This document shows positions 1 through 64,000 of a DNA stretch of 64,000 nt, in pieces. The notes beneath the pieces are model-generated. The model saw only the letters and a program-made list of their open reading frames with translations, had not been told where the DNA came from and searched no databases. The stretch comes from Dysidea avara (taxonomy: Eukaryota; Porifera; Demospongiae; Dictyoceratida; Dysideidae). How positions within the stretch are numbered: the first letter of the stretch is position 1; the number at the start of each line of letters is the position of its first letter. The DNA is taken from assembly GCF_963678975.1 (NCBI RefSeq), contig NC_089275.1, forward strand, positions 34,544,226-34,608,225. The letters are read 5' to 3'. Position numbers and translations under genes: made by a program.

Positions 1-1274
1 TTTGCCTGATGACAGAATAATTTGAGAATTGGTCTGTGCATGAAGTAATTATTGTAGTGCAAACCTTTTGTGGTTAACTTGAAAGTACTAAGAGTATTAG
101 CTAAGGAGATATAAAGCAAAAACCAAACATGTGAAAAAGTGTGATCAAGATACTGTAATAGAAAAATCACCGTGAAGTTGAAAAAAGGCATCATAAACAT
201 CAAACTTTTTGTCCAGGGACTTCCGCACCTACATGCCTAAACTCTTTACCACTCCACCATTGCTGCCAGTTGCTTATCTCATTCAATTTTTACCTTATAA
301 ATGAAAGTTCTACACCAGAATGGTTAAGTTGTCATAGATCTATCAGTGGAAATTCTAGAACTTTCTTTGTGTGTAGTATTAGCAGTGTTCAGAAGAAAAA
401 TTGTGCTCTATTTCTACAAAACTATTACCAAAATTTTAATAGTCAAATATAATAGGTAACACACCACACATACAAGTACAACGAATTTTAAGTTTGAAGT
501 GGTGAAACAAGGAAGGTCGTCTACACCTGCAGATATGCTAGTGGACACGCAATCCCTAATACACGTGGGATATAGACTGAATGTCCACTGCTGGTGTAGA
601 CAGCACTTTTCAAACTGTTCAGGCTGAAAATAGCTGAAAACAAAGCGTAATGTCCACTTCACAGCGTAATGTCCACTTCACTTTTCAGCTGATAATTGAT
701 TGTTGGGGTGTGCATTCAGGTGCCATTCTTTCTTTTGATGTGGTATACACAGATTTACAAGTCATAAAAGAGTATAAACAAACTAGTACAAGGAAATATT
801 AGGAATTTTGAATTTAATTAGGGAATAAATATAGACAGTAAACCTAATGCTAACTGAGGTTTGCCTATTAAGCATAATAACGTCTTCATAGGCTTCCCTA
901 AAAAGTAGTAGAGTGGTGCAGCACCGGTGCAGCACTGCTCTACTTCACCCAAATTTAGTAAAAATTATGCGTATAATTAATAAATTGATTTTGATGTTGG
1001 TAGCAAGGTAACAGTTTTACCATGCACTCTACTTTATTTTCTGGTCTTTCAGGCTGAAGGTAAGTTTATGGTAGGCGAGCTAGAGTTGGATCATTCCTAG
1101 CATACCTTAATGTACGTATGTCCTACTATAGATATGTCCTAGTTATTAATAGTAACGTATTAGCTATCACTAAACAGTTAAGGTAGTTCTATAGATACAG
1201 AACAATCACCAATGCTTCATTACTCCTTCTGTGTTACAAATGGCCACCTTTGATCCACATAATTATGTACTATA
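1..1274. other. Intergenic, no gene seen
   Basis: I see no convincing coding exon here. About 520-830 contains a block (paired AATGTCCACTTCAC units followed by TTTTCAGCTGATAATTG and a CAAGTCATAAA stretch) that is recognisably related to 13390-13790, so at least this part is a dispersed repeat. The short open frames on both strands lack family-like sequence. Confidence 0.5.
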
Positions 1275-1603
1275 CAGGGGCGGATCCAGAGTTTGGAAAG
1301 AGGGGGGGCACCTTTCTGAAAAACAGTTGAAGACCAAAAAAACTTGCTGAAAACCAGTTGAAGACCAAAAAAAAAAAAAAAGGTCACGACAATAATAGCT
1401 AGTTATACTTACCAACTATATCACGTCTGTTATGTAAAATAAAATCCTATTTATAGCTTCATAGGTAAGCTACACTGCCTCATGAACATTGTGACTGCTT
1501 TATTAGAGTGATTGACTGCTCTATTAGAGTATCTCGATCTTGTATGCAATTTCTTGAAGGGGGGGGCATTTGCCCCAAATGCCCCATCCTGGATCCGCCA
1601 CTG
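1275..1603. mobile_element. MITE, CAGGGGCGGATCC-type terminal repeats
   Basis: A 329-bp non-autonomous DNA element. It starts CAGGGGCGGATCCAGA and ends GGATCCGCCACTG, and is flanked on both sides by CTATA, a 5-bp target-site duplication (1270-1274 and 1604-1608). The interior has A-rich tracts, two CTCTATTAGAG-type motifs (1492-1540) and a G-run near the right end. A second copy in the opposite orientation lies at 20554-20859, also with a 5-bp duplication. The ends resemble hAT-type termini; assignment to the hAT lineage with 5-bp duplications is inference. Confidence 0.85.
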
Positions 1604-1893
1604 CTATACCACAAAACTGTTACAGTAACTCACTATAAACTTACCTTCATGCAACTAATGTGTGTAATAGCGGATTTAAATGATGGAGCTGCCGGTAAAA
1701 TAGTGATTTTACGTTAATAACCAGTGCTAGCACAATATCTACTTTGTACTTGCACAACCAGCTATAGAAAGTTGTGAAGCATTCTTTAATACTGTAGCAT
1801 TCAGTTAGCCTTCAACTAAGACACAAAAAGAATCAAGAATGTAACTAAAATTGTTTACCACTGTTATGGTAGCTACGCTACCAGTGCTGCAAA

Positions 1894-1921
1894 AGATCGA
1901 GATACTCTAATAGAACAGTCA
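1894..1921 (-). repeat. Solitary CTCTATTAGAG motif
   Basis: One full copy of the dispersed motif (reads GACTGTTCTATTAGAG then TATCTCGATCT on the minus strand), outside any element I can delimit. Confidence 0.7.
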
Positions 1922-2356
1922 TGCATGTAAAATGATTTTCATTCGGTGTAAGTCATCTGAAAATATTTTTGCACCACATTTTTATCATGAACTTTTGCAC
2001 AAAAAAGTTAATCAAATTATAGTAGAACTTGCAAGGACAGGAGCACATTTACTCGTAGTATCCTGTAGCGTGTTTTACAAAACAGTTAGTAGTAAATCAG
2101 ACCTTCAGTGCTGGTCACTGTAAAGTGCTAATAAAAATAATAATAAAACCATACGGTGTGGGGATGTGGCTATCTCATAGTTACATTGTGTTATATTTCT
2201 CAGTTGTGTGGCAGGTTCATCACCTAAACTGCCAGGTTTCAAGTACACAGCTCCGGGTCTGCTTCAGAGAATACTGATAATTGTGACTCCAATGTTGACA
2301 CGTTGTATTTTTTCTGTTGTAGCAGTACAAGTAGGCAATAGGTAATGTGGTAATAA

Positions 2357-2817
2357 TAGAGGTGCACCAATATGGGATTTTATCAACTGATAACCGATTA
2401 TAATGAAAATTACCAATTCAAATACTGATATTTTTTAGTGTTTGGTTTCATCTGAACACAAAAGTTTTTTTCAGTATGGACACTACAATAAATGTTGAAA
2501 CATTACTGTATGACCAATAGTTAAAATAGTGGTTGCCTTAAAGTGTGCTTTTGTAAAGAAAAAAAAACAAGACTTGTGAAAAGTGTGTGATGAAAGGTCT
2601 GAGCAAAGAAAAATAACTTAACTTGGGAATTGAACCTTTGGCCACTATAAAGAACTTTAGCTTTATGCCCACAGTGCTATATGAGATCAAACATAGAAGA
2701 AGTTGAGCAATAATAGTACTTTATTACAATATCTGCTTGAAAATTAAGTAAGCTTTTTATGAATACCGCAATATCAGTACCGATACCACTACCAATATTT
2801 GCATCGGTGCACTTCTA
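2357..2817. mobile_element. hAT-like MITE with TAGAGGTGCACC ends
   Basis: A 461-bp element with inverted ends TAGAGGTGCACCAATAT and ATCGGTGCACTTCTA. The same ends bound the element at 54917-55351, which has a perfect 8-bp duplication; here no clean 8-bp duplication remains. The interior carries CCGATA/TACCGATA subterminal repeats typical of this family. It has no coding capacity. Confidence 0.75.
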
Positions 2818-3203
2818 GACTGTAATAGCTAAGTAAAAGAACAGGTAAGGCTGTTCCACATTACAGTGATGTTGTACAGTGCAACTATAAGTAGAACAAC
2901 ATGATCAAAGAGGCTATGTTGTGTACACATGTGTGTTATATAATTGTTATACAGTAGGTATAAAATTGTGTGCTTCGTGCAATTCAAACAAGAAAAGAAT
3001 AACATACTTATGGATTTGTATATAAGCATCTTATAGCTACATGGCTACAAAGGATTTGTTCATGTGCTACAAATTTGTGCCCTTTTAATTATACATGGGC
3101 AATAATAATATTATACAGTATAGTTCCCTATATACAAATGCCACAATTCTTACCTGTGACCACATCATGTGGCTGGCTGGAGACATCAACTTTCCTAATA
3201 GTG

Positions 3204-3640
3204 TTGTTTTAGTAAGGACGTTTAGTTTTAGTTATAGTCATAGTCAGTTTCATCAATGATTTTAGTTTTAGTTATAGTAATTTTTCTTAATTCCTTTTAG
3301 TTATTGATTTAGTTATGGTTATATCTCTGTGTTATTTTAGTTTTAGTTATAGTTAAAAATGTGAAAATCTTTTAGTTATAGTTATAGTTTTAGTAACATT
3401 TCTAAAAACGTTTTAGTTTTAGAGTTGTACATACAAAAATCTTTTAGTTTTAGTTATAGTTTTAGTAATCTTTTCTTAGTTTTAGATTTAGTTTTAGTAC
3501 ATTATTCAGTTATAGATTTAGTTTTAGTTATAACACGGATTTGCTTTTAGTAATAGTTTTAGTTAACTAATACATACAGTATTTGTCTTACTAAAAGTAC
3601 TTTTAGTTTTAGTTATAGTTAACTAAACCACCATCAGGTC
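3204..3640. repeat. TTTTAG/TTATAG hexamer-rich block, copy A
   Basis: Degenerate tandem hexamers (TTTTAGTTATAG and variants) over about 430 bp. It begins near GTTGTTTTAGTAAGGA and ends TTTAGTTAACTAAACCACC. The whole block is repeated at 3759-4125 with the same internal order, so it is a duplicated unit rather than simple slippage. Confidence 0.75.
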
Positions 3641-3758
3641 ACAAACTATAGTATACATTGATGTTTGGATGCTACATATAGCGGTAAAGTTTCATTCTGT
3701 GCTTTGTTCTACCTGTAGAACATAAGTGAACTTGTACATGCAGTGGTCTGAGCAACAT

Positions 3759-4125
3759 GGTGTTGTTTTAGCAAAGAGTTTTAGTTATAGTTATAGTCAT
3801 ACGTAGCTAGTTTCTTGAATAATTTTAGTTTTAGTTATAGTAATCTTTCTTAATTCATTTTAGTTATAGATTTAGTTATCACATTGTCTTTGTTATTTTA
3901 GTTTTAGTTAAAAACATGAAAGCCTTTTAGTTTTAGTTTTAGTTATCTTTCTTAATTCATTTTAGTTTTAGATTTAGTAAATTATTCTGCTATTTATTAG
4001 TTTTAGATTTAGTTTTAGTTATAATATGGATTTGCTTTCAGTTATAGTTATAGTTTTAGTTAACTAATACATAGCTATTTGTCTTACTAAAAGTACTTTT
4101 AGTTTTAGTTATAGTTAACTAAAAC
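3759..4125. repeat. TTTTAG/TTATAG hexamer-rich block, copy B
   Basis: Second copy of the hexamer block, with start GTTGTTTTAGCAAAGAG and end AGTTAACTAAAACAGC. The ends are loosely inverted (GTGTTGTTTTAG against AGTGCTGTTTTAG read from the right), so it could be a small inverted-repeat element whose interior is a hexamer array. Confidence 0.7.
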
Positions 4126-5130
4126 AGCACTACTTCCTAATATGGAACTGATGAACTTCCAGTATAACAAGTACATCATACCCTTATGTGAGGAGTTTCT
4201 GGATTTAATTTTAAGATACACAATAATTTTATAGTCTTACCCAAATACACCCTGTATTTGTCCCTACAAGAGACAACAGCACACTGTATATATAAACAGT
4301 GCCATCCTCGACCATGCATGCATGAAGTATCAAGTTTATGTAAACAAAAGTTGAAAACATTAACACAATTTTATAAGGATTTTTTTTTTAAATGAATACT
4401 TTACTTACACTCCTGTTAGTCATATGTGCAAGGAGTGCAAGGAGTGCAAGGAGTGCAAACATGTATACACTGAGTGCCTACAACAAGTGCCAAAACTTTC
4501 TTCAGACACCTCAAGAAAACCAAAAACAGGAGGCACAGGAGGATACCAGAATGACATGGAATTATATTACTTGAGATTGCCCCTAGCAGCTCAAGCTCCC
4601 AGCATTTTTCCAGAAGACTGGGTAAAAGCTAGAGTTGTATAATACTTTTACAAAAGAAAGGAACACTGTTCTCAGGCATTAAAATAATCATTGTCTCAAC
4701 TTACAAAATTTTAGGACACATCATGTGTTATAGTGACCCATGATCATCTTCAGAACCACAGTGTTCTTTGAAGTATACAACATGGGTTTAGACATAATTA
4801 AACATTCTTGTGATACGTACTCAACAGATATTGTAGATGGAATCATGAAACACTGTGGGCAATCAAAATTAATATTGATGCTTTAGAGTTCTCAAAGATT
4901 TTCAATAGGGTCCCACACAAATGAACTACCTGTCACCAAAAAACAAGTTTGACTAGTATCTTAAGTTTTTTTAAATTGCACAGAACCCTGCACAGTAATA
5001 ATACTATTGCTTGTAAAATTTATTGACAATGTGTGAAGGATGTAAAATTATGAAATGAAAGGAAGTGAACACATTACCATAGCTATAAATAATAAAGTAC
5101 AATTATAAAAGATGCAAAATAATTACATAT
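4123..5130. other. NLR1 3' flank, candidate poly(A) signal
   Basis: No independent gene is seen. Three tandem GGAGTGCAA units lie at about 4430-4460. On the minus strand an AATAAA (TTTATT at 5019-5024) sits about 107 nt downstream of the NLR1 stop and is the likely polyadenylation signal, giving a short 3' UTR. Confidence 0.5.
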
Positions 5131-8100
5131 CTACCAGTTTGAAAATTTTAATTTATTATCTTCAGCTCTTTGCCTGTTAATCTTTTCTACTTCCCGATCA
5201 ATTTCCATTCTTATTCTTTCATTACTTATTTGTGGTACCCAAATATTTCTCAAGTTTGATTTGCTACACAGAATTTTGAACACAAATTGTTTTATGACTT
5301 GGTCACTGACGGGATTATCGTGTAACAATAATTCACTAAGAGCTGAATTGTTTGCAAATGAAATGGATAACTGTTCTACCGCATAATCATCAAAATTATT
5401 TCGACTAACATTGAGAACTTTCAAAGTTGTATTTTCTTTTAGAGCACCAAATATTTTATATGCACCCATATTGTGCAGCTTGGTGGATCCCAGGTCTAAC
5501 ACTTCAAGCGATGAGTTTTCATTTATAACTTGGCAAATTTTATTGACAGCTTTCTGATTCACAGTACCACTCTGTCTCAATGTCAGCTCCTTTAACAGTT
5601 TTGTGGATTTCAAGGATGCAATAATCGTTGCTAAACTACCTTCAAATTCATTCCATGACACATTCACTACCTCCAGTTTCTGTTTATCTTGTAAAGTGTG
5701 TGCTATTTCATTAGCTGCTGTGGATTTGACACCATTACTGCTAATATTAAAAACTTTTAGGTTAGGGTGCTGCTTTTGTAGAGCTTTGCACAGTTTAATA
5801 CATCCTAAGCTTTCTAATTTGTTTAGTGAAACATTTAGAACCTCCAGCGAGGTATTGCTTTTGATAACTTCAGCAATATCGCTTGATGCTTTTGACTCAA
5901 TCTTGTTGGAGCTCACATTCAATAGCTTCAAAGCGCTATTTTTTTGTAGTGCACTTGCAATTATAATCATACCTTCAGTCCCAAGACAATTCTGTGAAAG
6001 ATTTAATTCTAATAGATTGGTTTTGGTAGCAAGCATACAGGACAATTCTTGTGCTGCATCTAACTCAATACCATTGTTCTGGAAGTCAAGTACTTGAAGT
6101 GTTTTGTTCTCCTGAAGGGATTTGGAAATTGCAATAACTCCTGCTGATAAAATTTTATTTCCACATAGATTAAGTACTTCCAAACCAATTTTGTTCTCTA
6201 TGCTATCAGCTAAAGCGATTGCAGCAACATCATTAATGTCATTACTTCTCATGATTAATGATTTTAGTCTTGGCATATTCTTGATTGCTCCAGCAATTTT
6301 TTGGACTCCAATAGGTCCCAATTTGTTTTGTGAGACGTCAACTTCTTGCATTAATGGTGCTGTTCCTATGGCAGTTACAAGACTGTCCACAAATTTCTCT
6401 TCTTTTGGTAAACAGTTCGGAATTTCCAAAGCCATTAATGATGGATGTAATTCTACAAATTTTGTGATCTCCCAGTATGTAGAATGTCTAGCACAAATCT
6501 TGATATCTGAAATAGTTACTACTTTAGCAGAGCTAGTCACAGGTACAGTGTCGATTAGATCGTCTGCTGCAATGTGAAACAGCCCAGGTTCTACAATTGA
6601 CAAATTTGATAAACATCTTAATGAAGACCATTTGGTATCAAACAATTTAACCATTGATCCAGTCAAGCCAATGTGGGATAAGTGCAAAGTGTGGAGTTTT
6701 GCATTCTCAACTAATAGGTTTAAAATTGCTTCCAGATGCTTGGCATCAACTGGGCAACTACATATGCTAAATTTGTTTAAGGCAGTGTAACATCTCAACA
6801 CTTCAGCAATGTGATCTCCTGGCTCATTTCTTACATATAGTTGGTACGATGTGATGCCAACAATGTGCAAAGAAGTAGTAGCAGTGATTCGTTGTTCAAT
6901 TTCTTCTGCTACATCAGCTGAAATGTTATTACCATTCATCAGTAGCAGTTTTAAGTTGGTGTCACTAGATAAATGAGAGGTAAATGCTTTGGCTCCTTCA
7001 TCACCCAATAGATTGTCAGAAAGGTAAAGCTCTTCTGTTTCACATGACTGCACTAAGTTTGCTAAGGCATGTGCAGACATCTCGGAAAGTTTATTTCCAG
7101 AGAAATTCATGACTTTGATATGAACTTTGGATTGTGTGGAAGAAGCTAATTCCTTCCACAGAATACCACAACCAACATCTTGCATATTACAACAAGACAG
7201 ATCTAATTTCTCCCACTCTAGTGAATATGATTGAGTTAAAAAGAAACCAAGGGTGACAACATGGTTTGGCAGCAGTGTTTCTCCACTAAGGTCAACTTGC
7301 TTGTTCTGCATTGACTCTCCTATGATGTTACACATGGTTTCATCTTTTGCTTCCTTAAAACATTGAAAGAGGCGAAGACGATTTATTTTAACTTGTAATA
7401 TTTTTTGTGCAATGTGGAACTCTTTAAAAAGTTTACTGGTAAAGGAAAACTGGTTACCAGACAGGAAATGTTTAAATGCAAAAGATCTACCTTGAGTAAG
7501 GCCCACATATATGATCCATGTGTTGAGGTACCTTTCATCCCAGAATGTATCTCTGAGGAGATCTAACTGTCTGTCATCAGGTAAGGATTGTATGTAATAT
7601 GCTGCGAGGTATTCTTGAACTGATGAATGAGCAAAGTTGAAAGATAAGGGCTTCCCATTTGTAGTGAAATGTTCTGCTGTAACTTGTAGCAAGCCAAACC
7701 CATGAATGGTTCTCCCAGAGTTTTGCATAATTTCTGGACATGCACTTCTAACCTCTTCATAATTGAAAACAACAACATCCTTCCTCAATGCATCATATGA
7801 AAACCGTGCCAGTTTCTGCTTGATAGATCCCTTGAAAGAATCCAATCTTTGTAACTCTTTGTACATTTTTTCATCTTTTTCAATGTGATATGTAATGGTC
7901 GAGTCGACAAAATTTTCGTACAACTCGGTACGAGATTGAGGAAGAATGGAGTCATTTCTTATAAACAACTGGAGCAAAATGGTCAGGTTCAGTGGAATAT
8001 AGCACAGGCTGTCAACAGTAGGATGACTGTCCAAGTATTTTGTTAGTGTTGCAATGTCATCTGGATTCTTCTCCAATGCTTTCTGGATATAGTCCTGCCT

Positions 8101-8906
8101 GTCATTACTGGTAAAGCCTAGTATTTCCATTCGACGATCAGCCTGTCCACACAAAGATCCACAGGCAAAAGAGTGAGATGTAATAACCACACCACATTTA
8201 GGCAAAATCTCACACCTGATTATGCGGGAAAGCAAATGCTCACTTTGCAGCCCCCCATAAAATTCATCATACCCATCCAATACAATTGTAAGAATTTCTC
8301 CTTGTGTTTCTTTTATGTGCCCATAAATCGAATCAATCGTCTCTTCGTTCTCCAACTCAAAGAAGAGTGCAACCAAATCTTTTACATGTTTCAATGACTG
8401 AAGTCTTGGATCATGAGCATGAAGAAGAAAAAGAAATCTTTTGTGAGTAAGAATCTGTCCTTGGGACCACTGGTAAGCAATTTCTTTGCACAAGTATGTC
8501 TTACCAATTCCTGGAGCTCCATCAATTAATATGACTCGTGGTGAAGGTGAATCGTCAGCAGGTCTAAATATATTTGCAATGTTTTTATTGATAGTGTTGT
8601 CTGCTAAGTATTCTGCGGTTAAGTCTGCTGAATGGCATCTAGATCTTATATTTTGTCTCAGAGATACTAGACGTGATCTATGAGGTGTTTTTGGAATGGT
8701 GTTGATGTCTCCTTTGTTCCTGGATCTGGCCATAGCACTAACTTCCTTTTTGGACTTTCCCTTGTTTTTGTGATGGACTAATGCAATACTAGTGAACAGT
8801 TTAGGCTTATCTGGCCATATTGGCCATATTTCCTCATCTGGTCCAGTAAATTGTGTATTTTGATAATGTTCTTTTAGACGTATTTCAGTATTGGCAAGAT
8901 CCATGC
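5131..8906 (-). CDS. NLR1 NACHT-LRR exon (Death-NACHT-LRR receptor)
   Basis: Large last exon of an NLR-type intracellular sensor, encoding 1257 residues from the first in-exon Met (8904). After a roughly 100-residue linker, the NACHT ATPase shows Walker A GAPGIGKT (residues 129-136), Walker B LTIVLDGYDEF (about 205-215) and a sensor-1-like GVVITSHS (about 238-245). The winged-helix signature FNFAHSSVQEYLAAYY is at about 422-437. Ribonuclease-inhibitor-type leucine-rich repeats of about 28 residues run from about 566 to near the end. The exon is entered at a clear acceptor (TTTTCTACAG before GCATGG), so the in-exon Met is probably internal. The phase-1 junction continues in frame from the Death-domain exon at 9664-9906. 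By family knowledge NACHT binds nucleotide and oligomerises and the LRRs sense ligand or autoinhibit; the ligand is unknown. Key ATPase residues are intact and no internal stop occurs. Confidence 0.93.
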
Positions 8907-9663
8907 CTGTAGAAAATACATCTATACTTAACCATCACCAAATTAATGAACCATACTAAAGATATTGAACTATGGTACTCAACGTGACACCCAATGTTTA
9001 TGGTATCACTACAATAATGTCAGCGTATGATTGCATGTCGATTTAGCTATTTGTTAGCAACAAAGTTCTGAAACTTCAAAATCCTAAAGTTGTGAAGATG
9101 ATTGTTTTTCTACTTCAATATTGATACACTTTTTGCATCTGTTTGCACAGTCTACAAGTAATTTTGAGGCTTTTTTTTTACCTGCTTGATTTCTTACTTA
9201 TAGGCTTGACAGAGTTAGCATTTTTAATTCATTATTAGCTAAGGATTCTTAGAATTGACTATTCTATTAGAGTATTGTGAACGCACATAAATGAATGCTG
9301 TTAATCTTGAAACAGTCTTAAAAGCCAATAGTTGACTAATGAATATTTCGCATGCAGAGTATCCACAAGGTATAACTACTGTATGTAGGATTGAATTAAT
9401 ACAACAGTGGCCTTGTCATGCACAGTATTGTTTCAGTGCTTGCATGCTTTCCATTTCCTTGTGCCTTGGTAACTTCTTGCAGCAAAGACAGCATGTAGCA
9501 GTACCTAAGTGTGTTGCTGCAACTGCCCGGTGTCTCATGTTTCACACATACATTTGTTCACAAGAAAAGCCCACTATATGGTATAATACAAGGTCATAAT
9601 TATTTTGTATAGCTATATATATATAATATAGTCAGTGGGAAATATATTCTTAAATTCTCTTAC
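8907..9663 (-). other. NLR1 intron between Death and NACHT exons
   Basis: A 757-bp phase-1 intron, donor GTAAGAG and acceptor TTTTCTACAG on the minus strand. It contains one decayed CTCTATTAGAG motif at 9256-9276. Short open frames on the plus strand (9339-9599) have no recognisable features. Confidence 0.8.
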
Positions 9664-9906
9664 GTTCAGGCTTCATTGCAGATTCTACAACTTCTGCTAA
9701 CTGTGACCATGATGCACTTGGAGTGGTTTCAAGCCATATATCCAACATGCGGTAGAAACATTCTCTGCAGTTCCCAGGAACATCCTTGTCTATTACTCTC
9801 AAGTCTTCAGATGGAATCTTAAGAAAAGCTCCAATATCTTTCCAGTATCTTGCAAAGTGAGGAATAACCTTTTCAAACAATTCACCAAGTTCTGGTCTTT
9901 TATCAC
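9664..9906 (-). CDS. NLR1 Death-domain exon
   Basis: A 243-bp exon, phase 1 at both ends, bounded by acceptor TTATGTAG and donor GTAAGAG. It encodes about 80 residues beginning around DKRPELGELFEKVIPHF and ending VESAMKPER. Pattern features of the Death-fold DEATH subfamily are present: the helix-1/2 core (FARYWKDIGAFLKIP), the DLRVIDKD turn, a Cys-rich helix (NCRECFYRMLDIWL) and the helix-5 SASWSQLAEVV. Splicing into the next exon reads KPER then MDLANTEI without a frame break. Known role of such domains: homotypic recruitment of adaptor or effector proteins. The same exon, equal in length, exists in NLR2 (44868-45110). It could be a related Death-fold class, but the Trp pattern favours DEATH. 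Confidence 0.88.
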
Positions 9907-10098
9907 CTACATAATACCATTATTATATAGCACATTCTCCATTACATAATACATACATGATGGTGCAGTTTTTAACAATGAGCTGGCTGTGAACATGCAG
10001 GATATACCATATAAGTTCACTAAATAGTTGTGTACAGATTGGAGTGTGAGGGAAACTCTAATGTGAAAAGGAAACCAAACTAGTCTGGTAAGACTTAC

Positions 10099-10138
10099 AA
10101 GTGTGATTGGTCCAGGTAGCAATAGTTTTATCTGCCAT
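10099..10138 (-). CDS. Possible alternative short exon of NLR1
   Basis: A perfect donor (CACTT before GTAAGT) ends a 40-bp open stretch reading MADKTIATWTNHT plus one base, which joins the Death exon in phase. It could be an alternative first exon starting at the ATG (10136-10138), or a 33-bp internal exon after ATATGGCAG that keeps the frame from exon 1. The corresponding stretch is missing from NLR2, where sequence jumps from the CTGGTAAGAC block to the ACTACACA block. Optional use or an incidental donor are both possible. Confidence 0.35.
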
Positions 10139-10499
10139 ATCATGTAGTCAACATTTCCCATGACTTTAATTGAAGGTTACACCATTATTATGCACATGTA
10201 TCCATGCCTGCTGTATGTATAACTACACATGTCAGATCATGTGTCAATTGGGAAAGGTATAAAGAAAGTAAGCTGTCTCACATACACATGGAACAGTTTC
10301 TTATTAGCTATTAGGCATCCCAACATCCAAGATTAAATTACAAAAAAAAAAAAACTTGCATTAACTTCCTAGTAGAACCAGAGTGCAAATAGCTAACACT
10401 AACGCAATTTGATTGGTAATAACTACTACATTATCATGAAGAAGAAACTTGGTATAGGGTTTGTCAGTACATGGTGATCTTGTTTTAGCACGTGTGTAC

Positions 10500-10870
10500 C
10501 TCTTTATTTATTTGGGGGGAAGGGCAGACACCAATATGCAATATTTGCAGAGTAGACTTTAGCTATCAAATAATATTATGCTGTTAGAAGAATAGGCTGG
10601 CTATTGTATTAGGAAGTGGTTACTGAGCCGAAATGTTTTTATTTTCGCGAGTTGCACCGAGCATTTGATTTAGGGGATGCGTCTAGTAGTTTCCCAAAGC
10701 ATTCGACTTTAGGGGACGCAAAAAGTGACTTTAGGGGATGCAAAAAGTAGTATTAGCGCTGTCATGTTCGGCTTTGGTTTCTTAGGTTATGTTCTTCTTA
10801 CTATAGCTATCTATCTAGTGAGACTACTATGTGAGTAACATTTATAAGGTAGAAAAGTAAGGTTAGTGGA
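10500..10870. other. NLR1 intron 1, short tandem repeats
   Basis: No gene is seen. Two to three imperfect copies of a roughly 22-bp unit (GACTTTAGGGGACGCAAAAA) lie at about 10668-10757. Confidence 0.4.
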
Positions 10871-10996
10871 TAGCTAGCAGCAGTAGCACAGTGGTTAGCA
10901 CACTGCCTACAGTTCCAGTAGTCCAGGGTTCAAGCCCCGGCCTACAGTTCCAGTAGTCCAGGGTTCAAGCCCCGGCTGAGCTTTGTGGTTTTGTTT
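10871..10996 (+). mobile_element. tRNA-derived SINE head with duplicated box B
   Basis: A Pol III box A-like TAGCACAGTGGTTAG is followed by box B GGTTCAAGCCCC. A roughly 35-bp segment containing the box B is present twice in direct tandem (CCTACAGTTCCAGTAGTCC before each), and a T-rich run follows. The acceptor and anticodon arms do not fold as a functional tRNA, so it is a SINE head or tRNA fossil rather than a tRNA gene. Confidence 0.6.
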
Positions 10997-11641
10997 TTTT
11001 TTGCTTAGTGACCCTTCAGTTTTGCACAGGAAAAGGCACAATCAAATTATACATAAAAATTCTACAATAGGCCAGGTTTATTGCTCTGTGGAATTATTGT
11101 TGAATTATGATTATGATTATATACTGGGTCGAGACAGCACAGCTGATAATTGACCCAGGTGATTACAAACAAAAAAGACATTTAACATATACATGCATAC
11201 ATGAATCGAACACTCAGACTATGGCTGAAGAGTTATGCTAGATAATTCCTGTTATTATAGTTTGTTCAATTTGGCATTAATTTTACAGAGCAACTAAACC
11301 TATTATAGAATTGCGTGTATTATTCTACTGTAACTTGACCTGTGTGTTTGTCTCGGGTTCAATAGCGAGTCCGGCTTATTCAGTGATCCGACTTTCGGTT
11401 GCTTGGGTTCTGTCATACCATGTTCTGATGGTGGTTAAATGATTTAAAGTTGGCATTAGAAAGGTAAAGCCTCAACTCAGTGTAACCGACAGCGCCCATC
11501 AACTACCCTAAACGGCCGTGTTTTTTTTTTTCCCGGACTAGATAAACGCCCTTGCCTACCACCCCAGCACAAAAGGCATGCATGTGTGCTGGACACAAAT
11601 GATAGCTACAACAATAATGGGGACAAGTAAAAGTCCCTAGG

Positions 11642-12075
11642 TCCACTAACCGGTGCAACTTGTCCAGTCGCTACATGTGCATGTTCACCGGCTCCTATGG
11701 TTCAACACTGAACGGGCAATCAAGAAAGCAGTCTCTTTTTATCGTCGTATAGCTGAATTGCTTTCCAACGAATCAATATGACCTACAGCAGCACTCTTAA
11801 AGGCCCAGTTCCGGGAAAACATCAGATGATCTTTAAGAGATGGAACGCCGGGCTTCCCCGGATGCACATAGTTGCAGATCTTACTAAGAGAAAAAAGACA
11901 AGCAACGAAACCACGCAAGAGTGCTGCTGTAGGTCAGGGTCGTTTGGAAGCAATTCAGCTAAACGACGATAAAAAATGACTGCTTCCTTGCCCATACCTC
12001 CGGTTGTTGAAAAAACTAAAGGAGTGAACATGGTGGCAGGTAGCGACTGACATAGAGGACAAGTTGCACTGGTTG
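11642..12075 (-). pseudogene. LINE reverse transcriptase C-terminus, inverted duplicate
   Basis: The minus strand of about 11822-12075 encodes a frame with CPLC, then FTPLVFSTTGGMGKEA and FYRRLAELL, then ATMCIRGS. This is the pattern of the extreme C-terminus of non-LTR retrotransposon polyproteins (a CxxC followed by the STTGGMG block and a final CxRGS). A diverged second copy of the same stretch lies head to head on the plus strand at about 11642-11800 (AVSFYRRIAELLSNE), making an inverted repeat with arms of roughly 160 bp. No intact reverse transcriptase is nearby. It sits inside NLR1 intron 1, just downstream of exon 1. Confidence 0.6.
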
Positions 12076-12181
12076 GCAGAATATCTATCAGACGAATCGA
12101 AGCTCGCGACAAAACGAGAGGGCAGGAATGCGCAAATCTAGCTCTTACTGTATATTTCGCTGCCGGTATACGCGTAGCTAC

Positions 12182-12242
12182 CTTTGTTAGCACTCAGTCG
12201 TTGCAGTTCATCCCGAGATTCATCCATCGACGAGTCAATCAT
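12182..12242 (-). CDS. NLR1 exon 1 (start codon exon)
   Basis: Predicted first coding exon: ATG at 12242 downwards, 20 codons (MIDSSMDESRDELQRLSANK) plus one base, then donor GTAGCT. Phase 1 matches the Death exon acceptor. Support comes from conservation: the NLR2 locus has the equivalent MDELQRLSTSK plus one base and donor GTAAGC at 48430-48463, with the same upstream promoter block. With this exon the spliced frame totals 4080 bp (1359 residues). No transcript evidence is available, so the exact start (second Met possible) is unsettled. Confidence 0.6.
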
Positions 12243-12445
12243 GATCGATGTGATGCGAGTCAGTATGAAGTAAACTGACTGGTGCAGGTGGTGGCAACTT
12301 ATAATAACGCTTCATGACGGGAAAATCCCAGTATGTGTCAATCACGTGACTTAGTGTCCTTCGTCCTTGATCCGCACCCCACGCAGTTCGCGTAGCTGTG
12401 TAGGACTTCTTTCGCAGGTACGTGAACGTTCTTTGTATGATATAT
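12243..12445 (-). promoter_or_regulatory. NLR1 promoter block conserved with NLR2
   Basis: Sequence upstream of exon 1 aligns with 48464-48670. Shared landmarks are a TATA-like TTATAA on the minus strand near 12299-12305, a kB/Dorsal-like GGGAAAATCCC at 12319-12329 (77 nt from the ATG) and an E-box TCACGTGAC at 12342-12350 (100 nt). A conserved plus-strand splice-donor-like CAGGTACGTGAACGTTC follows near 12415-12430, which might mark a divergent transcript. Motif identities are seen in the sequence; Rel and bHLH binding is inference. Confidence 0.55.
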
Positions 12446-12448
12446 GTA

Positions 12449-12636
12449 ATGCGCCTATCAATATATTCCCCCCTCGGGCATATAAGAGGCTAGCGCCGGT
12501 GGGTATTTGACGCAGCCGAATCTATCGTGTCAAATTCCCACCCCACAGTGGGGCAACAGTTTAGTATCAATTCCCCCAGTAAAGCCCCACCTTCGCCCGA
12601 GGGGTGCATGGTGGGGTAATACATTGATAGGTGCAT
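12449..12636. mobile_element. Small inverted-repeat element
   Basis: Ends ATGCGCCTATCAATATATT and AATACATTGATAGGTGCAT are inverted repeats, with a second inner inverted CCCCTCGGGC/GCCCGAGGGG pair. It is about 188 bp and has no coding sequence. No clear target duplication was found. Confidence 0.6.
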
Positions 12637-12639
12637 AAC

Positions 12640-13417
12640 ATTAATTTTTATAGTCCACGTGTTAAGCTGTGTAAAAGAAAGTATGGTTGTAGTCATCATC
12701 ATACATGAACTGATGATATCACGCTAGAAAGTATTATGTACTTTACTGTCTACGTGATAATGAACACAATTGCACAGTATTGATACATAGAAATTCTAGA
12801 GAACATAGTGGGGATTTGACAATTATTAGTTGTTTTTCTGGAAAAGTCTTCAGCATTTGTATTCCTACCTGCTTCAAAGAATCAAGCTGATATTTCACAT
12901 GCAAAGTATCCTAGCTGAGTACTCCTATCATACAGTACGATAGTACTGTATAGTAGGGACCACAAAGGAGTAGGCGTGGCCCACAAAATAATATCACCCA
13001 AAAACAGCTTTAATTTCCCCTGACGACAATGAAGCAGTATTGATTAGGTAAAACTAAGCCCAAACAAACTTTCAGATCAACCCGAAACACTCTCAACAAG
13101 TTGCTACAGAATTAAAAAATAATAATTTAATGGAATTTTCTACTGACTGAGTAACTGACTGATGCCTTCAGCCAAGCATAACTTGATAACGGCTAATATA
13201 AGGCTACGGGCTTGATTTTTTCACTGTTCCACGTCGCTTCGGCCCAACAGGTGCCTTTTGGCATACTGCAGTATGTACAATGCATTCTTCATCGTAAGTC
13301 TTCCTTTGTGTCCCATTCATCTGTGCTGACAGTGAAAAGTGTCGATTTGGCGATAGCACGTGATGGCTTCCCTTCATAATGAAATTCATCTGTATTTGTC
13401 ATAGTGGCTATTTTGAT
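12640..13417. other. Intergenic, no gene seen
   Basis: Contains a GGCGTGGCCCAC-type stretch near 12970. Open frames on the minus strand at 13204-13498 overlap the downstream tandem repeat and have no protein-like features. Confidence 0.4.
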
Positions 13418-13690
13418 AGCAGAGGTGCTTTTCAAACAGTTCTTGATTCGTACTGCTGTGTAACGGGTTGAACATAGCCAGCGTAATGGATACTTCACTT
13501 TTCAGACGATACTTGATATAACTGGGGCGCGTGGCACCATTTCTTTCGGTATACATGGATTGCAGAGGTGCTTTTTGAGCAGTTTTAGATCCGAAATGCT
13601 GCATAACAGGTTGAACATAGCTGACAATGAAGTGTAATGGATACTTCACTTTTCAGATGATAATTGGGGCACGCGTCACCATTTCAGATG
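13418..13690. repeat. Tandem pair of a ~142-bp unit
   Basis: Two direct copies, each starting GCAGAGGTGCTTTTTG/C, passing through GGTTGAACATAGC and GTAATGGATACTTCACTTTTC and ending GGCACGCG/GGCGCGTGGCACC. A diverged relative lies at about 590-720. Frames on the minus strand across it are by-products of the repeat. Confidence 0.65.
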
Positions 13691-15145
13691 CAGTGTGCGT
13701 GGGTTCACCAGTCATAAATTTAATATTATTTACAAAAAAGTTTACAAACAAGTACACAGAAAAATTTGGAATTTTCAACTAGAGTATAGGGACCATAGCA
13801 CATTGATAAAAAAGTACTGAAACAAGCTGGAGTAGTGCATGATATTAAATCACAGTAAAACAATAAGAAGTGTTATATTTTTCTGTGTACTTGTGCCATT
13901 GAAACTCGCACTGTACATTTGTTTTGCAACAGCAAAACAAATGGACTTTTCAGACTCAAGGTTGACTGTGTAATAATTATTATTGATTTATTACTCTAAT
14001 GCCCATGAATGTTACACTGGACTATATGGGCTTCTGGACTGGAAGCCTGAACTGGACTGAAATATTTTTAATACATAATTATTATGGTTGGATTAAGTCT
14101 TGCTAGCTAAAGGAATTCATCTGCTGAATACAAGCAATGTGATAAACAAAAACTAAAACACTTATTGATTCCTTATCCTTGCGAATAGTAATGCAGCATG
14201 GCCGTGAATGTTATAGAGTGGATACAAATGTGATAAATTCTGTCATGGATATAGTTAAGGACATCTAGTGCATGAAATTAGCCATGGCATGCAGTCATGC
14301 AGAAAACTCTTTAGATGTATGACGATTTTGTACATTAAAAGTTAACCCATTCCTAGATGTTTTAATGAAAAGTGACTGCTAATGTGACAACAGTTTTTTA
14401 CTTTAACAAGAAAATGATGTTACAACAACAAAAATTCCCCGTTGTTATTTTAACAAATGATGTATTTGCTGTTTTTTGCAGCAGGGATGAAAAATCCTTT
14501 TTTACAGTGTATGGCATCTCCTGTCATGATTCCATGCCCCATGTCATGCAGTAACTAGTTCATAAAACTGTTGGCTAGTTACTGAATTTTAAAGGGTTTT
14601 TTTAGTTAAATTTGCTATTACAGTAATTATTGTTTATTAACTGACCTACCAACCCAAATTTGACACATACTGTAGCTGCACAACATACTGTAAAACCTAT
14701 TAGGTTTGACTATATTCCACTACTTGTATTTGACATTAGACAACGAATGTTCCCTGAAGGAATTTAGCTAGCATGACTTAATCAATCCAATTACAGCATG
14801 CACAGTCAGTCCAGTGAATAGTAACATCCAGGGGAATATTTGCTTATAGTGATTGAGTTGGTATATTACTAGCACTGTAGATCTGTCTTTGTGATTGGTA
14901 CGTATGCTTAAGAGCTTATCAGGTAACACTTAGAAATGCTATGGGATAGTTGAATGATTTGTGTGTGTGTGTTTTTTTTGTGCAGGTGTGGTCCAGAAGA
15001 GGATCTTCACTATGACAGTGTTGAAACGTAGTACATTGTTTCATTGAAAGTAGTTATGTTGTGGTAGAACAAACTGTTATTTATGTCATCAATGTAGAGG
15101 TGAGAATGTTTCATCACAGATACCCCCCATCAGCATTATAAGCTC
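13691..15145. other. Intergenic, mostly featureless
   Basis: No supported gene. A strong acceptor-like tract (GTTTTTTTTGTGCAG, ending 14986) precedes a 44-base open stretch, discussed as a weak terminal-exon candidate in the findings. A fragment CAGTGGCATAGCCAGAATCC starts at 15144 and resembles transposon termini. Confidence 0.35.
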
Positions 15146-17009
15146 CAGTGGCATAGCCAGAATCCTGAGGGGGTTTGGCTTTATTTAAAGTAGGCTGTCT
15201 ATGTGCTTCCCCTACTTCCCCAGTTTTTGAGACATGTGCATAGCATGTGTCCTTATGCAACATGGCTTTGTCTGCTCTAACCACCACTGCTGCATGTGCA
15301 ACTTAGTTTTCACTTTGAAGGCTGACGTCAATATTCCAGTGCACTATTCTCCTTATCAGAGTCCCTTTGGATGTTCAGTAAAGCTTCTTCGTAATACAAA
15401 CATTATTCTTGACTCTCCTCTTGATGATCAATGATCAATATCATATTATTTTGATTTGTTTAATACTACTATTGGCTAAGTAATCACAGCATATGTATGT
15501 ACATATTATGTAGTATAATTTTTTTTGTCAGTAGTTTAGTTAGGTTGTGTTGTTATCTTAAGTTCAAGTGGTCCAAAATAACAAGGTCTAGTATACTTAC
15601 TACACTCGAGGGGATATGGTGTAGTAATAAGTCCAAATTCTATGATATGACTAGCTACACTTCTTTCACTTCAGACTTATTGTTCCAGTTATGCATGTAC
15701 TGTGTGCTAGTGATCAAGCTCCAGGGCTTTACAATCAGTGAGATACAGGTATCTTATTTCCATGCATCGCACAATGTTAGATGGCAATCAAATAAACTCA
15801 TTAGCTACACCAGTTGACTTCTGAGCCCAACTCAAGTTCACATTTACAATACAAGTAGGACCAGGCAATGTGTAATGAATCAACAAAGGTTGTTGACATG
15901 TAATAAATTTCTGAATGTTTCCCTTTTCCACTGTGCTCCACTCCAACACCAGGAACTGAAATACTTTGCTTGCTCAACTTTAGACACCACACCTTCAATA
16001 GTAGCTATGCTTGAGCAGCGCCACTACTGATTTACAATTATGGGCTTAGACACAATTTTTGAGTATAGAGTAAGTAGTGGTCAAATTTGAACAGTGGCTA
16101 CATCAATTTCTTGTAGTAAACGCCATGGTGTTTACCTAAGTAAATACAGTGTGTGTGTATCTACAGTTTAGATCTCTAGAGTACATCTGGAGTAAGCAGT
16201 TTGTTGAAGGGACCATTTTGTCATACACTTTTGGCAGGGAAAACTTAAATATACTGTACATGAATAACTTTACCTTGCCATTTGTGGTCAGATGATTATA
16301 TGTATTTGGCAGCGACTTCAATCATGTGTCCTTATATATATCATACTATGTATATCATTCACTAAGTTTTCTGCCATAATCCTTCTTAATACACACAACC
16401 TTAGTGTCACAGTCTAGGTTTGTTGTCACCATTAACATGTACATGTACACTTACTATGGGAGTTTCTCTATTGTGTTCCTAATTGGGATAGTCTTTGTAG
16501 CTATACCATTGTAGATAGTAGCTTGCCTTAAGTAGAAAGGCCTGAATTTTGATAGCTGCATCTTATTTCATTGCTGGCTTGATATGAATGTGTAAGCTAT
16601 TAGTTACAGTTCTCATGACTGTGTTTCTTGTAAGGTATACTGATAATGGCTTCCCTCCTAAAGTGTTTCTTACTTATTCAGTGGGTAGTGGATCTGTAAT
16701 TAGTAGGGGAAGTTTCTTACTTCCTTATACTATATTTACATAATTTCATCCATGTGATCTGTGGTAGTGACTTTTGTGTGGGATATGCAATAGACACCTA
16801 AGAGAGAGAGAGAAGATGGATGGCTTTGTAATGGATTCAGAGGTTATCTGTGTATATTGACAGCAGATGGAGTGTTTTTGTGGCTACAGCAATTATGCTA
16901 TTGTATGTCCATTTTCATACACTTTGAGTTAGCATACATGTACTATTAATGCTGATTACAGCTGAGCTGTGAAAAAAGTGACATGTGCAGTACAAATGCT
17001 GTGTACTGT
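15146..17009. other. Intergenic, no gene seen
   Basis: AT-rich with several short frames on both strands but no domain-like sequence, splice-coherent exon or delimited repeat that I can support. Confidence 0.4.
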
Positions 17010-17649
17010 ATGTACTTGTGCATTAGTAATGACTTCTGACATTTGTCAATCTGTCACTCTAATCTCTTATACATATATAGCAATCTTAAGAGCTGTTCAT
17101 GTGTACTAGAATACTGTCAAGTCATAAACTTGTGTACTTGTCTCTTCCTTTTACTATAGTACCTGGTATTGTGATCAATTAGTCAACAATTCAGATTTCC
17201 ATATTTGCCATAGTAATCATAATAGTACATGGCCATGGTGCAGTTAGGAAAACGTGTACACAGAAAGATAGCTAGGTTTATCTGATATTTCTGCAGTTGA
17301 GTGTACCTAGCGTAGTAAATATTTTATGCAGACCCATACCCACCATATGTGCATGCATACATGCACGCACATTCACAAATGAATGACCTAGGTCTTACTT
17401 TTGTCCTAGAAGTTTATCCGTCCTCCTGGAGATTCACTTAATTGTCTGGCTTAAAGGAAGTCTTTGTAATGGGTTATTCAGTGTCACCTGGCTGGGTGGG
17501 TAGCCTCTGTGGGGTTGGGATGACTGTTGGACAGAGAACAAGGATGGTCTGAATCCTGTAGAAGGAATACTTGAGTATATGCATAATGTAATGGCCTGTT
17601 GTTGGCTTGCAAGGTATCCCCTGATGCTATCTGGTCTCTATCACATGGT
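17010..17649. repeat. Segmental duplicate, copy 1 (empty site)
   Basis: About 640 bp closely matching 54460-55548. The partner contains an extra 435-bp hAT-like element; here the AAAGGAAG target at 17453-17460 is single, so this copy preserves the pre-insertion state. Both copies end at TCACATGGT, after which sequences diverge. Confidence 0.8.
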
Positions 17650-19149
17650 CAGGGACAGTGTACTGCAGTTAGCCTCACCAACAAGTGGTGTGTCAGCTGC
17701 CTCACGTACTGCTAAGTGGGGGTTGGGTGGGCAGGTGATGCATCATGGGATTAAAACTGAATATCTTACTGATCTACATACTCTATTTTATGGTTAAGCA
17801 ATGAGCATCTAATTGTAGCTAATTGATTGAGACTTACCAGCAGTAGCACACCCCTGAAACTATGTGAATATACACTGTGTAGACTGTGACAAAAAATGCA
17901 CTGTACTTTGTAAACAGTGTAGGCAGCCCCTTCACTTATTTTAGAGTAGACTTATTCCTTAAGATTGAGATACTCTAATAGAGCAGTCAGCTGCTGTACT
18001 ACAGCAGTCACGTGCTCAAGTAAAACATTCAGATGCATTATTGGATAAAACCTGGTAAAATTAAATATGTTGCCAATGTCAATTTCAGAAGGCTAACATT
18101 TCCAAAAAAATCCTGTGTATACCCCTAGAAAGAGCACGTTGACTGTGATTCACTCACGGTACAAATTGCATCACCATGCTTCGTAACCCCTTTACTTAAC
18201 ACCCCTGGTAAACAGCATTTTTCCAACAGTTGCTGATAGTAGAGAGCAGTCATTGCTGATAGAAGGTGATGAACTGATACTAATGAAGCTAATGTTGTCA
18301 TTGTTTGACTCAGTAATTTAAGAGTAAATCAGAATGGAGCAGAGAATCATGGTTGTTCAGCATTGAGAAGTTAAATATGATGATAGTTTGCTACAATAGT
18401 TCGTTAGTTATGACATGCTTAGTGCTTTAAATATAGCTAGTAGTAGGGCAGCTTAATGGCAAAATTTGTGGACATTAATATTCCAGACAAAAGCACCAAA
18501 CTTTCTCCAAATGTTGTCTACCCTATCACCTTTCAATTTTTGATAGGAACCGCACCACACATTTATGGCTTCCCAATTATTTGTGCATTCAACGTACTTG
18601 ATGTAATGAAACCAAGTGAACATGAAGTCATAGTGTGTTCTCATCATCGATATTATAATAACATAATGGCAAAAATCAGTTGTAGTAAAGCAGCCGCACA
18701 TATGGTTGTCATTGACAACACATATGGTTGTCATTGACAGCTACTTTTTACTTGTGGGATTGAGATCTTGAATACTTTCTAAGGTAAATAGCCTATCTCC
18801 ATGTTCAGTGTTGTTAAATACACATAGTTAGGTTGCTTAAAGCCAAATTTAAAACTAATGTGGACACAAGTGGCAAAAGCACCAAACTTTCTCCACATAT
18901 GTGGTACAACCTTAACTTTATAGGATCCATCTTATTCTAAAAAGGGCCTTTCCATATAATAGCATTTATAGTTATGTAAGTAAAGAATTTTCAAAATCGG
19001 CAAGCCACATAAGTGCTAGTTTTGCTCTATTTCATGTAAGAGAACATTATGCAGGGTTGAACATTAAACCACGACCTGATAAACAATAATATTACTCTCA
19101 CAAGTTTTATTCAATGCTGACAAGTAATTTTTTCATTCATACTGACTAT
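17650..19149. other. Intergenic with dispersed repeat fragments
   Basis: A solitary CTCTATTAGAG motif lies at 17962-17989 (minus orientation). Around 18430-18560 and 18830-18930 there are two related fragments with GTGGACA and CAAAAGCACCAAACTTTCTCC, which also recur inverted at 26930-27010 and 36150-36250, so they belong to a dispersed family. Overlapping 93-codon frames on both strands at 18453-18737 fall in this repeat and are not considered genes. Confidence 0.5.
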
Positions 19150-19377
19150 GACTGGATTTGCGAAAAGGTACCTTTTTCACACACAAATTTGACACATTGT
19201 TTGAACTTTGAAGCTTTATAACTTTTTGATCATGGCATATAATAGCCTGAAATTTTCCATAGGTATGACTATAGTATCTGGCTACATTCTGGTACGAAGA
19301 GCAATAGTATAAAGAGTCAAGTGTTACATCATTTTGTTTGCTGGTGTGGAAAAGTACCTTTTCGCAAATCTGGTCAC
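19150..19377. mobile_element. MITE related to the NLR2 insertion
   Basis: A 228-bp element with ends GACTGGATTTGCGAAAAGGT and ACCTTTTCGCAAATCTGGTC plus AC, flanked by CTAT on both sides (19146-19149, 19378-19381), a 4-bp duplication. The end pattern (GTGACC, then TGCGAAAA) matches the element that broke NLR2 at 38759-39007, which also has a 4-bp duplication. Confidence 0.75.
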
Positions 19378-19527
19378 CTATAGTTTACAGTGTATATAGC
19401 TTGGTATACTCCACAAACTGTATAGAGAAATTTCTCTATAGTTGCGCACTATGGAAATGAATATACACTGTATTTTTCAGTAATTAGCTTGTGATATATA
19501 AATGAAATATCTCTTACATAATACTTT

Positions 19528-19893
19528 ATTTATTTTATTTATTCATTTATTAAGGCTTTAAAGCACAAGTGCTGAGGGTCTGTAGGACACCAGGTCCTAC
19601 AGCCTGTTCGAGCATTAATCGGATGGCTGCAGGTTTGAGGCTGCTCAGGTCCAGTCATGGATTTACTAAGTCAATAATACTGTGAGTGCCGATAAGAAAC
19701 TAAGTCAGCAGAAATCCATCCCATATTTGAGAATCAATTAGTTTCAATAGATTTCTTCTTACTATAATAGCAACTAACAACAATCTCCACATTTTCAAAC
19801 ACACTTTCTGTAACACCTTTAAACAGGCTTATAGGACCAGGTGTCCTACAGACCTTCAGCACTTGTGCTGTAAAGCCTTAATAAATAAATACT
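19528..19893. repeat. Inverted pair of A-rich repeat tails
   Basis: The stretch TTATTAAGGCTTTAAAGCAC through GGTCTGTAGGACACCAGG is mirrored at 19822-19893 (CCAGGTGTCCTACAGACC through GTGCTGTAAAGCCTTAATAA). Arms are about 65-75 bp. The AATAAATAAATA end resembles the 3' tail of a LINE or SINE, so this could be two tails head to head or a fold-back element. Confidence 0.6.
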
Positions 19894-20553
19894 GTTACAG
19901 TAGTCATTCAGATCTTATACAGAATTCATTTTGTGCTTGTTTGCGAAGTAGCTATAGCTTGATAACTTACCAGCTTATATACACCAGCTCTTGTTATTAA
20001 GTATGAAAATATGTGTTATTGCTACATGCATGATTTTGTGTTTATGCTGAAATCACATGCATGACCACAACAATAAGGTTCTTCATACCATTAATCCAGC
20101 AGTACAGCTGTATACCATGTAAGATAAAATTCCTTTACTCAAGTCTCTAGCTGAATTAATGCTAAAAATAATTATTTATAGTAGTGGATATAATATATAG
20201 GATTTCACCAGGGTTTGTGAGAGCAAAGTATGGTTTAAGTACAGTATAACCCAGGGATGCAGTCACCATGGATTTTTTCATGAATTTCCAAACAGCTTTC
20301 ATTATGCAATGGTAAAGTATAAATGACTAACTATGTACACATAAATATAATTTCCTTTGCTACCACAGCTTAACTGGACATGCAGGTACATATATATCAA
20401 ATGCTATAGTTTTTTTAAGTATATCAATTTTAAAATTAAATTGTAGCAGTGAAAAGCAACTCATGTTTACATTCACCATTACCGTGAAACTTAGCAACCA
20501 AAGATTACACATAGTTAGCTTTGACATGCTAGGTTAGGATGTAAAGAAGACAG

Positions 20554-20859
20554 CAATGGCGGATCCAGGATTGGGCATTTGGGGAAAATGCCCCCCCCCC
20601 TCCCCCTTCAAGAAATTGCTCGAGATACTCTAATAGAGCAGTCAATTACTCTAATAAAGCAATCACAATGTTCATGAGGCAGTGCAGCTTACTTATGAAG
20701 CTATAAATAGGATTTTATTTTACATAACATACGTGATATAATATATTTGGTGGATAACTAGCTATTATTGTTGTTGTGACCTTTTTTTTTTTTTGCTCTT
20801 CAACTTTTTTCAGCAAGGTGCCCCCCCCCCCCTCTTTCCAGACTCTGGATCCGCCCCTG
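20554..20859. mobile_element. MITE, GGCGGATCC family, second copy
   Basis: A 306-bp inverted copy of the 1275-1603 family: starts CAATGGCGGATCCAGGAT, ends GGATCCGCCCCTG, flanked by GACAG (20549-20553 and 20860-20864). It carries two CTCTATTAGAG motifs (20628-20665) and a poly-T block. A separate 5-bp duplication at each copy shows they moved independently. Confidence 0.85.
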
Positions 20860-21109
20860 GACAGAATTGCAATATGTCATCAATCAGTTAAACAACAGTG
20901 TGGAATTTCAACTATGACATGTTTGGCACAATTGTATGCATACAATATTGGGTAAGATAGCTTTGCTGAAATCACATGCAAAGAAGAGTTCAACTAGCAC
21001 AGTGGTCATGGTAATTTTATTACTGTGTAGCAGAATTTTATAGATGACTATTCTAGCAGCATTATTCTTTCAAATTCCCACATTCAATAAATCAGTCCTG
21101 CAAATATAA

Positions 21110-21431
21110 TCTAATCAAAAACAGTCAAGCTGTAAAAAAAGGTGCAGCCCCCAAAAAGGCCATGGTGAAAAAAGATGTGAAATCCAAGGTGGCGGCCAAG
21201 AAATGGCTGTGATGGTAGGTTAATGGTTACATTTTAATAACAACAATTCAGGTGAATTTGGTGCCAAGACCAAGCGGCACAAAATTCACCTGAATTGTCG
21301 TTATTAAAATGTAACCATTAACCTACCATCACAGCCATTTCTTGGCCGCCACCTTGGATTTCACATCTTTTTTCACCATGGCCTTTTTGGGGGCCGCACC
21401 TTTTTTTACAGCTTGGCTGTTTTTGATTAGA
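21110..21431. repeat. Large near-perfect fold-back (150-bp arms)
   Basis: The left arm (about 21110-21259) is the reverse complement of the right arm (about 21281-21431) with only a few mismatches; the loop is about 21 nt. Outer ends read CTAATCAAAAACAG and its complement. It forms the head of the composite element running to about 26240; a degenerate homologue of the head lies at 42056-42190. Confidence 0.85.
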
Positions 21432-21639
21432 TATCACTTCTTTTTGTATTTGCATACTGCAAAGCCGGCCTATGGCTGGCTTTGGGGCTTTTTTAACCCA
21501 TGTGTTTTTTCTTTACTACAGGAAGAAGAAAAGAACTTCAAGAAGAATTTTAGTACTTCAATTATTTTTGATTTTATTAGTAATTATACAAATTATATAC
21601 GTATATTTATTACATGCCCATTATTCCCCACAGGATATT

Positions 21640-24600
21640 TTTTTGCAGCTGATCTCTCTACTGGGTGACTTGAAATGTAGCTGAACTATATACAGGATGG
21701 TTTCTTTGTAGCTGTACTCTCTACAAGGTAACCTCTTCTAGCTGGTCTCTCTACAGGGTATTATGTTTCTAGCTGAACTCTCTACAGGTGATTTGTTTGC
21801 AGCTAAACTCTCTACATGGTGGTTTCTTTGTAGCCGAACTCTCTACATGATGGTTTCTTTGTAGCTGAACTCTCTATAAGGTGACTTCGTCTAGCTGAAC
21901 TCTCAACAGGGTGATTTTTTTGTAGCTGAACTCTCTGCAGGGTGATCTGTTTGCAGCTGAACTCTCTACATGATGGTTTCTTTGTAGCTGAACTCTCTAC
22001 AAGGTGACTTCGTCCAGCTGATCTCTCTACGGGGTGATTTGTTTCTAGCTGAACTCTCTACAGGTGATTTGTTTGCAGCTAAACTCTCTACATGGTGGTT
22101 TCTTTGTAGCTGAACTCCCTACATGATGGTTTCTTTGTAGCTGAACTCTCTATAATGTAACTTCTTCTCTACAGGGTGATTTGTTGTAGTTGAATTCTCT
22201 ACAAGGTGGTTTGTATGAGGCTGAACTCTCTACATGGCGGTTTCTTTGTAGCTGAACTCTCTACAGAGTGATTTGTTTGCAGCTGAACTCTCTACATGAT
22301 GGTTTCTTTGTAGCTGAACTCTCTACAAGGTGACTTCTTCTAGCTGATCTTTCTACAGGGTGAATTGTTGTAGCTGAACTATCTACAAGGTAACTTCTTC
22401 TAGCTGATCTCTATACAGGGTAATTTGTTTGTAGTTGAATTCTGTACAGGTGGTTTCTTTGTAGCTGAACTCTGTACATGATGGTTTCTTTGTAGCTGAA
22501 CTCTTTACAAGGTGACTTCTTCTAGCTGAACTCTCTACGGGGCAATTTCTTTGTAGCTGAACTCTCTATATGATGGTTTCTTTGTAACTGAACTCTCTAC
22601 AAGGTAACTTCTTCTAGCTGATCTTTCTACTGGGTGATTTGTTTGCAGCTGAACTCTCTACATGGTGGTTTCTTTTTTTGCTAAACTCTCTACAAGGTGA
22701 ATTCTTCTACCTGATCTCTCTACAGGGTGATTTGTTTGTAACTGAACTCTGTACAAGTGCGTTTTTGTGGGTGATCTCACTGCAGGTTGATTTGTTTGTA
22801 GCTGAACTCACTAAAGGGTGATTTTGCTTGTAGCTGAACTCCTTGCATTGTATCTAGTTTCTAGCTGATCTCTCTACAGGGTGATTTGCTTGTAGCTGAT
22901 CTCTCTACAAATTGATTTGTGTGTAGCTGATCTCTCTGCAGGTTGATTAATTTGCAGCCGATCTCTCTACAAGGTAATTTGTTTGTAGCTGAACTGTCTG
23001 TAAAGTGATTTATTTGTAGCTGATCTCTCTGCAGGTTGATTTGTTTTAGCTAAACTCTCTACAGGGTGATTTACTTGTAGCTGAACTCCTTACATTGTGT
23101 CTAGTTTCTAGCTGTTCTCTCTACAGGGTGATGTGTTTGTAGCTGATCTCTCTACAAGTTGATTTGTGTGTAGCTGATCTTTCTACTGGTTGATTTGTTT
23201 GTAGCCGATCTCTCTACTGGGTAATTTATTTGTAGCTGAACTCTGTACAAGGTGCTTTTTTGTAGGTGATCTCACTGCAGGTTGATTTGTTTGTAGCTGA
23301 ACTCACTAAAGGGTGATTTGCTTGTAGCTGAACTCCTTACATTGTGTCTAGTTTCTAGCTGATCTCTCTACAGGGTGATTTGTTTGTAGCTGAACTCTCT
23401 ATAAGGTGATTTGTTTGCAGCTGAACTCTCTACATGGTGGTTTCTTTGTTGCTGAACTCTCTACAGGGTGTTTTGCTTGTAGCTACTCTCTACAGGGTGA
23501 TTTGTTTCTAGCTTATCTCTCTACAGGTTGATTTGTGTGTAACTGATCTCTCTACAAGCTGATTTGTTTGTAGCTGAATTCTCTTCAAAGTGTTTTGTTT
23601 GTAGCTGACCTCTCTTCAGGGTGATTTGTTTCTAGCTGATCTCTCTACAGGGTGATTTTTTTGTAGCTGACCTCTCTTCAGGGTGATTTGTTTCTAGCTG
23701 ATATCTCTACAGGGTGATTTTTTGTAGCTGACCTCTCTTCAGGGTGATTTGTTTCTAGCTGATCGCTCTACAGGTTGGTTTGTTTGTAGCTGAACTCTCT
23801 ACACGGTGATTTGCTTGTAGCTGAACTCCTTACATTGTGTCTAGTTTCTAGCTGATCTCTCTACAGGGTGATTTGTTTGTAGCTGATCTCTCTACAAGTT
23901 AAATTGTGTGTAGCTGATCTCTCTGCAGGTTGATTTGTTTGTAGCCGATCTCTCTACAAGGTAATTTATTTGTAGCTGAACTGTCTAAAAGGTGATTTGT
24001 TTGTAGCTGATCTCTCTGCAGGTTGATTTGTTTTAGCAGAACTCTCTACAGGGTGATTTATTTGTAGCTGAACTCCTTACATTGTGTGTAGTTTCTAGCT
24101 GATCTCTCTACAGGGTGATTTGTTTGTAGTTGATCTCTCTACAAGTTGATTTGTGTGTAGCTGATCTCTCTGCAGGTTGATTTGTTTGTAGCCGATCTCT
24201 CTATAGGGTAATTTGTTTGTAGCTAAACTCTCTATAAGGTGATTTGTTTGTAGTTGATCTCTCTGCAGGTTGATTTGTTTTAGCTGAACTCTCTACAGGC
24301 TGATTTGTTTGTAGCCGATCTCTCTACAGGGTAATTTGTTTGTAGCTGAACTCTCTACATGGTGGTTTCTTTGTTGCTGAACTCTCTACAGGGTGTTTTG
24401 TTTGTAGCTGATCTCTCTACAGGGTGATTTTTTTGTAGCTGACCTCTCTTCAGGGTGATTTGTTTCTAGCTGATCTCTCTACAGGGTGATTTTTTGTAGC
24501 TGACCTCTCTTCAGGGTGATTTGTTTCTAGCTGATTGCTCTACAGGTTGATTTGTTTGTAGATGAACTCTCTACAGGGTAATTTACTTGTAGCTGAACTC

Positions 24601-25400
24601 CTTACTTTGTGTCTAGTTTGTAGCTGATCTCTCTACAGGGTGATTTGTTTGTAGCTGAACTCCTTACATTGTGTGTAGTTTCTAGCTGATCTCTCTACAG
24701 GGTGATTTGTTTGTAGCTGATCTCTCTACAAGTTGATTTGTGTGTAGCTGATCTCTCTGCAGGTTGATTTGTTTGTAGCCGATCTCTCTACAGGTAATCT
24801 GTTTGTAGCTGAACTCTCTATAAGGTGATTTGTTTGTAGCTGATCTCTCTGCAGGTTGATTTGTTTTAGCTGAACTCTCTACAGGGTGATTGCTTGTAGC
24901 TGAACTCCTTACATTGTGTCTAGTTTCTAGCTGATGTCTCTACAGGGTGATTTTTTGTAGCTGAACTCTCTTCAGGGTGATTTGTTTCTAGCTGATCTCT
25001 CTACAGGTAGATTTGTGTTGATTTGTTCATTGCTGATCGCTCTAAAGGTTGATTTGTTGCAGCTGAACACCCTGCAAAGTGTTTTGTTTATAGCTGATCA
25101 CTCTAAAGGGTAATTTGTTTGTAGCTAAACTCTCTCCACAGTGACTTGTGTGTAGCTGAATTCTGTGTAACTGAATTCTCTAGAGAGTGACTTAATTGTA
25201 GCTGAATTCTCTACACAGTGCATGACTTGTTCATAGCTGAACTTTCTTCAGTGTGACTTGTAATGTTCTGAATCTCTATAGTGATATATTTGCTTAACTC
25301 TCCACATGGTGACTGTCTTTTTGCTGAACTGTCTATAAGATTAACTGTTTGCAGCTGAACTCCCTACAGAATAACTTGTGATGTAATAAAATTCTATAAT
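21640..25400. repeat. 31-bp satellite array, ~120 units
   Basis: Tandem array of a unit reading GTAGCTGAACTCTCTACA then GGGTGATTTGTTT, with variants (GATCTCTCT, GCAGGTTG, AAGGTGACTTC). A higher-order pattern is visible: the marker GAACTCCTTACATTGTGTC recurs near 22840, 23088, 23333, 23827, 24070 and 24904, implying multimers of several units that homogenised together. The array decays towards the right end. It contains no gene; open frames across it are periodic by-products. Confidence 0.9.
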
Positions 25401-25414
25401 GGAGTAAACTAGCC

Positions 25415-26240
25415 GAATGCTCTATTAGGGTGACTGTTCTATTAGAGTATCTCGATCTCGCATTTGCTACACGGAGTTGGCTTTCGAATCATAACTCAGT
25501 GGTTTGTAATCCGATTCTTCTGTACTACTGCAAGGACTTTCTATGAAGATTATTCCAGCTATACACCGATTTTCAGCTCATTGCTCTAAGCGGTTTGCCT
25601 AGTAGGCGTGAAAACTAATACTTTTTTATTCATAAAAATCGATCGCGTAATTGTGACACAGGTTGGGTTTTGTGTCATATCTCCGTGGTCTTTATCTCGA
25701 TTCCTTTCAAACCACCAAAAGGCACTCCTACGATGGTTACTCCATCTACATAGCAATTTTCAACTCATTCCATGAAGCGGTTTACCCTGTAGGCGTGACA
25801 ACAAATCGATCTTGTTTTACGCGAATAATCGGTCATAACTCCTGAACCATTCATCGGATTTGTACCAAATTTGATGCTAGGATTCGCCTTTGGACTCCCT
25901 TTCTGTGTGCCAAATTTCAAGGCGATCGGAGTACGCGTTTGCTTGTTATAGCAATTTTTGCAAGTGTGCGAAAAGACGAAGAAGAAGAAAAAAAACGAAG
26001 AAAAAAAACGAAACGTTGGCAGCTCGTATCTCGGCAATGGCTGGAGCGATTTCCTTCAAATTTGGAATGTAGACTCCCTTGGCTGGCGGGCAACTGTGTA
26101 GCAAATTTGGTTCCAATCAGATAAGTGATCACCGAGATACAAAGGTGTGAAAATGACGGTTTCGTTCTTCCTGTCAATATACTCACGGCGTGGCGCGCCG
26201 GCTTCTTGGGCCGCACGACACACTATCGTGTGTCTTGATT
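25415..26240. mobile_element. Tail module of the satellite-bearing element
   Basis: Follows the satellite. It opens with two CTCTATTAGAG motifs (25415-25458), then a module shared with 42600-43145 (ACCAAATTT, TTATAGCAATTTTTGCAA, TTCTTCCTGTCAATATA in the same order). It ends GGGCCGCACGACACACTATC and a 7-bp stem hairpin GACACAC-TATC-GTGTGTC near 26216-26233. GGGCCGCAC mirrors GTGCGGCCC in the fold-back head. Several 60-108 codon frames overlap here and are not convincing genes. Confidence 0.65.
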
Positions 26241-27525
26241 TTGACCATGCAGCACTGATTAGTTTTCAGAAGAGCTTAGTTCTTTCCCTTGATATTTTTA
26301 TCTTTCTGTTATAATACGATTGTTGTATCATAAGCAAACAATTGATGAAATGTACTCTACTAGCTTTTCCTATAAGCAAGTACACGGTTAAATTTCTGAT
26401 AAACACTCCTAGATCTGGTCCCCTAGGCTGGAAATTATACACTTCAGAGCAAACTAATCTAAAGATTCCATCTGTCAAAATACGTACATGCTTGAGGCGA
26501 GTGCATATACACTGCACAACACAACATAGCCTAGGGATACTTGTGGTGGTGGTCTGGTGGATTATTGCATGCTTTAAGTGATTGTGGTACAAGTGAATGT
26601 AAAATGCAGAGTGGAGATGTGCTTATCTTTGTGTTACAGGACTGCCCAATCTGCTCTAGTAGCCCGACTGCTCTAATAGAGTAATTGTAAATAAAACACA
26701 TAAACATAGACATGTGTTGATAAATATTTAAATTTTAATGACATAAATTAAATTTTAATGACATAATTTATAATTTAATGACATACTTTATAATTTAATG
26801 TCACTTAAAATACTCTAGGTTATTCTAAGGTTTCAAATTACTATTTAAAATACCAAAATTACAAAAAGGCTTATTTCCGAGCCTTGGATGGCTTCCCAAC
26901 ATGCATGCCTGAGGTGGATCCTATCAAAATTTTAATCTAATGAGGTAAGGAACTCACAGAAAAAAATTGGTGCTTTTGTCAGTTGTGTCCACATTTTTTT
27001 GCTAAGCCACCTAACTAACAGATGTAGTAGAACTAAAATTTTAAATATGGATTAAAGTATGTGTTTGATCCGTCAGCCAAAAGACAAAGGAACCACTGAA
27101 ATGCCAACTCAGTGCAAAAGGAGACAGGGACCTGTCAGTAGCATACAACTCATTTCTCACTAATGTTAGTGCTTGGAACATTGCTAGCTGTCCTAAAGTT
27201 CAGCAATGATATTACAACTGAAGAACTAGTAAACCAGGCAGCATGGCATAAGTCTTGTTATGTAAAATTAGCAATGAGAAATACAGAGAGCATCCCAAAT
27301 TCAAGCTAAGGAAGGTACTGTAGGAAGCAGTATTTCAGGTGTGATTTCCCATTGACGTCAGTCAACAGATAAGATGGCTTGTCCTGTCTTGTCTTACCAA
27401 TTGTATGGAAGGAGATTGTATAGCCTAGATGTTTAGAAGGAGATTAACAGAGTTTCATTTAGGGAGTATATTTTCTACAAGTACAAGAACAAAACGATGG
27501 CAATAATAAACTTATGGTTTTTAGC
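26241..27525. other. Intergenic, no gene seen
   Basis: A solitary motif CTCTAATAGAG lies at 26665-26685, and short AATTTTAATGACATAA direct repeats at about 26730-26800. A fragment of the GTGGACAC/CAAAAGCACCAA dispersed family lies at 26930-27010. I find no supported coding exon. Confidence 0.45.
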
Positions 27526-27600
27526 AATGTATACGTACAAGAGTTCATAATATATCATTTAGGTATATATATATTATGAACTCTTGATACGTATATACAG
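27526..27600. repeat. Near-perfect ~75-bp hairpin
   Basis: TATACGTACAAGAGTTCATA is mirrored by TATGAACTCTTGATACGTAT across a short AT-rich centre, giving arms of about 27-30 bp. It may be a tiny inverted-repeat transposon with TA ends, or simply a cruciform-prone palindrome. Confidence 0.65.
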
Positions 27601-27948
27601 GAGATGTTAAAACAGGCTACCACATAAGATCATGAATTATAAATGGTATTGTTGGCTAGAGCTGCCAAGATTGTGTGAAAAGACATTACAGGTTACAAAG
27701 TAAGTTTCCACCTGGCTGTCAGCAACAGTCAGTGCCATCCTGTCTCGTATCCATGATGCTAAATGATGTTGACTTATAATGTCAAGATTCCACCGATTCA
27801 CAGGTAAGCCTCACAATTTCACAAACACTCCTTTTTAAATTTCAGTAAGCACACACCAACTACTTTTGAGTCTCATCATTTATTGAAGAGACAACCTCCA
27901 TTGCCTCTCTAATTCACAGAGAAACTAGGTATAAAAAGGTAGTAAACC

Positions 27949-28339
27949 CAAGGCCATCCAGAGAAATTAAGGGGCCCAGGGCAAAGAGTTAAAGTGGGGC
28001 CCCTGCATGGGGCAAGGAGGTTTCCATTCTGAATCACAACTTCACCCAAGCTGTAAGTTGAAGACCAAAAAAAAAAAAAGAGGTCAGTACATGCTTACAA
28101 TGACAATAGCTACCCATCACCAACCATATCTTCTTATTTATAAGCTTGCCACACTGCTCCTCTGAAGAATACTGTGACTGCTCTATTAGAGTATTTAGAT
28201 CTGACTGCTCTATTAGAGTATATCGATCTTTTAAACAGGTATTCAAGGGGCCCTTCGTGGGGCCTCCTGGGGCCTCTTTCAGGCTGGGCCCCGGGGGAAA
28301 ACGTCCCAGTTGCCCCCCCCCTCCCCGTGGACGGCCCTG
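27949..28339. mobile_element. hAT-like MITE (GGGCAGCCCTG family), copy 1
   Basis: A 391-bp element, start CAAGGCCATCCAGAG, end GGACGGCCCTG. Flanks are AGTAAACC and AATAAACC, an 8-bp duplication with one mismatch, as expected for hAT. The interior carries two CTCTATTAGAG motifs (28174-28230) and a mirrored GGGGCCC-rich pair near each end. A sister copy is at 34829-35206. Confidence 0.85.
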
Positions 28340-28864
28340 AATAAACCATCTATATGGCTTAGGTGTAAATGTAATAGCTACAACAGGGTTTTTGAAATAG
28401 AAAGCCAGTTAACAACTGCTGTTTGAAGGAATATGAAGAGAAGGGAATTGTTGTTCCAGCTAACTTGTCTGTTTACTGTTGGTGCACTTGACAACCTTGA
28501 TCACAATTCTTCAAGTACCACAGCCAAAGGTCCACTTCATGGAACAGGAATTTGTCTTTTTTAACAATCAATATATGTAGGGTTGACAATGAAAAAATCG
28601 ACCCTCTTTGGATTAACTTGTAACTCAGGGGATGGAGCCTACCAATGGTCTAGTTTTAAATGGTGGGTTCGGTGCCTTCTGTTTGGGATATAGACGAGTC
28701 ATAAATTTTGATGGATTTTTTTTGCTGTTTTAGGTTATTGGGTGAGGTGCTCTACAAAATACACTTGTTTAAAAGGTGATTCGCTGTACTTCAATTTTCG
28801 CTAAAACGGCGCTTGACGGGTATAACCTTTATGGTGATGTTTCTTCTTGTGGGGCATGTCATGA

Positions 28865-28926
28865 GTAGGAGATGACAGTTCACATTTAGTTATTCAATGG
28901 AGTAAACCTAAACTATCATCTCCTAC
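28865..28926. repeat. 62-nt hairpin with conserved loop, copy 1
   Basis: Stem GTAGGAGATGACAGTT pairs with AACTATCATCTCCTAC around a loop containing TTATTCAATGGAG. A second copy at 32996-33056 preserves both stem and loop. Confidence 0.65.
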
Positions 28927-29474
28927 ATACTGGTGATACAGGCGAATGATTGTTACATGGAAAGCCCAGAATGCAATATTGGTGGGGTCAATTCTACCAA
29001 CTGTTGATCTGATATGACCACACACACCATTGGTACTACCAATGGTTAACCCTAACCACATTTCAATCAAAAAAAATCTAAACATATCTTTAAAATTTTT
29101 TTTTCGTTTACAAGATAGCTACACGCGTCTACACTGGAAGCAGGTTTTCAAGGCTCTGTCATGGAGCGTCAGATAAATTTTAAACCTTTCCCCGGTTCTA
29201 GCAGGAATGGCCAGCATGACATCTACTTTCACGTAAAACGTAACAGCTACGGCCTTTTTCATGGTACAAAGTAGGGGGTTTAACATTACACATAAAACCA
29301 TTGGCAATGAAAATATTGGCTCACCCCAACAATCTAGGCGCGAACTTTTTAACGAATCCCGGTGATACAAGGCTAGATCGCTCCTTGCTTGAATACTTCA
29401 GCTAGTTATACCGTTCGTGACGAACGTTGTACATGATACAAATAATTTTATAAAAATCACCATCTCAATCCAAT

Positions 29475-29770
29475 GAGCCTTATCCGCAATTACGTCACAA
29501 CGCAAAAATGGCGGAAAGTGTGGGGGCCTTTTGTACAGAGAGCCATTGGGAAGAAACCAAAAGCAGACCGTAGGACTACTCGAGAAGTACGAAAATGCGT
29601 GCCCTACATAGTAAGATAGTTAATAAGCCTCACCAGAGTTTTCACATGCATTCTTCATGTGGAACATCTCGAAACGTTATCCCTTCCATACAAAGTATCC
29701 CACTTGGCCCCCACACTTTTCGCCATTTTTACGTTATTTTCGCGTTGTGACGTAATTGCGGATAAGGCTC
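29475..29770. mobile_element. Inverted-repeat element with CRE-like ends
   Basis: Terminal repeats of about 60 bp: GAGCCTTATCCGCAATTACG then TCACAAC at left, mirrored by GTTGTGACGTAATTGCGG then ATAAGGCTC at right. The inner parts (GGCGGAAAGTGTGGGGGCC against GGCCCCCACACTTTTCGCC) also pair. About 296 bp, non-coding. No clean target duplication was found. Each end contains a TGACGTAA/TTACGTCA core. Confidence 0.75.
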
Positions 29771-30097
29771 ATAGTCGCATACCCCGGCTGAGCACTGATT
29801 ATTAGTGATGCGCGCGCTATATTGGATGAGCGAGTTGCAATGGAGAAGCATTCCTTTCGTGAATGTTTAATTCATCAACTTTTCAATGGTCAATAGCCCT
29901 TGTACATCATACTAATAACATGTTAAACAATTTTGATTACATGATCCACCTTTGTAAATGTATTCAAATAAGTATTAATTAAAAAAAAAAATGGTCATTA
30001 TAAAACTTTCAAGTTAGCTGTTTGCAAATCTCCAGCATGTAAACCTGTGGAAAAAACGGTCACATTTTAATTGGTGAATTTTAAAAAATCTTTATCA

Positions 30098-30146
30098 CGC
30101 ACGCACGCACGCACACACACACATTCACATACACACACACACACTA
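30098..30146. repeat. CACG/CA microsatellite
   Basis: (CACG)n followed by interrupted (CA)n of about 50 bp. Confidence 0.85.
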
Positions 30147-30565
30147 CACTACATATTCACATAAAAACAAAACACTACAAGGTATGGTAAGGGTTGTTTA
30201 CTTTAGTTAATTTTGTGGTCCACCACATATAGCAACAAGGGAAATGTGTATCTGTGATCAAGAATTTAATTTAGATTCTAATATCATAATTAGATGGTCA
30301 GACTACCTTTGTCAACTAGAGATGAACTGACTTTTGGTAAAAAGCGAGGGGTAGCCAATGCCTTGGGACTCTTGTGCACTATGTGAGAAATCCAATCAGA
30401 AATACACAAATATTTTAGAAACCAAATCCTAAATCCAAAATCACGTTAAAATAATGGAGAAAGTGAGTTTAACAAAGTAGACAATGATCGATCACGAATA
30501 GCTAAAACAAGATGGAGATCAACAATTGTACAGGTAGTTACTAGTTAACAATCTCACTAAATGCT

Positions 30566-30850
30566 TTTAAAATACATAAAGATTGGGACTCTCGTACATA
30601 CCATTTGGGTGCTTTGCGTGGGCGTTGGAAACCCCTCTGGTACACCATTTCGGTGTTTTGCATGGGCGTTGGCTACCCCTCAAAAAAACAAAAGCAAAAA
30701 GACTATACAGATTCGAAGCTGAGCCTGTACAGAAGATGATCCCTGCACAGCTACGTGGGCTTCTTTGTACAAAGCATACACTCACCTTATTTGCACAGTG
30801 CCCAATCGTCATCATGGACGCTTCCACCTCCCACCGTGCACTAAAGTAAT
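30566..30850. other. Short tandem duplication, no supported gene
   Basis: A roughly 43-bp unit (ACCATTTGGGTGCTTTGCG then TGGGCGTTGG) occurs twice in direct order at about 30599-30690. Frames of 86-88 codons exist on both strands across it, which argues against either being a real gene. Confidence 0.4.
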
Positions 30851-30887
30851 AGAAACATCATTAAAATAATAATATAAGCATTAATAT

Positions 30888-31691
30888 CAGGGGCGTAGCC
30901 AGGATTTTTTGAAGGGGGGTTCCAGACCAGCATTGAGTTACCAGAAGCAGGGGTCTGGGGGCACAGCCCCCAGCCGCTGAGAGACTTTCAATATTTTAAT
31001 GAATCAAAACTCAGCAAATTGCTATATTTTATGCAAAAGTACATTAATTGTGATGCATATAAGTGCCCCACGATGAAGGTAGTACTAGATAAAGCCACCT
31101 AGTGGAAACAGACAGCATAACACATAGAGACACATACTAGTAATCTGTAAGTGATAGTTATCTCACTGTGGTATAAGAGCCATGAATCCACTGATACAAA
31201 TGGAATGACTTACAATCAAAACAATATAACTATACAAATATGCATAGCATGAATTCATTTTGCATAACACTGCACACCAAAGCTATAGCAGTATAAGGTC
31301 ATGCTAAGTTTTGCATTTAATGTTAGAATGTCTGAAAAACTTCATATGGACATGGATATATTTACATGCATGTTCTATTAGAGTATACCTGACTGCTCTA
31401 TTAGAATATAAACCTGACTGCTCTATTAGAGTATATATCTGACTGCTCTATTAAAGTATATCGATCTTTTTAACAAGTTTTGAAGAAGCCTAAGGCTCAT
31501 GTTACCTCTGTAAATCCTTCCTTGAGAGATGAATGCAAGCTTTATCAATTGTTGTGCTGTGCCATTACACTATATTACTCACTCATTTTGTCCTGCCACA
31601 CTAAATGGTGTATTAGGATCCTGCTTGCAGAAGTCAAAATTTTACAGGGGGGTTCCTGAACCCCCCGGAACCCCCCCTCCCTACGCCCCTG
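30888..31691. mobile_element. Non-autonomous element, CAGGGGCGTAGCC ends
   Basis: An 804-bp element, start CAGGGGCGTAGCCAGGA, end CCTACGCCCCTG, flanked by AATAT on both sides (30883-30887, 31692-31696). The ends and the 5-bp duplication parallel the GGCGGATCC family. It contains four tandem CTCTATTAGAG units (31371-31468) and a GGGGGTTCCTGAACCCCCC palindrome near the right end. No transposase remains. Confidence 0.85.
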
Positions 31692-31984
31692 AATATTATT
31701 ATAGCATACACAGCAGCACAATATTACAGCATGATAAACAAACCAAAGTATTTATACAAAAAACTACGTCATAGACATTTAATCGTCTTTGAGCAAGGCC
31801 ATTTTAACAAAGGCGCGAATTGTGCGTGGGCGGGAAATTCATTACATTCTGTTCACCATTTATAACTATCACTGGCAAACTAATGTATATACAATATCAA
31901 AGAACGTATATATTTAAACAGTTGCATGATACTTATAGACTGTTTTTCACTGTCAAGCACTTCTTGTGCGTGGGCGACCCATCA

Positions 31985-32067
31985 CCCCTCCCCTCCCCTC
32001 CCCTCCGCACCCACCCACCCACCCCTCCCCTCCCCTCCCCTCCGCACCCTCCCACCCACCCACCCCC
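31985..32067. repeat. CCCCT/CCCA minisatellite
   Basis: Two imperfect tandem copies of a (CCCCT)n-CCGCA-(CCCA)n unit. The opposite strand has regular G-runs, compatible with G-quadruplex formation. Confidence 0.8.
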
Positions 32068-32349
32068 TATATGATATACGTGCTATACAGGTGAGCATAT
32101 AAAAGTTGCTAAAATTAGCAGGTTTCTGTAGAATCAGTTTTTTTTTGAAATTCTAATTGAACAAACAGTACATTTTCATACTATAACTGAATGACATTAA
32201 AATATATTGAATTGTTCTGATATGATATCACTAATATTATGACAGAGAGGAATGTGCAGTATGTCCGTGTCGCGTGTGCACAGGTGTATTATAGTTTGTT
32301 TTAACCACTGGTGTTAACTCATGATCAGCCTGTACTGGGATTACAAAAT

Positions 32350-32693
32350 ACATTAGGCCAGGAAAACTTGATTACTAGTTTCTCATCCACAAAAATTCAG
32401 ATTTCCATGTGGGTGGGAGGTTATTTATCATTATTTATTAGTAAAGAAATACTCCAAATCAAGCTGTCTGTTATAAAGGTTAACTAAAACCTTTTAAGAA
32501 CTATTACTGACGTATTAGCTACCTTTTCTGAGGTGTAAGTGACATTTGCTGTGCTATAAATGATAACCAGCCTTCCTAACATCAAAATACGTGTGCACGT
32601 GATTGATAACAGCAACAATGAAATTAGAGGTGGTGAGGTAAAAAGGGATGCGGGTGGGGATGAGAAACAATTAATCAAGTTTTCCCGGCCTTA
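32350..32693. mobile_element. Inverted-repeat element in the tandem duplicate
   Basis: Left end TTAGGCCAGGAAAACTTGAT and right end ATCAAGTTTTCCCGGCCTTA are inverted, followed inside by TTTCTCATCC/GGATGAGAAA. It is absent from the paralogous stretch at about 33165-33200. About 344 bp. Confidence 0.65.
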
Positions 32694-32995
32694 TTATGTT
32701 CACAAGGGCATGCTACTAGCTATGTGCTTCACTGTACTAGCTATAGATGATAATATTGTCAGCCCTTCCTCCCTGATGTAACTACCAAGACATTCAATAC
32801 TCTCATCTTAAAATCTGGGCCAGCCACCTACCTTGGTTTATTTCTGGATCAATGTCTGCATCTCCTATTGGTATATATATGTGCACAGGTGAAAATTGGT
32901 AAAATTTTAAAGTTGGTTAAGTAGTGAAAAGCATACAGGGAATATTATAGCTATAACTTTTAAGGAATGTTTATACCAGCAGGAACATGTGATCA

Positions 32996-33056
32996 GTAGG
33001 AGATGATAGTTCACATTAAGTTATTTAATGGAGCAAACCTAAGCTATCATCTCCTA
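32996..33056. repeat. 62-nt hairpin with conserved loop, copy 2
   Basis: Stem GTAGGAGATGATAGTT/AGCTATCATCTCCTAG with the same loop (TTATTTAATGGAG) as 28865-28926. Outer sequence adds an ATGTGAT/ATCACAT pairing. Confidence 0.65.
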
Positions 33057-33351
33057 GTGACTCCTACATATCACATACAAAAGAGAGGAATGTACGTGTA
33101 GTATGTACACATGCAGGTGCTACAGATGTATTGTTCTAACCATTAGTGTTAACTCATGATCAGACATTATATGTGCATAAGAGCACAGTTCACATGCTAC
33201 TGTGCATGCGCTTCACTGTACAAGCCAAACAACAACAGTATCAGCTCTTCCTGATGTAAATTTGGACTCTCAACTTAAAATCTGGGCTAAGCTGGGTAGC
33301 CACCCACCTTCATTTATTTTTGGATCAATGCCTGGTGATGAATGTTATAGG

Positions 33352-33380
33352 TGACTGCTCTATTAGAGTATCTCGATCTT
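33352..33380 (+). repeat. Solitary CTCTATTAGAG motif
   Basis: A complete, consensus-like copy directly after the right tandem duplicate and outside any recognised transposon ends. Confidence 0.75.
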
Positions 33381-33599
33381 AAGCACCTCCAATGCAGCTA
33401 TAGCAGCATTAGCTGATCCCATGCATGTAATGATCCGTGCCCTTGTTGGATAACCTTTTAAGCACAAATCCACGCAGTAATAATGCCTGCAATGCTCATT
33501 ATTTGAGATTGATAAATGAGAATAGCTATAGCTACGGTCGGCTGCAGTGTTCCGTCACAAACAACTTATAGCTATGCATCATTGGCTGCATGCGTTAGT

Positions 33600-33790
33600 G
33601 GTCCACCCGGACCCATTTTGGTCGACCAATATTGGTCCGAGTGGTCAGGAGTGCATGTGGCCAACTATAGGTTTGGGCCGGACCAATTTTGGTCAGGTCG
33701 GACCAATTTCGGATGCTAAAAATGGTCCGGGCTAAATTTGGTCGACTGAAAATGGCCCGGCCGGACCAATTTTTGCCCCGGACCAAATTT
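33600..33790. repeat. GGACCAATTTTGGTC-rich palindromic cluster
   Basis: At least six imperfect copies, in both orientations, of a GGACCAATTTTGGTC palindrome. Frames on both strands here arise from this repeat. Confidence 0.6.
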
Positions 33791-33984
33791 TTCGTTACAG
33801 GCCAACCAGGAGATAGCTGAGTGTGGCTGTACTGCTCCGTGGTGTTGGACAATGACCTGTGCTGTAAATTTTCTTTCATTTTAGCCAATTCTGAGCCCTG
33901 AATGGCCCATAACTTGGACTCATTCATCCCAACATGTTTCTTTTCAAATTTTTAACACCGTGACCATCTTGCCCGCTTTCCAGG

Positions 33985-34125
33985 GCCCCCGCCTCCCGCC
34001 CTTCTGGATCTCGCCTTCCGGGCCCCCCGCCTCCCACCCTTCTGGATCTCGCCTTCCGGGCCCCCCCGCCTCCCACCCTTCTGGATCTCGCCTTCCAGGC
34101 CCCCCGCCTCCCACCCTTCAGTCTG
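33985..34125. repeat. ~38-bp GC-rich minisatellite
   Basis: About 3.5 tandem copies of a unit containing CCGCCTCCCACCCTTCTGGA and TCTCGCCTTCC. The mirrored Gly/Arg-rich frames are repeat by-products. Confidence 0.85.
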
Positions 34126-34567
34126 GAGCTTGCCTGATACAGACAACCTCGGTTTAAAAACTATCTAAAACGGCGGGAAACTTAGCTGTTGACTACTTCT
34201 TCAATGGATGACCAGGAAGGTAAGAAACTGTTGTAAAACGTGTGAAAATTTGGTATGAGTAGCTACCACAATTGGCCAGCTACAACACTCTGAATATTTA
34301 AAACCGACGTTTCTCAATACTTTTAAATGGGCGATAAGACCGGTTTTCCCAGAGACAGTCACATATATAGAAGCTGACACGCAGCTCTTATGAATGGCCA
34401 AACCAACTGCACTCTTGATACAGATTTTAAAATTGGCATGTTCAACCATCTTGTAGCTTTCTGTCAAAGCCTTATTGGGTGCCTTTGGTGCTGGCAAACA
34501 ATTTAATTACTTAAGTGCCATCTGTCAAAAGCTTGAGATACATTGCTCTATACAGATTTTCATATAA

Positions 34568-35499
34568 TATAGTTTCACAGGTTGTGACACTACATCTTCA
34601 TTAAATTTTTACGATAAGGGTAAGAGATCAGAATGGGAGGCATGGAATTGTTTCAATAATGTAACACAAACATTTCAACTACATGACACTCCACCTTTAA
34701 ATATAGATATTGATTCTCTGCATTTCAAGTTGCTAGAACATTTTACAGTAGTAATGTCTGACAAAACAAGTGAGCTACAATGTGTGAGATTTACTTTGCC
34801 ACAAGGGTAGGATAGTGGAGAAGCTTCCCAGGGCTGCCCAGAGAAATTAAGTGGCCCAGGACAAAGAGTTAAAGTGGGGCCCCGGGGGCAAGGAGGGTTC
34901 TATTCTGAATCACAACTTCAGCCTAGCTGCATATGTAAGTCGAAGACCAAGAAAGAAAAGGTCATTACGTGCTGACAATGACAATAGCTGCCCCTCACCA
35001 ACTATACCTCCTTATTTCTAAGCTTGCTACACTGCTCCTCTGAAACTGTTACTGCTCTATTAGAGTATCTAGATCTTGACTGCTCTATTAGAGTATATCG
35101 ATCTTTTAAACAGTTATTCAAGGGGCCCTTGATGGGGGCCCCTGGAGCCCCTTCAGGATGGGGCCTGGGGCAAAATTCCCCAGTTGCCCTGCTATGGGCA
35201 GCCCTGAAGCTACCCCCCCAAGACAAGATGCACTGTTGCAGCATACCAAATGAGTGGCATACCAAGCTACATATACCCTGTAGTGCAGCAGTGAGCAACA
35301 GATTCCACCTCCAGAAGGCTGGGGACGGATACTTGATGAGTGCAATGTCTGGGTTCCAGTGTGGAGCACATTACCTATAGCTGCTAAAGCTTGTAGTGAA
35401 CTAGTCAAGTGTAAATATAAGAGCTGTGGTGGCAGATGTTCATGCAGAAAAGCTGGTTGGAAGTGCACAGAGTTCTGTAACTGTCACTGTGTAGATTGA
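34568..35499 (+). pseudogene. Cysteine-rich multicopy-family gene fragment, broken
   Basis: Two homologous-looking coding stretches are separated by a transposon. Left: a frame with SFTGCDTTSSLNFYDKGKR, EWEAWNCFNN and FKLLEHFTVVMSDKTSEL (about 34568-34815). Right: DALLQHTK, a stop, VAYQATYTL, a stop, then PPPEGWGRILDE, WVPVWSTLPIAAKACSEL and the Cys-rich CKYKSCGGRCSCRKAGWKC plus TEFCNCHC before a TGA at 35497-35499. The order GCDTTS, LLEHFTVVMSDKTS, W-x-P-V-W and CXC-like cysteines matches an uncharacterised multicopy protein family that I recall from cnidarian and other invertebrate genomes. A mobile origin is inference. In-frame stops and the 378-bp MITE at 34829-35206 make it non-functional. 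Confidence 0.65.
34829..35206. mobile_element. hAT-like MITE (GGGCAGCCCTG family), copy 2
   Basis: A 378-bp sister of 27949-28339: start CAGGGCTGCCCAGAG, end GGGCAGCCCTG, flanked by AAGCTTCC and AAGCTACC (8 bp, one mismatch). Two CTCTATTAGAG motifs lie at 35050-35104. It is inserted in the broken gene fragment described above. Confidence 0.85.
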
Positions 35500-36660
35500 G
35501 AAACATAGCTAATACTGAGAGTGATGACACTTGATAGACTACTAAGGTTTTCATATACAGTAAAATTTAGTAAATTATTTTTCTTGATTTATTTGGATTT
35601 AGATTCATTGCATACTGTTTTCTAAATAGTGCAGGTATAATCTGATATTTACTTCGCTATCGTGATAGTTATAATGAATAAACAGCTTATAACTTGTGCA
35701 ATTTTACACGTGATACGTGAAGGATTACTAGACTAGTACTATTGAAATGTTTTTGCGTTTTTTTTGGTTTCTAGGGTAACAGACAAGTGTTTGGGTTTCT
35801 ATGGTAACATTGTACGTGGAATATATGCCTACAATATCCCTAACATGTCTTAATGATGAACTGATCAGGAGTAAGACATCAAAAGCAAACTTCATCGCAT
35901 TTGTAATTAAATGCGTGGGCGGGGCTGATTTGATGATTTCTGGCTTATATTAATGATCACAACTCCACCATGGAACAAGCTATTGACTTCAACTAAAAAG
36001 CAAGCTGTTTCACAATATAAGCCCTATAATTTGATGCCAAATATTAACAATTTAAACAATGCCTAAGGAAGAAATAAACAAAAAGCCACTTTACTAACTA
36101 TGGCAGCCATCTTAAAATGCTTTAGCACCGCCACAGGGTGATTGGATGAATTGGTTCCTATCAAAAACTGAAAGCTACCAACCTGGGTAGTATGCAAAAA
36201 AATATTGGTGCTTTTGTTCAGAGTGTCCACTTCCACCAGCTAAGCTGCCCTACTATAGCTGGAAATGTAATTAAAAAGAAACAATATGTAATCATGTGGA
36301 ATTCTTGTAGAATTGAGTACAGTTATTGTACACACATGAATTTTCTGCATGCATGATAATTCAGTTGCTGTACTAAAGTGTTTTAACAGTTGTACACTTT
36401 AAACTTCAGCAAGTTACATTCAGTTGATAAAAGCTAAATGATCAAGAATAAAGTCTATAAATCCTATCAGGCTTCTTGAGTCTCTATATAAAGACTTTAG
36501 GTGATACAATGCCATATATTTATCCCCTGTAGGAAAGCAACAGTTACCTTTTGGAAAGCATTACAACACAACTTCGTTAATTCCTTACCAACAGCTCAGA
36601 ATGTTTTATAAAATTATTGGTAGAAGTCAATCAAACTAGGTGGTAATGTTTGGTGCAATA
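35500..36660. other. Intergenic, no gene seen
   Basis: Contains a GCGTGGGCGGGGCTG stretch (about 35912) and, around 36150-36250, an inverted fragment of the CAAAAGCACCAA dispersed family. No coding exon is supported. Confidence 0.45.
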
Positions 36661-37632
36661 TTTAGGATCTTTTAGACCACGTTATATTGCTAGTACAATA
36701 TCTTTGTTTTTCTCAAGTATACTGCAACAACATGCATAATAATAATATAGTTGCCGTGTGATGATGATCTAATAGTTACATTGTATATTTAGTATATAAC
36801 AAGTACTTCTGCACATTTTGTTTTTCTGAATATTTATCATGTATTATTACTATGTATGATTATTATAGAAGTTATTGTTTTTATAATAATTTTGTTAATA
36901 TGCATGTGTATAGTATTTCTACATTTCTAAACCATCTTTACTTGTTTTTAAAGTAGTAGTACATTACTATCTTAAGTGCATTTAAAAAATGGGTCATGCA
37001 TGATTGTGATATTGCAGTAATATAGATATCAACTGTTTGCATGTGTAATACGTATGCAGCTGATTATTTGGATGTGTGTGTATGTGTGTGTGTGTGTGTG
37101 GAGGTGTGTGTGTGTGTGTGTGTTATGGGTATTTAATCAGTTGCCCCATCAGTGCTGCTGACAATCTCTGTACAGCTATAACTATCTAAACTGCATGTAC
37201 AGTATATTATACTATGCAAAATGTTTGAGATTGCTCAATAGAAATACAAAGTTGTTCTTGCACCTTCGAGATTAAAAATAGTCATGATCACCAGTATTCC
37301 CTGGAGGTACTGTATAACTCTTGAATCCCACCCATAGCTCTGATAATCTGATTACACATTGGTTAATTGCTAGGTGAATACACAGCATTCAAGGACAATC
37401 TTACTGTATGATTCCTATGACTTAAGTTGATCTTCCAAGCAACCAAGTGTTCTTATCATTATACACAGGCCAATGAGGCCACTGTGTACAGTATATTGTT
37501 GTCTACAATTTGTAACTTTTGACTTTTAAAAGCTTTACTACTATTATTGTGATTAAATGCAATGAATGAAAGGGAAGTCGATGTGTGAACATGGACACAA
37601 ATACATTATTATATAACATGTACAATATATTG
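36661..37632. repeat. NLR2 3' flank shared with NLR3
   Basis: Begins TTTAGGATCTTTTAGACCAC and aligns with 59587-60943 in the same order up to the stop codon. It includes an interrupted GT microsatellite (37075-37122) and a single GCCACTGT at 37478-37485, the empty counterpart of the insertion at 60301-60779. Confidence 0.8.
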
Positions 37633-40600
37633 TTACCAGTTGGAAAACTTTAGTTGATTGTCTTCTGCTCTAAGTCTGTTAATCTTTTCTATTTCACAAA
37701 CAATTTCTGTACATATTCTGTCGTTACTTATTTGTGGTACCCAAATGTTTTTCAAGTGTGATGTGCTTGACAGAATTTTGAAGACAGTTTGTTTTATCAC
37801 TAGATCACTGAGGGGATTGTCATGCAGCAATAATTCACTTAGAGCTGAATTGTTTGCAAGTGAAAAGGATAACTGTTCTACTGCAGAGTCGTCAAAATTA
37901 TTTCGACAAACATTGAGGACCTTCAACGTTGTATTTTCTTTTAGAGCACCAAATATTTTATATGCACCCATATTGTGCAGCTTGGTGGATCCCAGGTCTA
38001 ATAGTTCAAGCGATGAGTTTTCGTTTATAACCTGGCAGATTTTATTGACAGCTTTCTGATTCACAATGCCACTCTGTCTCAATGTCAACTCCTTTAACAG
38101 TTTTGTGGATTTTAAGGATGCAACAATTGTTGCTAAATTACCTTCAAATTCATTCCACGACACATTCACCACTTCCAGTTTCTGTTTGTCTTGTAAAGTG
38201 CGTGCTATTTCATTAGCTGCCACAGATTTGACTCCATTACTGCTAATATTAAAAACTTTTAGGTTAGGGTGCTGCTTTTGTAGAGCCTTACACAGTTTAA
38301 TACATCCAAAACTATCTAACTTGTTCATTGAAACATTTAGCACCTCCAGTGAGGTATTACTTTTGATAACTTCAGCAATATCACTTGATGCTTTCATCAG
38401 TATCTTATTGGAGCTCATGTTCAATACCTTTAAGGTTGCAATCTTTTGTAGCGCTCTTGCAATTATAATCATACCTTCAGTCTTAAGATTATTTTGTGAA
38501 AGGTTTAATTCTGACAGATTTGTTTTGCTAACAAGCATACAGGATAATTCTTGTGCTGCATCTAACTCAATACCATTGTTCTGCAAGTTGAGTACTTTAA
38601 GTGTTTTGTTCTCCTGAAGAGATTTGGAAATTACCATAGCTCCTTGTGATAAAATTTTATTTGTGCACAAATTCAGTACTTCCAAACCAATTTTGTTTCC
38701 TAGGCTATCAGCTAAGGCTATTGCGGCGACATCGTTGATGCCATTACCTCTCATAATTGTGACCGGGCCTGCGAAAACAGGGCATGTGGGCACAAACTAC
38801 ACCCCATCACTCTACAAGTCATATCTCAGTACTGGAAAAGTATATTTCCATTCTGTAACTTGCATCATGATGCCAATTAAATGCTTACTAAGAACTAAAA
38901 ATTGCAATGCCATAGCATAATGTTACAAAACGTTATGAGTGATGAAAGTGTGCAAAAGGAGGCAATAATCATGTGCCCACATGGCCTATTATCGCAGGCC
39001 CGGTCACAATTAATGATTTTAATCCTGGCATATCTTTGATGGCTTTAGCAAGTTTTTGGACTCCGATAGGTCCCAACTGATTCTGGGAAACATCAACTTC
39101 TTGTATCCACGATGCTGCTCCTATGGCAGTTACAAGACTGTCCACAAATTGCTCTTCTTGTGGTAAACACTTTGGAATTTCCAGAACCCTTATAGATGAG
39201 TGTAGTCTCAGAAATTTTGCTATCTCCAAATATGTGGAATGCCTAGCAAGAATTTTGTTAGCTGAAATAATTGCTATTTTAGCAGTGCTAGAGACAGATA
39301 TATTATCAATTACATCATCTGCTGCAAGTTTGGGCTCTGCGAGAGACAAATCTGATAAGCATCTTAATGAAGACAGTTTGGTAACAAGCAATTTAACCAT
39401 TGATTTGTCTAAGCCAATATGAGATAAGTGTAAAGTGTGGAGGCTAGCGTTCTTAAATAACAGGTCTAAGATTGTTTCCAGATGTTCAACATCAACTGGA
39501 CAATTACACATGCTAAATTTGCTTAAGGCAGTGTAACATCTCAACACTTCAGCAATGTCATCTCCAGGCTCATTTCTTACATATAGTTGGTGAGATGTGA
39601 TCCCAACAATGTGCAAAGAAGTAGTAGTAGTGAGTTCTTGTTCAATTTCTTCTGCTACACCAGCTGAAATGTTATTACCATCCATCAATAGCAGTTTTAA
39701 ACTGGTGTCACTAGATAAATGAGAAGTAAATTTTTTGGCTCCTTCATCACCAAATAGGTTGTTAGAAATGTAAAGTTCCTCTGTCTCACATGATTGTACT
39801 AAGTTTGCTATGGCAGGTGCAGCCAATGCAGACAGTTTGTTTCCAGGGTAATTCATAACTTTGATGCGAACTTTGGATTTTGCACTTGAAGCTAATTCCT
39901 TCCACAGGATACCACAACCGACATCTTGCATATTGCATTTAGAAAGATCTAATTTCTCCCAATCCAGTAAGTATGACTGAGTTAAAAAGAAACTAAGGGT
40001 GACAACATGGTTTGGTAGCAGTGTTTCTCCACTAAGATCAACTTGATTATTCTGCATTGACTCACCTACACTTTTACACATGGTTTCATTTTTGGCTTCC
40101 TTAAAACATTGAAAAAGGCGAAGGCGATTTATTTTAACTTGTAATATTCTCTGGTCAATGTGGAACTCTCTAAAAAGTCTACTGGTGATAGAGAACTGGT
40201 TCCCAGACAGGAAATGCTTAAATGCAAAAGATCTACCTTGAGTAAGGCCCACATATATGATCCATGTGTTGAGGTATCTTTCATCCCAGAATGTATCTCT
40301 GAGGAGATCCAACTGTCTGTCATCAGGTAAGGATTGTATGTAATATGCTGCGAGGTATTCTTGAACTGAAGAATGAGCAAAATTGAAAGACAAGGTTGGC
40401 CCATTTGTAGTAAAATGCTGTGTGGCTTGGAGCAAACCAAACCCATGTATGGTTCTCCCAGAGTTTTGCACAATTTCTGGACATACTCTACTAACTTCTT
40501 CAAAACTGAAAACCACATGGGCCTTCCTTAAAGCATTGTATGAAAACTGTGCCAGTTTCTGCTTTATAGAGCCCTTGAAAGGATCTCCTCTTTGTGGCTG

Positions 40601-41646
40601 TTTGTACATCTTTTCATCTTTTATAATATGAAGTGTGATGGTCAAGTCGACAAATTTTTTATACAACTCAGTACGAGATTGAGGAAGATAATTTCGATCA
40701 TTTTCTGTGAACAACTGGAGTAAAATGGTCAGGTTCAGTGGAATATAGCACAGGCTGTCAACAGTAGGATGACTGTCCAAGTAATTTGTTAGCCTTGCTA
40801 TGTCATCTGGATTCTTTTCCAATGCTCTCTGGATATAGTCCTGCCTGTCATTGCTGGTAAAGCCTAGTATTTCCATTCGACGATCAGCCTGTCCACACAA
40901 AGATCCACAGGCAAAAGAGCGAGATGTAATAACCACACCACATTTAGGCAAAATCTCACACCTGATTATGCAGGAGAGCAAATGATCATTTTGCAGCCCC
41001 CCATAAAATTCATCATATCCATCCAATACAATTGTAAGAATTTCTCCTTGTGTTTCTTTTATGTGCCAATAAATCATATCAATTGTCTCTTCGTTCTTGA
41101 AGTCACAGAAGAGTGCAACCAAATCTTTTACATGTTTCAATGATTGAAGTCTTGGATCATGAGCATGAAGAAGAAAAAGAAACCTTTTGTGAGTAAGAAT
41201 CTGTCCTTGGGACCACTGGTAAGCAATTTCTTTGCACAAGTATGTCTTACCAATTCCAGGAGCTCCATCAATTAATATGACTCGTGGTGAGCACAAATCA
41301 TCTGTAGGTCTAAATATGTCTGCAATATTTTTATTGATGGTTTTGTGTGCTAAGTATTCTGCTGTCAGTTCTGTTGAATTACGCATCATGTTTTGTCTCA
41401 GAGATAATAGACGTGATCTTCGAAGCACGTTTGGCATTGTACTAATATTTCCATTTCTCCTAAAACCGGCCATTGCATTAACGGCCTTTGTGGACTTTCC
41501 TTTGTTCTTGTGATGGACTAATGCAATGCTAGTGAACAATTCAGGCTTATCTGGCCATAGTGGCCATATTTCCTCATCTGGTCCAGTAAATCGTGTATTT
41601 TGATAACGTTCTTTTAGAAGTATTTCAGTATTGGCAAGTTCCATAC
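37633..41646 (-). pseudogene. NLR2 NACHT-LRR exon, interrupted by a MITE
   Basis: Same architecture as NLR1: linker, NACHT with Walker A GAPGIGKT and Walker B LTIVLDGYDEF, the sensor-1-like GVVITSRS, winged-helix FNFAHSSVQEYLAAYY, then LRRs. The exon opens at acceptor TTTTCTACAG (exon base 41646) and Met MELANTEI at 41644. The frame runs to 39008, enters the 249-bp element at 38759-39007 and hits a stop inside it (ORF end 38969), so the product is truncated in mid-LRR. The remaining LRRs continue open from 38758 to the stop at 37633. Leaving out the element and one AATT copy, the exon is 3761 bp and remains in frame, so the insertion is the only lesion I see and is probably young. The truncated NACHT-bearing product may still be made. 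Closest relative in the window is NLR3. Confidence 0.88.
38759..39007. mobile_element. 249-bp MITE inserted in NLR2
   Basis: Inverted ends GTGACCGGGCCTGCGA (left) and TCGCAGGCCCGGTCAC (right), with inner GGGCATGTGGGCAC/GTGCCCACATGGCC also paired. Flanked by AATT on both sides (38755-38758, 39008-39011), whereas NLR3 has AATT once at the same codon. No coding capacity. Ends and 4-bp duplication match the element at 19150-19377. Confidence 0.92.
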
Positions 41647-42055
41647 CTGTAGAAAATATATGTATGTACGTAACCATTACCAAAGAAAGTATGATACCCA
41701 ATAACAGTCAGATCCAGGAGTAGATTTCAGGTAGGAAACGTCACCAGACTCTAAGTGGGGGAAGAGCTATAGTGACATTTTCCTGATTTATTATAGCAAC
41801 TCTAAGCTGGCATTATATAGGCTACTTTCAGTCAATAAATTAAGCTGCATTAAAATATGTGAAAATAGTGACAGAGCATATAAGCATAAGAGACCAAAAT
41901 TTTGATTCAATTTAGCCCTAGTGATGTGTTGCAGTTTGTAAAATTTGGCAAAGCATAGCTAGGTGGAAAATATTTAATTTGATGATGATATTAAAATGGT
42001 GCAACCAACAGTGAACTAACTATACTATCAATATTTATCCACACATAAACAGCCA

Positions 42056-43145
42056 AGCTGTGATAAAATGGTGCGGCCTTCAAAACCCTGGATGAAAGTG
42101 TGCATTATCAACATCTATTAGCATTGACATCATTGCAGCCATTTCTTAGCTGCCACCTTTGATTTCACAGCTTTTCACCGAGGCTTTTTACAATGATGAT
42201 TATTGAAGACAGAGTATTGTATCGCATGTTTTATTTCAATATTAATATTTTTTTAATACAGTATTATTGTAATGTTTTAATAGAGTGCACATTTTTGAGG
42301 ACTTCTAATAGAACACACATAGAATGTTCTAGAACAATCTAGAGTTTCCATTGGTAGATCTATAAAATTATTAACTTTTACATATTTACAAAGTAGAAAG
42401 TGAGGTGAACAAGCGTGATAGTGGTGGTTCAGTGGTTAAGCATTGAGTGTTTAGTATGGAAGTCTCTGGGTTCAAACTCTGGTAAGATTTTTTTGACATT
42501 TTTTCATGTCCTTTTTACCTTGTAGTGACTGTTCTATTAGAGTATCTTAACCTCTTGATTTACCAGTTTTTTTGTTTTTGCTCTGTAACGCTGTAGCTGT
42601 TACTCTTTTATTTTTCAAGCTATTAAAAGGCACTGCTATGATGGTTAACCTATTTAAATGCTAAATTTGAAGTAATTCCCTTAAGCTGCCCTGTAGTCAT
42701 GGCAAAAGTTTGATCTTATTTTAAGCAAATAAACAATCCTAGCACCATAGATATGTATGTCAGATTCATTGCAAACTTAGTACATGAATTCACCTTTATA
42801 CACCCTTTATCTGTACCAAATTTCAAATGCGCGCTTGCATTTTATAGCAATTTTTGCAAAGTGGGTTAAAAGAATAATTTAGGCCCCTGTAGACCAAGAA
42901 AGAAAAAGAAAGGAATAAAACTATGTAGAAAATTTTGAAACTTTGGCTACCCATATCTTCTCACAAATGGCTTTAGTGAATTTATTCAAACTTGCTGTGT
43001 GATCTAGCCTACCTGGAGAATAGCTTAAATGCAAAAATGGTGTGCTTTGGAGAAGGGGAAATATATATGTAGGTGTTAAAATTGTGTTTTCTTTCTTCCT
43101 GTCAATATATATACATGATGTGATGCACCAGCTTTCGTAGCCGTA
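42056..43145. mobile_element. Diverged satellite-free relative of the 21-26 kb element
   Basis: The head ACAGCCAAGCTGT and GGTGCGGCC, then TTTCTTAGCTGCCACC, corresponds to the fold-back head at 21110. A CTCTATTAGAG motif lies at 42525-42550, and the tail (CCAAATTTCAAATGCGCG, TATAGCAATTTTTGCAAA, CTTCCTGTCAATATATA) corresponds to 25600-26200. Order and orientation are the same, but the 31-bp array is absent. It lies in the long NLR2 intron. Confidence 0.65.
42415..42490 (+). mobile_element. tRNA-like SINE head
   Basis: Box A-like GGTTCAGTGGTTAAGC and box B GGTTCAAACTC spaced as in tRNA genes, followed by a T-rich run. The remaining arms do not pair as a tRNA. It sits within the element at 42056-43145. 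Confidence 0.55.
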
Positions 43146-43700
43146 CACATTTCATGATACACATGTATATCTGATAGTTCACTGACGTAAGTGTATACCA
43201 TAATAAAATTGCACATATGTATATTTTATGTGCTCATGTTTCAATATGTTATTTAATGGTGTTATTATGGGCCTGAAAGTTACTCAACGATGTATATAAA
43301 AATTCAGTGTTACTGTCTAGTTTTCATAGACCAATTTCAACCCATTAATTGTGCTTTGGCAACTCCTTGTTGTGAAGAAAACATGTGGCAGTACCTAAGT
43401 GTGGTGCTTCACTACTCATAAACATTGCTAAGGACATAATGTCATGATCAACTAATGTGGTGAACATTATATGTTTTGTATTGTCTATGAGGAAGTTTGT
43501 TCTTTATGGTCAAAGTTCCATGGAATGTATTGGTTTAAAGCATTAATATTGCGCATAAATACTTAGCTGCTACAGTGCAACTTCTCTTATCCAGGCAGTC
43601 TAATACATCATGACCACCGTCCATATCTCAGAAATGTTTTAAACTAAGAATTGCATGCTATTATGCTAAAGTGATTACAGGTAATATTGTTATTGCTATC

Positions 43701-44216
43701 TACCATATAACGGGTTACTTTCGAAGCAGAAAATTTTGCACGAGAAGCAAAATCTGAATTTCAAAGGATTTTAATTTCGAAGAATGCATATTTTGAAGTC
43801 TGGGAGAATTTCAAATAAATGGAAATTCGCTTCACAAACTATGAAGATAGCTACGTGAAAAACTGATTACTGATAGAATAATCCCCACTCCTGTGCACTG
43901 GAGAGAAGACTGGGGAGTCTCGAGTGGAGTAAATTCACTAGCTTTATCGCTCTCGATAGTATACCATAGAGTCTAAAGCATATGGCATCGATTCCCATTC
44001 TGGATCACCTGTTTTCTGGTTATTGGCACAGTAATGATAAAGTTTACCCATTATCATCAGTAATAACTGAGCTAAAGTTCGAAGAATACACAAGCGAATA
44101 GCCAAAAGTTGGGTCATCGCTTTCACTTGTGGGATTTATTTTCAAATAGAAGGACCTCTTCGAAATATCCAAAATAAAAATCCTTCGAAACTGAATTACC
44201 AGCTAGCTATATGGTA
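43701..44216. mobile_element. Inverted-repeat element, TACCATATA ends
   Basis: Left end TACCATATAACGGGTTACTT and right end mirrored TATATGGTA, with TTTCGAAG/CTTCGAAA blocks inside both ends. About 516 bp; a TA duplication is possible but cannot be separated from the ends. No transposase. Confidence 0.6.
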
Positions 44217-44368
44217 AGTGGGTCGAGGGGGAAGTCACTACAGAGCATTCATGGTCACACCCTGTGCTGTAAAAATGCATTATCAACTAGCAGCCAAGTG
44301 GTTGTTTTTATTAGTAGAATACACAAGGTAAACAGCAACCTTTTGGCTCCCTTCTTGTGCTTTCATCT

Positions 44369-44715
44369 TAGGGATGCCATGACATAGAAATTTTTATGTC
44401 ACATGTTTATGTCATGACATGTCATATGTCATGACATAATTAAAGTAGCTTTTACTTATGAAGTTGTATAGCTATTTTGATTCAAACATGCAAATACATC
44501 AACTTAAACATCAGCAATATTAACTATGACATCAACAACCAACATTGCTCATATTTATTTGTCAATTTTCTTATATTTATTGCATCAAAGTTGACGAAAA
44601 TGAATCGAAAAGTGTGGAGTTATTTATGTCATGACATAAAGAAGCCTATGTCATATCATATCATGGAGCTTTATGTCATGACATGTCGTATGTCATGACT
44701 ATTGCGGCATCCCTA
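44369..44715. mobile_element. hAT-like MITE, TAGGGATGCC ends
   Basis: Starts TAGGGATGCCATGACATAG and ends mirrored GCGGCATCCCTA; flanks TTTCATCT and TTTCATTT form an 8-bp duplication with one mismatch. The interior is dense in ATGTCATGACAT palindromes. 347 bp. Confidence 0.85.
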
Positions 44716-44867
44716 TTTCATTTAAACCCCATATGACTAATAAGCACATAACCTATATATGACTGGAGGTCCCAGGATAGTAGAGATCTGGATAAGAGAA
44801 GTTCAACTGTACCATATTTTGTATATAGTCAGTGGGAACAGGTAGCTATGTGCTTAAATTTCCTTAC

Positions 44868-45110
44868 GTTCAGCCTTTGTTGCAGATTCCACAGCTTCTG
44901 CTAACTTTGACCATGATGCACTTGGAGTGGTTTCAAGCCATATATCCAACATATGATAGAAACACTCTTTGCAGTTCCCAGGAACATCCTTGTCAATTAC
45001 TCTCAAATCTTCAGGTGGAATCTTAAGAAAAGCTCCAATATCTTTCCAATAACTTGCAAAGTGAGGAATAACATTTTCAAACAGTTCACCGAGTTCTGGT
45101 CTCTCAGCAC
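44868..45110 (-). CDS. NLR2 Death-domain exon
   Basis: A 243-bp exon equal in length and phase (1 at both ends) to that of NLR1, between an acceptor ending TAG and donor GTAAGGAA. It reads AERPELGELFENVIPHFASY, then WKDIGAFLKIPPEDLRVIDK, NCKECFYHMLDIWL, SASWSKLAEAVESATKAE, with no stop. No Met precedes most of it, so simple ORF searches miss it. Its intact frame, although NLR2 is broken downstream, again suggests recent inactivation. Confidence 0.85.
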
Positions 45111-46783
45111 CTACATAATACCATTATTACACCTTCTGTAATGGGCAAATTTGCATGAATTAGCCACATTAGACTGTATGCAGTACATTATGTCTGTCTC
45201 CTCCATTAAAGTACATAATAATAATGTAAAGATAATATTTTTAGTAATGAGCTGGCTGTGGACAGGATATACCATATTAGTCCACTAAATGATATGTCTA
45301 CATATTTAGATTGGAGTGTGTGGGTAGAGGCAGAGAAACTCTATGGTCTCCTAATGTGAAAGGAAATATCTTTTGTCTGGTAAGACCTTATTTTAGGTAC
45401 ATGCCATACAACTACACACATCACCACGTTACACTTTGGTCAACAGGGCAAGATAAAGATTGTCTCACATACATAGACATGGCTAATTATTTGACATCCC
45501 AACATCCACAAATTTTAAATTACAAAAATCTGCATTAACTTCCTAATACAGTAGAACCAGACACGAGAGTGTAAATAACATGTAATTTAACTGGTGGTCG
45601 ATCACTACTGCATTATCATGAAGATGAAAACTTGGTATAGGGTTTGTCAATATCAGTGGAAGCGCTAAATGTCACAATGGTGATATTGTTTTAGCATGTG
45701 TGTAACGTTTTACATAATATGTTTCAAAGATGATGTAAAGCAGTGGTTGGATATAGCATATAAAGACACAACATGTATGACTGTTCCAGAAAAGATTCTA
45801 GAAAAGACATAGCTAAAATCTTTGTTGATTATTCCAAAGACATGCAGTGTAGCTAGCTATAAATATGCTGTTAGAAGGTAGGTAGGTATTTACACTATAG
45901 TTTTAACTGCTGCAGGTAGTTACTTTGCATGCTTTCTTGGGTTCAGTGATTTTCTGATGCCAAGTTGAATGACTTATAGAGAGTTGATGCCTCAAATGTG
46001 CTTTGGGCATTATTATGGTATGTACTCCCTCTTCATGCGTTTATACATAAATGTTACTATAGCAACATAACAGTATAGTAACTACCTTTGTTTATCACAA
46101 AAGTATAAAAAGTTCACTGAGATCAAACAAATCTCAAACAAATCTTAAGTGTAAGCAGTGACTTTCAAGCAGTGCATACTAGCGGCTACATAGATGTAAC
46201 CATGCACACATTACTAGGTGGTTAAGGCTATTAAACTTCTGTGGCTATAGGCTAGCCAGGGAATATTCTGGCCATTTGATTATAACACTAGCTAAACACT
46301 TCACTCATGCCAAAGTATACAGAGTATATAAGCAGTTAGCTAAGCTGTATGTATATTTCTGAGACAACATTTTATAGTCATACTGCATGAATTCTCTATC
46401 TTGATGTTATGCGGTTAGCTAGTCGGTAGGGGGTACTACTGAGAGCGCGGAACACATAGACGCATAGAAAGCCAATAATAATGTATGCCATGTGACTAGT
46501 TATACTATGGCCTTCGTTAAAACCCGGAACGGACCGGACCGGACCGGAACTGAATTTTATTGTTGAGGAGCGCGTATCCAACTAAAATAAATTTCGTTGC
46601 GCTTGCAAGGGATACAGGACGTGGACTCTGTTCTTCATTTGCACTCAGGGCACGATTGTCTACTGATATCCAGAGTGGCTGATGGCGATTTCGAAGCAAA
46701 TATAGTCGTATACTGGTATTTATACAAGTTTGCGAAGCGGAAACGTAGCGTATTACAAGGACTGGATACTCTCACCGCAGCTA

Positions 46784-47025
46784 ACAATGGTGGCGAGATA
46801 CAAGCTAGCTACTGTAAGACTGATCACAAATAATATACCTGGACTGATCTACATACCGTACGCAAGGAAATTTATACGCGAGAGAATCTGACGAATCGGG
46901 TTTGATTAGTCAAAATTTTCTTAAGTCTAAATTTCCTTGCGTAGCTACGGTATGTATACAGATCAGTCCAGTTAGCTATATTATCTATGACCAGTCTTGG
47001 CTAGCTTGTATGTCGCCGCCATTGT
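46784..47025. mobile_element. Nested fold-back MITE in the Mutator-like arm
   Basis: ACAATGGTGGCG and mirrored CGCCGCCATTGT at the ends, with longer inner pairing (GGACTGATCTACATACCGTA against TACGGTATGTATACAGATC). TA flanks both sides. The uninterrupted right arm of the host element shows the empty site (AGCTAAGGCC). Confidence 0.8.
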
Positions 47026-47682
47026 TAGGCCACTCCCAATTGGTAATTATGTTTCTGGTCAACCGCCCGCATCCTTTTTTGGAGAATGTTAAATTTCAGA
47101 AATACACGAGATACATGGGTAAAATGCCCGAATCAGCTTTTTGAAAAACCTGGATTTCAGAAACAAATATTGGGCTGCAACAAGTATGCTAAATCTAACC
47201 ATAATTTGTATTTTATCAGTGAAAACCTGCAAGAAATGGACAATTCATAGGCGGCGGAAAGGGGGGGGGGGGGCTAAAGCCCCCCCTCAGAATGATATCA
47301 CACCGAAATTATCTTTCTTGGAGTGGGGCTGAAAACCGTGATAAAGATCGAGATACTCTAATAGAGCAGTCACTCTAATAAAGTAGTCAGTGTGTAGCGA
47401 GCTATGTAAGGATTTTTATGTAGTTTATCAGCTAGAAATGGTAGCTGGTAGGTGGAAAACTCTTGTCAGTTGGTTGTGACTTTTTTTTTTGGTCTCACCT
47501 TACCAAACTATAGAAATAAGTCTGGGTCAGCCCAGCCCCCCTCATATCAACTACTTCCTCCGCCGCTGATGGACATAGTGCATAGTACAGTTCGATATAC
47601 TCTAATAGAACAGTCAGTAAATCACAAAAGTACTCTAATTGAGCAGTCACTTCATTGTTGCTGAATTCCGCCCGCCCGCACC

Positions 47683-47934
47683 TACACTGTTAAAAATAAA
47701 GAGTAACCACCACTCTGAGAGTTCCCAGTGTAGGGAGGATTTAACACCTCATGGAGAGTAACCAACCCTCTGAAGAGAATAACCATTACTCTGAAGAGTA
47801 AGCGACACCACCTTCAGAGCATGTGTTACTCCCCAGTTACTCCTTTAGAGTAATGGTTACTCTCCAGGGGTGTTAATCCTCCCTACACTGGGAACTCCTT
47901 GAGAGTTGTGGTTACTCTTCATTTTAACAGTGTA
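47683..47934. mobile_element. CACTGTTAAAA-ended MITE
   Basis: Starts TACACTGTTAAAAATAAAGA and ends mirrored TTTTAACAGTGTA; almost the entire 250 bp folds on itself (AGAGTAACCAC, TCCCAGTGTAGGGAGGATT mirrored). A TA duplication is likely. Confidence 0.8.
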
Positions 47935-48429
47935 GGACTCATTTTCAAAGGACCAGAAACATAATTACCAATTGGAGTGGCCTTAGCTACGGTGAGAGTA
48001 TCCAGTCCTTGTAATACGCTACGTTTCCGCTTCGCAAACTTGTGTATATACCAGTATACGACTATATTTGCTTCGAAATCACCATCAGCCACTCTGGATA
48101 TCAGTAGACAATCGTGCCCTGAGTGCAAATGAAGAACAGAGTCCACGTCCTGTATCCCTTGCAAGCGCACCGAAATTATTTTAGTTGGATACGCGCTCCT
48201 CAACAATAAAATTCAGTTCCGGTCGGGTCCGGTCCGTTCCGGGTTTTAACGAAGGCCGTTATACTATATAGATTGACATGCAGCAGAAGAAGTTAATCAG
48301 TAAAGTTATCTACTGACTTGCTTGTCTTCTTACCTGTAGCTAGCTAACTTACTCCCAACTGAAATTATGATAGTATAGACTAGCTACTACAGTACTAGCT
48401 ACAACATGTTACATGAATATTTCGCTTAC

Positions 48430-48463
48430 CTTTGCTAGTGCTCAATCGTTGCAGTTCATCCAT
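48430..48463 (-). CDS. NLR2 exon 1
   Basis: ATG at 48463 downwards, MDELQRLSTSK plus one base, then donor GTAAGC. Phase 1 matches the Death exon at 45110. Orthologous in position and sequence to NLR1 exon 1, but lacking its nine extra N-terminal residues. Confidence 0.6.
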
Positions 48464-48670
48464 CGATAGTTTTATACGAGGTTTAATATACACTGAGTAA
48501 ACCGACTGGTGGCAACCTTTTATACCCGTTTCATGACGGAGAAATCCCGCGTGTTGTACATTGCAATCACGTGACTTTAGTGCCCACCCCTGGATCCCCT
48601 CGATCTTCCCCCAGCACTTCTTTGTAATATAATTATCACCAGGTAAGTGAATGTTCTTTGTGTCATATTT
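48464..48670 (-). promoter_or_regulatory. NLR2 promoter block
   Basis: On the minus strand a canonical TATAAAAGG (48516-48524) lies about 55-60 nt from the ATG. The kB-like GGAGAAATCCC is at 48538-48548 (75 nt) and the E-box TCACGTGAC at 48567-48575 (104 nt). Spacing matches NLR1. A plus-strand donor-like CCAGGTAAGTGAATGTTC at about 48640 is also conserved. Confidence 0.6.
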
Positions 48671-48728
48671 GTTTGAATTTGTAGCGTTTATAGCCCAGGT
48701 GTTGAACTGTACGACTGATTATGATTAA

Positions 48729-49468
48729 GGTAAATGCGGGTATTTCCGGACACTCTTTGATAAAATCGCTCTACCATTGCACTCACAACGAGTTAAGACA
48801 AACTCTAGGAATCATTGTAAAGCCTATCTTATGGTGCATCTGCAGTACAAATTTCGTTTCGATACAATCAACTGCTGAGGAGTTATAAACCGAAACTTAA
48901 CAGCGTGTAAAAATGCAACATGCGACTATTTCCGGACACTTCGAATAACAAGCCTTCCACAGGTTACCAATCCTCTTTCACAAGTATGGAGACAAAGTAT
49001 CACTCATCTGCAGCTTATAAATCAAGTAGAAAGTTCATACCATTTGGAAGAAAGCAGCAGTGCGTATTTTTAAAAGTATATGTAATTTGCGAATATTTTC
49101 TTTGTATTTCAACCGAACAGCTGCTGAAAAATCAACTGCCACTCCGCCAGTGCAGCATGGATTCTTATAATTTTTGGTATGCAATTAGCCAAGGGTATGA
49201 TCTTTCTATAACTCTTTGAAAATCGAAAATATGAACTAGGGCCGACTAACATTTTCAAAGTTTTTGAACAAAATTTCTACCCATGATTGCGCTACAAATT
49301 CGTGTCAAACGTCGGGGTGGAATAACGGATTCGCTTCAATTTTGGTTTGTAGATAGTCCATAGGACACTGCATTAGCATACCAAATTATAGGCCCAGGGA
49401 TTCTACCATTGTTGAGAACGACCTAAGTGTCCGGAATTAGCAGCTGTCTGGAATTACCCGCACTTACC
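48729..49468. mobile_element. 740-bp element with 10-bp TSD
   Basis: Ends GGTAAATGCGGGTATTTCC and mirrored GGAATTACCCGCACTTACC, flanked by TTATGATTAA on both sides (48719-48728, 49469-49478). TCCGGACACT recurs inside both ends. Duplication length suggests a Mutator-like group; a 99-codon frame inside is not recognisable. Confidence 0.8.
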
Positions 49469-49531
49469 TTATGATTAAATATGGGTAAACTAAGGCAATT
49501 AAAGCCTGTATACCCGATCAATGCATTAACA

Positions 49532-51360
49532 TTATACAAAAGTAAATCTAATATCTAATAAACAATTATCTAACAGCGATTTAAAAGTGTTAATTGAAGA
49601 ACTTTCTACAACAGAGGTAGGTAAACAGTTCCAATCATTAATCACTCTGTTAATAAAGTAATTTGATCTGTATAACAATCTTGAATGTTGCTTGAACAAT
49701 TTAAACTGGTGCCCCCTGGTAGTAGTAGTGGAGTAGGTGTATAGATTAGTAAAGTCAGAGCTGAAGTAGTCGTTAAGAATGTTGTATAGAAAAATTGAAT
49801 CACCCCTCTGGCGTCTATACAACAGTGATGTCTTGTAATGATGGGAGGAGACAGGTAGCTTACATTTGGAGATGTTAAATTTCAATTGCCAGAGTTGTGA
49901 CTATCTGTAAATGCGATTTAAGTAATCCTGTAATGTAACATAGTCTTCTTCGTTTCTTATCACATGGAAAATCTTTGTATCATCTGCAAACATGAACACA
50001 GGGCTAGACACAATTGAAGGAATGTCATTAACAAACATAGTGAAAAGTAAAGGGCCTAACACAGATCCTTGAGGGACACCACTGGAGACTGGAGAGGAAC
50101 AAGACTTATATCCATTCAATACAACTTACAGTTTTCTGTTAGATAGGAAATTCTTAACCCATTCTAAGAGATTGCCTCAAATGTCAAAAGAAGTTAACTT
50201 TTGCAATAAACGTTGGTGTGGGACAGTATACGCTTTCTGAAAATCTAAGTAGATTACATCAACACAATAGCCATTATCCAAGTACTGAGTAAGGTAATCC
50301 AATACCTGCAATAACTGGGTAGAGCATGATCTTCCTGACATAAAGCCAAATTGATAAGGAGAAATTAGATTGTTTGTGAATAGATGACTTAGTATATGAT
50401 CTTTAACTATAGACTCCATCCACTTACCAAAGATGGATGTTAAACTTACTGGTCTGCAATTACTAGTAAGATTCTGTAGACCTTTCTTATATTGATGTTA
50501 CATTGACACTTTTCCAGTCTGTTGGTAAAGTACCACTACTATATGACTTGTTGAATAAAATGGACAGTGGCACTAAATAGATTCACTTACAGATTTAATT
50601 ATGGATATAGGCCAACCATCTGGTTCAGTTATTTTGCAAATTCATTAGTTTGTCGTAGACTACTGCAGGGATGATTTCAATAGAGTCAGCAATAAGAGGA
50701 GAAATAGCTGAGTCAACTGTAGGAATTGTGGTGGTGTCCTCACAAGTAAAAATAGAGGAGACAAAGTCTAGTTGCCATTTCAGAGTCAGAGCACATAATT
50801 AAAATGCTTTCGGTCTAGACTTCACACCTTGCACTAAACTCTTTTCATAATCCTTTCTAAGATTACGAGTTAGGTTTCTAAATTGGTTGTTAATTGATTT
50901 AAAGTTGGATAGATCAGCAGAGGAACAAGTTAAGAGATATACTTCTTCCATAACTGGTTTTTCTTCCTTTTCAAACAAAACACTTCAGAGTTACAATACA
51001 GATTTTCTTTCTTTCTGCTTGTAGGTGGGAACACATTTATCAAAGGCATCCTGAAAAATGGACTTAAATTGCAACCAAGCATCATTGGTATTAAGAGAAT
51101 CTAGCATGGACACCCAGTCAATATCACTAAGAATTTGCTTCATTATATTAGGTCAATGTTTGCTACTCTGCTATTATACTTAATGTTATCAGTCTTCTTA
51201 GGCTCTGAGTAACACAATAAAAATAATTATATCAAATTGTATACAAATGTGGTCACTATTGCCCAATGGTGGAAGATAGGATAGATTATTAATCATGTCC
51301 TGCTCATTTGTAAAACCTAAGCTTGGAGACTCATCTTACCTGATTCTTGTAGGTTCGGTA
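49532..51360 (-). pseudogene. Decayed LINE (CR1/L2/Jockey-like) ORF2
   Basis: The minus strand carries, in broken frames from right to left: an endonuclease-domain end (LPPLGNSDH, about 51260), a linker, TLPTDWKSVNV and CRPVSLTSIFGKW (about 50420-50540), a palm segment QFGFMSGRSCSTQLLQ and VIYLDFQKAY (50177-50419), then SGVPQGSVLGPLLF and the catalytic FADDTK (49901-50119), and a C-terminal frame ending at 49532. Several stops and frame changes make it inactive. Family knowledge: target-primed reverse transcriptase of a non-LTR retrotransposon; the clade is inferred from motif order only. Confidence 0.85.
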
Positions 51361-51689
51361 ACATGTTGGAATAAGAATAAGTAGATTGTTGTGATTTGGT
51401 GAGCAGTAATTGATTAGGTATATCCGTGATCACGATATACCGTCTATAGACAATATAAAGCGTACTGTCTAACTATCGCGATTTTCCAAGTTCTTGCCAT
51501 TGTCCATGTAAGCGCACTCCTTTATATGCTTTATATGGTACGTATATAACCTTTATTCTGTGGCTGTCGAGTTGCTGCATGTTTAAGCTTCTATGAGTGT
51601 ACAGTAGATGACACTGTAAGTCTGCTGTTAAACAACTGCTCACGCACATGCATCACGTTTTGCTACTCTGTACGTTTTGTCCAATCATA

Positions 51690-52465
51690 GATAATATACC
51701 CCCCTGGATTGGAAACTAGTAAGCGCCACTGGTTACAGGCTGGTTTCACACCCCCTTCAATAACAAGACAAGTTTCTCTGGGCAAAACAAGACTCACCAC
51801 TGGTAAAGGGTTCTTTCTCAAGATGTTTGGAAATCAACAGTAAGTTTTGAGGCAAAATGGCTCTTTATTGTGCAAACGGTAGAAACAATACTGAATGAGA
51901 GATGTGATGGTTTGGACACATTCAAGGAAAACACCGAAACCCTGTATGCTATACCATTTGCACCCAGAACAGTTAACATTGCATTATTTGATGACTTTGT
52001 AATATAAAGTTTGTAGCAATAATTATGCTGTTTAGAATCACAGAGTAAATGTGCTTCCTGTTTTGCCATAAAATACCATCTCAGAAACCTGCCAAAGAAG
52101 TTATTATTAGCCAAGGCTATTCTTTATAGCATATACATGTAAAACCTTGTGATACTTCCTTTTTCTAACTACAGCACTTAATTTAGCCAAGAGTGTGCTT
52201 ACCCCAGAGCATGTAATCCACCATTGTAAGACTTCTAACCAAAAGTGACGTGAAGTGGTCAAACTTACCAAAACAATTATCATAACAACACCACAAGTCA
52301 TTCTTGTTACAAAATAAAGTCATTACAGCCACAGTTAAGCTGTAATAGGATTAAATTTGTAGAGGCACAAAACCAGCCTAAGGACATGTACTGGTTCTTG
52401 TACAAAGTCTATGCGCGTGCAGCACAGTTTCCAATCCGGGGGGGGGGTAAATTATCTGTGGTCAA
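51690..52465. mobile_element. Inverted-repeat element, GGATTGGAAACT ends
   Basis: Left CAGATAAT-like TAGATAATATACCCCCC then TGGATTGGAAACT; right end mirrored AGTTTCCAATCC then GGGGGGTAAATTATCTGTG. Flanks GTCCAATC and GTCAAATC may be an 8-bp duplication with one mismatch. Open frames inside (51818-52301, minus) are unrecognised. Confidence 0.6.
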
Positions 52466-54459
52466 ATCCAGCCATTATCAACAGTATAATTTTTTTCACA
52501 GAATTCAAAGTTTTACCCTTAATTAATCATTAAAATGATGCATTATCTGCTTTTTATCCCTTTCACAACCTCAAGTTGGTCAAACAAGCTGATTCAAAAA
52601 ACCTTGTCATTTCTTGTGATTCCCTTGTCCAATAACAAAATACATACATGCATTTCGTACTATATACAGAAAACACAAAAGTACATGCAAGCATTAGCAC
52701 CCATAATATCTACAGCACATTATGCAATGAAAGAAAGTGCGTCGATTGCCCTATACAATGCCACCCGTACTGTGGTTTTAACAATACCACAGTGTCATTT
52801 ATTCATTGTTGATTAAGGCATAATACGCACTCCATACAACAGTCTATTGGAGAAATTAATTACAGAGGTGGAAGTACAACCTGGTATCCTCAACCAAATC
52901 CGATAAACTTGGTATCATTTTATGTATTGAAGCGTACTGATTAAATAGTTACCCATAGAGAGTCTTAACTGGTAATCTTACAGAGAAGGTTTTCCCATCA
53001 TTTATTTAAGTACTGATGATGCATAATTCACTAGAACAAGGCTCTTTCTGCCCTTGTCTCAGAATAAAATCTAATACACCATGGGACTCACCTGACATCA
53101 AGGAATCTGATAAATCAAGCTGTGTTTCTGTAAACTAAAGTTATGGCGGTTTGTTGATGAAGTGTGTAATTTTTACCCAAAATGAGCAAAAAGCCTAGCG
53201 GAATCTGGTAAATGACATTAGTTTTAATATGAAGAACTTGGAAAATGATAGTGAGCAACACACTTGTACAGTACTTGATACATTGAAATATCTAGACTAC
53301 CAGTAGCACCGATACTGATTTTGAAATGGATTTTGCCTTTTGTACTGAGTCACTTACCTTGCCCTAAAATGTATGCGTAATCTCCTTTGATGTCTGGAAG
53401 CTTATAATGAGGTTGCTATCTAGAATAGAAACCTGCGGCGTGGTTACTAACTAGTTATTAACCTGTAGTCTATCCAGTAGTTTGTTTACTATGTTAAAAT
53501 TGGCAAAGCCAAAAACTAAATATCTGTACTATTACATGTACTGTAGTTTACTTACTGTACAAGATAAGGCCTGGCATTATTGGCCACATTGATGTACTAA
53601 TGATATGATGTGGCACTATCATTTCGAAGGATGAATCTCAATACTAGCAGCCACAGTCCACTTTCTGTTGCTTTTTCTTTGCTTACTTCTCTCAGGCACA
53701 TTTTCTAAACTGCTTAGTAACATCGATTTAAAGTCCCTCAGATGATTTGGACTTGGCTACCCACAATTAATTACCTCGGCCTATGAACACGGTAATTAAT
53801 TTGTGGGTAATTCTTACCCACATTCTCTCTAAATAGCATAGAAAGTTTGTTGGCTTGTTCAAATTACAGGTATAATTAAAATAAAATAAATGTCAACTGA
53901 CTGGAGATTTTGACATCTATACATTGCCTGGCTTTTGATGATGGTGATTTGTTGGGTCAATAATAGTATAATAGGTTGATCAAATCTCCTATAGAAACTC
54001 TTCTAAGGAGACAGGGCAATTTGACAAGTTTCTTTGGTCTAGTACTAGAGAATTCGACAATAAAATTTCTCAAATCCCGTATGACTTGGGGGTGGGGCAT
54101 GACATTGATAGATGGCAGGTAAATCATAGGTAGGGCTTGTCACACTCCACAACTAAAGGCCTGATTTTTAAAAAGTTCAGTTGTAAAAACATCCATGATG
54201 TTATTGAGTGAGCTACAGATAAATGTGTTTTATTTACATCTGTTTCCATGACACCCCTTATCTTTCTGTAGTGACATTCACTAAGGAAAAGGTAGTGAAG
54301 GTCACTAAAATAAATAGTGAGTATTGTGGCAGCCATTAGTAGTGACCTTTAATACATTTAGTAGTGACCTTCACCACTTTGTTTTTATAGCAAAGATCAA
54401 ACCATGTGGTTTACTGTGTGATCATGACCTGTGTTGTTTTAGCTGAACCACTGCATGTA
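52466..54459. other. Intergenic, no gene seen
   Basis: A palindrome (CCCACAATTAATTACC mirrored by GGTAATTAATTTGTGGG) lies at about 53760-53808, and GTGAAGGTCAC/TAGTGACCTTCAC inverted units at about 54290-54380. No coding exon is supported. Confidence 0.4.
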
Positions 54460-54916
54460 CATGTATGTACTTGTGCATTAGTAATGACTTATGACATTTG
54501 TCAATCTGTCACTCTAATCTCTTATACATATATAGCAATCTTAAGAGCTGTTCATGTGTACTAGAATGATGTCAAATCATAAACTTGTGTACTTGTCTCT
54601 TCCTTTTACTACAGTACCTGGTAATGTGATCAATTAGTCAACAATTCAGATTTCCATATTTGCCATAATAACCATAATAGTGCATGGTGCAGTTATATAG
54701 GAAAATGTGTACATAGAAAGATAGCTAGGTCTGTTTGTTACTTCTGCAGTTGAGTGTACCTAGCATAGTAAATACGTAGACCCATACCCACCACATGTGC
54801 ATGCATACATGCACACACATACACACACACATTCACAGATGGATGACCTAGATCCTGCTTTTGTCCTAGAGGTTTGTCTGCCCTCCTGGAGATTCACTTG
54901 CCTGGCTTAAAGGAAG

Positions 54917-55351
54917 TAGAGGTGCACCGATATTGATATTGGTGGTATTGGTGAAAATTTGACTTTCTAGCAGATATGAGCAGATATTACACATAAGTAC
55001 TGTAATTGTCCAAATTATTGGTTAATTGACTTGGTAGCACAATGGTTAAAGTGTGAGTCTCAAGTTGCAAAGGTTTTCATGATGGGCAGGGTTCAAATCC
55101 TCATTTGGACACATTTTTTTTCTTTTTTACACACCTTTTTATCACCACCTTTTTACAATTCTTTGTTTTTTCTTTACATAAGTTTTAGTGACCACCTTTT
55201 AAGTTTTTTGCCAACACTTATTGTAGTGTTCATACTGAAAATCTTTTATGTTCAGGTATCAGTATCGGTATCGGTATCGGAATTGATAATATTTGTAGCC
55301 AACATATAGGTTATTGGTATGTTGGAAAATTTCCATATCGGTGCACCTCTA
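54917..55351. mobile_element. hAT-like MITE with tRNA-like insert
   Basis: Starts TAGAGGTGCACCGATATTG and ends CATATCGGTGCACCTCTA; perfect 8-bp duplication AAAGGAAG (54909-54916, 55352-55359), single at 17453-17460. The interior includes a tRNA-like segment and (ATCGGT)n repeats near the right end. Confidence 0.92.
55026..55125 (+). mobile_element. tRNA-like SINE head
   Basis: Box A-like TGGTAGCACAATGGTTAAAG and box B GGTTCAAATCC, followed by a T-run. The longer spacing between the boxes suggests a Leu/Ser-type ancestor. Acceptor ends do not pair, so it is not a tRNA gene. Confidence 0.55.
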
Positions 55352-55548
55352 AAAGGAAGTCTTTGTAATGGGTTATTCAGTGTCACCTGGCTGGGTGGGT
55401 AGCCTCTATGGGGTTGGGATGACTGTTGGACAGACAGCAAAGGTGGTCTGAATCCTGTAGAAGGAATACTTGAGTATATGCATAATGTAATGGCCTGTTG
55501 TGGGCTTGCAAGGTATCCCCTGATGCTATCTGGTCTCCATCACATGGT

Positions 55549-57592
<2,044 letters not shown>

Positions 57593-59372
57593 GATGAGTG
57601 CTTGCTTGCTTGCTTCTTCTTCATACTATTGTTTGTACGTGTGACCAGTGCCTGCATTCATGCATTCATCTGTTATTAATGTCTGCCATAAAATAATGTA
57701 ATTTATTCCCCAATAGGTTCCTGAAGGCTACTGATTTGCAGCTAAACTGACAGCCATTAGATTGATTATAACTAATTATTTATTAATTTTAATTATATGT
57801 GATCACGTCATCCCAATATAATAATAATGTATGTATAGTCCTGTCTAAATGGGTTTGCTGCAAAGGAGAGACGCTAAACTACTGGAATCAAGTTTTCTGT
57901 ATTGGGCGGCCAGGACCGAGTGCCGCCAGAAATATTAAAAGCTAGACGGTGTGGAGAAAGTAATAACTGAAAACCAGGATCTATCCTTTGTTAACAGAGA
58001 CGAGATTATGTGCAAACGAAGATGATAAGGAGCTAAGTCTCTTGGATACAGACCCATGTAAGTTCGTGTTGTACGTAGTGTATTGTGTTTAAAACCTATG
58101 CATTTCCTAAAGAGTTTTAAAATTTAGTTTCCAGCCTTAGACCACCTTCAATCCGACCATTTAAGGTACTGCATGTGATTTTATGGTGCAGGTATTACTT
58201 TCAATGCAGAGCCAAGTTAATGTTTAACCTGTAGCTGTAGAATCCCATTCAGCACTGTATATTGTTTTCGCTTCTCAAATATCAGGCCTACAACCCCTGA
58301 TTTCTTACAATGTATGGCAGATGGAAAGCCTTTTTGAAAAAAAAAATGCTATTATTTGGCCTATGCTTTGCCACAGGTCTGTTCAATAATGCAGTTATGA
58401 TATAGGGATAACTGATGAGGTCAATCAGAGCCTTGCTCATTACTTGTATGGGTGCAGTCAGTGGCAATGATTTGTAGCATGATAATAATAAACACTCCTT
58501 TATCACCCTGATAAAGTGATCTGAGACATTGAAAATACTGTTTTACATCAGTAAGGGAAACCATTGAACACATAACAGCAGTGTAGTCATAATGCTTGCT
58601 GCACTGTGATCATTTTGATTTGAGTACTTGTAGTTCATCTTACACTATGACTTTTGATAAAATTCAACCTTTATTCCTACTGACACTCACATTAGCATTG
58701 CCACAGACCACACAGGATAGCAGTTTAAGCCAAAATCAATGGAGTGCATATTTTCTAAACCACACATTGGTTTCCATACAAATTTGTATGTTGTTCAAAG
58801 TGTCTCACAGACGTACAGTTCCTTGGATTGAAATGAAACTTGGACACAAGGTTCACCACTTATAGTGCTACCGATTGGCACAGACAGAGCATGTCCATAG
58901 GTGAAGATATGGCTTCAAGAATGTAGTACATGTTGTGGTGAAGAATAAGCCTGTTAGTCACAGAACCACTTGCTGAAAAGATCCTAATTTATTAGTATCC
59001 AGCCCTACAAGCCATAATCAATCCTTAATGACAGTGCAGTAAAGATCAAAATTAATAATGCTATACTCCCATTCTGTTACTAGATATGTTACTATATACT
59101 TTGCCGGGGCCTGTAACTTTCTGTTGTAAGACATTGCCAGTCCTTAATTAAATTCCTTATGCCTTTAAATAAAGTAGTCTATTGGCTATCACATTTAGGG
59201 AAAATATATTTTTTACTATGTGGTAGTTATGTTTATTTTTTTGAATGCATAATTTTGTATTAGTATGCAGATGTACATACATATTTTACTGTAGGTGATA
59301 GTAGGCCAGTATAAGCATACTACAATAATTTTAGTCTTTGCTTGTACATAAATGCATTGTACATAGCTCCTT
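57593..59372. other. Intergenic, no gene seen
   Basis: A donor-like ACCCATGTAAGTTCG occurs near 58050, after a short GC-richer stretch (57900-58050), but no frame supports an exon. The remainder shows no repeat ends I can delimit. Confidence 0.35.
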
Positions 59373-59432
59373 AGATCAATACTCTCTAATAGAACAGTCA
59401 CTTTATAGTGAAATACTCTAATAGAGCATTCA
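59373..59432 (-). repeat. Paired CTCTATTAGAG motifs
   Basis: Two units on the minus strand separated by about 16 bp; the second has an extra AG in the core. No transposon ends recognised around them. Confidence 0.7.
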
Positions 59433-59586
59433 CAGATTAAAATTTTCCAAGATAATTGTACGAAATGTTGCTAACCTAGGAGTATAATGCAAGCATAATG
59501 GGAGCACTGAAGAGCACAAAAGGTGGGAATTTTGGGAGTTTCATTTCGGGCAAAATTTAGAGCATATTGACTCGCCTAACTATAGA

Positions 59587-60943
59587 TTTAGGATCTTTTA
59601 GGCCACGTTATATTGCTTGTACAATATCTTTGTTTTCCTCAAGTATACCACAACAACAACATAATAATAATATAGACGTAGCCATGTGGTTATGATATCA
59701 TAGTTACATGGTATCTGAATATTTATTATTTACTATTCATTATGCTATTATGTATGATAATAATAATAATTATGTATGTTAATATGCATGCGGACAGTAT
59801 TTCTACATTCATAAGCCTTTTTGCATCAATAAAGTAGTAGTACATTACTATCTAAGAAATGGGTCACACATGCATGATCATGATATTGCAAATCTGTAGC
59901 TAATTACTTGGATGTGTGTGTGCTCACGCATGTGTGTGTTATGGGCAACTAATCAGTTGCCCCATCAGTGCTGCTGATAATTAATCTGTGTACAGTTACG
60001 ACTATCTAAACTGCACGTGTATATACTGTGCAAAATGTTTGAGATTGCTCAATAGAAACACAAGGTTGCTCTTACACCTTTAAGATTACAAATAGTGTGA
60101 TCACCAGTATTCCATGGAGGTACTAACTCTTGAATCCTACCCATGGCTCTGAAAATCTGATTACACATTGGTTAACTACTAGGCTACTAGGTGAAGGCAT
60201 AGCATTAGGGACAATCTTACTTTATGATACCTATGACTCAAGTTGATCTTCCTAGCAACCTGTGTTCTTATAATCATACACAGGCCAGTGAGGCCACTGT
60301 TAGGGACCAGTCTATTTTGCTTTTTTTCCCACCTATTTTTCTTTCCAGCAACTCTTTTATTTTTCACCTATTATGCTCCATATTTTGCTCAAGAATTATA
60401 AATTTTGCTCGGCACTGATCTTTGTTAATTGAATATTTCCAAGTGCAAAGCTACCGTTTTGCTTTAAAGTGACTGTTCTATTAGAGTATGTCGATCAGCA
60501 CTTACTTCTAACATGTAAAGCAAGAAGATAGCTAATATTGCTTAACATGTGTGACTGTTTTATTAGGGTATCTCGATTGTCACTTGCTGTTCCTGTAACA
60601 AGTAGCTATGCATTGTCGATATTTTAGCGCGTCTGACTGTTCTATTAGAGTATCTCGATCTGTAGTGAAGTTTTTATGTCCACTTCACAAAAATTGCACC
60701 TATTATGCCAGCATTTTGCTCATTGTTTTTACCCACCCATTATGCTTAAAATTTTGCCGGCAAAATCAACGGGTCCCTAGCCACTGTGTACAGTATAATT
60801 ATCGTTGTCTACAATTTGCAATTTTTGATTTTAAAAAGTTTTACTACTATTATTGTGATTAAATGCAATGCAATGAAATGAAAGGGAAGTCAATGCGTGA
60901 ACATGGACACAAATACATATTATATAACATGTACAGCATATTG
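59587..60943. repeat. NLR3 3' flank shared with NLR2
   Basis: Same order of blocks as 36661-37632, interrupted by the 479-bp element at 60301-60779. Supports duplication of gene plus flank. Confidence 0.8.
60301..60779. mobile_element. hAT-like element with three CTCTATTAGAG motifs
   Basis: Starts TAGGGACCAGTCTATTTTGC and ends mirrored CAAAATCAACGGGTCCCTA. Perfect 8-bp duplication GCCACTGT (60293-60300, 60780-60787); the NLR2 flank has a single GCCACTGT at 37478-37485. Motif copies lie at 60470-60497, 60552-60578 and 60632-60661, separated by about 55 bp. Confidence 0.9.
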
Positions 60944-63900
60944 TTACCAGTTGGAAAACTTTAGCTTATTGTCCTCTGCTCTAAGTCTGTTAATCTTTTC
61001 TATTTTGCAAACAATTTCCATTCTTATTCTTTCATTACTTATTTGTGGTACCCAAATGTTTTTCAAGTGTGATGTGCTTGACAGAATTTTGAAGACAGTT
61101 TGTTTTATCACTAGATCACTAAGGGGATTATCGTGCAGCAATAATTCACTAAGAGCTGAATTGTTTGCAAGTGAAAAGGATAACTGTTCTACTGCAAAGT
61201 CATCAAAATTATTTCGACAAACATTGAGAACCTTCAAGGTTGTATTTTCTTTTAGAGCGCTAAATATTTTATATGCACCCAAATTCTGCAGTTTGGTGGA
61301 TCCCAGGTCTAATAGTTCAAGTGATGAGTTTTCGTTTATAACTTGGCAAATTTTATTGACAGCTTTTTGATTCACAGTGCCACTCTGTCTCAGTGTCAGC
61401 TCCTTTAACAGTTTTGTGGATTTTAAAGATGCCACAATTGTTGCTAAACTGCCTTCAAATTCATTCCATGACACATTCACCACCTCCAGTTTCTGTTTAT
61501 CTTGTAAAGTACGTGCTATTTCATTTGCTGCGACAGACTTGACCCCATTGCTGCTAATATTAAAAACTTTTAGGTTAGGGTGCTGCTTTTGTAGAGCCTT
61601 GCACAGTTTAATACATCCAAAGCTCTCTAACTTGTTCATTGAAACATTTAGCACCTCCAGTGAAGTATTGCTTTTGATAACTTCAGCAATATCACTTGAT
61701 GCTTTTGTCAGTATCTTATTAGAGCTCACATTCAATAACTTTAAGGTGGTAATCTTTTGCAATGCTTTTGCAATTATAATCATACCTTCAGTCTTAAGGC
61801 TATTCTGTGAAAGATTTAATTCCGACAGATTTGTTTTGCTAACAAGCATACAGGACAATTCAGGTGCTGCATCTGACTCAATTCCATTGTTCTGCAAGTC
61901 AAGAACTTTAAGAGTTTTGTTCTCCTGAAGGGATTTGGAAATTGCAATAGTTCCTTGTGATAAAATTTTATTTGCACACAGATTCAGTTTTTTCAAACCA
62001 ATTTTGTTTTGTAGGCTATCAGCTAAGGCTATTGCGGCGACATCGTTGATGTCATTACCTCTCATAATTAATGATTTTAATCCTGGCATATCTTTGATGG
62101 CTTTAGCAAATTTTTGGACTCCAATAGGCCCCAACTGATTCTGGGAAACATCAACTTCTTGTATCCACGATGCTGCTCCTATGGCAGTTACAAGACTGTC
62201 CACAAATTGCTCTTCTTGTGGTAAACACTTTGGAATTTCCAGAACCTTTGTAGATGGGTGTAGTTTCAGAAATTTTGCTATCTCCACATATGTGCAATGC
62301 CTAGCAAGAATTTTGTTAGCTGAAATAATCACTATTTTAGCAGTGCTAGAGACAGATATGTTATCAATTACATCATCTGCTGCAAGTCTGGGCTCTATGA
62401 GAGACAAATCTGATAAACGTCTCAATGAAGACAATTTAGTAACAAGTAATTTAATCATTGATTTGTTTAAGCCAATATGAGATAAGTGTAAAGTGTGGAG
62501 GCTAGCATTCTTAAATAACAGGTCTAAGATTGCTTCCAGGTGTTCGGCATCAACTGGACAATTGCACATGCTAAATTTGCTTAAGGCATTGTACCATTTT
62601 AACACCTCAGTGATGTCATCACCTGGCTCATTTCTTACATATAGTTGGTGAGATGTGATCCCAACAACATGCAAAGAAGTAGTAGTAGTGATTTCTTGTT
62701 CAATGTCTTCTGCTACATCAGCTGAAATGTTATTACCATCCATCAATAGCAGTTTTAAACTGGTGTCACTAGATAAATGAGAGATGAACGCTTTGGCTCC
62801 TTCATCACCCAATAGATTGTCAGAAAGGTAAAGTTCCTCTGTCTCACATGATTGTACTAAGTTTGCTAAGGCAGGTGCAGCCAACGCTGACAGTTTGTTT
62901 CCGGAGTAATTCATAACTTTGATCCGAACTTTGGATTTTGCACTTGAAGCTAATTCCTTCCACAGAATACCACAACCAACATCTTGCATATTGCAATTAG
63001 AGAGATCCAATTTCTCCCAATCTAGTATATATGACTGAGTTAAAAAGAAACCAAGGGTAACAACATGGTTTGGCAGCAGTGTTTCTCCGCTAAGGTCAAC
63101 TTGTTTGTTCTGCATTGACTCACCTATAATGTTACACATGGTTTCATCTTTTGCTTCCTTAAAACATTGAAAGAGGCGAAGGCGATTTATTTTTACTTGT
63201 AATATTTTTTGTGCTATGTGGAACTCTTTTAAAGGTTTACTGATGAAAGAAAAGTGCTTACCACATAGGAAATGCTTAAATGCAAAAGATCTACCTTGAG
63301 TAAGGCCCACATATATGATCCATGTGTTGAGGTATCTTTCATCCCAGAATGTATCTCTGAGGAGATTCAACTGTCTGTCATCAGGTAAGGATTGTAGGTA
63401 ATATGCTGCAAGGTATTCTTGAACTGATGAATGAGCAAAATTGAAAGACAAAGTTGGCCCATTTGTAGTAAAGTGCCGTGTGGCTTGGAGCAAACCAAAC
63501 CCATGGATGGTTCTCCCAGAGTTTTGCACAATTTCTGGACATGCTCTACTAACTTCTTCAAAACTGAAAATCACATGGGGCTTCCTTAAAGCATTGTATG
63601 AAAACTGTGCCAGTTTCTGCTTTATAGAGCCCTTGAAAGAACCTCCTCTTTGTGGCTGCTTGTACATCTTTTCATCTCTTTTAATATGAAGTGTGATGGT
63701 CAAGTCAATAAATTTTTCATACAACTCGGTACGAGATTGCGGAAGATAATTTCGATTTTCTGTAAACAAGTGGAGCAAAATGGTCATGTTCAGTGGAATA
63801 TAGCACAGGCTGTCAACAGTAGGATGACTGTCCAAGTACTTTGTTAGTGTTGCAATGTCAGCTGGATTCTCCTTCAATGCTCTCTGGATATAGTCCTGCC

Positions 63901-64000
63901 TGTCACTGCTGGTAAACCCTAGTATTTCCATTCGACGATCAGCCTGACCACACAAAAATTCACAGGCAAAAGAGCGAGATGTAATAACCACACCACATTT
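60944..64000 (-). CDS. NLR3 NACHT(end)-LRR exon, partial
   Basis: Open frame of 1018 residues that continues past the right edge, so no start is present in the window; the first codons read KCGVVITSRSFACEF, equivalent to NLR1 residue 236 onward. Walker A and B lie outside. Visible: the sensor-1-like segment, winged-helix FNFAHSSVQEYLAAYYLQS, and the full LRR series to a stop at the same place as in NLR1 and NLR2. There is no stop or frameshift, and the site that carries the MITE in NLR2 is uninterrupted here (CTCATAATTAATG). Much closer to NLR2 than to NLR1, consistent with a recent gene-plus-flank duplication. Death exon and promoter should lie to the right of this window. Confidence 0.9.
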   Translation of the reverse strand, partial: KCGVVITSRSFACEFLCGQADRRMEILGFTSSDRQDYIQRALKENPADIATLTKYLDSHPTVDSLCYIPLNMTILLHLFTENRNYLPQSRTELYEKFIDLTITLHIKRDEKMYKQPQRGGSFKGSIKQKLAQFSYNALRKPHVIFSFEEVSRACPEIVQNSGRTIHGFGLLQATRHFTTNGPTLSFNFAHSSVQEYLAAYYLQSLPDDRQLNLLRDTFWDERYLNTWIIYVGLTQGRSFAFKHFLCGKHFSFISKPLKEFHIAQKILQVKINRLRLFQCFKEAKDETMCNIIGESMQNKQVDLSGETLLPNHVVTLGFFLTQSYILDWEKLDLSNCNMQDVGCGILWKELASSAKSKVRIKVMNYSGNKLSALAAPALANLVQSCETEELYLSDNLLGDEGAKAFISHLSSDTSLKLLLMDGNNISADVAEDIEQEITTTTSLHVVGITSHQLYVRNEPGDDITEVLKWYNALSKFSMCNCPVDAEHLEAILDLLFKNASLHTLHLSHIGLNKSMIKLLVTKLSSLRRLSDLSLIEPRLAADDVIDNISVSSTAKIVIISANKILARHCTYVEIAKFLKLHPSTKVLEIPKCLPQEEQFVDSLVTAIGAASWIQEVDVSQNQLGPIGVQKFAKAIKDMPGLKSLIMRGNDINDVAAIALADSLQNKIGLKKLNLCANKILSQGTIAISKSLQENKTLKVLDLQNNGIESDAAPELSCMLVSKTNLSELNLSQNSLKTEGMIIIAKALQKITTLKLLNVSSNKILTKASSDIAEVIKSNTSLEVLNVSMNKLESFGCIKLCKALQKQHPNLKVFNISSNGVKSVAANEIARTLQDKQKLEVVNVSWNEFEGSLATIVASLKSTKLLKELTLRQSGTVNQKAVNKICQVINENSSLELLDLGSTKLQNLGAYKIFSALKENTTLKVLNVCRNNFDDFAVEQLSFSLANNSALSELLLHDNPLSDLVIKQTVFKILSSTSHLKNIWVPQISNERIRMEIVCKIEKINRLRAEDNKLKFSNW

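Follow-up and report, generated by a model that had tools for sequence, protein, structure and literature searches.

The 64-kb window analysed here, that is, the whole stretch of Dysidea avara DNA, holds NLR genes and about 30 copies of a 28-letter word with a palindromic heart (consensus TGACTGYTCTATTAGAGTATCTCGATCT), which lie in and between several kinds of small transposons. A TGACTG head and a TCGATC tail flank its near-palindromic core, TCTATTAGA. The motif was found at all 18 of the 18 loci named in the original prediction, as 29 units in both orientations. Searching the window with the 19-bp core TGACTGCTCTATTAGAGTA gave 33 matches with ≤4 mismatches, whereas ten order-2 Markov shuffles gave 4 matches in total (0.4 per window). 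Twenty-nine of the 33 fall at these loci; the remaining four lie at 151, 17992, 45195 and 56211, and that at 151 is backed by flank homology. A 28-bp weight matrix, trained on 14 of the same motif copies that it then scored, gave 24 matches of at least 12 bits, against 0 in 15 shuffles. Alignment of 18 terminal units indicated that the conserved block stops within a few bases at either side; outside it just scattered columns reach 60-70%, and no consensus common to these copies was found beyond the motif edges. When nine tail positions were scored against the consensus, mismatches occupied 30 of 171 cells in 19 terminal or single units versus 60 of 99 in 11 inner units, in agreement with the claim that the last unit of an array keeps its tail. 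Inner units vary in length as proposed, but the proposed range of 17-27 bp was too narrow, the spacings being 17, 21, 23, 25, 27, 28, 32, 33 and 82 bp. Identical 28-bp copies occur in unrelated contexts (1513, 33352 and 47345 are the same, and so, separately, are 1894, 25431 and 60634), and half-decayed copies are few. In agreement with the statement that NLR coding exons lack the motif, every unit falls outside the NLR reading frames and outside the third NLR stretch (60780-64000). All 14 open reading frames of at least 150 aa in the window lie within NLR stretches or a GT run.

Families of small transposons are usually distinguished by their ends, and their insides are assumed free to drift. 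The hosts of the motif, with their copies and arrays, are as follows.

1275..1603, plus strand: hAT-like MITE A1, ends CAGGGGCGGATCCAG, 5-bp duplication CTATA, array of 2 units at 1492-1540
20554..20859, minus strand: second A1 copy, duplication GACAG (by eye), array of 2 units at 20617-20665
27949..28339, plus strand: hAT-like MITE A2, duplication AGTAAACC/AATAAACC (by eye), array of 2 units at 28175-28229
34829..35206, plus strand: second A2 copy, ends CAGGGCTGCCC, duplication AAGCTTCC/AAGCTACC, array of 2 units at 35049-35104
30888..31691, plus strand: hAT-like element A3, ends CAGGGGCGTAG, 5-bp duplication AATAT, array of 4 units at 31367-31467
42214..43149, plus strand: family B copy, limits are homology limits and not proven ends, motif at 42526
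25414..26220, plus strand: family B copy, left homology from 25430, adjoining the motif; 187-bp tandem repeat
54..467, minus strand: family B copy, motif at 142-169, partly decayed
46508..48258, unstranded: Mutator-like element, 276-bp terminal inverted repeats (97.5%), 9-10-bp duplication, ends uncertain by one base
47243..47568, minus strand: probable nested hAT-like element, ATGGACA repeats at 47236-47242 and 47569-47575 (by eye), array of 2 units at 47345-47389
47589..47649, minus strand: the outer Mutator-like element's own motif array, 2 units
60301..60779, plus strand: hAT-like MITE C, ends TAGGGACC, duplication GCCACTGT, units at 60470, 60552 and 60634, empty site at 37478-37485

As predicted, these hosts differ in their ends and duplications: the duplication measures 5 bp in two CAGGGGCGGATCC copies and one CAGGGGCGTAGCC copy, 8 bp in CAGGGCTGCCC and TAGGGACC, and 9-10 bp in the Mutator-like element. 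The A and C hosts have short terminal inverted repeats with a CAGGG- or TAGGG-like start, the left end of the first A2 copy reading CAAGG. The 8-bp duplication of hAT elements was found in A2, where both copies match at 7/8 (one read by eye), and in element C, where it matches 8/8 and an exact empty site lies in a paralogue at 37478-37485, a clean transposition of a motif host. A1 and A3, called hAT-like from their ends alone, carry 5-bp duplications instead (CTATA, GACAG and AATAT); a hAT subgroup with 5-bp duplications exists. The Mutator-like element agrees with its type in the length of its terminal inverted repeats and in a duplication near 9 bp. The claim of at least five host families survived as regards different ends and duplications, but the array at 47345, one of two in the Mutator-like element, appears to sit in the nested hAT-like insertion, and the supposed satellite-composite copy at the satellite edge belongs to family B, as does 42526. 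The nested element was matched by nhmmer with the motif unmasked and was not recovered in searches with the motif masked; a script for an 8-bp duplication with ≤1 mismatch found none, its 7-bp direct repeat being seen by eye. In family B, satellite homology ends at 25369, 45 bp from the copy at 25414..26220, and the second copy of the 187-bp tandem repeat bears a decayed unit near 25618. A-box- and B-box-like letters were read by eye before 42526, as in a tRNA-derived SINE, and neither ARAGORN nor Rfam gave a tRNA. The three units of element C stand at an exact 82-bp spacing and are pairwise 23-26/28 alike, with the DNA between them at 23/54 to 25/53, no more alike than random 54-mers (mean 49%).

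A search for ends and duplications found no convincing element around six further loci.

1894..1921, minus strand: single unit, 28/28 to the consensus
9256..9283, plus strand: tail-less unit; the NLR reading frame 5131-8934 lies about 320 bp away
17962..17989, minus strand: single unit, no host assigned
26665..26692, plus strand: weak tail-less unit with the core's central base flipped
33352..33379, plus strand: single unit, 28/28 to the consensus, 17 bp from the end of a local repeat on its left
59373..59432, minus strand: two units, no host assigned

Homology beyond the masked motif joined six of the listed loci and the unlisted 151 into three families, namely A1 (1492 and 20617), A2 (28175 and 35049) and B (42526, 25414 and 151). 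The proposal that the pattern is not due to shared ancestry of the hosts thus failed within these families and proved correct between groups: nothing detectable but the motif is common to four host groups, i.e. A1/A2/A3/nested (a generous grouping), B, the TAGGGACC element and the outer Mutator-like element, and to the six loci without an assigned host. Furthermore, the motif was kept above the background of its host in four comparisons, with identities of 47/49 versus 205/244 for the rest in the A1 pair, 53/55 versus 263/314 in the A2 pair, 19/22 versus 246/373 between B42526 and B151, and 25/28 versus 109/180 between B25414 and B42526 (direct alignment). The combined P is 1.8e-6, or 9.5e-6 including the decayed repeat, and is optimistic: the four tests are not independent, B42526 entering twice, and the hosts were spotted via the core, so that its conservation is partly built in, which masked searches lessen and do not remove. 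The aligner's own B42526-B25414 pairing (24/44, P 0.81) was dropped, as it matched 42526 to the second copy of the 187-bp repeat. Because the motif occupies one homologous place in family B copies just 61-66% alike, it is old in this family; its retention is not strict, since one of the four homologous B units is fully decayed (16/28) and another partly. Position 7 separates the host groups, being C in 6/6 terminal units of the A1/A2/A3/nested hosts and T in 7/7 of those of B, C and the outer Mutator-like element (related copies counted separately in both), even for arrays about 200 bp apart. The rule holds for terminal units only and is broken by 3 of 10 inner units in assigned hosts (25414, 31367 and 47631).

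The mostly intact state of the motif where the surrounding element has decayed suggests that something reads it. We prefer a recognition site to motif-linked recombination or to mobility of the 28-bp unit, and give somewhat less than an even chance to the motif, as carried by several non-autonomous elements, being the site of a sequence-specific DNA-binding protein. That the spacing varies and that units occur in both orientations and in arrays fits a binding site better than a fixed fold. The protein would probably bind the near-palindromic core as a dimer, contacting head and tail on one side. Non-autonomous elements would carry the motif internally, singly or in short arrays, and would keep it because it helps them, possibly by attracting a protein, from the host or from a helper, that opens chromatin or aids in transposition; the motif may have arrived in intergenic DNA within such elements and as their remnants. 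From the letters of this one 64-kb window, we infer the protein binding, the benefit to the elements and the remnant status of the six host-less loci. A single shared transposase is an awkward reader, because a different transposase is expected for each of the duplication lengths 5, 8 and 9-10 bp.

Besides a binding site, which fits best, the original prediction had offered a minimal insertion and repeated gene conversion. The motif might serve as a short homology for recombination or template switching, by which inner segments swap between ends and conversion rewrites the motif, an explanation that we consider possible if doubtful. It is consistent with several junctions: the left homology of the B copy at 25414 begins at 25430, one base before a motif unit, with the satellite homology ending 45 bp further left; a local repeat stops 17 bp from 33352; A3 has only the right array flank in common with A2; and A1 and A2 may share inner DNA despite different ends and 5- versus 8-bp duplications. 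Some satellites are also reported with palindrome- or motif-linked junctions in passages of PMC5139131 and PMC3694981. Free conversion, however, should wipe out differences between groups such as that at position 7, and A1 and A2 are only weakly linked (E 4.7e-6 after motif masking; 0.007 and 0.78 with homopolymers masked too). An apparent excess of homology endpoints near the motif (9/17 loci, P 0.0005) was rejected, as masking the motif itself makes such endpoints. An unlikely explanation is that the 28-bp unit is mobile in its own right, entering other elements and spreading, at times in tandem. Sharp edges, perfect copies in unrelated contexts and the scarcity of half-decayed copies speak for it, and the DNA between the units of C is not detectably related, as independent insertions would leave it. 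Against such a unit, no consistent duplication surrounds it (by eye), the window offers no convincing pair of sites with and without the unit alone, inner units lack the tail, and the motif is old in family B. The joined-flank search for empty sites in the window returned self matches, the B copy 75-302 for 42526, six matches at E 0.02 to 1 and, for the 25414 junction, a pair of lenient satellite matches (68% and 59%, E 2e-12 and 4e-7) driven by the left-hand satellite; no convincing empty site was among them.

It is improbable, too, that every copy is a remnant of one old transposon lineage with flanks decayed past recognition. The joining of seven loci into three families and the similar hAT-type ends of A1, A2, A3 and the nested element point that way, but decay that erases flanks should also erase the motif, which is 86-96% kept against 61-84% for the rest in the four comparisons, and neither C nor the outer Mutator-like element (the 47589 locus) is linked to A or B with the motif masked. 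Less probable still, paired units would act at the RNA level as hairpins, either small-RNA precursors or structural signals. Among nine stretches folded, four with several units gave somewhat more stable folds than shuffles, at 1492 (z -1.9), 28174 (z -2.9), 31366 (z -2.9) and 59368 (z -1.65); no such excess appeared in the 47585 array or in four single units (z of -0.7 to +1.7). Such a fold comes from any palindromic repeat, stem changes show no clear bias towards pairing when shared descent is allowed for by eye, and no Rfam family reached its gathering score.

The recognition-site reading has partial counterparts in known systems. Passages of PMC2872659 describe the CMITE families of Acropora corals as small non-autonomous elements with different terminal repeats and a common inner stretch better kept than the ends. 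The CMITEs have a 75-bp common region and TTAA duplications, whereas here only 28 bp are firmly common, in hosts with 5-, 8- or 9-10-bp duplications as well as at places outside any delimited element. Comparable modularity between families, the inside being better conserved than the ends, was seen over the 28 bp, the wider A1-A2 homology being weak with homopolymers masked. CENP-B box and box-like motifs, in the relevant parts of PMC3694981 and PMC5139131, are likewise short motifs conserved at repeat junctions in satellites otherwise 32-64% alike, but they are 17-bp satellite motifs, and the parallel with the 28-bp motif is drawn for the arrangement and not for the sequence. According to a portion of PMC3143072, hAT transposases bind short repeated motifs, and Ac, Tol2, Tag1 and Herves hold several copies of such motifs; those repeats are terminal or close to the termini and vary between elements, while the arrays here are internal, one-sided or central, and the same motif recurs in hosts with different ends. 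A Drosophila hAT MITE paper (PMC3517528) is, in part, further related literature.

A more speculative and rather doubtful extension is that a host DNA-binding protein, possibly a CENP-B-like domesticated transposase, reads a 28-bp site that hAT-like, Mutator-like and other elements have acquired or retained, which would form a genome-wide network of transposon-borne sites across superfamilies, here beside NLR immune genes. CENP-B is itself a domesticated transposase. An internal word kept across elements that need different transposases would imply a shared partner or a route of exchange across superfamilies, and the motif would offer one concrete handle for finding such a partner.

In outside searches, five transposon terms were absent from the text of the Dysidea NLR genome paper (PMC12909245), the motif was not found among the matches listed for literature on sponge MITEs or on short palindromic motifs in unrelated elements, and the 11-mers CTCTATTAGAG and CTCTAATAGAG occurred, among the matches listed, in 6 and 2 papers respectively, each of them unrelated by title. 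Viral contigs (two scans) gave no outside relatives, plasmids gave no match, and genome contigs gave 0 matches to a 20-mer. Four matches to an 18-mer in genome contigs, where about 15 are expected by chance at uniform base composition, were taken as chance, none having the tail. One match, L001, lies at the AT-rich end of a bacterial contig and has one unit only; its next best match to the window had an E value of 0.083.

The motif, a 28-bp word with a TGACTG head, a near-palindromic core and a TCGATC tail, was present at all 18 loci listed in the original prediction. At ≤4 mismatches, the 19-bp core used for searching gave 33 matches in the window, compared with 4 in ten order-2 Markov shuffles, and 29 of the 33 fell within these loci, in agreement with the 29 units counted previously. 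The core-aligned conserved block was TGACTGYTCTATTAGAGTATCTCGATCT, outside which only scattered columns at 60-70% agreement were found when the 18 terminal units were aligned. Retention of the tail by the last unit of an array was likewise borne out, as tail cells differed in 30/171 cases in terminal or single units versus 60/99 in inner units. A possible decayed inner unit was seen at 17992; it lies upstream of the unit at 17962 by 21 bp, a spacing equal to that of the arrays in the hAT-like family A1. No earlier report of the motif was among the papers listed in literature searches.

The hosts, of which A1, A2, A3 and C are hAT-like and B is a homology-defined family, were as follows:
1275-1603 and 20554-20859, A1, CAGGGGCGGATCC-type ends, 5-bp duplications
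27949-28339 and 34829-35206, A2, CAGGGCTGCCC-type ends, 8-bp duplications with one mismatch in each
30888-31691, A3, CAGGGGCGTAG ends, 5-bp duplication
60301-60779, C, TAGGGACC ends, perfect 8-bp duplication
46508-48258, Mutator-like element, 276-bp inverted ends, 9-10-bp duplication
42214-43149, 25414-26220 and 54-467, copies of family B

Ends were assigned by eye in the second copy of A1 and the first of A2. Of the two arrays in the Mutator-like element, the first (47345) looks to be inside a nested hAT-like insertion, with 7-bp direct repeats ATGGACA on both sides, and the second (47589) starts 13 bp past the right repeat. In family B, tRNA-like boxes lie upstream of 42526, but no tRNA model matched. 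Six loci (1894, 9256, 17962, 26665, 33352 and 59373) have no assigned host.

Three NLR paralogues are found in the window:
5131-8934, minus strand, NACHT-LRR frame
37633-41707, minus strand, NACHT-LRR frame, open in two frames (gap, 38796-38969)
60780-64000, minus strand, 92% DNA identity to the second as far as the window end

The two long reading frames gave NACHT and leucine-rich repeat matches (two proteins examined). Together with a depletion of CpG (observed/expected 0.37), these matches point to an animal-like genome, likely that of a sponge in view of the NLR families of sponges. A paralogous NLR flank (37425-37550) represents the empty site of C; the joined flanks of C align with it across the junction, with a single copy of GCCACTGT, so that the three C units most simply appear to have arrived inside a transposed element. 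These units (60470-60661) are spaced exactly 82 bp apart and are pairwise alike at 23, 24 and 26 of 28 positions, while the intervening DNA agrees at 23/54, 25/53 and 24/53 positions, no more than random 54-mers can show (mean 49%, 95th percentile 63%). BLAST joined two overlapping 115-bp stretches of C at 71%, each including two units.

Relatedness of the hosts was assayed by an nhmmer homology search of the window in which the motif units, the satellite and the NLR stretches had been masked. It paired 1492 with 20617 and, at E 4.7e-6, with 28175; it also paired 28175 with 35049 and joined 42526 to 25414 and to 151. In the reversed window, nothing matched at E 0.05. With homopolymers also masked, the A1-A2 link weakened to E 0.007 in one direction and 0.78 in the other; the best reversed-window matches of these two queries had E 3.5 and 9.6, and the lowest reversed value across all ten queries was 0.43. 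Flank extension (306 tests, compared with 1500 random pairs) linked 35049 to both 1492 and 20617 through the left flank, and 31367 to both 28175 and 35049 through the right flank (P ~0.001 each). These similarities suggest that A1, A2 and A3 are probably, but not firmly, related to one another. When the motif was left unmasked, the nested element matched A1 from end to end (E 8.8e-11), and this match was lost once the motif was masked. Motif aside, no link was found in the 64-kb window among host groups A, B and C and the outer Mutator-like element, and thus the copies did not prove to be remnants of one family with similarity extending well past the motif. The claim that common descent of the hosts does not explain the motif therefore stands between these four, and is weakened in that the listed loci collapse into fewer independent hosts.

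Between homologous hosts, the motif was more alike than the rest in the A1 pair (47/49 vs 205/244, P 0.010), the A2 pair (53/55 vs 263/314, P 0.004), and the family B copies B42526-B151 (19/22 vs 246/373, P 0.03) and B25414-B42526 (25/28 vs 109/180, P 0.0009), named by motif position. The combined P was 1.8e-6. Against retention, the unit at the homologous place in the second copy of a 187-bp repeat in the 25414 element matched at only 16/28, and including it gave a combined P of 9.5e-6. The P values are optimistic, as one sequence is common to several comparisons and it was the motif that drew attention to the hosts. In one series of nine comparisons, three entered the combined test, five A1/A2/nested-element contrasts (e.g. 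45/49 vs 137/252) were left out for the uncertain homology of their background, and the ninth, a misalignment, was discarded.

The free array spacing, both orientations, near-palindromic core and retention above background would be consistent with an internal protein-binding site, which we tentatively favor. It is unlikely that one transposase serves all hosts, given that duplications of 5, 8 and 9-10 bp should call for different enzymes; more natural would be a host factor, or exchange of the site from one element to another. The main rival, that recombination at the motif exchanged it among elements, draws on a homology edge at 25430 and on palindrome-linked satellite junctions described in PMC5139131, which also includes two tested satellite groups without such a link; but among terminal units base 7 is T in 7/7 from the B, C and outer Mutator-like hosts and C in 6/6 from A-type and nested ones (P 0.0006, related copies counted separately), a rule broken by 3/10 inner units in assigned hosts (25414, 31367 and 47631), and we consider this exchange less likely. 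A mobile 28-bp unit seems less probable still, as the 64-kb window showed neither consistent duplications nor convincing empty sites for the unit itself. The nearest known kinds are coral CMITEs, which keep their internal region better than their ends (PMC2872659), CENP-B box-like motifs in divergent satellites (PMC5139131, PMC3694981) and hAT transposase-binding repeats (PMC3143072); the present case stands apart by how short the common word is and by its reach across element types.

A 31-bp satellite (21630-25369) forms two rows, of 17 and 97 copies, that reach 25164, with a higher-order period of 247 bp, and its homology extends to 25369, 45 bp short of a motif array. A near-perfect 324-bp palindrome at 21109-21432 (94% vs its own inverse), a fold-back-type element, has similar stretches at 42036-42197. 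Imperfect TTTTAG-type repeats with a telomere-like look occupy 3442-4061, and 56987-57517 is a 531-bp run of pure GT dinucleotides (100% matches).
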